DNA of 64,000 nucleotides from Segetibacter sp. (GCA_028288485.1 JAQBNO010000021.1:1-64000); one strand, 5' to 3'; numbered from the stretch's first letter, positions 1 through 64,000 are shown. Program-made: numbers and translations. Notes: generated from the letters alone by a model not told the origin.

Positions 1-64
1 GATTTCTTTACAAAGAATTTAAAATAAACATTGAGATTTGTGTTCATGTACAAATAGAGCGTTA

Positions 65-115
65 TTGAACTAACAGTAGAATATCAATCAACATCGTTGT
101 GTCACTCACTTGTAC
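65..115 (+). repeat. Dispersed intergenic repeat, class A copy (CATCGTTGTGTCACTCACTTGTAC)
   Basis: Core at 92-115 is identical to the copies at 23299 and 55376 on the opposite strand; the upstream box is weak (TTGAACT). Confidence 0.85.
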
Positions 116-180
116 TATTTGTTTTCTGTTTAGCTTTTATGGCGTTTTGCTTATCATGTTATATTTCTTATGTTTTGCTT

Positions 181-204
181 TTCTTTTTTCTTGATAAAAA
201 AGAA
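181..204. repeat. Perfect inverted repeat TTCTTTTTT-CTTGAT-AAAAAAGAA
   Basis: 9-bp arms and 6-nt loop read directly. Confidence 0.6.
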
Positions 205-568
205 ACGGAAAATCGAGCCTGCACCGAAAAGGCTAAAAATTAGCGGGACAGGCTAAAATGAATTGAAAATCGACCACCCCGTAGAATAAAAAATAGTGGT
301 CAAATAAGTAACAACGGAAGAATATAAACGGGCTTTAATAGGACTTACTGATATTGAACATGACCAAACGCCAGTAACATCTATTTTATGTCTTAACGCC
401 TTTTTTTTGAGGTCGATGGAAGAAATAAAAAGCCGCGACTGCAACCAATTGAAGGGCTGAAAAAGAATAGGCATGAAAAATAAATGTTGAAGCCACAGTA
501 GTACAACAGCAAATCATGGAACAATGAAAGGAATGGAATGTTATCGTTCCTTTCTTGAATTTTCTTTG

Positions 569-602
569 GTTACTTTCTGTGTTTCACCACAAAGAAAGTA
601 AC
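569..602. repeat. Inverted repeat GTTACTTTCT...AGAAAGTAAC
   Basis: 10-bp perfect arms separated by 14 nt, just upstream of the cupin gene. Confidence 0.6.
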
Positions 603-674
603 AAGCCTGAATAGGAGAAGGCTTAAGATAAAGAGCGATTTTACATAAAATGCAACACAGAAAACTTACTTAAA

Positions 675-1139
675 ATGAAAACATTATTATTAGCATCAAT
701 AGCGTTGCTTCTAACAAGTTGTATGCAACAAAATAAAAACCGGGAACTACAAGCCATCTTTACAAAAGGTGAAGCAGGTGCAGTCGGTAATTTTACCGGC
801 AAGGCTTGGAACACAAGTTTAGTTGCCAATGATACAGTCTATAACACGCTTGTAGGCAATGTTTATTTCGAGCCGGGTGCAAGAAGCAATTGGCATACAC
901 ATCCGGCAGGTCAAATCTTAATTATTACTGATGGAATTGGATACCACCAAATAAAAGGGCAACCCCGGCAAACAATCAAAAAGGGAGATGTGGTAAAATG
1001 TCCTCCAAATGCGATGCATTGGCATGGCGCAAGCCCTGAAAGCGGTTTACAACAACTCTACATCATTTCGAATACAGAGAAAGGCATTGTACAATGGCTG
1101 CATCCTGTTTCGGATGCAGAATATTATAACGAAAATTAA
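675..1139 (+). CDS. Cupin-domain lipoprotein
   Basis: Lipobox LLLTSC; cupin motifs EPGARSNWHTHPAGQ and GDVVKCPPNAMHWHGA. Confidence 0.85.
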   Translation: MKTLLLASIALLLTSCMQQNKNRELQAIFTKGEAGAVGNFTGKAWNTSLVANDTVYNTLVGNVYFEPGARSNWHTHPAGQILIITDGIGYHQIKGQPRQTIKKGDVVKCPPNAMHWHGASPESGLQQLYIISNTEKGIVQWLHPVSDAEYYNEN

Positions 1140-1264
1140 TGCGGCACCGACTTTATTATTTATCAGGAAGAGTATAGCTTGCTCAATGTAGCAGAACCTT
1201 GTACGGTTATTGAAGTACAATTGTTGAAACAGTTACATAAATCCTCAATTAAAAATTATCAATT

Positions 1265-2362
1265 ATGGAAGCAGTAAGAGCAACCGCAGAAGGAGCAATT
1301 GCCATCAAAGCGAAAGAAGTAAAAGCATTTGGTACTGAAGCTGCAGCCGCAGCCTTACAACAGTTAAACATAAAGCGCAGAAACCTTACCTCACACGATG
1401 TAGAGATTGAAATATTATTCTGCGGTGTGTGCCATTCAGACCTTCACACAGCAAGAAACGAGTGGCATAACACCATTTATCCCTGTGTACCCGGTCATGA
1501 AATAGTTGGAAGGATTGTAAGTGTGGGGGATCATGTAAAGAAGTTTAAACCAGGTGATCATGCAGCCGTCGGTTGTATGGTAGATAGCTGTCGCCAGTGC
1601 GACTACTGTAAGGAAGGCCTGGAACAGTATTGTGAAGTAGGAAATATAGGCACCTATAATTCACCCGATATACACCTGGGCACGCAAACTTATGGCGGGT
1701 ATTCAGAAAGCATTGTTGTAGATGAAGCCTTTGTTTTGCGGGTGCCCGAAAACCTCGACCTGGCAGCTACTGCACCTTTGTTATGTGCAGGCATCACTAC
1801 GTTTTCGCCCTTGAAGCATTGGAATGTGGGCCCCGGCAAAAAAGTAGGCATTGTTGGTATTGGAGGTTTGGGCCACATGGGAGTTAAACTGGCTAAAGCA
1901 ATGGGTGCAGAGGTTATTGTATTTACCACTTCAACTTCAAAAGTTGAAGATGCAAAACGTTTGGGTGCAGATGACGTGATCCTCTCGAAAGATGATGAAC
2001 AAATGAGCCGTTATGCAGGCAAGCTTCATTTTGTTTTGGATGCCGTTTCCGCACAACACGATATCAATGCTTATCTGAACCTGTTAAGAGTAGATGGTTC
2101 GTTGGCATTGGTAGGAGCACCTGAACATCCGCTTCCTGTGGCAGCCTTCAGTCTTATTCCTTACCGCAGAAGTTTTGCTGGCTCAATGATTGGTGGCATT
2201 GCTGAAACACAGGAGATGCTTGACTTTTGTGGTAAACACAATATCGTTTCGGATATAGAGATGATCAACATTCAGCAAATCAATGAAGCCTATGACCGTT
2301 TGCTAAAGGGTGATGTAAAATATCGCTTTGTAATTGATATGGCTTCGCTGAAAAATCAGTAA
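1265..2362 (+). CDS. NAD(P)-dependent zinc alcohol dehydrogenase (YahK/AdhA-like MDR)
   Basis: CGVCHSDLHTARNEW, PCVPGHEIVG, structural-zinc cysteines CRQCDYCKEGLEQYC, GIGGLGHMGVKLAKAMG. Confidence 0.93.
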   Translation: MEAVRATAEGAIAIKAKEVKAFGTEAAAAALQQLNIKRRNLTSHDVEIEILFCGVCHSDLHTARNEWHNTIYPCVPGHEIVGRIVSVGDHVKKFKPGDHAAVGCMVDSCRQCDYCKEGLEQYCEVGNIGTYNSPDIHLGTQTYGGYSESIVVDEAFVLRVPENLDLAATAPLLCAGITTFSPLKHWNVGPGKKVGIVGIGGLGHMGVKLAKAMGAEVIVFTTSTSKVEDAKRLGADDVILSKDDEQMSRYAGKLHFVLDAVSAQHDINAYLNLLRVDGSLALVGAPEHPLPVAAFSLIPYRRSFAGSMIGGIAETQEMLDFCGKHNIVSDIEMINIQQINEAYDRLLKGDVKYRFVIDMASLKNQ

Positions 2363-2363
2363 A

Positions 2364-3098
2364 ATGTCAAGAATATTTATTACGGGCTCGGCGGATGGAC
2401 TTGGACAATTGGCAGCAAAAGCACTGATGGGTCAAGGGCATAAGGTTGTTCTTCATGCACGGAGTGAAAAAAGAGGACAGGAGGCTTTGGATAAAGCAGC
2501 CGGTGCAGAAAATGTAGTTACAGGCGACCTTTCCAATATAGAAGAGACAATTGAGCTGGCTTCAAAAGTGAATGCTTTAGGCACATTTGATGCCGTCATT
2601 CACAATGCAGCGCTTTACCAGGCTCCTCCAGAACAGCTATTCCCCGTTAATACATTAGCGCCGTACATACTAACATGCCTGGTACAAAAACCAAAGCGGC
2701 TCATCTACCTCAGTTCCGACATGCACGAAAGCGGTCGATCAAAACTGGAAAGTTTTAAAACCGCCATTAGTCGTATTACTTACTCAGATACAAAATTGCA
2801 TGTGGTGATGCTTTGTAAGGCTGTAGCAAGGCATTGGCGAACTGTTTACGCCAATGCACTTAATCCAGGTTGGGTTCCTACAAAAATGGGCGGGAGAGGG
2901 GCTCCCGGTGACCTGGAAAAAGGATACGAGACACAGGTGTGGCTTGCCGTGAGCAACGATGAAAAGGCAAAGGTAAGCGGGCGTTTTTTTTATCATCGGA
3001 AAGAAATGCGTTACAACCCGGAAGCTGACGATGTACTGTTGCAGGAGCGATTTTTAAGCTTGTGTGAGGAAACCACCGGTGTTTCACTTCCAGCATGA
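2364..3098 (+). CDS. SDR-family oxidoreductase
   Basis: N-terminal Rossmann motif FITGSADGLGQLAAKAL; HNAALY; YSDTKLHVVML. Starts 1 nt after the ADH stop codon. Confidence 0.85.
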   Translation: MSRIFITGSADGLGQLAAKALMGQGHKVVLHARSEKRGQEALDKAAGAENVVTGDLSNIEETIELASKVNALGTFDAVIHNAALYQAPPEQLFPVNTLAPYILTCLVQKPKRLIYLSSDMHESGRSKLESFKTAISRITYSDTKLHVVMLCKAVARHWRTVYANALNPGWVPTKMGGRGAPGDLEKGYETQVWLAVSNDEKAKVSGRFFYHRKEMRYNPEADDVLLQERFLSLCEETTGVSLPA

Positions 3099-3152
3099 GT
3101 GGCTGCTTAAACGAAATTATTCCTGAAAATAAACTTATAGGAGGCTTTTAAA

Positions 3153-3563
3153 ATGGTAAAAAATGAAGAAGTAAAAAACGGGGTTATTTTCCCCGCCGGG
3201 GATGTAAATCCGATGGGACAATATTTTACAGGACAGAGTTATCTTAAAACATTAGTTGCTGACCCCAAAGTAAATGTTGGTGTTGGGAATGTAACCTTTG
3301 AACCCGGATGCAGAAATAACTGGCATATTCATCGGGGCGGATATCAACTTTTATTAGTAACTGGTGGCGAAGGGTGGTATCAGCAAGAAGGAGAAAGGGC
3401 TCAATTCTTAAAAGCCGGTGATGTTATTGTCATTCATGATGGCGTAAAACACTGGCATGGTGCTACAAAAGACAGTTGGTTTGAACACCTTGCAATCACT
3501 GCCGGCACGCCCCAATGGCTGGAACCTGTCGATGATGAAACGTATAATAATGTAGAGCGCTAA
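3153..3563 (+). CDS. Cupin-domain protein, paralogous to 675..1139
   Basis: VGNVTFEPGCRNNWHIHRGGYQ...GDVIVIHDGVKHWHGATKDSWFEHLAI. Confidence 0.88.
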   Translation: MVKNEEVKNGVIFPAGDVNPMGQYFTGQSYLKTLVADPKVNVGVGNVTFEPGCRNNWHIHRGGYQLLLVTGGEGWYQQEGERAQFLKAGDVIVIHDGVKHWHGATKDSWFEHLAITAGTPQWLEPVDDETYNNVER

Positions 3564-4176
3564 TTCCCCAACCACTTTTACAGTAAGTGAGTAGCTGGAA
3601 AAAAAAAGAAGGTTCTCCGTTACAACGCATGAAGTACGACAGCTCGTGGAAGGAGTGAGGTGGTTGAAGTATCTTTTCGTGACCTGTGAGTAATTGAGGA
3701 TAGCGTAAGTATTATCGGAAGGACGGTTTTTATGTTCCCTGCTGTTGTTCTTTGATTCATCGTTGTCCGAATGAATCCCTTTGTCTAATGTCTCCTTTGC
3801 AGGAGATATCATTTACTTGTACTGCTAGTCCGATATTGCCGGGTTACGGGATGAGTTTTCAATTCATTTATTTTAGTTGGTCCTCCTGGTAATTGCCGCT
3901 ATCTGTATGTCTTCAACTGTGCATGTGAATGAAAGCCAGATTGACTCAGGAACTTTTGAACTGATGCTAAAAAAGAAAGGATCAGCCGAATGTACGTTAA
4001 CAGTAACTCTTTAAATTCCAGGCAAAGTCTGGCTTACACTAGGGAGAACTGTGGAGCCCCAACACCTTATTATTAGTTGCAGGAAAATGAAAATATGTAA
4101 TGTGGGCTAACTGTTTTAAACATAGCCGCATTTAACTCACTTTTCAATTTAATTTTTACAGCAGTTCCTGACTTGT

Positions 4177-4592
4177 TTAAAATTTGCCGACTGCAGAAGC
4201 AATAATATTTCTTTTACCATCGGTCCAACTATCTTTGTACCAGCTACATGGTTTAAATTCGTCACTAAGCGCAGCCATCTTCTTTTGCATTTTCGACTTT
4301 AAATTTTCGTATACATCTGCATAAAAAGGGTCAGAAACTAAGTTATGAGTTTGCAACGGATCTTTTTGATTGTCAAACAACAATTCACTTCCATCACGTA
4401 AATATTTGGCAAGCGTAAACCGCTTATTTCTCAGTGCACGCCATTCGAATCCGTCCTGCCAAAAAAAAGTTTAGGTGCTGCTATTCGCTTGCTATTTTCC
4501 TGCGCTTTTATAGGATCAGTAGGATTAATTAAACCGGATAAGAACAGGAAACAGAGAAAACCCATTAAACTTCTTAATTTAATTACATACAT
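4177..4592 (-). pseudogene. Sulfatase remnant: N-terminal signal-peptide region plus C-terminal end, internal part deleted or frameshifted
   Basis: Minus strand from 4592 reads MYVIKLRSLMGFLCFLFLSGLINPTDPIKAQENSKRIAAPKLFFGRTDSNGVH*. A second frame then gives DGFEWRALRNKRFTLAKYLRDGSELLFDNQKDPLQTHNLVSDPFYADVYENL...KPCSWYKDSWTDGKRNIIASAVGKF*, typical of sulfatase C-termini. The frames meet near an A8/T8 homopolymer. Confidence 0.7.
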
Positions 4593-4990
4593 ATCGACTT
4601 ATTATTAGGGGGGATTGCGGTGAAAATAATATCTTTTTGGTACCTCAGAAAATTATCCGCATAATTTCATTTACACCGTCATTATAACTGATTGTTCTTG
4701 TACCCAACCTCCAAACTACCTCAGGTTAAAACAAAATAATGGGTAAAGGCAGCGTGCATAAAAACTACCCGTTAATACAAGCCGAAAAACCCTTGCTATT
4801 TGATCACTGGAAAATTGGAATAAAAGCCCATTCCTGTACAGCTTCTGATGGTTAAGACCATCATTTTACCTTTAGTAATCTTTTTACCGCGCGTTCGTAT
4901 ACCATTATTTATCCATAACTTAGAATTTCTTACCTTCTATGAAATAAATTTTCTTCTCGTCTCACTATTTTGTAATCTTATTCTGTCTAT

Positions 4991-7093
4991 ATGAAACCAA
5001 TAATTTTACTCTCCCTGCTCGTTAATTCCGTTATTACCTTTTCACAAAATCGCTCTGACTTAAATCCCGCCCTCGCTCCCTTTTACCATGGCGTTGCATC
5101 AGGCGATCCTACATCCAACAGTGTCATTATCTGGACAAGGGTAACAACAACTAATTCGAACGCGCTGGTAAATTGGCGTGTAGCAACAGACACTGCCATG
5201 AGAAACATTGTGAAAACCGGCTCGGTATTTACAGATGCTTCAAAAGATTTTACCGTAAAAGCAGATGTAACTGGCTTGTTAAGTGACCGGTTTTACTACT
5301 ACGAGTTTGACTTCAATAGCAAAATGAGTCTCAGGGGACGGACTAAAACGGCACCTTCAGCTGCAACGGCGAATGTAAGGTTTGCAGTGGTAAGCTGTAG
5401 CAACTATGCGCATGGTTATTTTAATGCTTATAAAGCTATTAAAGACAGAAATGATGTTGATGCAGTTATTCATTTGGGTGACTATATTTATGAATACGGT
5501 AACGGCGAGTATGGCTCGTTATTCAATCTGCAGCCCGCAACTGAGACGTTGGTCTTGTCGGATTACCGGGTGCGGTATAATTACTACCGGCTTGATTCAA
5601 ACTTAATGCGGTTGCACCAGCAGTACCCATTCTTCAACGTGTGGGACGATCATGAAAGTGCCGATGATTCGTATACTACGGGTGCCGGGAATCATACCGA
5701 AGGTGTAGAAGGAAGCTGGGTAAACAGGAAAGCAGCGTCTGTAAAAGCTTACCACGAATGGTTGCCAACAAGAGTTAATGGTACAGCCGGTGATGTCATT
5801 TACCGTTCGGTACGGTATGGAAACCTTGGCGAACTGTTTTTTCTTGACACAAGGCTGAAAGAGAGAGACAAGCAATACAACGTCAATTTACCGTCATATT
5901 TACAAAACCCACAAAGAAAATTAATAGGAGCAGCACAGCTCAGCTGGTTTACCTCGTCTGTTACCAATAGTCCGTCGCAATGGAAAATTATCGCGCAACA
6001 GGTAATGATGGCTCCTCTCAGGTTATTAAGTGTACCTGCGAATATGGATCAATGGGATGGGTATGCGGGCGAACGAAACCGGTTATATAATGTAATACGA
6101 AGTAAAAGTAATGTAGTTGTTTTAACCGGTGACATTCATAGTTCCTGGGCTAGTGAACTGCCCGATAATCAGTACGTACCTCGTACACTCTTTACGCCTT
6201 GCTTCAATTCTGCAGGTGTTGAATTTGTTGTTACCTCTGTTACCTCGCGTGCTCAAAAGTGGTTGAACGGTGTTGCCCAACCTGTTATTTACAAAACCAA
6301 TTCCCATATTAAATATGCCGAGCTTGCGGGTCGGGGCTATGGCATCATAGACTTGCGGGCAGATAAAGCACAGCATGAGTGGTATTTTGTTTCAACCATT
6401 GCTTCTCCCACCTTTACTACAGCATTCGCAAAAGCCTATTATGTAAACAGCAATAGTAAATGTTTGAACGAAACAACCGTTGCAACGGTTGCTGCCCCTA
6501 CTAAAAAAGGTGTGCAGGCTCCACGTCTTCCCCGTAGATCCGTTGCGTTACGTGAAACGAATATTGATATTACCACTTCTCAGGATGGTAATAAAACAAT
6601 ACTTGAATGGACAGCTGCAACAGAAGAAAACTGCGAGGTATTCGAGGTGCAACGGTCTATAAATGAAAAAGATTTCGTTACAGTTAGCAGGGTTAATTGC
6701 GCTGGCTCCGCTGCAGCAAATAAATATAGCTTTACCGACAACAATATGGCTGCGGTTAATTATTACAGGATCGCCCATCGCTCTTCAAAAGGGGCAGTTC
6801 AATACAGCCCGGTAGCATTGGTAAAACTAAGAAATGATTACACTCATTACTGGTATCCCAATCCCACCGCCGGCGACGCCAAGCTGGAAATAAACGCCCA
6901 AAAAAATTCTTCAGGTACATTACGGGTATATGACGCTTCAGGTAGAATTGCCCTTACTCAATACTTAAAAATTGTTGCCGGTTCAAATATCTATACCATA
7001 AATACAGCTACTCTGCAAAAGGGATTATATGTGTACGGCATATTTTTACAGGATGAAAAAACCGCTTTGCACGGAGCTTTTATAAAATTATAA
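4991..7093 (+). CDS. PhoD-like alkaline phosphatase with C-terminal T9SS sorting domain
   Basis: FYHGVASGDPTSNSVIIWTRVT, HLGDYIYEYGNGEYG, WDDHESADDSY, LTGDIHSSWASEL; C-terminal WYPNPTAGDAKLEI...LQKGLYVYGIF. Confidence 0.92.
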   Translation: MKPIILLSLLVNSVITFSQNRSDLNPALAPFYHGVASGDPTSNSVIIWTRVTTTNSNALVNWRVATDTAMRNIVKTGSVFTDASKDFTVKADVTGLLSDRFYYYEFDFNSKMSLRGRTKTAPSAATANVRFAVVSCSNYAHGYFNAYKAIKDRNDVDAVIHLGDYIYEYGNGEYGSLFNLQPATETLVLSDYRVRYNYYRLDSNLMRLHQQYPFFNVWDDHESADDSYTTGAGNHTEGVEGSWVNRKAASVKAYHEWLPTRVNGTAGDVIYRSVRYGNLGELFFLDTRLKERDKQYNVNLPSYLQNPQRKLIGAAQLSWFTSSVTNSPSQWKIIAQQVMMAPLRLLSVPANMDQWDGYAGERNRLYNVIRSKSNVVVLTGDIHSSWASELPDNQYVPRTLFTPCFNSAGVEFVVTSVTSRAQKWLNGVAQPVIYKTNSHIKYAELAGRGYGIIDLRADKAQHEWYFVSTIASPTFTTAFAKAYYVNSNSKCLNETTVATVAAPTKKGVQAPRLPRRSVALRETNIDITTSQDGNKTILEWTAATEENCEVFEVQRSINEKDFVTVSRVNCAGSAAANKYSFTDNNMAAVNYYRIAHRSSKGAVQYSPVALVKLRNDYTHYWYPNPTAGDAKLEINAQKNSSGTLRVYDASGRIALTQYLKIVAGSNIYTINTATLQKGLYVYGIFLQDEKTALHGAFIKL

Positions 7094-7183
7094 AAGGGTA
7101 TAATGAAAGTAATGTTGCCTTTAGGTTTAAAGATACAACTGCAATATAGCAGCTAACTTTAAGGCTGTTTAGTTTAAAAAGGT

Positions 7184-7236
7184 TGTGGCCGCGCCGAATA
7201 TCTTTAATCAGTCGTCGTTGCGTCGCACTCTTGTAC
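7184..7236 (+). repeat. Dispersed intergenic repeat, class B copy
   Basis: TGTGGCC box, 29 nt, CGTCGTTGCGTCGCACTCTTGTAC. Confidence 0.85.
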
Positions 7237-7552
7237 CGGGCTTAATTCTATTTAGCAAAACATGTACTGTTTAAACCATCCTGTATTTATGATGCTCGTA
7301 AAGTCGCTTCCACGTTTGGATAGAAAATATTGATAAGGGGCTTTCTTTATCCACGAGTTGAAAGGTAAACGTCACTACATACTGACTTTCCCGCTCCTCC
7401 CTTTCAAAAAGAGGGCGACTTATTTTAGCACGATTACAGTTTATAGAATTAGCCGGAACGCCTCGCACACACTGTGGGGGTTCGTGTTGAAATTTGCTTG
7501 TAGGAACCTTTAAAGGGGCCGCCGGCTGGCGGTGGGTGCGAGCGGCGCCAAG

Positions 7553-8197
7553 TTATGTTTTGTTTACCTGGTCGCCAGAATTAGTCTTAATTGAATGTAA
7601 TACCGGTAAATGAATATGAAACTTTAAAGCGATCACCCTCACTAATATTACTATCGACGCAGCAATAAGTTCGGTTAAACTGGTTGAAAGATTGAAATGG
7701 ATACACGCAAAATAGACAGTTCCGCCGGCTACACATGCGAGCGCATAAATATCTTTTCGTAATAATAGTGGTACTTCATTTAATAAAACATCTCTAATTA
7801 CACCTCCTATCGCCCCCGTAATAGTGCCCATAGCAATACAAACCCAAAATGGCAAGCCGGCTTCAACGCTTTTGTTAATTCCAACTATTGTAAACAATCC
7901 CAGTCCTACGGCATCGAACAGGAATAGGGTGTTTCGCCATTTAAACAGTTTTTCCTTAAACAGCAAAGTTGCGAGCAGAGCAACTCCGGTGGTTAGGAAA
8001 TATTTACTGTCCAACATCCAAAACGGAGTTACATCAAGTAACAAATCTCTTGCGGTTCCACCTCCAATCGCGGTTACTAAACCAATTATATAAGCACCAA
8101 ACCAGTCAACCTGTTTAACAGATGCTAACCTTATCCCACTAATGGCAAATGCAAAGGTTCCGATTAGGTCGAGTGTGGTTGTAAAGATTCCTTCCAA
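7553..8197 (-). CDS. Trimeric intracellular cation channel (TRIC/UPF0126) family membrane protein
   Basis: Two similar halves: DLIGTFAFAISGIRLA...GLVTAIGGGTARDLLL and DAVGLGLFTIVGINKS...GTITGAIGGVIRDVLLNEVPL. Confidence 0.9.
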   Translation of the reverse strand: MEGIFTTTLDLIGTFAFAISGIRLASVKQVDWFGAYIIGLVTAIGGGTARDLLLDVTPFWMLDSKYFLTTGVALLATLLFKEKLFKWRNTLFLFDAVGLGLFTIVGINKSVEAGLPFWVCIAMGTITGAIGGVIRDVLLNEVPLLLRKDIYALACVAGGTVYFACIHFNLSTSLTELIAASIVILVRVIALKFHIHLPVLHSIKTNSGDQVNKT

Positions 8198-8522
8198 AGA
8201 AATGTTTGTGCTTGTTGATTAATTTGCGAAAACAATATTATAGAATTTTAAAAGAAAGAGGCCAATAATTACCGGCAGCGAAAAAGCATTTTTGTACATT
8301 TCGGAAAGCTTGTGTTTGCGCTTTCTTTGCGGCTGCCTTTCATACTATCCTTGTCATTTCTCGTTTTTAGATTAATTTTCCCGGTCTTGTTTAAAGTAGA
8401 CTTCGTTTAAATTATTACTTTCCTTGGTGCCTACCTTCGACTTGCGAAGCTTATATATTGAATTAACCATACGCACTAACATTTGTCATTTCACTTGTAT
8501 TATTGCTGTTAAGCGATAAAAT

Positions 8523-8575
8523 GTACAAGAGTGCGACGCAACGGAAGTTTAATAGTTGTAATAAAGTATGGCCCA
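8523..8575 (-). repeat. Dispersed intergenic repeat, class B copy
   Basis: Minus strand: TGGGCC box, 29 nt, TTCCGTTGCGTCGCACTCTTGTAC. Confidence 0.8.
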
Positions 8576-8692
8576 TAAGAAAAAAATAACTCCAAAAATG
8601 CTTATTTAAATTGTCTTCGGGCAACAAGAAAATATTTTGAACAAGAATTTAGAACAAAATCGGAACTTGTCATTCTCAAATTAACTCAGCCA

Positions 8693-10378
8693 ATGAAACG
8701 GGTCATCTTCCTTCTGCTTTTAACTGTAACTGCTGCGCTATTTATATTTCTTAAAAACCCAGCTGCAGTTAAAAAGAATAAACGCCCTAATATTATTGTA
8801 ATACTTGCCGATGACCTGGGATTTTCTGATGTTGGCTGTTATGGGGGAGAAATTCGCACACCTAATATCGACTACCTCGCCGCAAATGGTTTAAGATTTA
8901 AGCAATTCTACAATACGTCGCGTTGTTGTCCTACCCGAGCCGCTTTATTAACAGGATTATATAATCACGATGCAGGTATAGGAGAGATGACTGAAGACCG
9001 CCACCTGCCAGGCTACCGAGGACACATTACAGAAAATGCAGTTACAATAGCCGAAGTGCTCAAGGCGACAGGTTATCATACGGGTATGGTGGGTAAATGG
9101 CATGTATCTAATACAATAGAACAAAAAGGGGCACAAGCTCAATCTGACTGGTTAACGCATAAAACCAACTATCCTGCTTTTTCTCCCCTCGAACAATATC
9201 CTGTTAACAGGGGCTTCGAAAAATACTATGGGAATATTTGGGGTGTCGTTGATTTTTTTGATCCCTTCAGCCTGGTAAACGGAACAACACCCGTGACCAG
9301 TGTTCCTGCAGGCTATTACCATACTGACGCCATCAATGATACGGCGGTGGCTTATATAAAAGAATTCAGTAAAGAAGAGAAACCCTTTTTTCTTTACGTA
9401 GCTGAAACTGCACCTCATTGGCCGCTGCATGCTTTGCCGGAAGATATTGAAAAATATAAGGCTACTTACACAGGGGGATGGGACGTAATCCGCGAAGCAC
9501 GTTATAAAAAGATGGTTAACCTGGGTCTAGTAGATCCGGTAAAAGCACCTCTTTCACCCCGGTGGAAAAACGACCTGACATGGGAACAGAACCCGGATAA
9601 AGAATGGGATGCAAGAGCGATGGCCGTGCATGCAGCAATGATCGACCGGATGGACCAGGGCATAGGAAGAATTATAAATGCTTTGAAAGAGGCAGGTGAA
9701 CTTGAAAACACTTTGATCCTTTTTTTAAGTGATAATGGCGCCAGCCCTGAAAATTCAGCCGGTTATGGTGCAGGTTTCGACCGTCCCGGTGAGACACGTA
9801 ATGGTCAAAAGATCAGTTTCTCGGTAAAAAAGGATGTAATGCCGGGAGGCGAAACCACTTTTGCTTCAATCGGCGATCGCTGGTCCAATGTAGCGAATAC
9901 CCCTTATCAATATTGGAAAATTGAATCTTATGAAGGCGGTATTCACACACCGCTCATCGCTTTCTGGCCCAAGGGAATTACTGTAAAGAACGGGAGTTTT
10001 ATAAACCAACCCGGACATGTTATGGATTTTATGGCGACCGTAGTTGAGATCACGGGCGCCAAATATCCAACCGAGTTTAACGGAAATAAAATAACGCCGA
10101 TGGAAGGTTCGAGTTTAGCACCGGTTTTTAAGGGAAAACGTTGGGGCGGACACAAGGTTTTGTTTAACGAACACTTCGGTGCAAAATACGTGCGCACAGA
10201 AGAGTGGAAGTTAGTGGCGCGTCCCCGCGAGAAATGGCATTTATACCAAATAAATAAGGATGAAACGGAAATGAATGACGTTGCCGACAGATTTCCCGCA
10301 ATAGTGACACAACTGGATAGTTTATGGAATGATTGGGCAAACAAGCATAATGTACTGCCGAAAACAAAGGGCAGGTAA
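8693..10378 (+). CDS. Arylsulfatase (formylglycine-dependent sulfatase)
   Basis: RPNIIVILADDLGFSDVGCYGGEI; sulfatase signature CCPTRAALLTG; GKWH; FLSDNGAS. Confidence 0.95.
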   Translation: MKRVIFLLLLTVTAALFIFLKNPAAVKKNKRPNIIVILADDLGFSDVGCYGGEIRTPNIDYLAANGLRFKQFYNTSRCCPTRAALLTGLYNHDAGIGEMTEDRHLPGYRGHITENAVTIAEVLKATGYHTGMVGKWHVSNTIEQKGAQAQSDWLTHKTNYPAFSPLEQYPVNRGFEKYYGNIWGVVDFFDPFSLVNGTTPVTSVPAGYYHTDAINDTAVAYIKEFSKEEKPFFLYVAETAPHWPLHALPEDIEKYKATYTGGWDVIREARYKKMVNLGLVDPVKAPLSPRWKNDLTWEQNPDKEWDARAMAVHAAMIDRMDQGIGRIINALKEAGELENTLILFLSDNGASPENSAGYGAGFDRPGETRNGQKISFSVKKDVMPGGETTFASIGDRWSNVANTPYQYWKIESYEGGIHTPLIAFWPKGITVKNGSFINQPGHVMDFMATVVEITGAKYPTEFNGNKITPMEGSSLAPVFKGKRWGGHKVLFNEHFGAKYVRTEEWKLVARPREKWHLYQINKDETEMNDVADRFPAIVTQLDSLWNDWANKHNVLPKTKGR

Positions 10379-10463
10379 GGCGTCTTGGTGGCACTTAGTG
10401 AAGTAGCAAATGCGGGTACTTAACAAGCCAGGAAAGTTTCTTACTAAGCCGGTTTTTTCTTTT

Positions 10464-10514
10464 GGGACCATCTGTAGAAATTCTATTCGCCATTGTTGTG
10501 TCACTCACTTGTAC
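10464..10514 (+). repeat. Dispersed intergenic repeat, class A copy
   Basis: GGGACC box, 27 nt, CATTGTTGTGTCACTCACTTGTAC. Confidence 0.85.
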
Positions 10515-10652
10515 CGTTGTTTTACTACTCGTCGCTAAAAAACTGCGCATTGGTACCTTGTATAAAAATATGAGAGCATGGCTATAATGCTCGTTTACCA
10601 GCCTCTTATAAATCTTTGGATCCAGGTTTGCCTATCGTCGCAAAATATCATT

Positions 10653-11025
10653 ATGAAAAAGCTATTGTTCTTCGTTTTATTAGTTGTGGGTGTTAGTTTT
10701 GCTAGCCGGGCCCGGTGGAAATTCTATTACTATCCTTCTTCCAACACTTATTAGGATGTAAGCCAAAAGCGGTACGTATACCAAGACAATGGGAGTTGGA
10801 CACCAGGTGACCGTGTTACCTGTTAGCATCAGGACAGTTAACGGGCCTCGTTATATCGTGTATAATCAAACTCCTGATGTTTGGATACAAAATGAAACCC
10901 ATGTAAAAAAATACAAAGCGCCTAAACAAAAACATTATCCTAAAGGAAAGGCATACCGTTACAAAGGATCCAATTCACACAAGAGCGAGGGAGACAAGGG
11001 GAAAGGCAAAAATGGTAAGCACTAA
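10653..11025 (+). pseudogene. Degraded small exported protein gene (in-frame TAG plus frameshift)
   Basis: MKKLLFFVLLVVGVSFASRARWKFYYYPSSNTY*DVSQKRYVYQDNGSWTPGDRVTC*; another frame then continues VTVLPVSIRTVNGPRYIVYNQTPDVWIQNETHVKKYKAPKQKH...*. Confidence 0.65.
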
Positions 11026-11047
11026 AATTTAGAAAATTGCAATTATA

Positions 11048-11079
11048 AAAAAGACCCTCACACGATGAGGGTCTTTTTG
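11048..11079. terminator. Rho-independent terminator hairpin
   Basis: AAAAGACCCTCACACGATGAGGGTCTTTTT. Confidence 0.85.
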
Positions 11080-11203
11080 TTATACGTACCTTTTGTATAA
11101 CCATAAAGTGTAAAACAAAAAAGCATTCCTGACTGGTTAATTGCCCCGGTTTTCGTCTTTAATATTAGTAATACAGTTGTTTGTGCGCAAGTTGGCCAAA
11201 AAC

Positions 11204-11515
11204 TTAGAGTTTCGATTCACCCATAGGAAGTTTAACTTCCTCGCCGGGAAATGAAAAATTGTTGTTGACAAAATTATTTTTCAGGGATTTTACTTTTGTA
11301 ATTCCTTCCGGGTTTATAGATATAGCAATTTTATCAAGTTGCTTGATATTAATCAGCTTTTCTGCTGCCAGGGCTTCCAAATGTTTTTGAATTAACGACC
11401 AGTCTTGCGTTTGCCTTAATATAATTTCATGAGGCGTACATAAATAAGTATGTGGAGACGGGTCTGACTTGACGATTTCATAGATAGTTGACAGGGTTTG
11501 ATAGCAGGCTTCCAT
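11204..11515 (-). CDS. Hypothetical protein
   Basis: 103-aa ORF with plausible composition; no family recognised. Confidence 0.5.
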   Translation of the reverse strand: MEACYQTLSTIYEIVKSDPSPHTYLCTPHEIILRQTQDWSLIQKHLEALAAEKLINIKQLDKIAISINPEGITKVKSLKNNFVNNNFSFPGEEVKLPMGESKL

Positions 11516-11736
11516 CGATTAAAAATACTTCAAAATCCTGCGTTTTCAATTAAAGTGGCCTAAATAGTTGTCAACATTAATATATGTATGCACCGCGATT
11601 TTGTTAGTAACTATGCCTCGAACTGGGCTACAACTTAATTTTTTTTATCCGTCGTTTACTTAGCAGTTAAGTTTACGCGCTCTGGCATATATACTATTAT
11701 GCTTAATATTGCTGTGTCAGCATAAGAACGAACGGT

Positions 11737-12159
11737 ATGAAAATACATCAGCAAACAATAAGGCTTTCGGAACGAAGGAGAGGCTTTCACCTTATTACAA
11801 AAGAAATTATAGGTGCACTTCCTGGAATATCAGAAATAAGAACAGGCATGTGCCAGGTTTTTATCCAGCATACTTCTGCTTCGTTAACCATTAATGAAAA
11901 TGCCGACCCTTCTGTAAGAAAAGACTTTGAAACGTATTTTAATAAAGCAGTGCGGGAAAATGATCCTGATTATATTCATACCGATGAAGGATCCGACGAC
12001 ATGCCCGCGCATTTAAAAGCAGCAATCCTGGGGTCTTCTGTGTTGATTCCTATACGCAACGGCAAGCTGGCCTTTGGAACATGGCAGGGCATTTATTTGT
12101 GTGAACACCGGAATTCCGGGGGGGCAAGAAATTTCGTCATTACCGCATGGGGTGAATAA
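11737..12159 (+). CDS. YjbQ/UPF0047 family protein (secondary thiamine-phosphate synthase-like)
   Basis: CQVFIQHTSASLTINENADPSVRKD...HTDEGSDDMPAHLKAAILGSSVLIPI...LAFGTWQGIYLCEHR. Confidence 0.92.
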   Translation: MKIHQQTIRLSERRRGFHLITKEIIGALPGISEIRTGMCQVFIQHTSASLTINENADPSVRKDFETYFNKAVRENDPDYIHTDEGSDDMPAHLKAAILGSSVLIPIRNGKLAFGTWQGIYLCEHRNSGGARNFVITAWGE

Positions 12160-12174
12160 CAGGTTATAAAATAA

Positions 12175-12203
12175 ATAGGTCTGGCATTAAAGCCAGACCT
12201 ATT
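12175..12203. terminator. Bidirectional terminator hairpin between convergent genes
   Basis: AATAGGTCTGGC-ATTAA-AGCCAGACCTATT. Confidence 0.8.
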
Positions 12204-12225
12204 TAAAACACAGAAAGTGCATCTT

Positions 12226-13221
12226 TTATTTTGCAGGGGTTAATACAATGTTTCTGAACTCAATAGGTCCATGGTCGCCTTGCAACAGTAAGGGCCCTGG
12301 TTCGCCCTCTTTACTATCAAGCGCACCACCAGTGATGCCCGGAATTTCCTGGTTGCAGACAACAGTCTTGCCGTTAGCGACAACTGTAATCATTCGTCCT
12401 ATAAGTGTAACATCGTATGATTGCCACTCACCGGCTTCCTTTGCCACCATTTCGCTGGGTGAAACAAATCCGTATACAGCACCCAACTGGTCTTTAAGTG
12501 GTTCTAACCCTTTACTGTCTGCAATCTGTAATTCGTATCTTCCCCTAAGATAAACTCCGCTGTTGCTGCCTTTGTCATATCTAAATTCAATGTGCAACTT
12601 AAAGTCGGTGAAGCGTTCGTCTGTCACAAGGTTAGAACCGGATTTTGGGCTTCTCAGAATGCCGTTTTCCGCTTTCCACTGGTTTTCGCCCATAGCATGC
12701 CAACCTTTCAGATCTGTGCCGCTGAACAACTTAACCGGTTTCCCCCACGCAGGTTCACCCTGTCGACGAAGGGAGGGTGCCCGGACACCTGTCCAGTTAT
12801 AAGTTTTCCCGTCGGGCAGCAGGATAGAGCCGCCCAGGTTATTTCCTTGCAGGGTACCTTCCACTGAAAGATCATTCCCGGTCTCCCATTGGGGCGGGAT
12901 TGAAAAACTCATCTTTCCACCGCTAAAATTAACCTTTGAAATAGGTCGTGCACTTCCACTTGAACCAACAAAGTCACCTACCAGTGTATGCAACCCTGAA
13001 TGCCGCACTTCCAGCCACGATGGAATTTCTTTTCCCTGCATATTAATGGTAATATCCCACCGGCCCTCAAGAGTGGAGGAATCGGCATTCTCATTGCCAA
13101 CCTCGTTTGCTTGCGCAGATGAAGCCCCTAAAAACACAAATAAAACTGCTTGTGCGAGGTTTCGGGAAATGCGGAGAATAATAACTGAAAAACTTTTCAT
13201 ATGGTTTGTTTTAGTGTTCAT
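12226..13221 (-). CDS. DUF1080 (3-keto-disaccharide hydrolase-like) family protein
   Basis: KLFSGTDLKGWHAMGENQWKAENGILRSPKSGSNLVTDERFTDFKLHIEFRYDKGSNSGVYLRGRYELQI. Likely start is MNTKTNHMKSF at 13221; the ORF extension to 13413 looks non-coding. Confidence 0.88.
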   Translation of the reverse strand: MNTKTNHMKSFSVIILRISRNLAQAVLFVFLGASSAQANEVGNENADSSTLEGRWDITINMQGKEIPSWLEVRHSGLHTLVGDFVGSSGSARPISKVNFSGGKMSFSIPPQWETGNDLSVEGTLQGNNLGGSILLPDGKTYNWTGVRAPSLRRQGEPAWGKPVKLFSGTDLKGWHAMGENQWKAENGILRSPKSGSNLVTDERFTDFKLHIEFRYDKGSNSGVYLRGRYELQIADSKGLEPLKDQLGAVYGFVSPSEMVAKEAGEWQSYDVTLIGRMITVVANGKTVVCNQEIPGITGGALDSKEGEPGPLLLQGDHGPIEFRNIVLTPAK

Positions 13222-13504
13222 GGTTTTGAAAGTACAATAAATGACCGGATTGGAAAAAAGTCTAAAGAAAAAAATGGTAGAAAAATTCGAAAGCGGTATT
13301 CGAAAGCGGTAAAAGTGGGAGAAGCAAAATTGCAGAGTGAAAATCTGCCGATAAACGGAGCGTCGCAAGTAAAGGAAAATGAACGATGAACTGCCGGCTC
13401 CCAAAAAAAACATAATTAAGAAGGGAGATGCTGTTTATACTTCTTCGACTGTTCGAAAAAGGGTAGAGGAAAGTCTTTCTGCTTCCTCCCCAGAAATCAT
13501 CCTA

Positions 13505-13966
13505 TTAAAATAAATTTAATTTGTGCTTGCCTTCATATGTGAAAGGGATTGTAACGTAGAAACCGCCTTTACCAACCCTTGTGCTTCCTTTGGCGCCAAT
13601 GAGCACCTCTTTACTTAGAAATAGATTTAGGGAGTTCGTTAGGATATTTTTCATGTCTACATCAAAGCTGGCGGGTAAGGTAAATTCAGAAGCCTGGGGA
13701 ATTCGCATTGTTGTGTCCAACACAAATTTTCCTAAAAGGACACTATTGAGATAAATGTCTGAATCTACCTTTTTAAGATCTACGCCGTAACTATTGGGAT
13801 TAAAAAAAACAAGGTCCATCGATACCCTCGACTTCGTTGCACCGAAACCTTCCACTTTAAAATTTTTAATATCCCTGTAATCAAAAGCCTGCGGCTTTTG
13901 ACAGGAAGTAGTAATGCCCAAAATCAGGACCGCGAGGAGGGGGAGGAGCTTTGTCATAAATTCCAT
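13505..13966 (-). CDS. LEA14-like (LEA type 2 family) lipoprotein
   Basis: Lipobox ITTSC; FKVEGFGATKSRVSMDLVFFNPNSYGVDLKKVDSDIYLNSVLLG. Confidence 0.75.
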   Translation of the reverse strand: MEFMTKLLPLLAVLILGITTSCQKPQAFDYRDIKNFKVEGFGATKSRVSMDLVFFNPNSYGVDLKKVDSDIYLNSVLLGKFVLDTTMRIPQASEFTLPASFDVDMKNILTNSLNLFLSKEVLIGAKGSTRVGKGGFYVTIPFTYEGKHKLNLF

Positions 13967-14248
13967 TTATTGCAAAATAAAGGACTTTAAGGTTATACGG
14001 AGGAAAAACAAGCTTAAAACCTCTATATTTGTTACTAATATTTTTAGAATTCAGGCCTCCGCAATCCAATCTTTTTAATAATATCCATGACTAATATTTT
14101 TAGTTAAGTATAATTGAAATAACGCATTGCTGGCCATACGTTTATGTGTATTAATTAATATATTAAATAGAGCAACTTTATAGCAGTTTAGGCTTTATAA
14201 CAGCTCTGCATCCGGATTTACGAAGCCCTCCTGTAAAAACAAATAATT

Positions 14249-14872
14249 ATGTCTTTAGTCATTGAAAATCAATTGTTTCCATGTGTAGATTACATTAAAA
14301 AAGTAATTAAAACAAAATATGTGAAATTGGAGCAATGTGAAAGCTTTCAAAAAATGAGTTTTCGCAATCGCTACATCATAGCGGGGGCGAATGGAATAAC
14401 AAGTCTTACCATACCGGTTGCCGGGGGCAGGGAGCAAAAACAATTAATTAAAGAAGTTCAAATAGATTACACAACTAATTGGAATACAATACATTGGAGA
14501 AGTATATGCTCTGCTTATAGCAAGGCGCCATTTTTTGATTACTATGCCTCGGATATTAAGAATTTGATCTTCTCGGAAGAGAAAAAACTTTTTACTCTTA
14601 ATATTAATATTTTAGATTACATCCTTAAGACATTAAATATCAATACGTTAATAGAATATACTTCTAGCTTTCAAAAGGATTATATAGAAGAAGTTGATTG
14701 CAGGAATGAAATTCTTCCAAAGAACTTTCAGACAAACAGGGAGAACTGGACTCCAAAATATTCGCAGGTTTTTGAAGACAGGTTGGGATTTCAGCCAAAT
14801 TTGAGTATACTTGACTTGTTATTCTGCGAAGGACCTAATGCCATACACCTATTGAACTCCAGTGTTAAATAG
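14249..14872 (+). CDS. WbqC family protein
   Basis: ENQLFPCVDYIKKVIKTKYVKLEQCESFQKMSFRNRYIIAGANGITSLTIPV...WRSICSAYSKAPFFDYY. Confidence 0.85.
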   Translation: MSLVIENQLFPCVDYIKKVIKTKYVKLEQCESFQKMSFRNRYIIAGANGITSLTIPVAGGREQKQLIKEVQIDYTTNWNTIHWRSICSAYSKAPFFDYYASDIKNLIFSEEKKLFTLNINILDYILKTLNINTLIEYTSSFQKDYIEEVDCRNEILPKNFQTNRENWTPKYSQVFEDRLGFQPNLSILDLLFCEGPNAIHLLNSSVK

Positions 14873-14954
14873 TTTTCCTCAAGCAGCTATTTGTTCTATA
14901 AATTTATCTTACCAACGACATTTTTTATCCTTCCAATACGTCCACATTCATTTT

Positions 14955-17900
14955 ATGCTCCGAAGCTTGCTGTATACATTTTTCTTACTGTTAGTATTTA
15001 CGGCCGCTGATGCACAGGAGTTGTCAAATAAAGGCAAAGAGTTTTGGGTGGGGTACGGTTATCACCAGGATATGAAAGCTGCAGGAAATGCTTTGAATGA
15101 CCAGGATATGAGGTTGTATTTTACTTCAGATGTAGCCGCCGCAGTAAAAGTAGAAATACCGGGTGTAGGTTGGTCTAAAACGTACCAGGTTACTGCAAAT
15201 GCAGTTACTGAGTCGGACCCGATACCAAAAGATGGTGGACAAGATTCGCGTTTAAATGAAGAAGGGACCTTTAATAGGGGCATACATATAACCAGCAATC
15301 AACCTATTGTTGCCTATGCTCATATATATAGTTCATCGAATTCAGGTGCTTCACTGTTATTTCCGGTTGAAACACTAGGGTCGGATTATTATTCATTGAA
15401 TTTCACACAGAAAGCTAATACTGGTGACGCGCATTCCTGGGCTTTTGTTATTGCAACAGAAGATAATACCGAGGTTGAAATCACTCCTTCTGCAAAAACT
15501 CTTAAGCACAACGCTGGACAAAGTTTTGTTGTTCCATTAAAAAAGGGAGAAATTTTTAACCTGATGGGTGAGACAACAGGTCTTACGGGAGTGGATTTAA
15601 CAGGAACAAGGATCCGTTCGGTACGGAACGGAATTCAAAGTTGTGAAAAAATAGCAGTTTTTTCGGGAGCCGGCCGTGTTTCAATTAATTGTGATAACGC
15701 CGCAGACGCCCCTTCCGCCGACAATCTGATACAACAGGTATTTCCACGGAGTGCCTGGGGAAACAAGTATCTTACTGTTCCTACTGCCAAACTTTCAAAT
15801 AACTATTTCCGCATTGCAGTAAACGATCCCTCTACTGTTGTTACAGTTGGTGGCGTTCGACTTACAAAACTCGAACGCAATTTTTACTATGAGATTATCG
15901 CAAACACACCACAAAGCATTGTTTCGGATAAGCCGGTAATGGTAGCTCAATATATCACTTCGAGTGATGCGAACGGTTCGAAGCCCTGCGGAAATTCATT
16001 TGGTGCCTATGGAGACCCGGAAATGATTTACATAAGTCCGATAGAACAAACAATTGATAAGATAACATTAAACTCAACCAGGCATTATCAAATTGCCTAT
16101 CATTATATTAATGTAATTATTAAATCTTCAGCCGTCCAAAGTTTTAGGTTAGATGGAGTACCGGGGGCTGGTTCTTTTTCGACTCATGCTGGAGATCCTG
16201 CTTTTTCTTTTGCGACGTTTGAAGTTAAGGCAGGCTCTCATAATCTCCGGGCCGATGCCGGATTTAATGCAATTGCCTACGGATATGGAGAAACTGAGTC
16301 GTACGGTTACAATGCCGGTACTAATATAAAAGACTTAAACCGCTTTATTACTATTCAAAACCCCTATAGCCCGGTAGACATTCCTGTTACTTGTAAGAAT
16401 ACTATTTTTTCTCCTTCTCTCACGTTACCTTACCAGCCTTCATCTATCATTTGGGATTTTGCCGACAATCCCAATCTTTCTCCTTCACAAGCAATTCCGA
16501 TAAGCAATCCCGTTGTATCCACGAGTTATGTGAAAGATGGAGTTACTCTGTACGTTTATACTTTGCAAACGCAATTCACATTTAACGGAACCGGTACTTT
16601 TCCTGTTAAGGTCACTACCGATAATTCTTCTGCAAACAGTTGTAACGGCCAACAAGTAAATACTTTTGATATAACTGTGCTCCCGGCACCGATCGCTGAT
16701 TTTACTTACACCCATTCAGGATGTGCCACAGACGCTGCCACTTTTAAAGATGCTTCAACCGATAACGGAAAACCTTTATATAAATGGGTATGGGATTTTG
16801 GAGATGGACCTGCAGATACAAGGCAAAATCCGCCAAAAACTTTTTCTGCTGCAGCAACCTATAATGTGAAATTAACCGCGATAAATGATATTGGCTGTTT
16901 CGGAGAAACTACAAAACCACTTATAATAGATCCACAGCCTGTTGCTGATTTTAATTTTTCTTCGCCGGCCTGTGTTAACAGCCCGGTTACTTTTACCGAC
17001 GCTTCAACAATTCCGTCGGGCAGTATTACCAAATGGTATTGGAATTTCGGCAACGGTAAAACAACGACCGAAACTTCAAAAGCCCCTATAACCAGCATGT
17101 ATGAAACGACGGGACCGAAGAGCGTTTCATTGCAGGTCGAAAACAGTTCCGGCTGTAAAAGTGCAGTAGTTACTAAAAGTATTACCGTATATGCAAGTCC
17201 AACGGTTGATTTTGATTTGGCTGCAGTTTGTTTACCTTCCGGAGTGGCAATGTTTAACAATCTTTCTTCGATTAGTGATGGAACTGCTGCCTCACTCACC
17301 TTTTTATGGAGTTTTGGCGACGGAGGTACTTCTACAGACAAAAATCCTTCCTATCCTTACAAAACTACCGGGCCGTTTAGTGTACTTCTTAAAGCAACTT
17401 CTGCTGCCGGCTGCAGCAAGGATTCAACAAAGATTGTTTCAAATATATACGAACAGCCAAAAGCAGTCTTTACAAATTCAGCTAAGTTATGTGTTCCAGA
17501 CAGCATTTATTTTACCGATAACAGTACTGCATCTAATAGTTCTGTCACGGAATGGAATTGGAGTTTTGGTGATGGAACGACGAGTAAACTTCGAAATCCA
17601 GCCAAAAAATATGCTGCCAAAGGGTCTTACATTGTTACATTATCTATTAGATCTGCCGCAGGCTGTATTTCTCAGACTGAACAAAAAACAATTATTATCA
17701 ATGAAGCTCCTACCGCTGCTTTTGCCATTTCTAACTCTACCTGCGAAAATCAGCCCGTTACAATAACTGATCAATCTAAGGCTAATTCAGGCAGTATTCA
17801 ATCCTGGTCTTGGATTTTTGGCGACGGAACTTCAACCACTAATCAAAGTCCCAATCCTTTTTCAAAAACCTATAGTATCCAGGGTGATTATACAATCAAG

Positions 17901-19280
17901 CTGGTTACACAAACCGACGTGGGTTGTACAAGCGATACGGGCAGGCAAAAAATAACCGTACGCCCATTACCTGTTACTAATTTTTTAATGCCTGAAATTT
18001 GCGTTAACGATCCATTTGCTGCATTTACAGATAGCAGTAATATTCCCGGAAGCCCGGGAAGTCGCCTGACTTATAGCTGGAACTTCGGCGATCAATATGC
18101 AACGAATACAAATCCGAATACTTCAACACAACAACATCCACAACATAAATATTCCGTTGCCGGCATTTATAATGTTTCTCTCACTACAACATCGAATACC
18201 GGTTGTTCTTCTACTATTACAAAACCGTTTACCGTAAACAGTGCTGTACCTAAGGCTGATTTCAAGGTTAACACTACCGGTAACATTTGCAGTAATACAG
18301 CCATAGAAATTGAAAATACTTCGACAGTTGATATTGGGACAATAATAAAAATTGAGATAACATGGGACGCTAACCAGCCTGGTTCTGTAGTAACAATTGA
18401 TCATCCTGTGGCAGGTACACTCTATTCTCATACCTACCCGCTATCGAACAAAACAGAAGTTTACCAGGTGCGTTTACGAGCTTACACGGGGAAAAGCTGT
18501 GCAACTGAAAAAGTTATCCCTGTAACAGTTCAGGCGACGCCGAAAGTTACTTTTACCCCAGTTCCGGCCATGTGCCTCAATGATACTGCCCGTTCAATTA
18601 CGCAGGCAAAAGAAACAAGCGGTCTTACCGGTACGTTTTCATTTTCAGGGAAAGGTGTTTCTCCTTCCGGCCTATTTTCTCCCTCAACAGCCGGAGTTGG
18701 CCGTTCTGTCATTACATATACTTATACCTCCAACGAAGGCTGTAAAGACTCTGCTTCCCAAACTATCACCGTAATAGCTAATCCAACAGTTCGTTCAATG
18801 CCACGACTATTTGTTGCACAAGGAGGATCGGTTGTTTTAGATCCGGTAATAACAGGAAATGTTTCGTCATACAAATGGACACCACCTACCTTTTTGGACA
18901 ATGCCAACATTCGAAGACCAAGGAGTTCGCCTGACAAGGATATTACTTACCGGCTGACGGTAACTGGAGATGGTGGTTGCAAAGGTTATGGCGACATTAC
19001 CGTTAGTTTTCTTCTCGCTCCAATAATTCCGGGAGCATTTTCACCAAACGGAGATGGAATTAATGACAAATGGCTTATCAAGTCTCTCGATTCTTATCCC
19101 AACGCTACTGTTGATGTTTTCAACAGGTACGGTAAAATAGTCTTTAGTTCAAAAGGTTACGCACGGCCGTGGGACGGAACGTTTGCTGGAGGTAGTTTGC
19201 CGGTAGGAGTATACTACTATATTATCAGCACGGGAAATGGGGTAAAAGCATTTACAGGGTCAGTTACCATATTGAAATAA
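14955..19280 (+). CDS. PKD-repeat, IgGFc-binding-like surface protein with gliding motility-associated (T9SS type B) C-terminus
   Basis: Signal peptide MLRSLLYTFFLLLVFTAADAQ; about six PKD repeats of W.FGDG type; C-terminal PGAFSPNGDGINDKWLI...YYYIISTGNGVKAFTGSVTILK. Start moved from 14862 to the signal-peptide Met. Confidence 0.93.
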   Translation: MLRSLLYTFFLLLVFTAADAQELSNKGKEFWVGYGYHQDMKAAGNALNDQDMRLYFTSDVAAAVKVEIPGVGWSKTYQVTANAVTESDPIPKDGGQDSRLNEEGTFNRGIHITSNQPIVAYAHIYSSSNSGASLLFPVETLGSDYYSLNFTQKANTGDAHSWAFVIATEDNTEVEITPSAKTLKHNAGQSFVVPLKKGEIFNLMGETTGLTGVDLTGTRIRSVRNGIQSCEKIAVFSGAGRVSINCDNAADAPSADNLIQQVFPRSAWGNKYLTVPTAKLSNNYFRIAVNDPSTVVTVGGVRLTKLERNFYYEIIANTPQSIVSDKPVMVAQYITSSDANGSKPCGNSFGAYGDPEMIYISPIEQTIDKITLNSTRHYQIAYHYINVIIKSSAVQSFRLDGVPGAGSFSTHAGDPAFSFATFEVKAGSHNLRADAGFNAIAYGYGETESYGYNAGTNIKDLNRFITIQNPYSPVDIPVTCKNTIFSPSLTLPYQPSSIIWDFADNPNLSPSQAIPISNPVVSTSYVKDGVTLYVYTLQTQFTFNGTGTFPVKVTTDNSSANSCNGQQVNTFDITVLPAPIADFTYTHSGCATDAATFKDASTDNGKPLYKWVWDFGDGPADTRQNPPKTFSAAATYNVKLTAINDIGCFGETTKPLIIDPQPVADFNFSSPACVNSPVTFTDASTIPSGSITKWYWNFGNGKTTTETSKAPITSMYETTGPKSVSLQVENSSGCKSAVVTKSITVYASPTVDFDLAAVCLPSGVAMFNNLSSISDGTAASLTFLWSFGDGGTSTDKNPSYPYKTTGPFSVLLKATSAAGCSKDSTKIVSNIYEQPKAVFTNSAKLCVPDSIYFTDNSTASNSSVTEWNWSFGDGTTSKLRNPAKKYAAKGSYIVTLSIRSAAGCISQTEQKTIIINEAPTAAFAISNSTCENQPVTITDQSKANSGSIQSWSWIFGDGTSTTNQSPNPFSKTYSIQGDYTIKLVTQTDVGCTSDTGRQKITVRPLPVTNFLMPEICVNDPFAAFTDSSNIPGSPGSRLTYSWNFGDQYATNTNPNTSTQQHPQHKYSVAGIYNVSLTTTSNTGCSSTITKPFTVNSAVPKADFKVNTTGNICSNTAIEIENTSTVDIGTIIKIEITWDANQPGSVVTIDHPVAGTLYSHTYPLSNKTEVYQVRLRAYTGKSCATEKVIPVTVQATPKVTFTPVPAMCLNDTARSITQAKETSGLTGTFSFSGKGVSPSGLFSPSTAGVGRSVITYTYTSNEGCKDSASQTITVIANPTVRSMPRLFVAQGGSVVLDPVITGNVSSYKWTPPTFLDNANIRRPRSSPDKDITYRLTVTGDGGCKGYGDITVSFLLAPIIPGAFSPNGDGINDKWLIKSLDSYPNATVDVFNRYGKIVFSSKGYARPWDGTFAGGSLPVGVYYYIISTGNGVKAFTGSVTILK

Positions 19281-19391
19281 GGGGCTCTAATTATTTTAAG
19301 TAATTTTTAATCGTTGTAATATTTAAACGATAAAATCGTTTTTGGTAAAGGGCCATCCAATATTTATTTGACAATAACCTAATTTTAAACA

Positions 19392-20417
19392 ATGAAAAGA
19401 ATATTACTTTTTACTGTTGCTGTTCTTTATACACTAAGTAGTGTTTCTTTTGCTCAACAACTACCGCATTATACTCAATACGCACTTAATAATTATATTT
19501 TAAACCCTGCCATCGCCGGTATCGAAAATTATACAGATGTGAAAATTAGCCACCGGCAGCAATGGGTTGGAATAGATGGAGCACCTGTAACTACTTATTT
19601 AACCATTCAGGGCCCCATAAAAAAGAGTGACTATCAGCGGGTATCTTCAACGGGTTTTAGTGCTACAGGAGAAAATCCAAGGGGAAAAGCATATTGGCAG
19701 GATTATACAAAAGCCGACCCACACAGTGGAATTGGTTTAACAATTCTTAATGATCGTACGGGCCCTTTAAACAGGTTTTCAGCATACGGAACTTATGCCT
19801 ATCATTTAGGTATCTCGGCACGAACAAGTCTCGCCGTCGGCGTGTCCGCCGGGATAAAGAATACGACTTTAAATGCCGGTAAACTTTCTTTTGATGTTCC
19901 TGTTGATCCTGTGGTTTTCGGAAGCGGTTACCTTAATAGATTAAGTCCCGATATTAATGCAGGTATCTGGTTGTATTCTGCTGATTTTTTTGCCGGAATT
20001 TCTCTTCAAAATATTATTCCTTCCCGGCTAAAATTTTCAGAAGACACTGTGCGACTGGCCGGTGGAAAATTAATACCTCATACTTTTGTTACTGCCGGCT
20101 ATAAATTATTCGTTAACGATGACATTACTTTTCTTCCAAGTACCTTAGTGAAATATGTTACCGGTACGCCTGTTAGTTTCGATTTAAATGCCAGGTTCCA
20201 GTATCGTGATTTTTTATGGTTAGGAGGAAGTTACCGTAACCAGGATGGAATGGCAGCGATGCTTGGAATGAATATCAGCAATAGTATAAATGTTGGTTAT
20301 TCTTACGATATTACTACATCAAGGCTTAATACTGTGAGTCGCGGTTCTCATGAAATTTTAATTGGTTTCCTTTTGGGAAACAGCTATGGAGACTGGTGTC
20401 CACGCAACTTATGGTAG
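19392..20417 (+). CDS. PorP/SprF family type IX secretion membrane protein
   Basis: AQQLPHYTQYALNNYILNPAIAGIENYTDVKISHRQQWVGIDGAPVT. Confidence 0.95.
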   Translation: MKRILLFTVAVLYTLSSVSFAQQLPHYTQYALNNYILNPAIAGIENYTDVKISHRQQWVGIDGAPVTTYLTIQGPIKKSDYQRVSSTGFSATGENPRGKAYWQDYTKADPHSGIGLTILNDRTGPLNRFSAYGTYAYHLGISARTSLAVGVSAGIKNTTLNAGKLSFDVPVDPVVFGSGYLNRLSPDINAGIWLYSADFFAGISLQNIIPSRLKFSEDTVRLAGGKLIPHTFVTAGYKLFVNDDITFLPSTLVKYVTGTPVSFDLNARFQYRDFLWLGGSYRNQDGMAAMLGMNISNSINVGYSYDITTSRLNTVSRGSHEILIGFLLGNSYGDWCPRNLW

Positions 20418-20757
20418 TTTTTTTTAACCGGCATCATTTCACTGTTCGTCTCGGTTTGTCCGCTGGTTCCCTTTGGTAATGGCACTTCCGGATGTATCGT
20501 GATACTCCATCTTTTTTTGGCGCCCCGGTTTAGCACCTACTTCGGCAGAAGGCGGTTAAACAAAACACCTACTCCTAACGTTATTCCATTTTTCAACCGA
20601 CATTATAGAAATGTACATAAAGGGAACCAAACTTTTAAAGCGCGGTAGCTAAAATACCTGGAGAGCAGCTTGGCGGCAAGAGTAAGCCTTAGTACAAAAG
20701 CATAATAAAAGCCAACTGTCACCAGTCGGCCTTCATTCGCGGTAATTATTTAAAGCC

Positions 20758-22752
20758 TTAAATTTTAATTATATAAACCTTTTTAGCCCGTATTGTAGCT
20801 TTAGGCATAGGCCTTTCTATAGCGGGTACTGGTGTCTCATAAGTCAATTCAGTGTCGTCGTCTGCGGGCTTCGCCTCTGTCTTTTTTTGTTTAGCCTTAG
20901 GGCAAAGGCAATTATTGACTAAGGGAGCGGGAGCACCTATTAAACGCGGTTTTTCGTGGTATTCATAAGAAAAACTCCCGCTTCTTTCAGCTCTGGCCGG
21001 ATCGCTTACCCCGGGAACGTTAAAATTCAGGTTGAAATCAGCGTTTACCTGGTTTAAAGAATTATATTGAAGTTTAACTTCCTCTATCTCCTTTTGAATT
21101 TGCCGGGCTAATAATTTCAATTCCTTCTTTAAGTCTATGTTTTTCCCTGTAATTTCTTCAACTACATTTTCATTCTTTATATTTCTCACTTCGTTGCGGA
21201 AAGAAAACGTCAGGTTAGCGGCTCCTATCTGTAATTTTAATTCTTTTATTTGTTGCAAGGCAGTTTCCATTTCATCCCTTACCTGTTCCTCTCTAACGGT
21301 TGATTCTTTTTTTTCATTTACGGCAACTTCTGCAAGCCTCGCTAAATGTTTTTGTAGTATTGCCTGGTTTTTCTTTGAAAGTAGAGTAATAGGTCTTGCC
21401 AATTCAATTGCCCGGCTTAAAGGGTAGTCAATGTCTTTCTGCTCCACATCTGGTGCTTCTCTATAAGATACATCTGCATCAATGATAGGTCGTACAGGTA
21501 TTAGACCAGTTTTCTCACCTGTTTTTTTCAATATAGGCGGTTCTACATTCCTGTTGGTAGTTCTCTCCAGTACGATTGCAGCGCCAGTTTTGGTTTCAGC
21601 CCTTTGTATTACTACAGCGTTTCCAGGCTTAATAAGAAAATAGACAGGATTAAATAAGGGGTTTTCAATTTTTGCTGCAAGGGGTTGAATTGCTTGCAAA
21701 GCATGTATTGAAGTTGAAGCAGAATTATTAATTTTTTTCGCAGGCGACAAATAAGCAAGTGAACTAAAAACTGTTGTCATAACTATAAGCGCCATTAGCT
21801 GGTGCTTGTAATAAAAAAAGCTTTTGTCCTTTTTTTCGATCATCCGTTTTATTCTTAATAACAATACTTGCTTATCCTCTGTTGCTTTCAACGCTAATAC
21901 AACCTTGGAAGAAGCCTGGCATGTTGCAATTTGAAGAAGCGCTGTTGCATATGAAGCAGCATTATATTCATACTGCAAAACCCAGTCGTCGCAACAGTTT
22001 TCTCTTTCCCTTTTTATATGTCCACTTATTAATTGCATAAAAGGATTGAAAAACAAGATGGCTTCGATTAATGTAAGGAAAAGATTAGTGATGTAATCAA
22101 AACGTTTGATGTGAGCAAGTTCATGAAGAATGACTGCTTCCATTTGCTCAGTATTCAAATGATTTATACTGGCTAAAGGAATTAAAATGACCGGTTTAAA
22201 AAATCCGATAGTTAAAGGCGTTTTGACTATCTCTGAAATGAAAATAAAAACGTTGCGCTTTATACCTAATTGAAGCGACAATTGCTGTACAAACAAGCGC
22301 CAGTTAACTTCTATTTTTTGTAGTCCTCTGGTTTTTACCGCCTGCGTATAACGATATGCCTGCAACCATTTGAGAGATAAAAATAAAAGCAAAGCCAGGT
22401 AAGCGATAGATAAGTATGGAAGTAACTTTTCAGTTTGCAACACCCATAATAAAAGGTTGGAATTTGTAACAGCCTGACTGCTGCTAACCTCCAAAGAGCC
22501 GGGCGTTTGAGGGTACAAATAAGAGTTGCCAATTTGTGAAAACTCATGGTAGAAAAAAAGAAATGTTCCTGAGAACCAGGTAAACCCTGCGATTTGCAAA
22601 AACAACCCCGATACATACTTTTGGTGAGCCGGTAATTTGCAAAGAGAATGTATAATAACGTACACCAGCCATAGAAGTGCGTACTGCCACAGACTATTAA
22701 TTATTGCATAGCCCAAAGCCTGCAAAAAAGGGGAGTGGGTTACCTGTTCCAT
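20758..22752 (-). CDS. M56 family BlaR1-like membrane metallopeptidase with non-PBP C-terminal region
   Basis: Multi-TM N-terminus; AVILHELAHIKRFDYITNL (HExxH); ERENCCDDWVL; partner BlaI gene upstream. Confidence 0.9.
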   Translation of the reverse strand: MEQVTHSPFLQALGYAIINSLWQYALLWLVYVIIHSLCKLPAHQKYVSGLFLQIAGFTWFSGTFLFFYHEFSQIGNSYLYPQTPGSLEVSSSQAVTNSNLLLWVLQTEKLLPYLSIAYLALLLFLSLKWLQAYRYTQAVKTRGLQKIEVNWRLFVQQLSLQLGIKRNVFIFISEIVKTPLTIGFFKPVILIPLASINHLNTEQMEAVILHELAHIKRFDYITNLFLTLIEAILFFNPFMQLISGHIKRERENCCDDWVLQYEYNAASYATALLQIATCQASSKVVLALKATEDKQVLLLRIKRMIEKKDKSFFYYKHQLMALIVMTTVFSSLAYLSPAKKINNSASTSIHALQAIQPLAAKIENPLFNPVYFLIKPGNAVVIQRAETKTGAAIVLERTTNRNVEPPILKKTGEKTGLIPVRPIIDADVSYREAPDVEQKDIDYPLSRAIELARPITLLSKKNQAILQKHLARLAEVAVNEKKESTVREEQVRDEMETALQQIKELKLQIGAANLTFSFRNEVRNIKNENVVEEITGKNIDLKKELKLLARQIQKEIEEVKLQYNSLNQVNADFNLNFNVPGVSDPARAERSGSFSYEYHEKPRLIGAPAPLVNNCLCPKAKQKKTEAKPADDDTELTYETPVPAIERPMPKATIRAKKVYIIKI

Positions 22753-22755
22753 ACA

Positions 22756-23154
22756 TTATTGGTTTTTCAAATTGTTTAGAAGTTGTTGAATTTCCTCTAA
22801 CTCTTCTTTACTGGGCGATTGGCTACCTAAAGCCTGCATTACTAGCTGCGATGAAGAACCCCCAAAAAGGCTGTTTATCATTTTTCCGACAAATTGGCTT
22901 TGCGTTTTTTCTTTGCTTACGTTAGCCTGGTAGATGTGAGTCTTAGCAGAATCGTCTCTTAAAACTAATCCCTTTTCAAACATGATCTGCATCAGCTTTA
23001 GGGTAGTTGTATAACCGGCCTCTTTTGATTGAAGTATAATTTCGTGAACTTCTCTTACAGTTGCCTTTTCTTTTTCCCACAAAACCTGTAGAATTTCTAA
23101 TTCTCCTTCGGTTGGTTTAATCTGTTTTGTCATATACGAGTAATTTCGTACCAA
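22756..23154 (-). CDS. BlaI/MecI/CopY family transcriptional regulator
   Basis: PTEGELEILQVLWEKEKATVREVHEIILQSKEAGYTTTLKLMQIMFEKGLV. Confidence 0.95.
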   Translation of the reverse strand: MVRNYSYMTKQIKPTEGELEILQVLWEKEKATVREVHEIILQSKEAGYTTTLKLMQIMFEKGLVLRDDSAKTHIYQANVSKEKTQSQFVGKMINSLFGGSSSQLVMQALGSQSPSKEELEEIQQLLNNLKNQ

Positions 23155-23298
23155 TGATAAAAAGAATTCCTTTAAATTAACTGCTTGTTAAAGGTTTTGT
23201 ATCAAAATTAACAGTTTGAATTATTGTAGAAGAAAAGGAAGGACGAACAGTTGGAAAAACGTATGAGCGGTAGTAAAAAGCTGAATAAAGAAAATAAA

Positions 23299-23351
23299 GT
23301 ACAAGTGAGTGACACAACGATGTGAAATTGATGTTCGCAGGTTGGCCACCA
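23299..23351 (-). repeat. Dispersed intergenic repeat, class A copy
   Basis: Minus strand: GGTGGCC box, 28 nt, CATCGTTGTGTCACTCACTTGTAC. Confidence 0.88.
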
Positions 23352-23394
23352 AAAATAAAAAAATTTAAAACGGTTACTCTACTATTAGTGGAAA

Positions 23395-23793
23395 TCAGTT
23401 AGTTTTTGTTTCCTGGCCAGGCTTTTCGATAATTGAACCCTTGTTATTAAGGTGCATGATGAAATAACTGATAAAACAAATAAACAAAAGAATAAGAAGG
23501 GTAAGTATTACCCACTGAAAATCTTTTATTTTTCCTTTTTCAAGCCGGTGCTTTTTACTGTGAAGTTGCTGGTGAAGCTTTTGATTTAACTGGCTTACGT
23601 GCTTTTTTACTCGTTCAGGATTGTTTATTTGTTGTAGTCCGTCAATGGCATCGCTTTCAAAAGAATTATTGGTGATTTTTTCTTCAATCACTGCTTTCTC
23701 CTCTTCCGGAGTATTGTCGTCCAGGTATTTTAGCAGTTCCTCATCACTAACCTGCTGACCATTATCCGATAATATTTCTTTCCAGTCAGCCAT
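23395..23793 (-). CDS. Putative anti-sigma factor-like single-TM protein
   Basis: Overlaps the sigma factor gene by 8 nt; N-terminal DEELLKYLDDNTPEEEKAVIEEKI and a TM helix WVILTLLILLFICFISYFIM. Confidence 0.6.
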   Translation of the reverse strand: MADWKEILSDNGQQVSDEELLKYLDDNTPEEEKAVIEEKITNNSFESDAIDGLQQINNPERVKKHVSQLNQKLHQQLHSKKHRLEKGKIKDFQWVILTLLILLFICFISYFIMHLNNKGSIIEKPGQETKTN

Positions 23794-24361
23794 GTACTTT
23801 CTTCATTTTTTTCTCAACAATTAACTTAAGGTTTCGTTTGCCGTTTTGTATATAGCTCTTTACCTGTAACAGACTATATCCTGTGGTAGCGGTAATTTCG
23901 TGGTAGGTCCTTTTTTGCAAATAAAATAAAGTTACACATATTTTTTGCTCCTCACTTAATTCGTCAAGGCCTTCCTCAACTAACGACAGAGTTCTGTCTT
24001 TTTCAAGAAGATCAGATTTTGAAGTTGCTTCTTCACCTGATGACACGTTATCTGTTAGTTCTACGGGTATACGTCCCTGCCGCTCCCTGATTTTCATCAG
24101 GCAAAGGTTCTTGGCGATCATGTATAACCAGCTTTTAAAATATTCAACTTTGTATTTCGGTAATTCAGTAACTACCTTCAAAAAGATTTGCTGAACTGCA
24201 TCTTTCGCATCTTCTTCGTCCTTGAGGTATTTAAGACAAACACCAAATAGTAACATGGTATAACGTTCAAGCAAAATACCCAGCCATTGGTTATTTCCAT
24301 TGCTGTAATATTTATTCAGCAGTTCCTTATCTTCGATATGTGCCGATGCATTTTTAACCAC
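23786..24361 (-). CDS. ECF-type RNA polymerase sigma factor
   Basis: DEEDAKDAVQQIFLKVVTELPKYKVEYFKSWLYMIAKNLCLMKIR; C-terminal region 4 HTH. Confidence 0.93.
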   Translation of the reverse strand: MVKNASAHIEDKELLNKYYSNGNNQWLGILLERYTMLLFGVCLKYLKDEEDAKDAVQQIFLKVVTELPKYKVEYFKSWLYMIAKNLCLMKIRERQGRIPVELTDNVSSGEEATSKSDLLEKDRTLSLVEEGLDELSEEQKICVTLFYLQKRTYHEITATTGYSLLQVKSYIQNGKRNLKLIVEKKMKKVHG

Positions 24362-24433
24362 GCTTCAATGTAGATAATTTTTTAAGTAGGATGCTGCATT
24401 GATAATATTCCATAACGTTATTAACTTTTTTAT

Positions 24434-25201
24434 ATGGCTTTTTTGATTTGTATGGTTCCCGTTTGTCCTGTTCGTGCAGACGCTTCGCATAGGAGTGAAC
24501 AAACAACTCAATTATTATTTGGTGAGCTTTGTGAGTTACTGGAAAGAGCAAAAGATTTTGTAAAGATTAGAGTGGTATATGACAATTACGAAGGATGGTG
24601 CCAGGCAACACAATTGGAGGAATTTGGTGAAGTCGAAAAAGAGCATCAGTACGAAAAGCTGGCGGGGGAGTGGGTGAACAAGATCTATATCAACCAGCAA
24701 CCTATGAATGTTCCTTTTGGCAGCTCACTTACCTTTTTTAACAGTGATGGTTTTATAGGCCAGTATAAGCCAGAATTTAATGGAAGTGTAGTTGAGCCGC
24801 AACAAAATACCTTTACTGCAGAATTGATTAAAAGTTTTTCCGGCACTTTTATAAACACTCCTTATTTGTGGGGAGGGCGGTCGGTTTTCGGAATCGATTG
24901 CAGCGGGTTTAGCCAGCTTATTTTCAAATGCTTCAACATACCGTTATTAAGAGATGCTTACCAGCAGGCAACGCAGGGAGACGCGGTTGGTTTTTTACAA
25001 GAGGTAAAATGTGGCGACCTTGCTTTTTTCGACAATGAAGCAGGAAGAATAACACACGTTGGAATCCTTCTTGATGCAAATACCATCATTCATGCGTCAG
25101 GAAAAGTAAGAATAGATAAAATGGATAACCTTGGAATTGTCAACAGTGGTTCAGGTAAGCGGACACATAACCTCAGGGTAATAAAGAGGATGACGGATTG
25201 A
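24434..25201 (+). CDS. C40 family peptidase (NlpC/P60 with SH3-like N-terminus)
   Basis: TPYLWGGRSVFGIDCSGFSQLIFK...GDLAFFDNEAGRITHVGILLDANTIIHASG. Confidence 0.92.
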   Translation: MAFLICMVPVCPVRADASHRSEQTTQLLFGELCELLERAKDFVKIRVVYDNYEGWCQATQLEEFGEVEKEHQYEKLAGEWVNKIYINQQPMNVPFGSSLTFFNSDGFIGQYKPEFNGSVVEPQQNTFTAELIKSFSGTFINTPYLWGGRSVFGIDCSGFSQLIFKCFNIPLLRDAYQQATQGDAVGFLQEVKCGDLAFFDNEAGRITHVGILLDANTIIHASGKVRIDKMDNLGIVNSGSGKRTHNLRVIKRMTD

Positions 25202-25316
25202 GTTGGCGGGATACAAGTTAGGGTTGCCGGTTACAAGCCAAGGTGTAACTTAAGTGCTTAGTTGCCAACCGAGCAGCAATAAAAATTGAGCAAGGATCGT
25301 GCTTTAGTAGAATTTT

Positions 25317-25354
25317 AGTACCCACTTTATCACTCCCGTTAAACATGTTGCCCG
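25317..25354 (+). repeat. Degenerate copy of the dispersed repeat
   Basis: AGTACCC box, 27 nt, CATGTTGCCCG; upstream CACTCCCGTTAAA resembles the copy at 44975-45027. Confidence 0.4.
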
Positions 25355-25374
25355 TTTAAATGGGGGGCCGGCCA

Positions 25375-25391
25375 GCGTCGCATTTCGTGCG
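25375..25391 (+). repeat. Dispersed repeat, partial class C copy
   Basis: GCGTCGCATTTCGTGCG. Confidence 0.6.
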
Positions 25392-25434
25392 TAGGCAGAA
25401 ATACTATTTAGCGGGTTTTCTTTTATCAAAAAGA

Positions 25435-25471
25435 AGATTTTCTTGTACTAAATTATAGTACAAGAAAATCT
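25435..25471. terminator. Perfect 16-bp hairpin, candidate terminator for the convergent pair
   Basis: AGATTTTCTTGTACTA-AATTA-TAGTACAAGAAAATCT. Confidence 0.6.
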
Positions 25472-25505
25472 AATTATTGTAAAACAAGACAAAGTTGTTG
25501 TTTAA

Positions 25506-26054
25506 CTATTTGAAATGCTCTTTATAAGCATCCATAGCTTCCTGGATAATTTTAAGCGCAACACTTTTATCCTGAAACTCTTCTACTTTTACTGATTTAT
25601 TTTCCAGCGTCTTATACTCTTCAAAAAAGTGGCGAAGTTCACTAAAGAAGTGCTTCGGAAGTTCTTCGATGTTATTGATGTAATTAATAGACGGATCGTG
25701 TGCAGCAACTGCAATAATTTTATCATCGGCATCACCGCCATCAATCATTTGCATTACACCAATAACCTTAGCGGTAACAAGGCACATGGGCACAATGCTG
25801 ATACTTGATAAGACAAGAATATCTAATGGATCTTTATCATCTCCATAGGTTTGAGGAATAAATCCGTAGTTGGAAGGATAATAGAAAGATGAATATATGA
25901 CCCTGTCTAATTTCAAAAGTCCGCTGGGCTTATCGATCTCATATTTTGCCCGCGATCCCTGCGGAATTTCAATAACTGCATTTACAGTTCTTGGTGCCTG
26001 TTCCCCGGCTTCTACTCCATGCCACGGATGTAAAACGTTTATTAATTTTTCCAT
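25506..26054 (-). CDS. ppa: Inorganic pyrophosphatase
   Basis: [56 protein letters not shown]. Confidence 0.96.
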
Positions 26055-26300
26055 ATTTGTATTTAGAAATGCTTAAATTTCGATCAGAAATAACCAGTAA
26101 TGCAGGCATCTTCCCATTCCCGCTGCAAAAAGTTAATTTGGCTGCAATATTACGATTTTACTGCTGCAACTACACTATAAAAAGTAAAAGTGGAAAAGCT
26201 GCTAATAGTTCTAATACCCAAACATAGAATTAGTTGCACGTTGCTAAGAACTTTGCGGTTGCAAAAGAGCTACTAAAGATATTGGGCAACTTACATGAAC

Positions 26301-26708
26301 TCACAGGTTACCTGAAAAAGTGTATTTAAAATCTACCAGCCAGTCTCCTTTGTATTTTACCACTTTTAATTTTTGAGGTATTTTTCGATAGGAATTACTA
26401 AAGTTAATAATGGTAACACTATCAGCTATTACATCGGTAACTTCGGTGATTACTATAGAAGCCTTACTGAAAGACGTCTTTTCCTGTTCGCTATACTTAT
26501 TAAATGTTTGAATAGATTTACTAAGCCAAAACTGATTGTCTTCGTCCTGTAACATGTACCTGTTTGCCGTTGAAAATTTTCCTTTTAACGATTGCTGAAT
26601 AAATTCTCTTCCGGCATCTAATGCATTTTCAGGTTTGTGGTAGTCGTCATCTTCATTCTTGCAGGAGAACAAGAACAGACAGGCCATAATAAATAAGTAA
26701 TATTTCAT
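26301..26708 (-). CDS. Lipoprotein, DUF4878/NTF2-like
   Basis: Lipobox LFLFSC; PENALDAGREFIQQSLKGKFSTANRYML...KVVKYKGDWLVDFKY. Confidence 0.65.
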   Translation of the reverse strand: MKYYLFIMACLFLFSCKNEDDDYHKPENALDAGREFIQQSLKGKFSTANRYMLQDEDNQFWLSKSIQTFNKYSEQEKTSFSKASIVITEVTDVIADSVTIINFSNSYRKIPQKLKVVKYKGDWLVDFKYTFSGNL

Positions 26709-26778
26709 TAACCGTTGTGTTGGGCGCTAAAGGTAATAATAAAAAGTTTTGGTTACCAAGAGAGCCGGTTGTAAATGA

Positions 26779-26807
26779 AAAGAGGCGGCAAAATTTGCCG
26801 CCTCTTT
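26779..26807. terminator. Rho-independent terminator
   Basis: AAAGAGGCGGCAAAATTTGCCGCCTCTTT. Confidence 0.8.
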
Positions 26808-26827
26808 AATAGTTACCATTTACTTTA

Positions 26828-27913
26828 TTAATGCCTGGTATTTACCTGGAATCCCTGGACTTGTTCTTTTTCTTTTTCACGATCATATGCTTTAATGATT
26901 GCTTTTACAAGCTTATGGCGAACAACATCTTCTTCATCAAGTTCTATGTGAGCAATACCATCAATATTCTTTAAGATACGCGACGCTTTTTCCAGCCCGC
27001 TTCTTTGATTTTTCGGCAAGTCTACCTGGGTAGGGTCTCCGGTAATAATCGCTTTTGCGTTGGCTCCAATTCTTGTAAGAAACATTTTCAACTGCAGGTC
27101 ATTGGTATTCTGAGCTTCGTCCAGGATGATAAACGCATTATCCAAAGTACGTCCGCGCATGTAAGCAAGCGGGGCAATTTCGATAGTACGGGTGCTCATA
27201 TAATAGCCTAATTTATCCGCAGGGATCATATCATCTAAAGCATCGTACAAGGGGCGTAAGTAAGGGTCAATCTTCTCTTTAAGGTCGCCCGGAAGAAAAC
27301 CCAGGTTTTCACCTGCCTCAACTGCCGGACGGGTTAAAATGATTTTTTTAACCACTTTATTCTTTAACGCTCTTACTGCCAATGCTACGGCTGTGTATGT
27401 TTTACCCGTTCCTGCGGGTCCGATTGCAAAAAGGATATCATTTCTGTCGCCAGCCTGTACCATTTTTTTCTGGTTCGCTGTTCTTGCCCTTACCGTTTTC
27501 CCGTTAGGACCGAAAACGAGAATATCATTAGGATTCCGGTCTACAAAGTTGTCGATTACTTCGGCATCGTCTCCACCCAGGATCTGTTCAAAATAATTTT
27601 CGGTGAGGTGCCCGTTTCTTTCAAGATATTGAAGGATGAGATCAATTTTTTCTTTTGCTGTTTCGATCTGTTCCGGGGCTCCACTTAATTTTATTTGTGT
27701 GCCACGACTTAATATTTTTAGCAAAGGAAACTTCTTTTTCAGCAGATCCAGTTTACCATTGTTTACACCAAAAAATTCAATGGGATTAACTGTTTCGAGG
27801 TTGATAATAGTGTCTGTCAAATTATAGGTTTTATTTGTTAATTGCACTGATGTTTCCGCGAAACCTTCAGCACCGGTTTTTCTTATAACCAAATATAACT
27901 GATCACCCGTCAA
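26828..27913 (-). CDS. phoH: PhoH family protein
   Basis: FAIGPAGTGKTYTAVALAVRALKNKVVKKIILTRPAVEAGENLGFLPGDLKEKIDPYLRPLYDAL; IILDEAQNT. Confidence 0.96.
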   Translation of the reverse strand: MTGDQLYLVIRKTGAEGFAETSVQLTNKTYNLTDTIINLETVNPIEFFGVNNGKLDLLKKKFPLLKILSRGTQIKLSGAPEQIETAKEKIDLILQYLERNGHLTENYFEQILGGDDAEVIDNFVDRNPNDILVFGPNGKTVRARTANQKKMVQAGDRNDILFAIGPAGTGKTYTAVALAVRALKNKVVKKIILTRPAVEAGENLGFLPGDLKEKIDPYLRPLYDALDDMIPADKLGYYMSTRTIEIAPLAYMRGRTLDNAFIILDEAQNTNDLQLKMFLTRIGANAKAIITGDPTQVDLPKNQRSGLEKASRILKNIDGIAHIELDEEDVVRHKLVKAIIKAYDREKEKEQVQGFQVNTRH

Positions 27914-28449
27914 ATTTCATACTACATTATGCACATGTTGTGAATTACTTGTGAAATCTATACACCAGTATTTTCATCGGCTTAATAAGACTTTTTATTA
28001 TGCATAACTCTCCCTTTTATCCGCATTTATTTGTCCTTTTGTCACCAGCCTAACCACGGGTAATCAAAGTGACACGACAGAAATTACCAACGTTTGAAAC
28101 GATTTTTTTATTGGGTTAACTGAAATAAAAGGCGAAAAAGTGCGTGTAGCTTCTTCAGATGAAGCAATGGGAACGTAAAGTTCTTCTTGCACGAAGTAAA
28201 GTCCGTATCAAGAATTTCATACCAGGAAAGATTTATTTGAAAATCACAACGCCAAGATTGCAGATAAAAAACGAGGAATATTATAGTCAGAATTTCTTTA
28301 GTCTATAGGATTCTTTCTATATGTTTTTTAAATTTATTCTCTATCTCCTAATCTTCTATGATTATACAAACGCGGTTAAAACCATGATGAGCGGTTTGTA
28401 ATAATTTTTGTACAGAAGTACTTTCGCATTAATTTATAAAACACAGAGA

Positions 28450-29265
28450 ATGAAAAAATTAACCATTGTAACAGCCATGTTGGGTATGGGTATCCTCATT
28501 CACAGCAATTCATCTGCCCAGGGTTTGCTTAAGAAGATAAAAGATAAAGCATCCGACGTCGCCAGCAAGGCAATTGACAAAAAAATAGACAATGCTATCG
28601 GAATTGGCGGCTCTTCCGAAAGCACAACTTCAACATCAAATTCATCATCCGCCAACACTTCTGCCAGCCGAAGCGGAAGACCCTCAAATAAAGTAGGAGA
28701 GGGTTTAAAAAATACCACACCGCCCGACGTAAATCAGCAAATAACTGAAGCAGAAACTGCACAGGCGGCCGGAAACCTGAGTGAAGCACGGTATTCCATT
28801 CAGCAGGCACTTTTAGGAATTGAATTACAACTGGGAAAAGAAATTTTAAAGAAATTGCCCGCCAGCGTTAATGAGCTGCAAAAGGATACGCTTGAAGACA
28901 GGGTTACCAGTACGCAATGGGGCTGGGCTAACCTGACTATTCAACGTGTTTACAGGAAAGATGATAAACAGTTGACAATTCTTGTAGGAAATAATTCAAT
29001 GTATGCAGGATTTATGGACATCCTTTTCGCCGGAAACTACACGCAGTCAAACGGGGAAACACAAGATTTCAAACAAATAAAAGTTAAGGGTAATAAAGCT
29101 GTTATCAAATTCAGTCAAAATGAAGGCTATACCGTTCTTGTTCAATTGGGGCAGGCAGGCATGCTCACTTTCGAGGGCATTAACTTCACTACCGAACAGG
29201 ATATGATGAATGCCGTTAACACCTTCGACATCGATGGGATTAAAAAAATGCTTGGAGAAAAATAA
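28450..29265 (+). CDS. Hypothetical exported protein, paralog of 29291..29887
   Basis: Signal peptide at M15 of the track ORF (MKKLTIVTAMLGMGILIHSNSSAQ); shared domain SEARYSIQQALLGIELQLGKEILKKLPASVNELQ. Confidence 0.75.
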   Translation: MKKLTIVTAMLGMGILIHSNSSAQGLLKKIKDKASDVASKAIDKKIDNAIGIGGSSESTTSTSNSSSANTSASRSGRPSNKVGEGLKNTTPPDVNQQITEAETAQAAGNLSEARYSIQQALLGIELQLGKEILKKLPASVNELQKDTLEDRVTSTQWGWANLTIQRVYRKDDKQLTILVGNNSMYAGFMDILFAGNYTQSNGETQDFKQIKVKGNKAVIKFSQNEGYTVLVQLGQAGMLTFEGINFTTEQDMMNAVNTFDIDGIKKMLGEK

Positions 29266-29290
29266 ATACTAACCCACTAATGCTTATAAA

Positions 29291-29887
29291 ATGAAAAAAT
29301 TATTGGTACTTTCCATAGTTCTTATTGCAGCTACCGCGTTAAACGCACAGGATTTTAAAAAAGACGTTGCCGCCGCCAAAACATCGTACAATGCAGGTAA
29401 GCTTGAAGATGCACATTTTGCTTTACAACAAACTCTACAGGCGCTCGATATTACAATCGGAAAAGAAGTGTTGAAATTACTGCCTTCGAAAATGGATACG
29501 TTACAGTTGAACGCTAAAGATGATAATGTAACAGGTAATGTAAGTTTTGTTGGTGCCACCATTCACCGCAGTTATGGCGCCGGAACAAAAAAGGCATCCA
29601 TAGAAATTGTAAACAATTCACCAATGCTCGCTACTTTAAACGCATTTATGACTTCACCGCTTCTTGCGGGTTTAGGGAACGATGGCAAAAGTAAAGTTCT
29701 AAAAATACAAGGGTATAAATCAAGACTTACCAAAGAAGATAATGGTGACGCGGCACAGACTTATAAGCTTGAAATACCTTTTAGTAATGCTTTAATTACT
29801 TTAAATGTAAATAACACCTCCGAAACAGAGATCGTTGCTTTGGCTAATTCCATTCCCTTGGAACAAATTGCCAGGCTGATACAATAG
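29291..29887 (+). CDS. Hypothetical exported protein, paralog of 28450..29265
   Basis: Signal peptide MKKLLVLSIVLIAATALNAQ; LEDAHFALQQTLQALDITIGKEVLKLLPSKMDTLQ. Confidence 0.78.
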   Translation: MKKLLVLSIVLIAATALNAQDFKKDVAAAKTSYNAGKLEDAHFALQQTLQALDITIGKEVLKLLPSKMDTLQLNAKDDNVTGNVSFVGATIHRSYGAGTKKASIEIVNNSPMLATLNAFMTSPLLAGLGNDGKSKVLKIQGYKSRLTKEDNGDAAQTYKLEIPFSNALITLNVNNTSETEIVALANSIPLEQIARLIQ

Positions 29888-29906
29888 TTGAACCTTTTTA
29901 ATTTGC

Positions 29907-29947
29907 GCCGCAGTAAATACAAACAAGTACTGCGGCTTTTTTTTTTA
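29907..29947 (+). terminator. Rho-independent terminator
   Basis: GCCGCAGTA...TACTGCGGC followed by a run of about 10 T. Confidence 0.9.
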
Positions 29948-29978
29948 TAAAACTGTATGTTTCCCGTTTTATTTTTTT

Positions 29979-30032
29979 TGACACCTGCAGTTGTATTTCA
30001 AGGACACATCGTTGCGTCGCATTACGTTTATC
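29979..30032 (+). repeat. Dispersed intergenic repeat, class C copy
   Basis: T-run, TGACACC box, 28 nt, CATCGTTGCGTCGCATTACGTTTATC. Confidence 0.8.
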
Positions 30033-30372
30033 GGCAGAAATTCTGTTGAACTTTTTTCGGGTTTTATTAAATATTAGCCTTGTTTTTGTCAAAAAACTGC
30101 AACGATAAATAGGGCCAGGTTAAAACTTCCAAAAGAGGGGAGGTTAGGTTTACCTCTGTTGTGGTCTTATTATTTTTGTTAAATTTAATTAATCGCTTTA
30201 CTGTTAAAGATCTGATAACGGAAAGGAGCAAACGCAGAACTTCTTTTATCTTCTTGCCGCCCCTGGGTACTATTCCTTTGCGTCTTTTGCGTGATTTTCC
30301 ATAAAAAATTGAAAGGATTTTTGAAGTTGTAAGCCGTTTGCAATAAAGGCTAAAGATGCACAAAGCGTTGCG

Positions 30373-30425
30373 GATGAACGAAATGCGACGCAAGGATGAT
30401 CCTTAGAAGTCTGAAGCCGGTGTCA
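30373..30425 (-). repeat. Dispersed intergenic repeat, class C copy
   Basis: Minus strand: TGACACC box, 27 nt, CATCCTTGCGTCGCATTTCGTTCATC. Confidence 0.85.
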
Positions 30426-30447
30426 CAAATTCGAATGAAAAGCAATC

Positions 30448-31176
30448 TCAGGTTACCCGAAAAACGTTTTCATCTTCTACAATCGGTAAATTTTTAAATT
30501 TCTGAATAACCCGCGCCACTACTACTACATCCTTTTCGCAATAATTAATGATCCTGGACAAATTGTTTTCTTTATAGTAAACATCCTGCACCATGCTACC
30601 GTCAATATCATCTTTTGAAGTTGGAATGCCAAGTATGCTTGCGAGCAAATGCAGGGAAGTATAATTTTTATAATCACCAAACTTCCACCATTGCAATGTA
30701 TCGGCCATACAAATTTCCCACGGCTTTGCACCGTAAATATGTAAATAAGATGGTAAAGCAATTTGATGGATTACAAGTCTGCGGCATAAAAAAGGAACAT
30801 CAAATTCACGAATATTATGGCCGGCGAACTGAAATTTGGGCCGATGCTGGAAAAACTTGTCGGCGAGTTCAATAAACTGGGTTAATACTGCCGTTTCGTT
30901 GTCGCCGGCAATACTTTTGATTTTTAAACATATTCTTTCTGCTTTGTCTACGTAGAAAAATGCGGTAGAGATACACACCACTTTACCAAATTCTGCCAGG
31001 ATTCCTGCCTTTTGACGGTAAACTTCTTCCACATTGAAGTTTTCTGGCACTGTTTTTGAAATTTTGTCGAAAAAAAGTGTACCGGCTTCTGCAGGCAATT
31101 GTGTATACTTTTCTACCTGCGGTACAGTTTCAATGTCGATAATAAACAAATCAAAAAGCGATAAATTATTATTCAA
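30448..31176 (-). CDS. Predicted 3'-5' exonuclease (PolB-like, DEDD family)
   Basis: FIIDIETVPQ...FAGHNIREFDVPFLCRRLV...KDDIDGSMVQDVYYKENNLSRIINYCEKDVVVVARV. Confidence 0.88.
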   Translation of the reverse strand: MNNNLSLFDLFIIDIETVPQVEKYTQLPAEAGTLFFDKISKTVPENFNVEEVYRQKAGILAEFGKVVCISTAFFYVDKAERICLKIKSIAGDNETAVLTQFIELADKFFQHRPKFQFAGHNIREFDVPFLCRRLVIHQIALPSYLHIYGAKPWEICMADTLQWWKFGDYKNYTSLHLLASILGIPTSKDDIDGSMVQDVYYKENNLSRIINYCEKDVVVVARVIQKFKNLPIVEDENVFRVT

Positions 31177-31217
31177 GCTTCATTCTTTTATTATTTTAAT
31201 ATAAACCATCAACGACC

Positions 31218-32213
31218 ATGAGCTACAATCCTGAAAACTCTGCAACAAATCCTCAAACACAGCCTCCCAAAAAATCAGATGATCGTAAAATTATTTACGG
31301 TATTTTAATCGCCGCCCTTTTAGGAACCTGGGGCTATATAATTTATGATAAAAGTAAATCGAATGAATCGATAAGTCAATTGCAGAACCAATATTCTAAT
31401 GTTGACTCTGCGCGGAATGAAATACAAAATGAATATAACGATGCATTGGCCCGCCTTGATTCTGCAACCGGTAACAATACACAACTAACAGGCGCATTGG
31501 CTGAAAGACAAACTGAGATCAACCAGTTGAAAACCCAAATTAGTTCAATTACAACGAAAAGGAATGCTACAGCTGCCGAACTTGAAAGGGCAAGAGGGTT
31601 GATTAACCAGTTGAACATGCGTATCGATGATATGTATACGGAAATACAAAGGTTAAAAGGCGAAAACCAGCAGCTTTCAACCTCTAACCGAAGGTTAAAT
31701 GAAGAAAAACAGCAATTAACTACTGAAAGAACACAGCTACAGGACAATCTTAGCACAACCGAAAGTGCCCGTCGGCAGGTTGAAGAAATTGCATCTACAC
31801 TTCATGCAAGTAACATGAATATTACCCCTATTCGCGTAAAGGGTAATGGAAAAGAAAAAGAAACAGAAACTGCTAAAAGGGTTAATTTGCTTCGTATTTC
31901 TTTCGTGGTAGATGAAAACAGGGTTGCTTCGAGCGGCAATAAAGAATTATATGTTGCTGTTACTGCACCTGATGGCCGCCCTGTAACGATGGCTAGCGGT
32001 AGTGGAACTTTCGATACCCGTGATGAAGGAAGTAAGACTTTTACAAATAAAGTGATGATACCTTATGAACAAGGTAAAAGATCGCAGGTTAGCTTTGATT
32101 GGAAACAGGAAGGAAGATACCAACTCGGCGCGTATAAAATCGAGGTTTACCACAATGGTTTCAAGATCGGTGAAGGAACAAGAACTTTAAAGAAAGGTGG
32201 ATTGTTCGGATAG
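31218..32213 (+). CDS. Single-TM coiled-coil protein, hypothetical
   Basis: TM IIYGILIAALLGTWGYIIYD, long heptad-rich segment, C-terminal beta-rich domain. Confidence 0.75.
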   Translation: MSYNPENSATNPQTQPPKKSDDRKIIYGILIAALLGTWGYIIYDKSKSNESISQLQNQYSNVDSARNEIQNEYNDALARLDSATGNNTQLTGALAERQTEINQLKTQISSITTKRNATAAELERARGLINQLNMRIDDMYTEIQRLKGENQQLSTSNRRLNEEKQQLTTERTQLQDNLSTTESARRQVEEIASTLHASNMNITPIRVKGNGKEKETETAKRVNLLRISFVVDENRVASSGNKELYVAVTAPDGRPVTMASGSGTFDTRDEGSKTFTNKVMIPYEQGKRSQVSFDWKQEGRYQLGAYKIEVYHNGFKIGEGTRTLKKGGLFG

Positions 32214-32237
32214 GTTTTTAGTAAAGTATAGAACGAA

Positions 32238-32266
32238 AGAGCAGGAGTTTTCTCCTGCTCTTTTTT
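32238..32266. terminator. Rho-independent terminator
   Basis: AGAGCAGGAG-TTTT-CTCCTGCTCTTTTTT. Confidence 0.88.
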
Positions 32267-35200
32267 ATAATATAGCCCTCAAGGAAGCCCGGCCAATATG
32301 AATCGTCCTGGTCTCAGCAGGCTTTCTGCCTTCGTATTGAAAATTCAGCTCGAGGTTATTTCCCAGCCGTTTTGTAATATCGAAGTTCCATAAAAGATTT
32401 CTTCCGGGTAGCAGGGCATCTAACATTATATAACTAACTGTAGTATTTGGAAGACCGGTATAATTGATGTTAGTATAAGTAAATTTGCCGGTAAGGCTTG
32501 TATTATTAACCGAATTGTACTTTCCTTCAATGTTTAACGAATTGCTGATGGATTTTTCTCCTCCAAACCGTTCATCGTTCTTTTTGTTGTCGAATTCGTA
32601 GCTGGTTGATAAACGGTAGTTTGTTCCACTCGTAAAAGTTAGTTTAGGCTCCGAGTTGATCCTGTTGATTTCGTAATTCCTGTTGTCGAATTTGGGCGTG
32701 TACAACGAATTCTTTCCTGTTTTTTGAATTATCTCAAATGTAAACTGCCGGGCAGGATTCCATCTTCCTCTTAAAGTCCATTCCTCTAACTTCCTGCTTT
32801 CAAAGCCGTAGGTTAGGAGCGATTTATTATTATTTCTGCTGTTGCTGATATCAAAACCCCATTTAGTACTAAAGCGGTTGAAAGAAACGGTATTGGTGAA
32901 AATGTTGGTAAGGGTAAGCAAAGAAGTATCGTTGATACCCCCCTTTTTTAAAGGATTAAAAACCAGGGTACCGTTTGAAAGTTCTTTTTTTGCAGTTTGC
33001 AACGATGATTGAAAATTTATCCTTCCTATAAAGTTTCCGAATTTTTTGTTCTTAAATCTGTTCGAAAGTGTGCGCGGATTTAGGGTTATGCTATAATTTA
33101 GTTGTGTATAATTTGCTTTTACAAACTCGTTTGTAGGGGTAAAAACCCTGATAAACTTTGCCTGGTCGGGAAATAGCGCTATTTCAAATTCGTTGAGCTG
33201 AGGAATGTTATCGTTGTTATAATCGTTCCATGCGTACTCACCCCGGCCTGCGGGTACTTCAATATAGCTAAAGTCGCGTCGCTGTTCCTGTCCTGCACCT
33301 ACTTCATATAAAACATTTCCTGTTACAAAGCCTTTAAATTCATTAATTGCGTATTCGGCACGTCCTAATATGGTCTTCTCAGGTTCAAGGTTTGAGAGCG
33401 TTTTATTGGTGACCTGTAACTGGCGATAGGTTGCATGTAACCTGAACTGGTGGTGTGCATTTGCAAGCAATTCGGTGGTTAATGTTATATTATGACTACG
33501 GTTAATTTGAGAAAGTTTTTTTGAATCCGGTATTTTATCGCTTCGTGTGAAGTAAGTTACAGACCACCGGTTATCCTTCGCCTGGTTAGAGCGGATATAT
33601 GCTGAAAGTGTGGTAAAGGCAAAACTTACAGCGGACACTGAGTCTGTTTTTCGGTCGCGAATTTCATTTCGTTCTGTCGCGTACGATGCACCAAGCACAT
33701 AATTATTTAAACGGGTAAACACCTTACTTGCGTCGATGAAAGGTCGTATAAAATAGCCTTTGGTAATTCGGGAATTGATATTTGTAAGGTTAAAAATGTT
33801 TCTTAATTGCCATCCTTTTATTTTGTGTTCATCTATTATTAATTGCCGGAATCCTCTATATCCATCACTCCTTAAATATGCAGAGGATTGGTATCTTAAA
33901 AAAATAGTTGCCGAATCGGACAACTCGATGTTGGCGAAGGGTAAATGTTCTGTTGCCACTTGCGGCTGCAATTCCAGTCCCCAGTCGCGATAAAATTCTA
34001 CGGTTCTTAATCTTTCAAGCGGCCGGAAGCTTTTTTCAGTTGCTTCATAGCCAGCATTTGCTTTTACAAACAGGTGCTTTCCATTTTTGCCATATAGATC
34101 CATCACTCGCCCTATATTCATTTTGCCGGCAAATCCTTTATTATTCGCTTTGTCCTTGTTCGAAAACGCATTTACATCATGATTGCTAAGTGCAAACTCT
34201 GTTGATAAATTTGTTTTTGCATCAATATCATATACTGCTCCTACGGTTACAATTTGTTGCTTTTTTGGAGTTACCAATTGAGTGGCAGGTTCGTAATTTC
34301 CCTGTTTTACTCCATTTGCCGGCGTTATCCATCGGTATACTTTTCCGTTTGCACCGTTAAAATCAGGCACATAATTTCCCCTGCCATATCCCACTTCAAT
34401 AAATCCTAAACTGAATGTTGCACTATCGGGATTAGTTGAATAAACATAAATCTTTTGCGCACCTCCAGCAGCCAAAGTATCCATCTCGCGGTATAGAATT
34501 TTACCAGCAGAAAAAGTGTCGAGTGTAGCAGTGGGATAGAAAGCATTCTGGATACTATCACCAATATTATTTAAGAACTGCCGTTGCTTTGTATCCAATG
34601 ATTGGTTAATAGGTGAATTTTTTGCATCAGCATTACTGTAGGCCGCTATGTTAATTCTAAGTTTTTTATTTACGATTAATTCATCAGATGCATATAACAT
34701 TGAATTTAAAAAGCTCCGTTCTGCATATTCAAATTCTACCTGTATGCGGCTGTCTTTTGTGATCATTCGTCGTGGAGTAAACGCAATTTCAGCAGTATTG
34801 TAATTAATTACATAGTCCTGATCCTCACCACGTTGTAGAAGTTGTCCATCAATAAACACCCTTTCTGTTCCTGCAAGTACTATAAAAAAAATTTCATTGT
34901 TTACACCTGTTAACCTGTAAGGTCCCTGGTTACCTTCCTGCCCCTGGAAAATATTTCTTGTAAACTTACCTTTTGCAATGGCGCCGCTCACCAAGACTTT
35001 GTTCGAACTATTTCTGCCAATTACGGAAGTATTACTGTACGAAATGCCTTGCAGCCGTTTGTAAAAATTGAGGAAATAAGACGGGTTCTGCCGCAAGTCT
35101 ATATCTCCAAGGTTTACCTCCCACGCATTTTTTTTAAATTGGAGCCACACGCGGTCAAACTCATTTAATTGTTGCGTCGTACCGTCTGGCTGAATGGGAA

Positions 35201-35744
35201 TATTATTATCAGTAATGGCTGCTGCAACCTGGATGCTGTCTCCTAATAGTCCATTCAACTGTAAATTAAACTGCGAGTTAACTACTACATCCTGGCTGTT
35301 GCCGAAGCTTAAAGCGCGGCCAAAGCTGCCGTTATAGTTCATCGTGCCAAAGTCGAATAAGCTGTTTGCACTCGCCTGTTTATTGCCGCCGTTAAAAACA
35401 GATTGTTGTGCAACAAAGTTGTTCATCACGCTATCGTAAGTAAATCTTTTTGAAACAGCATTTAAGCGGTAAGGTAAAACGCGGTAAATAATGTCTACAC
35501 TGTCTGTCGACAGTCGTTTTTTCCAGCTCACCCGTGCATTTACCTCGTCTATTGCATAGTAGGAAGAGTCAAACCCGCGAATGAAAAAAGTGCGGGGAAC
35601 AATACTGAAACTATCAATACTAACCGGTAGGGTAGTAGCGATCCTTTTACTTCGCAGGTTTGAATATTTATAGGGCTGCGACTTTACAGTTGCAACCAGG
35701 AACATTCCAAATAGTAGAACAACGATATTTTTTAATAAGGTCAA
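32265..35744 (-). CDS. Large (1159 aa) putative outer-membrane beta-barrel protein, hypothetical
   Basis: Signal peptide MTLLKNIVVLLFGMFLVATVKSQ; VFIDGQLLQRGEDQDYVINYNTAEIAFTPRRMITKDSRIQVEFEYAERS; repeated amphipathic strands. Confidence 0.75.
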   Translation of the reverse strand: MTLLKNIVVLLFGMFLVATVKSQPYKYSNLRSKRIATTLPVSIDSFSIVPRTFFIRGFDSSYYAIDEVNARVSWKKRLSTDSVDIIYRVLPYRLNAVSKRFTYDSVMNNFVAQQSVFNGGNKQASANSLFDFGTMNYNGSFGRALSFGNSQDVVVNSQFNLQLNGLLGDSIQVAAAITDNNIPIQPDGTTQQLNEFDRVWLQFKKNAWEVNLGDIDLRQNPSYFLNFYKRLQGISYSNTSVIGRNSSNKVLVSGAIAKGKFTRNIFQGQEGNQGPYRLTGVNNEIFFIVLAGTERVFIDGQLLQRGEDQDYVINYNTAEIAFTPRRMITKDSRIQVEFEYAERSFLNSMLYASDELIVNKKLRINIAAYSNADAKNSPINQSLDTKQRQFLNNIGDSIQNAFYPTATLDTFSAGKILYREMDTLAAGGAQKIYVYSTNPDSATFSLGFIEVGYGRGNYVPDFNGANGKVYRWITPANGVKQGNYEPATQLVTPKKQQIVTVGAVYDIDAKTNLSTEFALSNHDVNAFSNKDKANNKGFAGKMNIGRVMDLYGKNGKHLFVKANAGYEATEKSFRPLERLRTVEFYRDWGLELQPQVATEHLPFANIELSDSATIFLRYQSSAYLRSDGYRGFRQLIIDEHKIKGWQLRNIFNLTNINSRITKGYFIRPFIDASKVFTRLNNYVLGASYATERNEIRDRKTDSVSAVSFAFTTLSAYIRSNQAKDNRWSVTYFTRSDKIPDSKKLSQINRSHNITLTTELLANAHHQFRLHATYRQLQVTNKTLSNLEPEKTILGRAEYAINEFKGFVTGNVLYEVGAGQEQRRDFSYIEVPAGRGEYAWNDYNNDNIPQLNEFEIALFPDQAKFIRVFTPTNEFVKANYTQLNYSITLNPRTLSNRFKNKKFGNFIGRINFQSSLQTAKKELSNGTLVFNPLKKGGINDTSLLTLTNIFTNTVSFNRFSTKWGFDISNSRNNNKSLLTYGFESRKLEEWTLRGRWNPARQFTFEIIQKTGKNSLYTPKFDNRNYEINRINSEPKLTFTSGTNYRLSTSYEFDNKKNDERFGGEKSISNSLNIEGKYNSVNNTSLTGKFTYTNINYTGLPNTTVSYIMLDALLPGRNLLWNFDITKRLGNNLELNFQYEGRKPAETRTIHIGRASLRAIL

Positions 35745-35975
35745 AGGGAAACTTCAGCGTAAAATTCAATCTATAAAAATAGTGGAGTTAAAATTAGTTA
35801 TAAGATAAAGTATAAACGTAATTAGCTGCCTGAGATTGTTAATTCCGGCCGTATTTCGTGGATTTTAGCTTAGGCTAAGAAAAGTTAAAGGGATTTTATG
35901 AGCCCCACAATACCACTATTATGAGTCATCCTACTAATGAACTCGTTTTTGCTGTCTTGGTTTTTAATGTTTTTT

Positions 35976-36020
35976 AGATGCCGGCTTTTTGTACTATAAG
36001 AATCATCGTTGCTACGCTCA
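35976..36020 (+). repeat. Degenerate copy of the dispersed repeat
   Basis: T-run, AGATGCCGG, 28 nt, CATCGTTGCTACGC. Confidence 0.45.
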
Positions 36021-36067
36021 GTTCAACTTTTAATTCTTTGATAGAACTTAGCGTAGTATTTTTTTTC

Positions 36068-36108
36068 CCCTGAGCGAAGCCGAAGGGTACACTGAGCTTG
36101 CCGAAGGG
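36068..36108. repeat. Direct repeat CTGAGCGAAGCCGAAGGG-TACA-CTGAGCTTGCCGAAGGG
   Basis: Two imperfect tandem units read directly. Confidence 0.7.
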
Positions 36109-36364
36109 CCGCAATTCGTTCGCGTGCATTGGCAGTGGCAACAAAAGAGTAAAGTTCGTGCCTGTTTTTATCGGTTGGTATTATAATGTTCGCTACTGCC
36201 AACAGTTATTGCATAAGTGACATCGGCCGCTTGGGCGCCAGGCGAATGCTTTCGGAAACCAGCGAAGCGGTTTCAGCAACAAGTGCGTGGAGTGCGGGTG
36301 AAATAACGAAGCCAGGCGGCTTGAGCTATAACTGATTGCATTAAAGGTTCAATTTGCGTCGTTT

Positions 36365-36404
36365 TGGGCCGCCCCCTAAGATTTTTTGCGTCGCACGCTT
36401 GTAC
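36365..36404 (+). repeat. Dispersed intergenic repeat, class B copy, shortened upstream part
   Basis: GGGCC...TTTTTTGCGTCGCACGCTTGTAC. Confidence 0.75.
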
Positions 36405-36470
36405 ATTTTGTTCAATATTCTGCAAGCCGCATCCAAGGCATGTGTAAGCAAGTTTAATAGAAATACGGGA

Positions 36471-36524
36471 GATGAACGAAATGCGACGCAACGATGATCA
36501 ACCGGAGACTCCAGAGCGGGTACC
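36471..36524 (-). repeat. Dispersed intergenic repeat, class C copy
   Basis: Minus strand: TTTTTTTGGTACC, 28 nt, CATCGTTGCGTCGCATTTCGTTCATC. Confidence 0.9.
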
Positions 36525-36534
36525 AAAAAAACGC

Positions 36535-36966
36535 TTACAAGTGTTTCCTGCCCGACAGGTACTTTAGAAAGAACTCCTTGCTCCTAAGTACTTCAATATT
36601 GGAAAAGTAAAAATCATGAACGTCTTCAGTAACAATACAATCACAATTGCTGCCAAGTGCCGCGTAATATTCCAGGCCGTCTTCAAAATCTTTAACCGCA
36701 CTGTTTTGTAACGTATTTTTTACCGAGGTTTCAGTAGTATCGGCAATTCTAATGTTATCGCACAATATTGAAATCTTTTGTTTGGCTATAGATGCTTTAA
36801 ACTTTTTTTCAGCAAAATAGAAAGCTATAGCAAGACATACTGGTGAGGTGAATACTTCAAATTGTTTAAAATCAGCAAGGCTTAAAATACGGGAGGTATA
36901 AGTAAATAGTGGGTACTCTTTATTTAATACCGAGACTACAATGTTGGCATCAACAAAAATTCGCAT
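36535..36966 (-). CDS. PIN-domain protein (type II toxin candidate)
   Basis: MRIFVDANIVVSVLNKEYP...DFEDGLEYYAALGSNCDCIVTEDVHDFYFSNIEVLRSKEFF. Confidence 0.88.
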   Translation of the reverse strand: MRIFVDANIVVSVLNKEYPLFTYTSRILSLADFKQFEVFTSPVCLAIAFYFAEKKFKASIAKQKISILCDNIRIADTTETSVKNTLQNSAVKDFEDGLEYYAALGSNCDCIVTEDVHDFYFSNIEVLRSKEFFLKYLSGRKHL

Positions 36967-37223
36967 TATTTTTTAGAAGCGAAGTATTCGTCTTTTAAAG
37001 ACTTACTGCTTCTTTTTTTAGTTTGATAAGTTGCTTCGCCTTCTGCAATTTGGCTAACCCATTCTGAAATAGGATAATCTTCAAGAGAATGATAACCTGA
37101 GGTGGTGATTTTGTCTAAAAGAAACTCTACCAGCCGCGACACACTGATGTTATTTGCTTCAGCATAGCTTTTTGCCTTGTTAATTACATCCGCACTAAAA
37201 CTTAACGTAATCTTGTTATCCAT
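36966..37223 (-). CDS. DUF6364-like antitoxin
   Basis: MDNKITLSFSADVINKAKSYAEANNISVSRLVEFLLDKI, ribbon-helix-helix-like; overlaps the PIN gene start by 1 nt. Start at the second Met (37223). Confidence 0.82.
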   Translation of the reverse strand: MDNKITLSFSADVINKAKSYAEANNISVSRLVEFLLDKITTSGYHSLEDYPISEWVSQIAEGEATYQTKKRSSKSLKDEYFASKK

Positions 37224-37372
37224 AACCCATAGTTTATACAAAAATACTAGTTATACTACAATGAAAAAATATTTATACGTAGATTTTTTTCTTCAAATTA
37301 TTGCACTGTTTATTGCAACAAAAAACCATCCCGTGAGGAATGGCTCTCTAAAATTAACTTTAAACGTTATGT

Positions 37373-39004
<1,632 letters not shown>

Positions 39005-39303
39005 TTACAATTTTTTATATTTAAGAATTAAGGCCCTTCCTAGCCCACTATCACAGTCGAGGTTCACCGTTAACCTTTTTCAGGCGGCAAAAGTAATAAA
39101 ACAAGTGGAAAGGAATAAAGAATTAAAACCAAAGTAAATACCTTCATCAGGGTGGCCAGCGCTTTTTAACAGAAAGACTGAAAGAAAGAGCGACAATATT
39201 CCACTGATTTCATTTATCAAAATCCTGACCACTCTCCCAATTTTTTACTGAACCCAATTGCCTCGTTTTTTGCACCTTTGCAATCAATTTTAAAAATTAT
39301 CAA

Positions 39304-40125
39304 ATGGAGTTTTTAACCGAGTTATTTAAGAAGCAGTCTTATGATCCACAAAACTTTTTTCTTATTGCGGGACCATGTGTAGTAGAGAGTGAGGAATTGG
39401 TAATGGAAGTAGCAGACAGTGTATATTCCATTTGTAAAAAATTAGGAATCCCATATGTTTTTAAAGCCTCGTATAGAAAAGCTAACCGAACCAGCGGTTC
39501 TTCTTTTACAGGTATAGGTGATGAGGCAGCCATGCAACTTGTAAAAAAGGTGGGCGAACATTACGGACTTCCTACCACTTCAGATATACATACCCATGAA
39601 GAAGCAGGGCAGGCAGCAAAATACATCGACATATTGCAGATACCCGCGTTTTTATGCCGGCAAACCGATCTACTGGTGGCCGCGGCAGAAACTGGCAAAA
39701 TTGTGAATGTAAAAAAAGGACAGTTTGTAAGTGGTGATGCAATGAAATTTGCTGTAGATAAAATTCGTAAAGCAGGTAATCAAAAAGTAATGCTTACAGA
39801 AAGGGGTACTACTTTTGGTTACCAGGACCTGGTGGTGGATTACCGGAACATCCCGATTATGGCAGAAAACAATGTACCGGTAATAATGGATTGTACCCAT
39901 AGCCTGCAGCAGCCAAACCAAACAACAGGTGTAACAGGTGGAAATCCGCGGTTAATAGGAACGATTGCCAAAGCCGCAATTGCAACAGGAGCAAACGGAT
40001 TATTTATCGAAACACATCCTAACCCGGAGTGCGCTAAAAGCGACGGAGCTAATATGCTTCACTTAAATAAATTGGAAGAGTTACTTGTTCAACTGGTGAA
40101 GTTGAGAAAAGCAGTTGTGAATTAG
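39304..40125 (+). CDS. kdsA: 3-deoxy-8-phosphooctulonate synthase
   Basis: FLIAGPCVVESEELV, FKASYRKANRTSGSSFTGIG, TSDIHTHEEA, DILQIPAFLCRQTDLL. Confidence 0.97.
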   Translation: MEFLTELFKKQSYDPQNFFLIAGPCVVESEELVMEVADSVYSICKKLGIPYVFKASYRKANRTSGSSFTGIGDEAAMQLVKKVGEHYGLPTTSDIHTHEEAGQAAKYIDILQIPAFLCRQTDLLVAAAETGKIVNVKKGQFVSGDAMKFAVDKIRKAGNQKVMLTERGTTFGYQDLVVDYRNIPIMAENNVPVIMDCTHSLQQPNQTTGVTGGNPRLIGTIAKAAIATGANGLFIETHPNPECAKSDGANMLHLNKLEELLVQLVKLRKAVVN

Positions 40126-40231
40126 CATTTAAACATTCCTATTGTTTACAAAACCGTATTTGCGGCTGCGTTTAATAGTGTAAAAGAATTTCCTGCGAAC
40201 GGGATCGCGCCCTGGAGGGAACGAGGATGCT

Positions 40232-40286
40232 AATAAAACAATTGCCCGTACCAAAAATAAGTTTTAGTACGGGCAATTGTTTTATT
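40232..40286. terminator. Long bidirectional terminator hairpin (20-bp perfect stem)
   Basis: AATAAAACAATTGCCCGTAC ... GTACGGGCAATTGTTTTATT between convergent genes. Confidence 0.88.
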
Positions 40287-40293
40287 CAAAAAT

Positions 40294-42153
40294 TTAAGAA
40301 GACAGCTCTTTTGATTTTACTGGTGTACTGCGTAGCAATCCTGCAGGCACCTTTAATTCTCCTGTGTCTGACTCTATCAGTCCATTTCGTTCATCTTCAA
40401 TATTGGTAGCCTGCGTATACACATCACCTGCTATAGGGCGTTTTCGTAATTCCTCTTTAAACAGTTTGATCTGGCGGGCACGTTCATCATCATCTTTTGG
40501 TCCTCCATACTCCACAAATCCAAAACCTCCCCACTCGCTCACTATTAAAGGAACCTGTTTTTTAAAGAAAAACGGATCGCCAACCACTAACGGGTAAGCG
40601 GCTACGCCAACTAATTGGCCTGATACCAGTTGGTCAAGCATTTCGCGCCAACGTTGAAGGTCAGGTGTATATAAGTGGGCCGTAAGAAGGTCCGATTTGA
40701 GCCGTCCTTCAAACGAAATATGCTGCCAGCCATCGTTATCTACCACTAAAAACTGCGGATGAGCCAGTTGCATATAATGGTACATTTCGATGATATATTT
40801 TCGGGTTGCTTCATTCGTGGCAATGTCCTGCGCACCCCAATCTTCATTATATAAGCTCCAGATAACAACCGATGGATGAGTACCTATCAGGGCAAGCATA
40901 CGCATCAATTCATCTTTGTGATTAGCCCTGCTTTTATGGCTCGACTGATGCGGACTGGGCACTTCTACCCAAAGCAATAAACCCATTTTGTCGGCAAGGT
41001 TGTAAATGCGGGGATCTACTCCGGCAATATGAATCCGAACGAGGTTGCAACCTAGTTCCTTCATTGCAATCATGTGTCGTTTAATCTCTTCATAAGATGC
41101 TGCACCAGGTTGGTATAGGATCCCATCTAAATAAACAGATTTATTATTAAGGTATATGCAACAGCCGCGTGACTCAATTTTACGTAAACCAAAAAGTGTT
41201 TCAATTTCTGAGCTATAACCGTTTGAGTCAATTAACTCTGCAACAAGTTTGTAAAGGTTCGGTTCTTCTGGTGACCACAGTTTTGCGCCGGGAACTTCGA
41301 TTACAAGTCTCTGGCGCTTTTGCCCTTCTTCGAGGTGAAGTGGAAAATCGTCTGTGGCAATAGGTTCCTTCGACTCCTGCTTTCTTTTAAAGATCTTTAA
41401 CCTGATCGTATAATCGCCTGCATCATGTATGCGGCTGGTAAGGTTAAAGCGAACAAGATTATCTTCTACAATAGAAACTACGCCTACACGTGACCGAAGA
41501 CGATTACGATCGACAGGCTCGATCCATATGCTGCGGACAGCGCCGGTATATGTCTGGTACCATATTCCTCCCCGTTTGTACACATGCGACTCCTGTTTTC
41601 CACGTGGAATATCGGCGTCCATTGTATCTGCAATTCGAACGGTGAGGCGATTAACAGGCTGTAGTACCTCTTCAGGTAACTCGTACGAAAAAGACGTGTA
41701 TTCGCCAACATGTACTTCTTCACCTTCCACCGTTTTTAGAAGAACCCCATTTAGCCATACCATAGTTTCATAACCACAGGCTCCAAATGTTAACTGTAGC
41801 AATGAGTGGGCCGAGCCATTTCCGTTAACTCGTTGTGGTAAGGGGAAATCCCTTTCGTACCATGCCACCACTTTGTCGTGCCATGAATTACCGGGTTGTT
41901 GACCTTTTGCTGCTGCAATATGTTCTTCTATTGAGCCTGGCCAATTAGCGGTGTCGCCGTAGCTGTGTTCAACATACCAATGTTCCTGCAGCCCCTTATC
42001 GTCGAGGTCGAGGCAAAAACGCCAGGTGCCATCTAGTAATAGAGGTGAGTTTGACCGTAAAACAGCGCGGGGTACCGGATTTATAAAATTATCTTCGGCA
42101 AATACTTCTTCTTTACTTGTTGAAGTACTGTAATTAGGATGTTGTAAGAGCAT
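40294..42153 (-). CDS. Glycoside hydrolase family 2 (beta-galactosidase/glucuronidase-like)
   Basis: TFGACGYETMVWLNGVLLKTVEGEEVHVGEYTSFSYELP; NLVRIHIAGVDPRIYNLADKMGLLLWVEVPSPH; VIWSLYNEDWG; PLIVSEWGGFG. Confidence 0.92.
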   Translation of the reverse strand: MLLQHPNYSTSTSKEEVFAEDNFINPVPRAVLRSNSPLLLDGTWRFCLDLDDKGLQEHWYVEHSYGDTANWPGSIEEHIAAAKGQQPGNSWHDKVVAWYERDFPLPQRVNGNGSAHSLLQLTFGACGYETMVWLNGVLLKTVEGEEVHVGEYTSFSYELPEEVLQPVNRLTVRIADTMDADIPRGKQESHVYKRGGIWYQTYTGAVRSIWIEPVDRNRLRSRVGVVSIVEDNLVRFNLTSRIHDAGDYTIRLKIFKRKQESKEPIATDDFPLHLEEGQKRQRLVIEVPGAKLWSPEEPNLYKLVAELIDSNGYSSEIETLFGLRKIESRGCCIYLNNKSVYLDGILYQPGAASYEEIKRHMIAMKELGCNLVRIHIAGVDPRIYNLADKMGLLLWVEVPSPHQSSHKSRANHKDELMRMLALIGTHPSVVIWSLYNEDWGAQDIATNEATRKYIIEMYHYMQLAHPQFLVVDNDGWQHISFEGRLKSDLLTAHLYTPDLQRWREMLDQLVSGQLVGVAAYPLVVGDPFFFKKQVPLIVSEWGGFGFVEYGGPKDDDERARQIKLFKEELRKRPIAGDVYTQATNIEDERNGLIESDTGELKVPAGLLRSTPVKSKELSS

Positions 42154-42438
42154 GCTGGGAGTAGTTAGCTTTTAAATTATTTTAGTCTTTTTAGGTAACG
42201 TTGAAGGACTTAGGCTTTAATACATCTCTTTTAAACGATTTTATTTCTAAAAAAATCTGTTTAACAGAGAAAATACAAATAGACTGTAAGCCGGCCTGCA
42301 ATATTAATTCCACCATTGTTTCTTTAGCTGTTAATTAATGTGTAAAGAGGCCAAATTAAAAGTTCGGAAATCATTTTATAAAGCAGTAATGCGGTCATTA
42401 TTTATTCTAAAGCATATAAAATACAGCAAGGACGAGTG

Positions 42439-42490
42439 TGTAGCCGGCAGTTGTAATTCTATAATGCCGCCGTTGCGTCGCACTCTTCGG
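42439..42490 (+). repeat. Dispersed intergenic repeat, class B copy with diverged tail
   Basis: TGTAGCC box, 29 nt, CGCCGTTGCGTCGCACTCTTCGGC. Confidence 0.75.
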
Positions 42491-42665
42491 CTTTTGAAAT
42501 AACTTATAGCTTTTTCATTAAATTAATTATTAAAAAAAAATCAGGATTTTTTGCACCTTACACATTTTAATTTGAATTCTATGATATTTATTACTTCCTG
42601 GTTGAATTGAACCAGTTGTACAAAAAAACTTGAATTAGAACGATTTTTATTATACAATATTATAA

Positions 42666-43262
42666 TTAAGTGTTCGTATCAGGAAAACGGCGCAAAAAGT
42701 ACAATTTATAACCAAATACTTCTTCATCGGCAACGTGATAAACTTCGAAGCCGAATTTCTTATAGAAGTTCAAAATTCTTTCACTTGAGGTTTCAACGTA
42801 AACCGGTACTTTTTGCTCGTTACTTTTATTAATAATTTCTTGCAGCAGTTGCGATCCTACTCCCTTTCCCTGTTCTGTTTTTTTCAATCCGATAAACCAG
42901 ATATACAAAAACTCACTTTCATCGGGGTGAAACTGCTGTATATATTGCTCTCTTTTCAGCGCCTTTCCAATGCCTTCAATACCCGTAACTTTCAACACAA
43001 ACTGGGCCGTAAGTAACGCTTCTTCTAAAATAGGTAATTTATCATCCGACATGCTACAAATAATAACACCGGAGAAATCGTCGGTGAAATAAGTCTGCCC
43101 ACAATTAATACAGGCATCAAAAGAATAGTCAATGAGGTCTCTAATTCTCTCTTTTCTCCTGGAGTCCTGTTTAATAATGTAGTTTACTGTTTTATTACTT
43201 TCAAAACATTCCGATAAAATATCTATTGCAACCTGTTTGTGTATTTTACCTGCTTTGATCAT
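42666..43262 (-). CDS. GNAT family N-acetyltransferase
   Basis: YIWFIGLKKTEQGKGVGSQLLQEIINKSNEQKVPVYVETSSERILNFYKKFGFEV. Confidence 0.92.
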   Translation of the reverse strand: MIKAGKIHKQVAIDILSECFESNKTVNYIIKQDSRRKERIRDLIDYSFDACINCGQTYFTDDFSGVIICSMSDDKLPILEEALLTAQFVLKVTGIEGIGKALKREQYIQQFHPDESEFLYIWFIGLKKTEQGKGVGSQLLQEIINKSNEQKVPVYVETSSERILNFYKKFGFEVYHVADEEVFGYKLYFLRRFPDTNT

Positions 43263-43306
43263 ATGCGGCGAGCACTATTTGGATAATAATTAAAGTTACC
43301 TAACTT

Positions 43307-44080
43307 TTATTTCGGTAACCTAAATGAAACACCCATTTCTACAAAGTTATCAGGAGCCTTTTTAGAAGTACCTAACCCTGCAAAAATATCAAATTGCAGA
43401 TTTGGCAACACCTGATAAAGAAAACCGGCATCAATTGTATTTTCTGGTTTTTGTTGCTTCGATACATGGCCAAATGCCTCTGCAAAAACCTTAAGCTTAC
43501 CTGTAATCTCTAATTGCGGAGAGAAACTATAAAAAAAACGGCCATGCACGTCATCGTCCTCCCATTCTTCGCCAACATTATATATAACGGACAATTTTTT
43601 AGTTATAGAACTTTCCATTACCAAACGAAACAGGGGGGCAACAAAATCACCCTTAAAATCAGGTGAAGCAAATGTGGGAATATCACCCCTTACGACAAGC
43701 GATGTTTTAGGTAGAATTCCTTTTTCATCAAGTAAGTTATACTTTAGTCCTACTTTAACCGGTTCAAGGCCTCTTTTTGTCAGATGTTTTTCCGGTTTTA
43801 ATTCATAGTCTGCTTCTTCTTCTATTAAAACTGTGAATTCCATTCTTTTAACCAGACCGTATTTTAGTAATGCTGACGGATAGAAATATCGGTCGGTTTG
43901 TTCTCCTTTGTCGTGCTCTTTTCTAAATCCTGCTTCAACCTGGAAATGATTTTTTAAAACTACTGACGGTGTGAATGACTCACTCGGCCTATCCGTTTCC
44001 ATTTCGGTTTTTTGGCCTAATGTCACAAACGGAAGTATACAACCGACCGATAGTAATTTTTGCAGTTTAGTCCTTAGCAT
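43307..44080 (-). CDS. Outer-membrane transporter-like protein (phenol MetA-pathway type)
   Basis: ETDRPSESFTPSVVLKNHFQVEAGFRKE...LEPVKVGLKYNLLDEKGILPKTSLV. Confidence 0.7.
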   Translation of the reverse strand: MLRTKLQKLLSVGCILPFVTLGQKTEMETDRPSESFTPSVVLKNHFQVEAGFRKEHDKGEQTDRYFYPSALLKYGLVKRMEFTVLIEEEADYELKPEKHLTKRGLEPVKVGLKYNLLDEKGILPKTSLVVRGDIPTFASPDFKGDFVAPLFRLVMESSITKKLSVIYNVGEEWEDDDVHGRFFYSFSPQLEITGKLKVFAEAFGHVSKQQKPENTIDAGFLYQVLPNLQFDIFAGLGTSKKAPDNFVEMGVSFRLPK

Positions 44081-44288
44081 TGATTCAATTGTTAGCGATT
44101 TTTAATTATTTGAATTCGCATCCCCTCACTCACTAACCTATCAAATTGTTATGCCATGAACTCTAATTTAAAGTGTCAGGAGATTTTAGAGACCAGGAAA
44201 CAATACGGTTGTACAGTTCAACCAGGAATTTACCCGGAAATGATGATTGAGCCAGCTACATCACCAATCAGTCTAATCTACATCGCCA

Positions 44289-44816
44289 TCACATCCTCGT
44301 TCTCACTAATTCCCACAATACAATACCTGCGGCAACCGAAATGTTTAATGAATGTTTCATGCCTGATTGAGGTATTTCAATACTTCCATCCACCAGCTTC
44401 AGTACTTCGTTATTAACGCCTTCCACTTCATTTCCAAAAACAACAGCCATTTTTTCGCCTGCGTTTGCACGAAACTTTTCCAGCGAAATACTACCTTCAG
44501 TTTGTTCTACAGCGTACACTTTATATCCTTTATTTTTCAAAGCTTCGACTGCTTCAATCGTTGATGGGTAAAAGATCCAGTCAACAGTTTCTGTTGCACC
44601 GAGAGCAGTTTTATTAATATCTCTATGCGGTGGCTGTGGTGTATAACCACATAAAATGATGGCTTCGACCAAAAATGCGTCAGCGGTACGAAACACACTG
44701 CCAACATTATGCATACTGCGGATGTTATCCAATACTGCAATGATTGGCGTTTTTGCTGCCTGCTTGAATTCCTCTACCGACTTCCGGCCTAATTCGTCCA
44801 TACTAAGTTTTCGCAT
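44289..44816 (-). CDS. RNA methyltransferase, TrmH/SpoU family
   Basis: VLDNIRSMHNVGSVFRTADAFLVEAIILCGYTP...VVFGNEVEGVNNEVLKLVDGSIEIPQSGMKHSLNISVAAGIVLWEL. Confidence 0.94.
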   Translation of the reverse strand: MRKLSMDELGRKSVEEFKQAAKTPIIAVLDNIRSMHNVGSVFRTADAFLVEAIILCGYTPQPPHRDINKTALGATETVDWIFYPSTIEAVEALKNKGYKVYAVEQTEGSISLEKFRANAGEKMAVVFGNEVEGVNNEVLKLVDGSIEIPQSGMKHSLNISVAAGIVLWELVRTRM

Positions 44817-44890
44817 GCGGCAAAGGTATACGGAGGAATAATTCTAACGAAAAGAGGTAGTTTTTAATTTAGGAGTGAAATGTGATCTTT

Positions 44891-44919
44891 TAGGAATTAC
44901 GAATTAGGAATTAGGAAGT
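44891..44919. repeat. Short imperfect tandem repeat of GAATTAS
   Basis: taggaattacgaattaggaattaggaagt. Confidence 0.6.
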
Positions 44920-44974
44920 GTGTACTAATTCATTACATAAACCGTTTGATAAAAGTTTCATGGGAGTACCCACT

Positions 44975-45027
44975 GATGAACGGAATGCGACGCAACGATG
45001 TTTAACCGGAGTACTAATTCCTGTACC
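44975..45027 (-). repeat. Dispersed intergenic repeat, class C copy
   Basis: Minus strand: TTTTTGGTAC, 27 nt, CATCGTTGCGTCGCATTCCGTTCATC. Confidence 0.9.
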
Positions 45028-45051
45028 AAAAATGTCTTTAAGAGTATGGAG

Positions 45052-46461
45052 TTAACTTGTTACTCCTTCTTCTACCTGCCGGTTATTTTTCTTAAACCAA
45101 TAGTACATCGGCACGCCTGTAAGCATCAGGACTACTCCAATAGCAGCCTCGCGTGGACGGGAAAAAAGCGTATTGAAAATTAATACGGCACAAAACACGA
45201 TAACAATTGCCGGCACAACAGGGTAGCCCCAAACTTTGTAAGGACGGGGAGCGTTGGGCATTTTTTTACGTAAGATGAACACACCTAAGGTAGTTGCGCC
45301 GTAATAGATAAACACCGCGAAAATGATCATATCGGTAAGCTGGTCGAAGGTTCCGGAAAGCACCAGCAAACAGGCCCAGACGCACTGGTACAATAGGGAA
45401 TTGGCAGGCGCCTGTGCATTGTTTAATTTTGAAACCTTACGAAAAAACAAACCTTCACGCGCCATAGCAAAATAAGGACGGCTACTGGCTAATATGGTAG
45501 CGTTCGTGCATCCTAAAGTAGTTACCAATATGAGGATAGAAATAAATAAAGCGCCATTTTCTCCCCAAAAGCTGCGCACTGCTTCTACGGCTGCTATTTT
45601 ATTTCCAGCTGTGTAAATCTCCTCCAGTTCAGGGATAGATAACAATGAAAGATAAGTGGCATTTACCAACATATACAATGCTATAATTATAAAAACGCCA
45701 ATGGCTATTCCACGTGGAATAGTTTTCTTAGGGTCTTTTACTTCCCCGCCTATATATCCAATAGACGCCCATCCCTGGTAGCCCCAAAAAGCGGCTAACA
45801 TGGCGGTAAACACTGCACTTACCGTAACGGGAGTATTGTTAGTGGTTTCCATATTAAAGGATCTGCTGATATCAACATGACCACTGCCGAAACCTGCAGC
45901 GATTATTGTAAATATGCCGGCAAACACCAATAATAATATGCCAGAGCTAACACCCGCACCCGTTTTAATTCCTTTGGTATTTACCCACGTTAACAGGATA
46001 ATCAAAATGATAGCTGTAAGCTTTACATTAAAATCTGCAAAAGGGTAGAAGACGCCACCAATGCTGAAAGCGGTCCACGAAGAAAGCAACGGAGGAACTG
46101 AAATAATACTGTTAAAAGATTGGGCAAATACGTAAGCCAGAGACGAAATTGCGGCAGTTTGTATCACTACAAACAGCGACCAGCCAAATAAGAAAGCAAA
46201 AAAACGGTTGTAAATCTTTTTATAGTAAGCATATTCACCGCCTGTGTCTGCAAGTAAACCCGCAACTTCAGCGTTGCTTAACGCTCCGAACAAAGTAATG
46301 ACCCCTCCTAACAACCAGCAAATTAATACCCACCCCGAAGAATGTAATTCCGCCGCCATGGGTGCCACTTTTTTGTAAACCCCCGAGCCGATGATATTAC
46401 CAATAACAACTACAATTACAAGACGTAAACCAAGCGATCTGTTGAGATGGGATGTACTCAT
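45052..46461 (-). CDS. APC family amino acid permease
   Basis: VIVVVIGNIIGSGVYKKVAPMAAEL...LLGGVITLFGALSNAEVAGLLADTGGEYAYYKKIY. Confidence 0.93.
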   Translation of the reverse strand: MSTSHLNRSLGLRLVIVVVIGNIIGSGVYKKVAPMAAELHSSGWVLICWLLGGVITLFGALSNAEVAGLLADTGGEYAYYKKIYNRFFAFLFGWSLFVVIQTAAISSLAYVFAQSFNSIISVPPLLSSWTAFSIGGVFYPFADFNVKLTAIILIILLTWVNTKGIKTGAGVSSGILLLVFAGIFTIIAAGFGSGHVDISRSFNMETTNNTPVTVSAVFTAMLAAFWGYQGWASIGYIGGEVKDPKKTIPRGIAIGVFIIIALYMLVNATYLSLLSIPELEEIYTAGNKIAAVEAVRSFWGENGALFISILILVTTLGCTNATILASSRPYFAMAREGLFFRKVSKLNNAQAPANSLLYQCVWACLLVLSGTFDQLTDMIIFAVFIYYGATTLGVFILRKKMPNAPRPYKVWGYPVVPAIVIVFCAVLIFNTLFSRPREAAIGVVLMLTGVPMYYWFKKNNRQVEEGVTS

Positions 46462-46712
46462 GAAAACGGTTTATTTTAGAAACTGATAAAAGTAGGATGA
46501 AAGCGGCATTTAAAGTTAAAGGAAGCAGGGTAATTATTAAACAAGTTGATGAGGTGAACGCTAAAAGCGCTTTAGAGTGAGCCAATTGTTGCATTAGAAA
46601 AAACGGATAGCGATTTGCCAGCAAAATTTTACCATAAACTTATTGCAGGTAAAATGCAAGCTTGTTTAGTAAAGACATGACATAACCTACCTTTGGAAAA
46701 AATTGTTTTTGA

Positions 46713-48545
46713 TTGAAACATCTTTCATCGCTGAATAAATATTTCTGGAAATATAAATTCCGTTTCGTTGTAGGAATCCTGTTTGTCGCGGCTTCCAATT
46801 ATTTCGCCGTTCTGGCCCCGCAGGTTGCCAGTTATGTCGTTAACCTGGTTCAACAACATCTTCCGGGCGCAAAACAAGTGAGTGAAAGACAATGGAACGA
46901 TCCTCTGGTACAGTGGTTTATTGAGCTCATGGAACCTATGAGAGGTAATTTCGGAACCCTTATAGCAATATGTAGTGTTATAATCTTAGTTCTCGCGTTG
47001 TTAAGAGGGATTCTAATGTTCTTTATGCGGCAAACCATTATCGTTATGAGCCGGCATATTGAATATGACCAGAAGAATGAGATCTTCCAGCACTACCAGT
47101 TGCTCGATACCAACTTTTATAAAACCCACAGTACCGGCGACATGATGAACCGGATAACTGAAGATGTTAGCCGCGTCAGAAGTTACACAGGACCTGCCAT
47201 CATGTACCTCATCAACCTGGTTACATTAATAGCCTTTTGCGTAATTAACATGGTAAGAAAGGATCCGATGTTAACGCTGTATGTATTGGCTCCGCTACCC
47301 ATTCTTGCTGCTACTATTTATATTGCTAACCAGATCATTTACCGCAAAAGTGAAAAAATTCAGTCACTACTTTCCGATTTAACTACCAATGCCCAGGAAA
47401 GTTATTCGGGAATAAGGGTGATTAAATCTTTTGTGCAGGAAAAGGCGATGTTAGGCTTTTTTGCAAAGAACAGCGAGGATTATAAAAAAAATGCAATTGG
47501 TCTTGCTAAAGTTGAATCTGTTTACTTTCCCAGTATGGCATTAGTGATTGGTTTAAGCACATTAGTAACCATTTTAATAGGCGGAATCCAAGCGTTGCAC
47601 GATCCCCTAAAAGTGGGAGTAATTGTTGAATTTGTTATTTATATCAACATGCTTCAATTCCCTGTGAGCGCTATAGGTTGGGTCGCAAGTATGGTACAAC
47701 GTGCCTCAGCGTCGCAAAAAAGATTAAATGAATTTTTGCATACCAAGCCTGTCATTGCAGATAAAGGAGATGAGTTACAGCAGGTAAAAGGAGACATTGT
47801 GTTTGATAAAGTCGATTTTATTTACCCACATACCGGTATACATGCTATTAAAGATTTTTCATTAAAAATCAGGAAAGGTGAAAAAGTGCTAATACTGGGA
47901 AAAACAGGTTCAGGTAAATCAACAATTGCGCAGCTGTTGCTCCGCTTTTACGAGCCGCAGCATGGAAAAATTACCATAGGGGAGAAGCCGATTTCAGCCT
48001 ATGCACTCAAGAGCTTGCGAGAACAGATCAGTTATGTGCCCCAGGATGTTTTTTTGTTCAGCGATACGGTTGCAAACAATATAAGCTTTGGTCTCGACAA
48101 TGGGTTTGTGCAGGAAGAAATAAGTAAGGCGGCGCAACAGGCAAGTGTGGAAAGTGAGATTTTTCAGTTCGCCAAAGGCTACGAAACAATGGTGGGCGAA
48201 AGAGGGGTAACCCTAAGTGGCGGCCAGAAACAAAGACTATCAATTGCGCGAGGCCTTATTAAACAACCCGAAATAGTTGTTTTTGATGATTGCCTCAGCG
48301 CTGTAGATACTGCAACTGAAAACAGGATTATTTCGAATTTATACCAATACCTGCAGGATAAAACCGCCATAATTATTACACACCGCATCTTTACCCTGTT
48401 ACGATTTGATAAAATTGTGATATTGGAAGATGGTAGAATAACCGAACAAGGCACACATGAGTCGTTAATGAGTCAAAACGGATATTATGCCGAACTGTAT
48501 AAAGCGCAAACTATTTCTTCTGATAGCCCTGTAATTGTATCCTGA
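46713..48545 (+). CDS. ABC transporter, fused permease/ATPase (MsbA-like)
   Basis: TTG start; STGDMMNRITEDVSRVRSYTGPAIMY; GKTGSGKSTIAQLLLRFY; LSGGQKQRLSIARGLIKQPEIVVFDDCLSAVDTATE. Confidence 0.95.
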   Translation: MKHLSSLNKYFWKYKFRFVVGILFVAASNYFAVLAPQVASYVVNLVQQHLPGAKQVSERQWNDPLVQWFIELMEPMRGNFGTLIAICSVIILVLALLRGILMFFMRQTIIVMSRHIEYDQKNEIFQHYQLLDTNFYKTHSTGDMMNRITEDVSRVRSYTGPAIMYLINLVTLIAFCVINMVRKDPMLTLYVLAPLPILAATIYIANQIIYRKSEKIQSLLSDLTTNAQESYSGIRVIKSFVQEKAMLGFFAKNSEDYKKNAIGLAKVESVYFPSMALVIGLSTLVTILIGGIQALHDPLKVGVIVEFVIYINMLQFPVSAIGWVASMVQRASASQKRLNEFLHTKPVIADKGDELQQVKGDIVFDKVDFIYPHTGIHAIKDFSLKIRKGEKVLILGKTGSGKSTIAQLLLRFYEPQHGKITIGEKPISAYALKSLREQISYVPQDVFLFSDTVANNISFGLDNGFVQEEISKAAQQASVESEIFQFAKGYETMVGERGVTLSGGQKQRLSIARGLIKQPEIVVFDDCLSAVDTATENRIISNLYQYLQDKTAIIITHRIFTLLRFDKIVILEDGRITEQGTHESLMSQNGYYAELYKAQTISSDSPVIVS

Positions 48546-48612
48546 CAGCGGTCGTTGTAATTATTCGTACGGCTGGTATTTGTAGCCCTGGTGCGAACAG
48601 TTATGTTTTTTT

Positions 48613-48650
48613 AGTACCGGCATCAGTTGGCGCAGGCATCATCGTTGCCC
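48613..48650 (+). repeat. Degenerate copy of the dispersed repeat
   Basis: TTTTTTTAGTACCGGC, 27 nt, CATCGTTGCCCTCC. Confidence 0.45.
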
Positions 48651-48930
48651 TCCGATACACCGGACCGGTTTGCAGGTAGCTTTCCATCGCCGCGTGGCAG
48701 TTTACCGAGAGTCTGACGAAGGGTCGCAACGACTTCATCTGCAAACAAATGGGTAACGACAGGTTTCATGGGTAATATTTCTAAAATCACGTAAAGTCGT
48801 TATATTACAGAGGTATGCAAATAGTTTAAAAAAAGTTTTCAACTTTTTTTTAAAAATTTTGGCAATTGAAAAGTAATTATATATTTGTGTATCATTCTTT
48901 TTAATGAACTCTTAACAAAAACCAACCACT

Positions 48931-49383
48931 GTGGCGTACGAAAACAACGAACAAAAGATTGAAAGTGTTTACAGCAAAAGAATCCGTGCAGGAAAAAGAA
49001 GAACTTACTTTTTTGATGTGAGGGCAACACGTAGCAATGATTATTTTTTAACCATTACGGAAAGTCGTAAAAGGTTTAACGATAATGGCTACGACAGGCA
49101 TAAAATCTTTTTGTACAAAGAAGATTTTAATAAGTTCACCAAGGCGTTAAATGAAGCGGTTGATTACGTAAAAACCGACTTAATGCCCGATTTCGATTTC
49201 GACGCATTCAACCACGACAATTACGAAGAGAACACCCAGGCTCAGCCAGTTGAAGCGGCCGTTGAAGTTGAAGTTGAAGTTGAAGCAGAACCGGAAGCAA
49301 CCAAGGCAACTCCTGTATTAGACGAAGTAATGGTTTCTGCACCTTCAACCAATCATAGTTCTGAGGAAGTTGATAAATGGTAA
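48931..49383 (+). CDS. DUF3276 / PUR-alpha-like nucleic-acid-binding protein
   Basis: GTG start; KIESVYSKRIRAGKRRTYFFDVRATRSNDYFLTITESRKRF...YDRHKIFLYKEDFNKFTKAL; VEVEVEVE tail. Confidence 0.92.
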   Translation: MAYENNEQKIESVYSKRIRAGKRRTYFFDVRATRSNDYFLTITESRKRFNDNGYDRHKIFLYKEDFNKFTKALNEAVDYVKTDLMPDFDFDAFNHDNYEENTQAQPVEAAVEVEVEVEAEPEATKATPVLDEVMVSAPSTNHSSEEVDKW

Positions 49384-49434
49384 ATATAGAAGGCAAAACC
49401 AGTTCAATTAATACCAATTTGTTACTTGAACTTT

Positions 49435-49492
49435 AATAATGTAAATAAAAAAGAGCGGCTGATTTTAGCCGCTCTTTTTTATTTACATTATT
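49435..49492. terminator. Very long perfect terminator hairpin (26-bp stem, 6-nt loop)
   Basis: AATAATGTAAATAAAAAAGAGCGGCT-GATTTT-AGCCGCTCTTTTTTATTTACATTATT. Confidence 0.93.
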
Positions 49493-49525
49493 CTTATTTT
49501 CTAAAACTCTGCTTTTACCGAAAAT

Positions 49526-49562
49526 AAAAAGACGGACCGGTTTTCAAGCCGATCCGTCTTGT
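49526..49562 (-). terminator. Terminator hairpin for the collagen-like gene
   Basis: AAGACGGACCGG...CCGATCCGTCTT with A/T flanks. Confidence 0.75.
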
Positions 49563-49579
49563 AAAACAAAAGTCTTCAT

Positions 49580-50185
49580 CTAATTCCTTAAACCGAGGTA
49601 TTGTTGTACCTCTTTATAATTACTCCAATTAACAGTTTTTCCATTAATACTACGGGCCGCTCTCGTGCCGCCGGGAATAAGAACGTATCTGTATTGAAAG
49701 GTATTTTTACCATTATCTTTAAACGAGCTAAGGTCGAAATTAGAGATTAAAGTAATTGTTCCGGGTGAGAAGTAAGAGTTTAAGGTTACGTAAGAAGATG
49801 CAAGAAAAAGATCGAAAATGGGAAGGGCTACGATAAACTGGTCGTTAGCTGAATCGCTTCCTATATTCCAGTAAACTTTAATGTCACCTTTGTTTAATAT
49901 AGAATCTACTAATCTGGGAGCAGGAACATCAACTGACCACGCAGAACTATCGGCGTTTGGTTCAAAAGTTACGTTTAACCAGTCTGAATAAATTACATTG
50001 GCACTTCCTGGTGCACCCGGCGCTCCAGGGGTTCCGGCTGTTCCGGCAGCGCCTGCAGCACCTTGTGGACCTGCAGGCCCGGCTGGGCCTGTTGCACCTG
50101 GTGGTCCCTCTTTTGTGCAAGCCGAAAATACCAATGCAAAGGCTAAAGCTAAAATACAAGGAATAGTAAAGAACTTTTGTTTCAT
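49580..50185 (-). CDS. Collagen-like (Gly-X-Y) repeat lipoprotein
   Basis: Lipobox LVFSAC; GPPGATGPAGPAGPQGAAGAAGTAGTPGAPGAPGSA. Confidence 0.9.
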   Translation of the reverse strand: MKQKFFTIPCILALAFALVFSACTKEGPPGATGPAGPAGPQGAAGAAGTAGTPGAPGAPGSANVIYSDWLNVTFEPNADSSAWSVDVPAPRLVDSILNKGDIKVYWNIGSDSANDQFIVALPIFDLFLASSYVTLNSYFSPGTITLISNFDLSSFKDNGKNTFQYRYVLIPGGTRAARSINGKTVNWSNYKEVQQYLGLRN

Positions 50186-50544
50186 GAGCGTTGATTTAAA
50201 TATTAAAAATTTGGTTAGCTAAATTCTAATTTCCACCAATTATTGTAACGAAAGCAACATAAAAATCTTAGAATTATAGAAAAATACTACTCAACTTGTA
50301 CAATAACTTACTGTTTTAAAGATAGTAAAATTTTTAAAGTAACATAAAATATAAACGGATAATAGAACAAATTAATCGATAACCAGCCTTTGCCTTGCTT
50401 CTGCTAAAAGCTGGAAAGGATCGGAGACGACTTTCTAAATAGGCTGGCGTGGCGCAGCTTCACTATGAGGCCCGAAAAATACATATTAGTCGTAGGAGGA
50501 TATTTAACTTAAAAAGGAGACAAAGTGGTTATGCTACAGGTTAA

Positions 50545-51864
50545 CTATAGTTTACTCTTTTTTAAAAACCTTGTATTTAAAAGAATGGATGATGCGGTTA
50601 ATCCTGTTACAAATCCCAGCCAAATTCCTGGTGCTCCCATGTTTAACTTAAACGACAGGATATAACCAACAGGTATGCCAATAAGCCAGTATGCAATAGC
50701 AACAAATATTGTAGGAACTTTTACATCTTTTATACCTCGAAGCAATCCAACTCCAATTGCCTGGGTAGCATCCGAGATCTGAAAAATTGCAGCAAATACA
50801 AGCAGGGCAGAAGCAACCGCAGCAACTTCAGCATTATTGGTAAATAACAACGGTAAATATCTTTTGAATATAACAAATAGAATGGCACACACGGTACCAT
50901 ATGCCAGTCCTCCCAAAATTGTACTTATTCCTATCTTTCTTAGCAGCGTTAATTCATTTCGCCCATAAGCGTTTGCAATCCTGATAGATCCACCCATTGA
51001 TAAACCTAATGCCGCTACAAAGGTGGCTGAGGCAAGGTTAAGTGCGATTTGGTGTGCCGCTTGTGAAGTTGCTCCTAACCAGCCTATCATAATTCCGGAT
51101 ACTGCAAAAGCTGCTACTTCCATTCCGTACTGCAGGCTTGTTGGTACCCCTATGTGCATTAATTCTTTCCAGGTATTACTGTTTATTTTCCAGGCTTTTT
51201 TTCGCAGCCGGATATATGGAGCAAAAACCCTGTGCCGCCAAACAATAAGTATTAAGGCTACAGCAATAATGATTCGTGTTATTAGCGTACCAACACCAGC
51301 GCCAACTAACTCCATTCGTGGAAATCCAAACCTTCCATAAATAAAAATCCAGTTTAAAATGGCATTGATAGGTAACGATATTAATGACAACAGCATAGCC
51401 GTTTTCGTAAATTCCAGCCCGTCGCAAAAATGTTTTACTGCCGAAAACATAAGCATGGGGATAAGCGACCAGGCTATTAATTCATAGAAAGGGGCGGCAA
51501 ACGTAGCAACTTCAATATCCTGGCCCAGGTGAAATAAGATATTTTGACCGCAGACAAGTATTACTGAAAGCAGTACGGCGACTACTGTAGTCAACATGAA
51601 ACCATTGAATAAAATGTTGGAAGCTTTAAAAGTGTTATTTCTGCCATTTGCAATGGCAGCTAAAGGTGAAATGGCAATAGATAGTCCTGTACCCATAATC
51701 TGCGGAATTACTATTACGTTTAATGCAAGCGATGAGGCAGCTAATTGCCGGTAATCTACAGCTCCTATCATAGCACTGTCAATCAATCCCAGTCCGATTT
51801 GCGAAATGTTGCTGATGATGATAGGAAGGGCGATTCTAAGAGTGCTCGAAAGTTCTTTAAACAT
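50545..51864 (-). CDS. MATE family efflux transporter
   Basis: ALPIIISNISQIGLGLIDSAMIGAVDYRQLAASSLALNV; GIPTSLQYGMEV-like second half. Start at MFKELSSTL (51864). Confidence 0.94.
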   Translation of the reverse strand: MFKELSSTLRIALPIIISNISQIGLGLIDSAMIGAVDYRQLAASSLALNVIVIPQIMGTGLSIAISPLAAIANGRNNTFKASNILFNGFMLTTVVAVLLSVILVCGQNILFHLGQDIEVATFAAPFYELIAWSLIPMLMFSAVKHFCDGLEFTKTAMLLSLISLPINAILNWIFIYGRFGFPRMELVGAGVGTLITRIIIAVALILIVWRHRVFAPYIRLRKKAWKINSNTWKELMHIGVPTSLQYGMEVAAFAVSGIMIGWLGATSQAAHQIALNLASATFVAALGLSMGGSIRIANAYGRNELTLLRKIGISTILGGLAYGTVCAILFVIFKRYLPLLFTNNAEVAAVASALLVFAAIFQISDATQAIGVGLLRGIKDVKVPTIFVAIAYWLIGIPVGYILSFKLNMGAPGIWLGFVTGLTASSILLNTRFLKKSKL

Positions 51865-52092
51865 GGGGGCGCAAAAGTAATGTTTCCCTTGAAAAAACAA
51901 TTAGCTTCAGATGAATAGGTAGGACTACTTTAACCTGAATTTTAAGAGGCCGCTATATCGAAAAATGGATGATTTTGAACGATGCATAATAGAGAGTTGC
52001 GGTGGCAGTGAGTGAACATACATCGAGACCAGTGAATCCTGACGGGCAACAATGTTCAATAACATACAAAGACGGTTACAAAAAAAAGAAAC

Positions 52093-53250
52093 TTATTCTT
52101 CTTCTTTACTTCCCCATATCCATTCAACTATTTGTTTCGCATTTGTTTCATTGTCGAACATCTCATCGAGTAATTGATGGCGGAGCACCACATCTTCAAC
52201 GTCCAATGGCTGCTCATATAATTTGGCGATAATTTCCTTAAAATCATTCGCGCCCGAAGCAATATAGCAAGCTTTTTCAAGACCACTACCTTCAACAGTT
52301 TGTTCATTAACCAGGCAATGCCGGCCATTAAATAAAGCGTTGATCAGCTTCAGTTTTATGCCTGTTGCATTATACGACGGAATAATATTTACATGTGCCT
52401 TTGCAATCAGGTCCTGCATCTCCTTTTCGCCGGGGTTTGCTATCAGGCAAGCAGTGTTGCTTTTGCTAAGTAAATTACTTAAGTGCTTTGAAGGATTTTT
52501 TCCGGCAATTACAAATGGAATTTGCATGTCGTTGAAAATATTTTGAACCAGCCATACCGCGGCTTTTTCATTTTCTGCCACACTCAAATCCCCGTGGTAC
52601 AGGCAAAAGCAACCTTTTCCCGTGATCTCACCTACCTTCCATTGCGGGATAAATAATGGCAAAAACTGCACGCTGGTGCAACCGAGTTCTTTGTAAGTCT
52701 CCGCATCTTTTTTAGTCACACTCCAAAAAACAGCCCTCTTTGCTATCTTAGATTCGTAGCGTTTCAAAATTTTACTTTCCCATAAAAAATATAGCTTTTT
52801 TAAAAGCGAAGAAGTATTCTCGTATAAATAGTGGTAATAAACATGTTCTACATTATGAAGCCGTACATAACATTTCCGCTCGTTAAACCTTTTGTCATTC
52901 AATAAATACGTACAGTGAACGCCTTCCATTAAAATGGGATAATTATCCTCAGCAAGCCTGCTTAACAATTTTTTGTTTTTCCTGCTGCTGACAATGAACG
53001 GGTATTTGATAGAAACGGCTGTAATGCTTTTTTCCCTTTTGTAATAATTCACTTCCTGGCAAAAACGGTTAAGCATTGGCTGCTCGCCTCTGCCGTAATC
53101 GAAACAATGAAGACAAATTTTTACGCCTCGTTGCTGTAGTGCTGCCAATTTGTAAAACAGGTCAAACACACCGCCATAATCAACAGGGTAGGGAACGTTC
53201 AGACATATTATATGGAGGTGTTTATTCAAATTGTTTTCTTCTGTAGCCAT
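52093..53250 (-). CDS. Glycosyltransferase (family 1/4-like)
   Basis: HLHIICLNVPYPVDYGGVFDLFYKLAALQQRGVKICLHCFDYGRG; CLYHGDLSVAENEKAAVWLV. Start set to MATEENN at 53250 because the ORF extension reads through the dispersed repeat. Confidence 0.85.
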   Translation of the reverse strand: MATEENNLNKHLHIICLNVPYPVDYGGVFDLFYKLAALQQRGVKICLHCFDYGRGEQPMLNRFCQEVNYYKREKSITAVSIKYPFIVSSRKNKKLLSRLAEDNYPILMEGVHCTYLLNDKRFNERKCYVRLHNVEHVYYHYLYENTSSLLKKLYFLWESKILKRYESKIAKRAVFWSVTKKDAETYKELGCTSVQFLPLFIPQWKVGEITGKGCFCLYHGDLSVAENEKAAVWLVQNIFNDMQIPFVIAGKNPSKHLSNLLSKSNTACLIANPGEKEMQDLIAKAHVNIIPSYNATGIKLKLINALFNGRHCLVNEQTVEGSGLEKACYIASGANDFKEIIAKLYEQPLDVEDVVLRHQLLDEMFDNETNAKQIVEWIWGSKEEE

Positions 53251-53292
53251 CATTAGTTCTCTTATTAACATCGTTGCGTCGCACACTTGTAC
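53242..53292 (+). repeat. Dispersed intergenic repeat, class B copy
   Basis: TGTAGCC box, 27 nt, CATCGTTGCGTCGCACACTTGTAC. Confidence 0.88.
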
Positions 53293-53409
53293 GCATGAAT
53301 ACACCTTCTGCCGACAAAAGACGACCGGGGCGAAATTATTCTTACGCAGCCTGTGGGTTTAACTATTTGCTTTTCCGCATGGGTTCTTTGCCCATTCACT
53401 ATTGCCTAT

Positions 53410-54501
53410 TCACCTTTCGAAAACCTTCTGATAAAACTCAATCAATACCTTTTCCTCAGCCTCCCAGTTCAATTCTTCACGCGCCTTAAGGCAGTTTTGC
53501 TGAAGGTTGCTATAATAAACGTTATTAGAGAGAAGATTGTTTAAAGCAGCGGCAATAGTGTCAGCGTTGGTATTATTAATAAGACAGGCAATGTTATACT
53601 TTTCATTCACGGCTGCATATTGCGGGTAGTTTACGCACACCTGCGGAACTCCAGCCATTATGTAATCGAAAAAGCGATTTGCAAGCGATTGGTATTGATT
53701 CAGCCCCGTATCTTCAAATAACATAACGGCAGCATAGGCGGAAGGAGTGATCGTGCGAAGTTCGCGTGGAGGCACCATTCCTCTTAATTCTACTTTGTCT
53801 TCAACCGCGTGTTGTTTTATAAGCTTTTTGGTATTTTCAAAAAAGTTGCCATCACCACAAATCACCAGCTTTGCATAAACGTGCTTCATTGCAGGTATCA
53901 GCGTTTCAAAACTTCGGCCTTCGTTTACAGCTCCCTGGTAAATGATAAAAGGTTCTTTTGAAGGATAAGGTTGCAAACGTTCAAGCCTGGGAAGGTTTCT
54001 TACAATAGCATAATCGACGGCATATCTTTTCCTTAACACATTGCGAATAAAATCATTTACGGTATAACCATTTTTGAATTTTGGAACAGCAAATTGCTCC
54101 ACTTTCATCCACAATTTGTAGATAGGTGCACGCGTTACAATTTCCTTTTGTTCAGTAAACAATTCATGTGCATCATACACTCTTTTTTTTCTACGAATTA
54201 CTGATGCAAAATAATTAGGCAAAATTGTATCAAGGTCAATAGCACAATAACATTGTGTAGAAACAAAAAGCAGGTAAAACAATAACCGCAGGTTATATTC
54301 CAGGTACATTAATTTACCCTTCTGAAAATAACACGGCAACCGTTTCTGTTTATAGATCTCATCTTTTAAAGGAATAGAACGTTGTAGCTTTCTGCCGATT
54401 AATAAAACCCCATATCCTGCATTTGCTAATGATGAGCAAATTCGCTGCATTCGCTGATCGTAAGTAAGGTCATTAGTAACCGTAAAGGTTATACGTTTCA
54501 A
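53410..54501 (-). CDS. Glycosyltransferase (GT4-like)
   Basis: TVTNDLTYDQRMQRICSSLANAGYGVLLIGRKL; YDAHELFTEQKEIVTR; FIIYQGAVNEGRSFETLIPAMKHVYAKLVICGDGNFFENTKKLI. Confidence 0.88.
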   Translation of the reverse strand: MKRITFTVTNDLTYDQRMQRICSSLANAGYGVLLIGRKLQRSIPLKDEIYKQKRLPCYFQKGKLMYLEYNLRLLFYLLFVSTQCYCAIDLDTILPNYFASVIRRKKRVYDAHELFTEQKEIVTRAPIYKLWMKVEQFAVPKFKNGYTVNDFIRNVLRKRYAVDYAIVRNLPRLERLQPYPSKEPFIIYQGAVNEGRSFETLIPAMKHVYAKLVICGDGNFFENTKKLIKQHAVEDKVELRGMVPPRELRTITPSAYAAVMLFEDTGLNQYQSLANRFFDYIMAGVPQVCVNYPQYAAVNEKYNIACLINNTNADTIAAALNNLLSNNVYYSNLQQNCLKAREELNWEAEEKVLIEFYQKVFER

Positions 54502-54574
54502 ATCTTTCGGGTTGTGAGCAAATATAACATCCGCATCTGTTTATTTATTTTTCGTCTCTAACCTCCAATCATAT

Positions 54575-55282
54575 TTAAACTTTCCCCTTCCTTATCCACT
54601 TCCTGTATAAGCTCACCAATTTCTGCTGCGGAACTCCAAGTTTATATAACAGGTATATTATAAAGAAGATACTTTGCAGTTTTACGTACCCATTTTCCCT
54701 GTATTTTCTGTCCGAAGTGCGAACCGCAAATGGTAATACTTTAAAGCGAAAGTTTTTACTAATTCGTGTAATAATATTTTGGTCCTCAAGAACAATATGC
54801 TTTTCATCAAAACCGCCTACTGATTGAAAAACTTCTTTTTTTACAAACAGGCTCTGGTCGCCAAAACGAATGGCGTTGATATTGAACCGTGTAACCCAGG
54901 CATTTAGTTTAAGAAACAGGCTTTTTGTCTCAAATTGTAATCTGAAACATCCTGCATCAGTTCCATTGCCAATTGCATTTGAAATTGCGCCCCATGCACC
55001 GGCGGGGGGCAAAGTATCGGCGTGCAAAAAATACAAGACATTTCCGTTAGCTGTTTTTGCGGCCGTGTTCATTTGTACCGCCCTTCCTTTAAGACTTTTC
55101 ACAATAGTAACTCCAAAAATCTCAGCAATTTTAATAGAATTATCGGTGCTTCCGCCGTCAGTTACGATTATCTCATGCAACGATTCTCTATACGGCATTT
55201 TTTGTAAGTAAGGAATAAGAGTAAGTAACTGCTCTGCTTCGTTTATTACAGGAATGATGACACTTATAGAGATAACGGGCAT
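54575..55282 (-). CDS. TIGR04283-type GT2 family glycosyltransferase
   Basis: ISVIIPVINEAEQLLTLIPYLQ...EIIVTDGGSTDNSIKIAEIFGVTIVKSLKGRAVQMNTAAKTANGNVLYFLHADTLPP. Confidence 0.88.
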   Translation of the reverse strand: MPVISISVIIPVINEAEQLLTLIPYLQKMPYRESLHEIIVTDGGSTDNSIKIAEIFGVTIVKSLKGRAVQMNTAAKTANGNVLYFLHADTLPPAGAWGAISNAIGNGTDAGCFRLQFETKSLFLKLNAWVTRFNINAIRFGDQSLFVKKEVFQSVGGFDEKHIVLEDQNIITRISKNFRFKVLPFAVRTSDRKYRENGYVKLQSIFFIIYLLYKLGVPQQKLVSLYRKWIRKGKV

Positions 55283-55375
55283 AGGAGCAATTGCTGGATT
55301 TATATTGGTATAAGGTGAAGAGATTAGTACAAATTAAAAGCGACCACAATATTGCAAGCTACAGTTAAGTTTGCC

Positions 55376-55427
55376 GTACAAGTGAGTGACACAACGATGA
55401 TGCCATGAAAAACCGTCGCCGGAAACA
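55376..55427 (-). repeat. Dispersed intergenic repeat, class A copy
   Basis: Minus strand: TGTTTCC box, 28 nt, CATCGTTGTGTCACTCACTTGTAC. Confidence 0.88.
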
Positions 55428-55579
55428 TAAAAAAAGTATAAAAGTGGGGGAACATAACCCCTATTTTAGGCGACTATGCTAAAATTTATTTTTATAATTT
55501 CGGCTTTTTGTAATATTATGCTACTTTTGCACCCATTATAAGAAAATTTAAAAATTGGTGTCTATTTAAACAATTCGAG

Positions 55580-55849
55580 ATGTCTTTAACAATTGAAAAA
55601 AAAGCAAGCATTATTACTGAATTTGGCGGCAGAGCTGAAAATACAGGTTCTATTGAAGGTCAGATCGCTCTATTAACAGAGCGCATTAGCCAGATCTCAA
55701 AACATTTACAAGAAAACAAAAAAGATTTTTCTACCCACCGTGGTCTTATGGCACTAGTTGGTAAACGTAAGAGTTTATTAATCTATCTTCAAAGGCACAA
55801 CTTACAGGGTTACCGTGGTTTACTTGAAAAACTAGGTTTAAGAAAATAA
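55580..55849 (+). CDS. rpsO: 30S ribosomal protein S15
   Basis: NTGSIEGQIALLTERISQISKHLQENKKDFSTHRGLMALVGKRKSLLIYLQ. Confidence 0.98.
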   Translation: MSLTIEKKASIITEFGGRAENTGSIEGQIALLTERISQISKHLQENKKDFSTHRGLMALVGKRKSLLIYLQRHNLQGYRGLLEKLGLRK

Positions 55850-55869
55850 TTTTTCCCTTATGATATTAG

Positions 55870-55907
55870 CTATTCCCAACTGCTATTTGATATACAGTTG
55901 GGAATAG
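55870..55907 (+). terminator. Terminator hairpin between rpsO and pnp
   Basis: CTATTCCCAACTG...CAGTTGGGAATAG followed by T-run. Confidence 0.85.
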
Positions 55908-56022
55908 TTTTTTTTGTCTGCGCCTGTTTTTGTGTGCAAATTTTAAATTATTAACCGGAACCGGGGCGCTTTTTGTCCCTCCTTTAGTTACTCCTGTTCC
56001 GTACTCAAACATTGTAACCTAT

Positions 56023-58185
56023 ATGTTATCTCAACCTATTAATGTGACTTTCGATATCGGCGGTGGCCGCGAGGTTACTATCGAAACCGGTAAATTGGCC
56101 CGGCAGGCTGACGGCGCTGTTACTGTTCGCCAAGGCAATTGTATTTTATTAGCTACCGTTGTAGCTAACCGTGAGGCCAGGGAAGGCCAGGACTTTTTCC
56201 CGCTTTCTGTTGACTACCAGGAAAAATTTGCTTCTGCAGGTCGTATCCCCGGCTCTTTCTTCAAGAGAGAAGCGAGGCTGAATGATTATGAAATATTGAC
56301 CAGCCGGTTAATTGACCGCTCTCTACGTCCGTTATTCCCTGATGATTATTTCTGCGAAGTGCAGGTTTTGGTAAGCTTAATATCAAGCGATGCCGAAGTA
56401 ATGCCCGATTCGTTAGCATGTCTTGCCGCTTCTGCAGCATTGGCTGTTTCTGATATTCCTATTAAAGAAATTATCAGCCAGGCAAAAATTGCAAAAGTTG
56501 ATGGTCAAATAGTTGTTAATCCAACACGTTCTGAATTAGCGAGAGCTGAATTTGAATTTATAATAGCTGCTACCGACAAAAACCTGATGATGGTGGAAGG
56601 TGAAGCCAAAGAATGTTCGGAGGCTGACCTGGTAAGCGCTTTACAAACAGCACACGAAGCTATAAGGGCGCATATTAAGGCGCAGCAGGAACTTAGAAAT
56701 AAAGTTGGCGTACAAGGCGTAAGAGAGTATGCTAAACCTGCACAAAACGAAGAAATTAAGCAAAAGGTAACTGAGTTCGCTAAACAAAGAATTGGCCTTA
56801 TAGCAAGAAGCGGATCGAGCAAACATGCAAGAAGTGAGGCTTTCAGTACCCTAAAAGAAGAGCTTATTGCAAGTTTAGGCGAAGAAGCAACTGATTCGGA
56901 TAAAAAACTGGCAAAGAAATATTATGCTGATCTTCAATGGGAAGAGGTAAGAAATATGATGCTGGATGACAGGATCCGTTTGGATGGCCGGGGTTTGGAA
57001 GACGTTCGTGGATTAGCAATGGAAGTGGATCCTTTGCCAACGCCACACGGTTCTGCTTTGTTTACAAGAGGTGAAACTCAATCACTTACAACGGTTACTT
57101 TCGGAACTAAATTAGATGAATTATTAATTGAAAGCGCTGCAAAGTCCGACTACAGTAATTTCATTCTTCACTATAACTTCCCGCCGTTCTCAACCGGTGA
57201 AGTAAAAATGATGCGTGGAGTTGGACGTAGAGAAGTGGGTCATGGTAACCTCGCTATGCGTAGTTTGAAACAAATGATGCCAGGCAACGATTATCCTTAT
57301 ACCGTACGTGTGGTAAGTGATATCCTTGAAAGCAATGGTTCATCTTCAATGGCAACTGTTTGTGCTGGTTCCCTTGCATTAATGGATGCGGGTGTGCCCG
57401 TTCAGAAGCACGTTAGTGGTGTTGCTATGGGTTTAATTACCCGTGAAGATGGGAAATATGCTATTCTAACCGACATCCTCGGTGACGAAGATCATCTTGG
57501 CGATATGGACTTTAAAGTTACTGGTACCCGCGATGGTATTTGCGGTGTGCAAATGGACATTAAAGTAGATGGTTTAAGTATGGAAGTGATGACCGAAGCT
57601 TTACAACAGGCTCGTCGCGGTCGTTTACATATACTGGATGCAATGTATGATTGTATGCCGGAAGCCCGGGCAGAGGTTAAACCTCATGCTCCACGCATGG
57701 AAAAACTGTTTATTGATAAAGAATTTATCGGTGCAGTTATCGGGCCCCAAGGTAAAGTTATACAGGAAATTCAACGCGAAACCGGTACTACCATCAATCT
57801 CGAAGAGGTTGGTAATGTAGGTGAGGTAAGTATTTTCTCACCGGTGAAAGAAGGAGTTGACAAAGCGGTAGCATGGATCAAGAGTATTGTGGCTGTTCCT
57901 GCAGTAGGCGACGTGTATGAAGCGACAGTGAAAGGCATTAAAGAATTTGGTGCTTTCGTTGAATTCATGCCGGGCAAACAAGGTTTATTGCACATAAGTG
58001 AAATAAGCTGGAAGCGTCTTGAAACAATGGAAGGCGTTTTGAATGAAGGTGATGTGGTAAAAGTTAAGTTGATTGGTTTAGATCCAAAGACCGGTAAATT
58101 TAAACTTAGCCGCAAAGCATTAATGCCTAAGCCTGAATTTAAACCAAGAGAACAAGAACAAAGAGGTCCGGACAACAGGGGATAA
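56023..58185 (+). CDS. pnp: Polyribonucleotide nucleotidyltransferase
   Basis: RNase PH domains, KH (FIGAVIGPQGKVIQEIQRETGTTINLEE) and S1 domain. Start at MLSQPINVTF (56023). Confidence 0.97.
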   Translation: MLSQPINVTFDIGGGREVTIETGKLARQADGAVTVRQGNCILLATVVANREAREGQDFFPLSVDYQEKFASAGRIPGSFFKREARLNDYEILTSRLIDRSLRPLFPDDYFCEVQVLVSLISSDAEVMPDSLACLAASAALAVSDIPIKEIISQAKIAKVDGQIVVNPTRSELARAEFEFIIAATDKNLMMVEGEAKECSEADLVSALQTAHEAIRAHIKAQQELRNKVGVQGVREYAKPAQNEEIKQKVTEFAKQRIGLIARSGSSKHARSEAFSTLKEELIASLGEEATDSDKKLAKKYYADLQWEEVRNMMLDDRIRLDGRGLEDVRGLAMEVDPLPTPHGSALFTRGETQSLTTVTFGTKLDELLIESAAKSDYSNFILHYNFPPFSTGEVKMMRGVGRREVGHGNLAMRSLKQMMPGNDYPYTVRVVSDILESNGSSSMATVCAGSLALMDAGVPVQKHVSGVAMGLITREDGKYAILTDILGDEDHLGDMDFKVTGTRDGICGVQMDIKVDGLSMEVMTEALQQARRGRLHILDAMYDCMPEARAEVKPHAPRMEKLFIDKEFIGAVIGPQGKVIQEIQRETGTTINLEEVGNVGEVSIFSPVKEGVDKAVAWIKSIVAVPAVGDVYEATVKGIKEFGAFVEFMPGKQGLLHISEISWKRLETMEGVLNEGDVVKVKLIGLDPKTGKFKLSRKALMPKPEFKPREQEQRGPDNRG

Positions 58186-58209
58186 ACTCTAATAAATCAA
58201 AATAATAAG

Positions 58210-58235
58210 TGGCCTGCTTTAAGCGGGCCATTTTT
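58210..58235 (+). terminator. Rho-independent terminator after pnp
   Basis: TGGCCTGCTTTAAGCGGGCCATTTTT. Confidence 0.88.
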
Positions 58236-58276
58236 GTTTATACGCTTATTATAGTCATGGTTTGGGAAAGCCTTTT

Positions 58277-58327
58277 TGTTTCCATCTCTATAACTTTCTT
58301 CGCCATCGTTGTGTCACTCCCTTGTAC
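58277..58327 (+). repeat. Dispersed intergenic repeat, class A copy
   Basis: TGTTTCC box, 27 nt, CATCGTTGTGTCACTCCCTTGTAC. Confidence 0.88.
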
Positions 58328-58447
58328 TCATACTTCTCTATTCAACTTATCTACATGTGTTATTAACTAGTTTGGAAGCAGTATAATATTAGGTTCTAAT
58401 TTTGTCATAGAAAGAGTAATTGCTTATTTTTTTAAAAATTTACAAAG

Positions 58448-58615
58448 ATGGCAAATCAACAAAACAGAGAAGTGGAACAGGACGAAATTCAGACCATAAG
58501 AATAAAGTTAACCGAAAGGGATTGTCCAAGGTGTGATGCTGTGCTGATTGAAAATGAAAACGAACAATGTTTCGAATGCCTCAATTGTGGCTATATAGAT
58601 TGTGGTGACGATTAG
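58448..58615 (+). CDS. Small zinc-ribbon protein (55 aa), absent from supplied ORF track
   Basis: MANQQNREVEQDEIQTIRIKLTERDCPRCDAVLIENENEQCFECLNCGYIDCGDD*; CPRC...CFECLNCGYIDCG. Confidence 0.72.
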   Translation: MANQQNREVEQDEIQTIRIKLTERDCPRCDAVLIENENEQCFECLNCGYIDCGDD

Positions 58616-58681
58616 TGTAAAGAATGGCATTAGGCATTCATGTAGCAAATACACGTTGTTCCTTTCATCCCTTATACTTAA

Positions 58682-59788
58682 GTGTATTATCATTACCTCT
58701 CGCTCACTACAAATAATTCGTCTCTGCAAGCAATATTCACCCGCCCAATGCTTTTTCTAATTGTAAGAGCAATCCTTCTTCCCGTCGTGATTCTTGCTAA
58801 GGGTGGTTGTGTTAGCCATCATAAAACTATTAATAACCACCAGGTTTCTATGAGTTTAAAAAGCGAGAACCAGCACGTATGGGTAAACAAGGAAAAACGG
58901 CGCAAAGAGTTGTACCAGTTAATGGGAAGACTTCCCGACCGTAACCGTCCTTTTACCGTTAAGTTAATTTCCCGGCAAGAGACCGATGAGATGATAACAG
59001 AGAAGCTACTATTGGACATCAACGGATTTGAATTAGTACCTGCGTACTTTACAAAGCCTAAAAACACTGTCGGAAAAGTACCAGTAGTACTATTTAATCA
59101 CTCTCATTTTGGTCAGTACGAGGTGGGAAAAGAGGAGTTTGTAAAAGGCAGAAAGGAAATGCAAAAGCCTCCTTATGCCTTAGCGCTTGCCCGTGCAGGT
59201 TATGCGGGTTTATGTATAGATAGCTGGGCGTTCGGGGAACGCCGGGGATTAAGCGAATTGGAAGTATTTAAAGAAATGCTTTGGAACGGACAAGTTATGT
59301 GGGGAATGATGGTATACGATAATCTACGGGCACTCGATTATCTTAGTACCAGGGAGGATGTTGACAATAAGAGAATTGCCACGATGGGGATGTCGATGGG
59401 TAGCACAATGGCGTGGTGGCTTGCTGCACTCGATGACCGTATTAAGGTGTGTATAGACCTGTGCTGCTTAACAGACTACCAGGCTTTAATCCAGGAAAAG
59501 GGACTTAACCGTCATGGTGTGTACTACTATGTTCCTGATCTGCTTAATCATTTTACTACCTCGCAGATAAATGCTCTTATTTCACCGCGGCCTCATTTTG
59601 GATTGGCAGGAAGATTTGACCCTTTAACCCCGCTGAAAGGTTTGGAGGAAATTGATAAAAACCTGAAAGAAGCTTACAGGCAAGATGGAGCCTTAGAGGC
59701 CTGGCAATTGAGAATTTATGATGTTGGTCACCTCGAAACCGAGGAGATGCGGCAGGACATCATGGCTTTTTTAAAGAAATGGTTGTAG
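58682..59788 (+). CDS. Alpha/beta hydrolase (acetylxylan esterase/dienelactone hydrolase-like)
   Basis: PVVLFNHSHFGQYEVGKEEF...RIATMGMSMGSTMAWWLAALDDRIKVCIDLCC (GMSMG nucleophile elbow). Start uncertain. Confidence 0.85.
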   Translation: MYYHYLSLTTNNSSLQAIFTRPMLFLIVRAILLPVVILAKGGCVSHHKTINNHQVSMSLKSENQHVWVNKEKRRKELYQLMGRLPDRNRPFTVKLISRQETDEMITEKLLLDINGFELVPAYFTKPKNTVGKVPVVLFNHSHFGQYEVGKEEFVKGRKEMQKPPYALALARAGYAGLCIDSWAFGERRGLSELEVFKEMLWNGQVMWGMMVYDNLRALDYLSTREDVDNKRIATMGMSMGSTMAWWLAALDDRIKVCIDLCCLTDYQALIQEKGLNRHGVYYYVPDLLNHFTTSQINALISPRPHFGLAGRFDPLTPLKGLEEIDKNLKEAYRQDGALEAWQLRIYDVGHLETEEMRQDIMAFLKKWL

Positions 59789-59872
59789 AATTTCCGGGAC
59801 TGCCGGGAATTGGTTGCCAGCGAAGACGCGGACTATTGAGCAACTGCTAATCTGCGGAAAGCTCGGTTACCC

Positions 59873-59905
59873 TTAAAAAAAATTCATTCCGATAAAGGAA
59901 TGAAT
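59873..59905 (-). terminator. Terminator hairpin on minus strand
   Basis: Minus strand ATTCATTCC-TTTATC-GGAATGAATTTTTTTT. Confidence 0.75.
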
Positions 59906-59935
59906 ATATGCAATGCAGGAATATTTGAATGCTCG

Positions 59936-60094
59936 TTAACTTCCACGGTTAGCGCCTGTAGACCTAACCTTCTTCGTAACAGCCGCTGGTTTAGCAGACC
60001 CCGCGCCTTTTATAAACTTGGAGTTATTGCCCTGCACTTTCTGATTTTTATTTCCCTGGTTATCACCTTTTTTATTGTTTGTGGGTAGCGACAT
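59936..60094 (-). CDS. Small basic, Lys/Asn/Gly-rich protein (52 aa), absent from supplied ORF track
   Basis: MSLPTNNKKGDNQGNKNQKVQGNNSKFIKGAGSAKPAAVTKKVRSTGANRGS*; a minus-strand terminator lies immediately downstream. Confidence 0.6.
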   Translation of the reverse strand: MSLPTNNKKGDNQGNKNQKVQGNNSKFIKGAGSAKPAAVTKKVRSTGANRGS

Positions 60095-60249
60095 TTTTAA
60101 TAAATTTTGTTATAACAAATATAGCAGTTTGAACTGAAATGAAAATAGAACAGGTAATTATAATCGTTCGGACTGCAACAATCAGAGGCGCGCTATAATC
60201 AGCGTCCTTTTTCTTTTCAGCCTCGTTATTATTGCAAACGAAATTAATG

Positions 60250-60444
60250 CTACTTGATTTTATCTGTAGAAATGCCACTGCTTCCGGTATCCATTCTTGC
60301 TGTATCCATTGCAATAATGTCGGACCCTCCGGAATTGCCAGGGCCGCCTATTGTAGTATCACTTTCCGATATATTATTTGTGTTTTCACCCGGGCCGCAT
60401 GCGGTAGCTAAAAACAACAGGCCTGCACAAAATAGTTGTTTCAT
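60250..60444 (-). CDS. Small lipoprotein
   Basis: MKQLFCAGLLFLATACGPGENTNN..., lipobox LATAC. Confidence 0.65.
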   Translation of the reverse strand: MKQLFCAGLLFLATACGPGENTNNISESDTTIGGPGNSGGSDIIAMDTARMDTGSSGISTDKIK

Positions 60445-61167
60445 GTTTTGGTATTGTAATTAACAATTTTGGTTCTACTTAAGTGAGCTTAGATATAATC
60501 AAAAGAAATTCAATTTTCCTGCCACTAATAGTTATAGCGCAATCTATGCCCTTGCTAACAACGAGCGCAATTGCCTTCCATTACAATCGCTACGGAAAAA
60601 GGTTTTCGATAAATTAAAATAGGAGAGAGTACAAATAAAAAAACAGGCTGTCGAGTTCCTGATTATGCATCGTCAAGACGTCGGCTGCCTGTTGCGTGGG
60701 AGAATTTTTGCAGAAACTATTCGTCGGCTTCGCTTTTTAATCACAGTTGGTTATAAGAAGTCCGGGTTTGTTTCACGCCCTCCCCGGGGCTTTGTCTACC
60801 ATGTTTCCTCGCACTTTGCATCTAGGCAAATTTTCTGTGTTTCGGAATTTGTTCTGCAAGTTTCGCTTGCTTTTCACCGTTTTGCGGTGTCAGAATAAAA
60901 CGATTTTGATATCAAATTCTAAACTGAAATAAAGTTATGATTTAAATTTATGATCTTAAAGTAAAAGTTATTCACTTTTTTAATTTTGCTTAAAGGAAAT
61001 CGAAAAATGAAAAAAGGAGCAAACTTGTGTATTAGAGTGATAGCGCTTACAAAAAAGTAAAAGAAATGGATGTGAGGAGGTGCTAACAGGTATTTTCTTT
61101 TAAAAATTCAAAACTTGCTCGCTAAGAAATTAATTTATTCTATCTTAACGACATAAAACTAATAATA

Positions 61168-61596
61168 ATGAGAACTGTAGCCCAAATACTAACCCGCAAA
61201 GGAATTTCTGTTGTAACAGTAGAACCAACCACTTCTGTAATAGACGCACTGAAAATGATGGCTGACAAAAATATTGGTTCGGTTGTGGTGATGAGTGGAG
61301 AAAAGTTTTTAGGAATTATGACAGAAAGGGACTATTCACGTAAAGTAGTTTTAAAAGGAAGATCGTCTGATGATACCACAGTTGCAGATATCATGTCTTC
61401 AGAGTTTCCAACAATTACACCTGGTGATAACATAGATCATTGCATGAAGTTATTGTCGGGTTACAACCTCCGTTATTTACCTGTAATGGATAAAGGTAGC
61501 CTTGCAGGCATCATTTCTATTAACGATGTAGTAACAGAAACGATACTTAGCCAGTACGAGACCATTTCGTATTTACAGGAGTATATACAGTCTTAA
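61168..61596 (+). CDS. CBS-domain protein
   Basis: Two CBS units: TSVIDALKMMADKNIGSVVVMSGEKFLGIMTERDYSRKV and DNIDHCMKLLSGYNLRYLPVMDKGSLAGIISINDVV. Confidence 0.95.
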   Translation: MRTVAQILTRKGISVVTVEPTTSVIDALKMMADKNIGSVVVMSGEKFLGIMTERDYSRKVVLKGRSSDDTTVADIMSSEFPTITPGDNIDHCMKLLSGYNLRYLPVMDKGSLAGIISINDVVTETILSQYETISYLQEYIQS

Positions 61597-61607
61597 ACTT
61601 CCCCGTT

Positions 61608-61910
61608 TTATCTGATGGTGGTGCCTTGTAAATTTTTTACAGGTTGCTGCCTTGTAAAGTATTGCCAGATCCACATAATAGTATAGGTGGGTATAAAATC
61701 AGTGAACGGAAGAATCTCTTCCGCAAAATTGAATACGCCCCCAAATGCACCCTTTACTCCACCAAAGGTTTTGTAAAAAATAAAACCGGAAAGGGGAGCC
61801 CATACTATATCGGCAAATTCTCCTAAAAAAGGCAGCGCAAAAGTTGCATAGCCAATAATGTCCATAATAATACAAAATAGCAGGGAAGGCTTGTGTTTAT
61901 CCATCATCAT
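61608..61910 (-). CDS. Small membrane protein, hypothetical
   Basis: LFCIIMDIIGYATFALPFLGEFADIVWAPLSGFIFYKTFGGVKGAFGGVFNFAEEILPFTDFIPTYTIMWI. Confidence 0.75.
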   Translation of the reverse strand: MMMDKHKPSLLFCIIMDIIGYATFALPFLGEFADIVWAPLSGFIFYKTFGGVKGAFGGVFNFAEEILPFTDFIPTYTIMWIWQYFTRQQPVKNLQGTTIR

Positions 61911-62038
61911 TTAAGTTTGGTTTTAATAATCAAATTACCGACCAATTTTTATGGGTGCCTTTTGCCCCTCGATCGTTCTTCTTTTGACATTCAGGTGTTA
62001 TTGCGATAAAAAAACTTACGTTGCCATAATAAGCAACT

Positions 62039-62090
62039 GTACAAGGGAGTGACACAACCGGAGATGCATAACGAACCACCGTTAGTACCA
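62039..62090 (-). repeat. Dispersed intergenic repeat, class A copy
   Basis: Minus strand: TTTTATGGTACT, 28 nt, TCCGGTTGTGTCACTCCCTTGTAC. Confidence 0.82.
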
Positions 62091-62300
62091 TAAAAGATCC
62101 TGTATTCTGCCTTAAATACTTTCGATTTAATAATACAAAAGTTCCGGCTAAAAGAAGTGGTAGCTATTCTTGTATAGATTCTTCTATGCTTTTCTTAAAA
62201 CCGTGCGCACGCTTGCGAATCACCGGTATTTGCAGATAAAATACAGTGGAACTTTTTTTGTTACAGTAAAGACCGAAAATCTGTAACCTAAATACCATTT

Positions 62301-62630
62301 ATGAAAACGATTTCGCTGTTAATTTTCTCTAACATCTTTATGACTTTTGCCTGGTACTGGCATTTAAAAGACAAAGGCATTCCGATTTGGAAGGCGATAG
62401 TGATCAGTTGGGGAATTGCCTTTTTTGAATACTGTTTAACGGTGCCGGCAAACAGGATCGGTTTTGCCAGCGGCTGGAATGGCTTCCAGCTGAAAATAAT
62501 ACAGGAGGTAATTACCCTTGTTATATTCAGCATCTTCGCGGTGCTGTACCTAAAAGAGCCACTACACTGGAAGTACCTGGTAAGCTTTGCTTTTATTCTG
62601 GGAGCAGTATATTTTGCCTTTAAAAAATAA
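62301..62630 (+). CDS. DMT/DUF486 family membrane protein
   Basis: SNIFMTFAWYWHLKDKGIPIWKAIVISWGIAFFEYCLTVPANRIGFA...AFILGAVYFAFKK. Confidence 0.92.
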   Translation: MKTISLLIFSNIFMTFAWYWHLKDKGIPIWKAIVISWGIAFFEYCLTVPANRIGFASGWNGFQLKIIQEVITLVIFSIFAVLYLKEPLHWKYLVSFAFILGAVYFAFKK

Positions 62631-62654
62631 AGGGTATTCCTTGCGGAATACCCT
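62631..62654. terminator. Hairpin, candidate terminator
   Basis: AGGGTATTCC-TTGC-GGAATACCCT. Confidence 0.6.
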
Positions 62655-62922
62655 CATTCAACCCTGCTGCATTAAACCATCTTCTTTAACGATATAAACA
62701 AAAAACAAAAAATCTGCGTTCTAATAAATAATAGACCCGAACATATTTCGCGGGTTTAATGGGACTATAAGAAATTTTTTCCTTTAACAATTCATTAACT
62801 TTCTCGGGCTAAAACCGCTTTAAAACTGGCTATAAATTCTTTTCACGCTATTTGCCTATAAACCATTGTTGCTGCCGGTAGAAAACGATTTAAAAACTTT
62901 TACATAATTTCCGTCTTGTAAT

Positions 62923-64000
62923 ATGGAAATACAAACTATCGCCACAAACGATTTTACGGTAAGTCAGCGATTCAAAGCTCTGTTGGGTGGATCTATTGGT
63001 AACCTGGTGGAATGGTACGATTGGTATGCTTATTCGGCCTTTGCATTATATTTCGCACCTGTCTTTTTTCCGCAACAAAACCCCACTGCACAACTCCTAA
63101 ATACTGCGGCCATTTTTGCCGTAGGCTTTTTAATGAGGCCGATAGGAGGTTGGTTATTTGGAACCATTGCTGATCGAAAAGGTCGAAAAGTAGCCATGAC
63201 ACTTTCGGTTTTAATGATGTCGTTCGGATCTTTAATGATCGCTATTACTCCGTCGTATCGAAGTATCGGCATTTTCGCGCCGTTCTTATTATTACTTGCG
63301 AGGTTGTTACAAGGCCTTAGTGTTGGTGGTGAGTATGGAACGTCTGCAACCTATTTAAGCGAGGTTGCAACAAAAAACAGGCGCGGCTTCTATTCAAGTT
63401 TTCAATATGTTACATTAATAGGAGGGCAGCTTGTTGCGCTTGGCATCCAGGTATTGCTGCAACGGGTATTTCTTTCGAAAGCAGACCTGGAGAGTTGGGG
63501 CTGGCGTATCCCGTTTGTAATTGGTGCCCTGCTTGCTTTCGTTGCTTTTTATTTACGCCGCCATATGGAAGAGTCGCAAAACTTTACGAAGGAAAATGGG
63601 CCAGTAAGCGAACGGGGCTCTTTGAAAACTTTGATCAAACAACATCCACGGGCTGTGCTTACTGTAATAGGGCTAACGCTGGGAGGTACCCTTGCATTTT
63701 ATACCTACACCACTTATATGCAAAAGTTCCTGGTAAATACGGTGCATTTAACGAAAGAACGCTCTACCATGCTCATTTTTTGGTTAATGCTTTTATACGC
63801 CTTAATGCAGCCCTTGTTTGGTTGGTTATCCGACCTGTATGGCCGCAAGCCGTTACTGGTAGGTTTTGGTATTTTCGGAACTATATTTACTGTGCCCATA
63901 TTAACTACCTTAAGTCATACAACTTCCGAAACGCACGCCTTCCTCCTTATTCTTGCTGCTTTGATTATCGTAAGCGGGTATACTTCAATTTGCGCCGTGG
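62923..64000 (+). CDS. MFS transporter (metabolite:H+ symporter type), truncated by window end
   Basis: MEIQTIATNDFTVSQRFKALLGGSIGNLVEWYDWYAYSAFALYF...GFLMRPIGGWLFGTIADRKGRKVAMT...LLQGLSVGGEYGTSATYLSE. Open at the window end, so missing from the ORF track. Confidence 0.93.
   Translation, partial: MEIQTIATNDFTVSQRFKALLGGSIGNLVEWYDWYAYSAFALYFAPVFFPQQNPTAQLLNTAAIFAVGFLMRPIGGWLFGTIADRKGRKVAMTLSVLMMSFGSLMIAITPSYRSIGIFAPFLLLLARLLQGLSVGGEYGTSATYLSEVATKNRRGFYSSFQYVTLIGGQLVALGIQVLLQRVFLSKADLESWGWRIPFVIGALLAFVAFYLRRHMEESQNFTKENGPVSERGSLKTLIKQHPRAVLTVIGLTLGGTLAFYTYTTYMQKFLVNTVHLTKERSTMLIFWLMLLYALMQPLFGWLSDLYGRKPLLVGFGIFGTIFTVPILTTLSHTTSETHAFLLILAALIIVSGYTSICAV

Follow-up and report, generated by a model that had tools for sequence, protein, structure and literature searches.

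The window, by which we mean the whole 64,000-nucleotide stretch analyzed (contig C101), belongs to the genome of Segetibacter sp. (6.375 Mb in 220 contigs) and carries, chiefly between its predicted genes, copies of a short repeated element. The first-pass annotation had listed 16 spans of a unit of about 50 bp, and the motif was present at the given position and strand in all 16; a profile search of the window at E ≤ 0.01 also returned 16 matches. The core was where it had been placed, but the full element is larger, with a length of roughly 60-75 bases (about 75 nt with its 5' T-run). Likewise, the motif was confirmed in the copies described as partial or degenerate, but two pairs of these were halves of split copies: 25317(+) and 25375(+) are the two parts of a single copy, split by about 25 nt, and 35976(+) and 36365(+) belong to one nested 475-bp unit, as its left and right parts respectively. 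The features of the window are as follows.

63..122 (+), element, subfamily A (GTGTCAC); profile 38.6 bits
7188..7243 (+), element, subfamily B (GCGTCGCAC), downstream of the stop codon of 4991-7093(+); profile 28.6 bits
8520..8581 (-), element, subfamily B; profile 32.4 bits
10457..10518 (+), element, subfamily A, downstream of the stop codon of 8693-10378(+); profile 45.2 bits
23295..23356 (-), element, subfamily A, ~40 nt past the stop of 23395-23793(-); profile 42.9 bits
25317..25397 (+), single copy with a ~25-nt insert between GTTG and GCGTCGCATT; read from the sequence
29971..30032 (+), element, subfamily C (GCGTCGCATT-CGTT); profile 31.1 bits over 29971-30021, right end from sequence
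30373..30430 (-), element, subfamily C, just past the stop of 30448-31176(-); profile 27.1 bits over 30384-30430, right end from sequence
35927..36404 (+), 475-bp long unit lying within an older element that is split after CATC, supported by matches at further sites; contains a left element module, a CTACGC hairpin (36004) and CCCTGAGC..GCCGAAGGG repeats, and ends in TTGCGTCGCACGCTTGTAC (36381-36404, +)
36471..36536 (-), element, subfamily C, at the stop of 36535-36966(-); profile 21.1 bits
42439..42490 (+), element with degenerate right end (CTTCGGC replacing CTTGTAC); profile 23.3 bits
44975..45038 (-), element, subfamily C, ~15 nt past the stop of 45052-46461(-); profile 33.9 bits
48602..48648 (+), left module alone, right half different; profile 16.4 bits
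53233..53299 (+), element, subfamily B, overlapping the predicted start of 52093-53271(-); profile 44.8 bits
55369..55435 (-), element, subfamily A; profile 45.2 bits
58266..58334 (+), element, subfamily A, downstream of the stop codon of 55930-58185(+); profile 30.1 bits
62027..62098 (-), element, subfamily A, with a CTCCGG pre-core; profile 29.3 bits

From 5' to 3', the element is composed of a T-run followed by G, a variable left module (CCGGC-like sequence plus TATTNAA or TTCATAGCAT parts), CATCGTTG, a core variant, a right end (CTTGTAC or its CGTTCATC variant) and a tail, about 20 nt long, of weak conservation. The core consensus, CATCGTTG-YGTCRC-N-CTTGTAC, contains a small palindrome, and core variants define subfamilies A (GTGTCACTC, 142 copies in the sample), B (GCGTCGCAC, 129 copies), C (GCGTCGCA-T-CGTT, 50 copies), D (CCACGCTCG, 31 copies) and E (CTACGCTCAG, 31 copies). 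The palindrome is kept in both A and B, since the changes between them are paired around the central T (GTG-T-CAC and GCG-T-CGC). The family is mosaic, the two main left types being found with most core types, and inserts sit between CATC and GTTG and between GTTG and CGTC. In the long forms, hairpins and CCCTGAGCNNGCCGAAGGG repeats follow CATCGTTG, after which the right end resumes. About a dozen relatives of the 475-bp unit were detected in the sampled quarter of the genome, with near full-length matches of 77-82% identity at about seven further sites and shorter ones as well, and a second insert type of about 250 bp, with CTAC..GTAG-like ends, adjoins the core in another genome. The profiles contained no terminal inverted repeats, the two ends being asymmetric. 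Short forms of A, B and C had a mean minimum free energy equal to that of shuffled sequences and, apart from a 3-bp stem, no consensus structure; form E, rarer and long, had RNA structure above shuffled and was the sole clearly structured one.

The core pattern CRTYGTTGYGTCRCNCNCTTGTAC, allowing up to two mismatches, matched 677 genome sites (341 forward and 336 reverse), against none for the reversed pattern in the entire 6.375 Mb at the same tolerance, and a profile search of 818 kb gave 191 real matches against none in an order-2 Markov copy of the same 818 kb. The repeat is thus real and not a product of chance. The recurrence about every 4 kb was also borne out, as the profile search of 1.617 Mb, about a quarter of the genome, found 399 copies, or one per 4.05 kb. 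Searches for CRISPR arrays, tRNAs and Rfam covariance-model matches yielded nothing that explains the element, in agreement with the earlier exclusion of the first two. The statement that the copies are not IS ends also holds: no gene family recurred among the 265 genes enclosed by copies, a result on which we also rejected an autonomous unit bounded by two copies.

Gene predictions from a simple hexamer model placed 377 of the 399 copies between genes, 6 inside and 16 at edges, in sequence that is 78% coding, so that the description of the element as essentially intergenic applies to 377 of 383 placeable copies. Among gaps of at least 100 bp, 83 of 148 convergent, 203 of 508 tandem and 42 of 177 divergent ones were occupied, and 217 of the 757 gene ends with room carried a copy. 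The T-run side faced a gene stop in 242 copies (sense) and a gene start in 135 (antisense), and in sense copies the T-run mostly started 1-100 nt past the stop codon. Canonical terminators were found at 28% of gene ends with an element and at 23% of those without (p 0.16), with no mutual exclusivity, and a test for a GC hairpin followed by the T-run was positive in 16% of copies versus 10% of shuffled ones. A few copies behind perfect terminators had prompted the idea of terminator-targeted insertion, which was discarded given the overall figure of just 16%; a role as terminator substitute was likewise rejected, canonical terminators being as frequent at occupied gene ends as elsewhere. We also dismissed an antisense micro-ORF (a codon-like reverse frame, VQxSDTTM), which stayed open past the T-run in 53% of cases versus 36-43% for other frames.

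Strands alternate almost perfectly along the list of copies in the first-pass annotation, which had missed the same-direction exclusion. Across all copy pairs less than 2 kb apart, 8 were in the same direction and 91 in opposite directions, with 46 same-direction pairs expected on shuffled orientations. The imbalance persisted at 2-4 kb (41 and 119) and gave way to parity beyond 4 kb (669 versus 676 at 4-20 kb). Under a null model that preserves gene architecture, in which genes are kept in place and element patterns redrawn per gap type, 17 same-direction pairs were observed at 0.5-3 kb versus 106 expected, a six-fold depletion (~84%; binomial p 7e-17), whereas opposite-direction pairs numbered 106 versus 103 expected. 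By these counts, opposite neighbours behave as if positioned independently of each other, and same-direction ones are missing. The reach of the exclusion is about 1.5-3.5 kb, each strand being spaced independently. The depletion was total among the most intact copies (profile score ≥40, 0 vs 16 under 3 kb), and among degenerate ones it was weak (score <25, 6 vs 12); it persisted in pairs whose longest identical core run was at most 8 nt (5 vs 35) and between subfamilies A and B (3 vs 25). Regular-expression matches, independent of the profile software, gave the same picture above 500 nt. The pattern was replicated in genome G001 (3 vs 21, <2 kb), in G035, of another genus (0 vs 13, <3.5 kb), and in G009 (1 vs 11) and G005 (2 vs 10), both hand-counted from place lists under 3 kb, and was also seen at loci from other species. 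The genomes are mostly short-read drafts, in which repeats so short should not collapse at kilobase spacing.

Within what was searched, the element is confined to the Chitinophagaceae, including Segetibacter and Ferruginibacter. Copy number ranged from 4 to 1041 sites per genome in Segetibacter; about half of the other Chitinophagaceae genera sampled had some sites and several had none, as did each of the sampled genomes from other families of the order. The named records among the exact matches listed belonged to Segetibacter, Ferruginibacter, Foetidibacter and Pinibacter, the listed matches also including Chitinophagaceae or Bacteroidota assemblies. Carriage by phages or plasmids was considered and set aside, no phage or plasmid record matching the element; 29 stretches were found in IMG/VR. 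A search of the literature open without subscription found no paper on these repeats.

We compared orthologous gaps with relatives about 75% identical in coding DNA, at which divergence no target-site duplication and no pair of empty and filled sites was seen; between the species compared, proteins are ~77% identical and four-fold sites 39% (chance 26%). Five of eight gaps with an element in the target were also occupied in the Segetibacter sp. genome, all in the same orientation, versus none of 27 element-free target gaps (p 2e-4), these being small numbers in which the own-genome side alone is unbiased because some target loci were picked for holding an element. In four of the five shared pairs the subfamily was the same and 20-24 of 24 core bases were equal, and a looser orthology test gave 10 of 19 versus 7 of 40 (p 0.012). 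Copies persist at orthologous sites while synonymous positions are near saturation. In 133 ortholog-neighbour comparisons no inversion was seen between opposite pairs, which is evidence against a recombinase that freely inverts, and this candidate was abandoned.

The best explanation, to which we assign a probability of about 0.42, is that these are mosaic elements of mobile origin whose same-direction neighbours are lost or barred through a putative element-specific protein. Past mobility is suggested by the copy-number swings, the mosaicism and the nesting. Non-coding, non-autonomous and asymmetric elements lacking terminal inverted repeats would have spread through Chitinophagaceae genomes and settled chiefly 0-100 nt past stop codons with the T-run toward the gene, many being then vertically inherited with their core kept. 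The conserved core with its small palindrome would be the working part as double-stranded DNA, presumably recognised by protein. Exclusion that acts on one strand only and is blind to subfamily suggests protein recognition of the element over base-for-base homology. Since one end cannot stand in for the other, the two ends of one unit could be supplied by same-direction neighbours only. The putative protein, most likely the original mover of the element, would read such neighbours in this way and remove the DNA between them, or refuse insertion there; opposite-direction neighbours would not form a valid pair. Same-direction copies of any subfamily closer than about 2-3.5 kb, observed to be depleted, would thus have been lost or never established. 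Orthologous retention suggests that many copies are old, which we count against this explanation, together with the lack of a partner gene among the families examined and of inversions between opposite pairs; on the best reading the elements are old, of mobile origin and partly constrained. We hold more tentatively, as possible, that a direction-sensing and homology-independent process, be it excision, insertion immunity or a polar chromosome signal, bars same-strand copies within ~3 kb and ignores the other strand.

It is rather unlikely that the elements are selfish intergenic repeats whose same-direction neighbours disappear by RecA-dependent or slippage deletion with nothing element-specific needed. 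Deletion predicts what was observed in that direct repeats alone are depleted, fading with distance, and very similar pairs (≥20/24 core bases) were somewhat more depleted under 3 kb (2 vs 31) than dissimilar ones (≤15/24; 13 vs 50). However, dissimilar intact pairs were still depleted, including A-B pairs, and identical runs of at most 8 nt are shorter than the homology that such deletion usually requires, making loss by plain homology unlikely; slippage deletion, in turn, normally acts over distances far shorter than 1 kb. Part of the exclusion could be due to deletion through short homologies that lie beyond the 24-nt core.

A little less probable still are functional chromosomal sites at gene ends for a polar nucleoid, replication or repair protein, with selection spacing each strand. 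The conservation of the core at orthologous sites where synonymous divergence is close to saturation, the gene-end placement and the independent spacing of the strands are compatible with such sites, whereas 4 to 1041 copies within one genus, their absence from several genera of the family and the mosaic and nested modules are not easily reconciled with them; nor did a 200-kb sample of a zero-copy relative (G010) contain a dispersed repeat of comparable kind.

Single-strand excision by an HuH enzyme of the Y1/RAYT type, acting on the lagging-strand template within an Okazaki-length window, is improbable. The exclusion length of 1.5-3.5 kb and the asymmetric ends fit it, and RAYT-like genes exist in Bacteroidota, where TnpA_Y1 subclass 2.6 has atypical structures (PMC6006769). 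Lagging-strand-only excision should nevertheless spare one orientation and give about half depletion, too little for the ~84% observed, and the short forms are without hairpins. Y1/RAYT, reverse-transcriptase and IS110 families were all rejected as partners, their gene counts not following copy number; for Y1, none was found in G006 and G034 (80 and 85 copies) and seven in G007 (4 copies), and the 31 Y1 loci examined had few elements nearby and none directly flanking as a set. Subclass 2.6 was likewise considered as a partner and is not supported.

Least probable is a 3'-UTR RNA signal or transcription terminator, which would be favoured by the sense excess and by a T-run that in most sense copies starts no more than ~100 nt past the stop, but which is contradicted by the unstructured short forms, the equal frequency of terminators with and without the element and the common antisense and divergent-gap copies, and which leaves same-direction exclusion unexplained. 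Of the three candidates initially proposed, the RNA 3'-end element is thus not supported, nor is the REP-like palindrome, given short forms that fold no better than shuffled and no RAYT link; left standing are a non-autonomous repeat of mobile derivation, a recognition site at the DNA level, or both, supported by the copy-number swings, the mosaic and nested forms and the orthologous retention.

The usual accounts of short intergenic repeats invoke either RAYT-type transposases or neutral debris. Kilobase-scale, strand-specific self-exclusion together with orthologous retention is a pointer to some enzyme or constraint that still lacks a name; the spread and maintenance of bacterial intergenic repeats become testable with two-copy reporter constructs, and gene-end annotation across a common soil family is affected.

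The elements work most like REPINs and BIMEs, yet structurally they are neither. BIMEs of enterobacteria are intergenic mosaics of modules that favour gene 3' ends and convergent gaps, and a mosaic of recurrent intergenic modules with nested inserts is found here too; however, the modules are unrelated, the present elements are not built of palindromic (PU/REP) units, and we know of no description of same-direction exclusion for BIMEs. With REPs, REPINs and their RAYTs they share short intergenic copies in the hundreds, pairs that lie close together tail to tail and a presumed mobile, non-autonomous nature (PMC3116915), but their common forms have no palindromic stem, GTAG tag or RAYT link. 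Moreover, in P. fluorescens the distances from one REP to the next are random once they exceed 200 bp (Bertels & Rainey 2011, PMC3116915), whereas same-direction copies are here excluded to ~3 kb. The CGTC-tagged REPs, stem-loops of 20-40 bp that carry CGTC terminally as well as a CCA-like tail, form a superfamily with no dedicated transposase that is reported from Bacteroidetes (Di Nocera et al. 2013, PMC3733652). The present core also contains CGTC, and neither has a known transposase, but here CGTC is internal, not terminal beside a stem, and subfamilies A, D and E are without it. MITEs and ERIC sequences are similarly short, non-autonomous and intergenic, but the present elements have neither terminal inverted repeats nor a long imperfect palindrome, and, unlike IS ends or composite transposons, they bracket no recurring transposase gene. 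The present family of short intergenic repeats is a very dense one, with kilobase-scale, strand-specific self-exclusion in several genomes.

In Segetibacter RYN_279, the core of the intergenic element directly adjoins an insert of about 250 bp, after which a second CTTGTAC, the right-end motif, follows; the insert has CTAC..GTAG-like ends and carries ACACGGATGACACGGAT repeats. This insert and the other features considered here were located as follows:

L106:3293-3561, L151:4086-4327 and L169:29-299, ~250-bp insert, Segetibacter RYN_279
L029 (G000:C195:8051-8395), intact Y1 transposase gene
L030 (G000:C133:90256-90432), decayed Y1 gene
Window 49435-49492, intergenic, perfect 26-nt inverted repeat AATAATGTAAATAAAAAAGAGCGGCT
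Window 14967-19280 (+), predicted large surface protein gene

The intact Y1 gene is followed by its own hairpins, GGGTTGGGCTCTGCCCAAC and GAGTTGAGCTCTGCTCAACC, which are unrelated to the element. The decayed gene has one element per side, each about 1 kb away and in opposite directions. In G010, a family member devoid of the element, a CAATACCCAATACCC minisatellite was found between genes (L234-L243).

The inverted repeat would form a strong, bidirectional, terminator-like hairpin. Within the predicted surface protein gene, TGGxxTTTGGxGAxGG units recur at 252-nt spacing (window 16791-17851), a pattern typical of PKD-like domain repeats.
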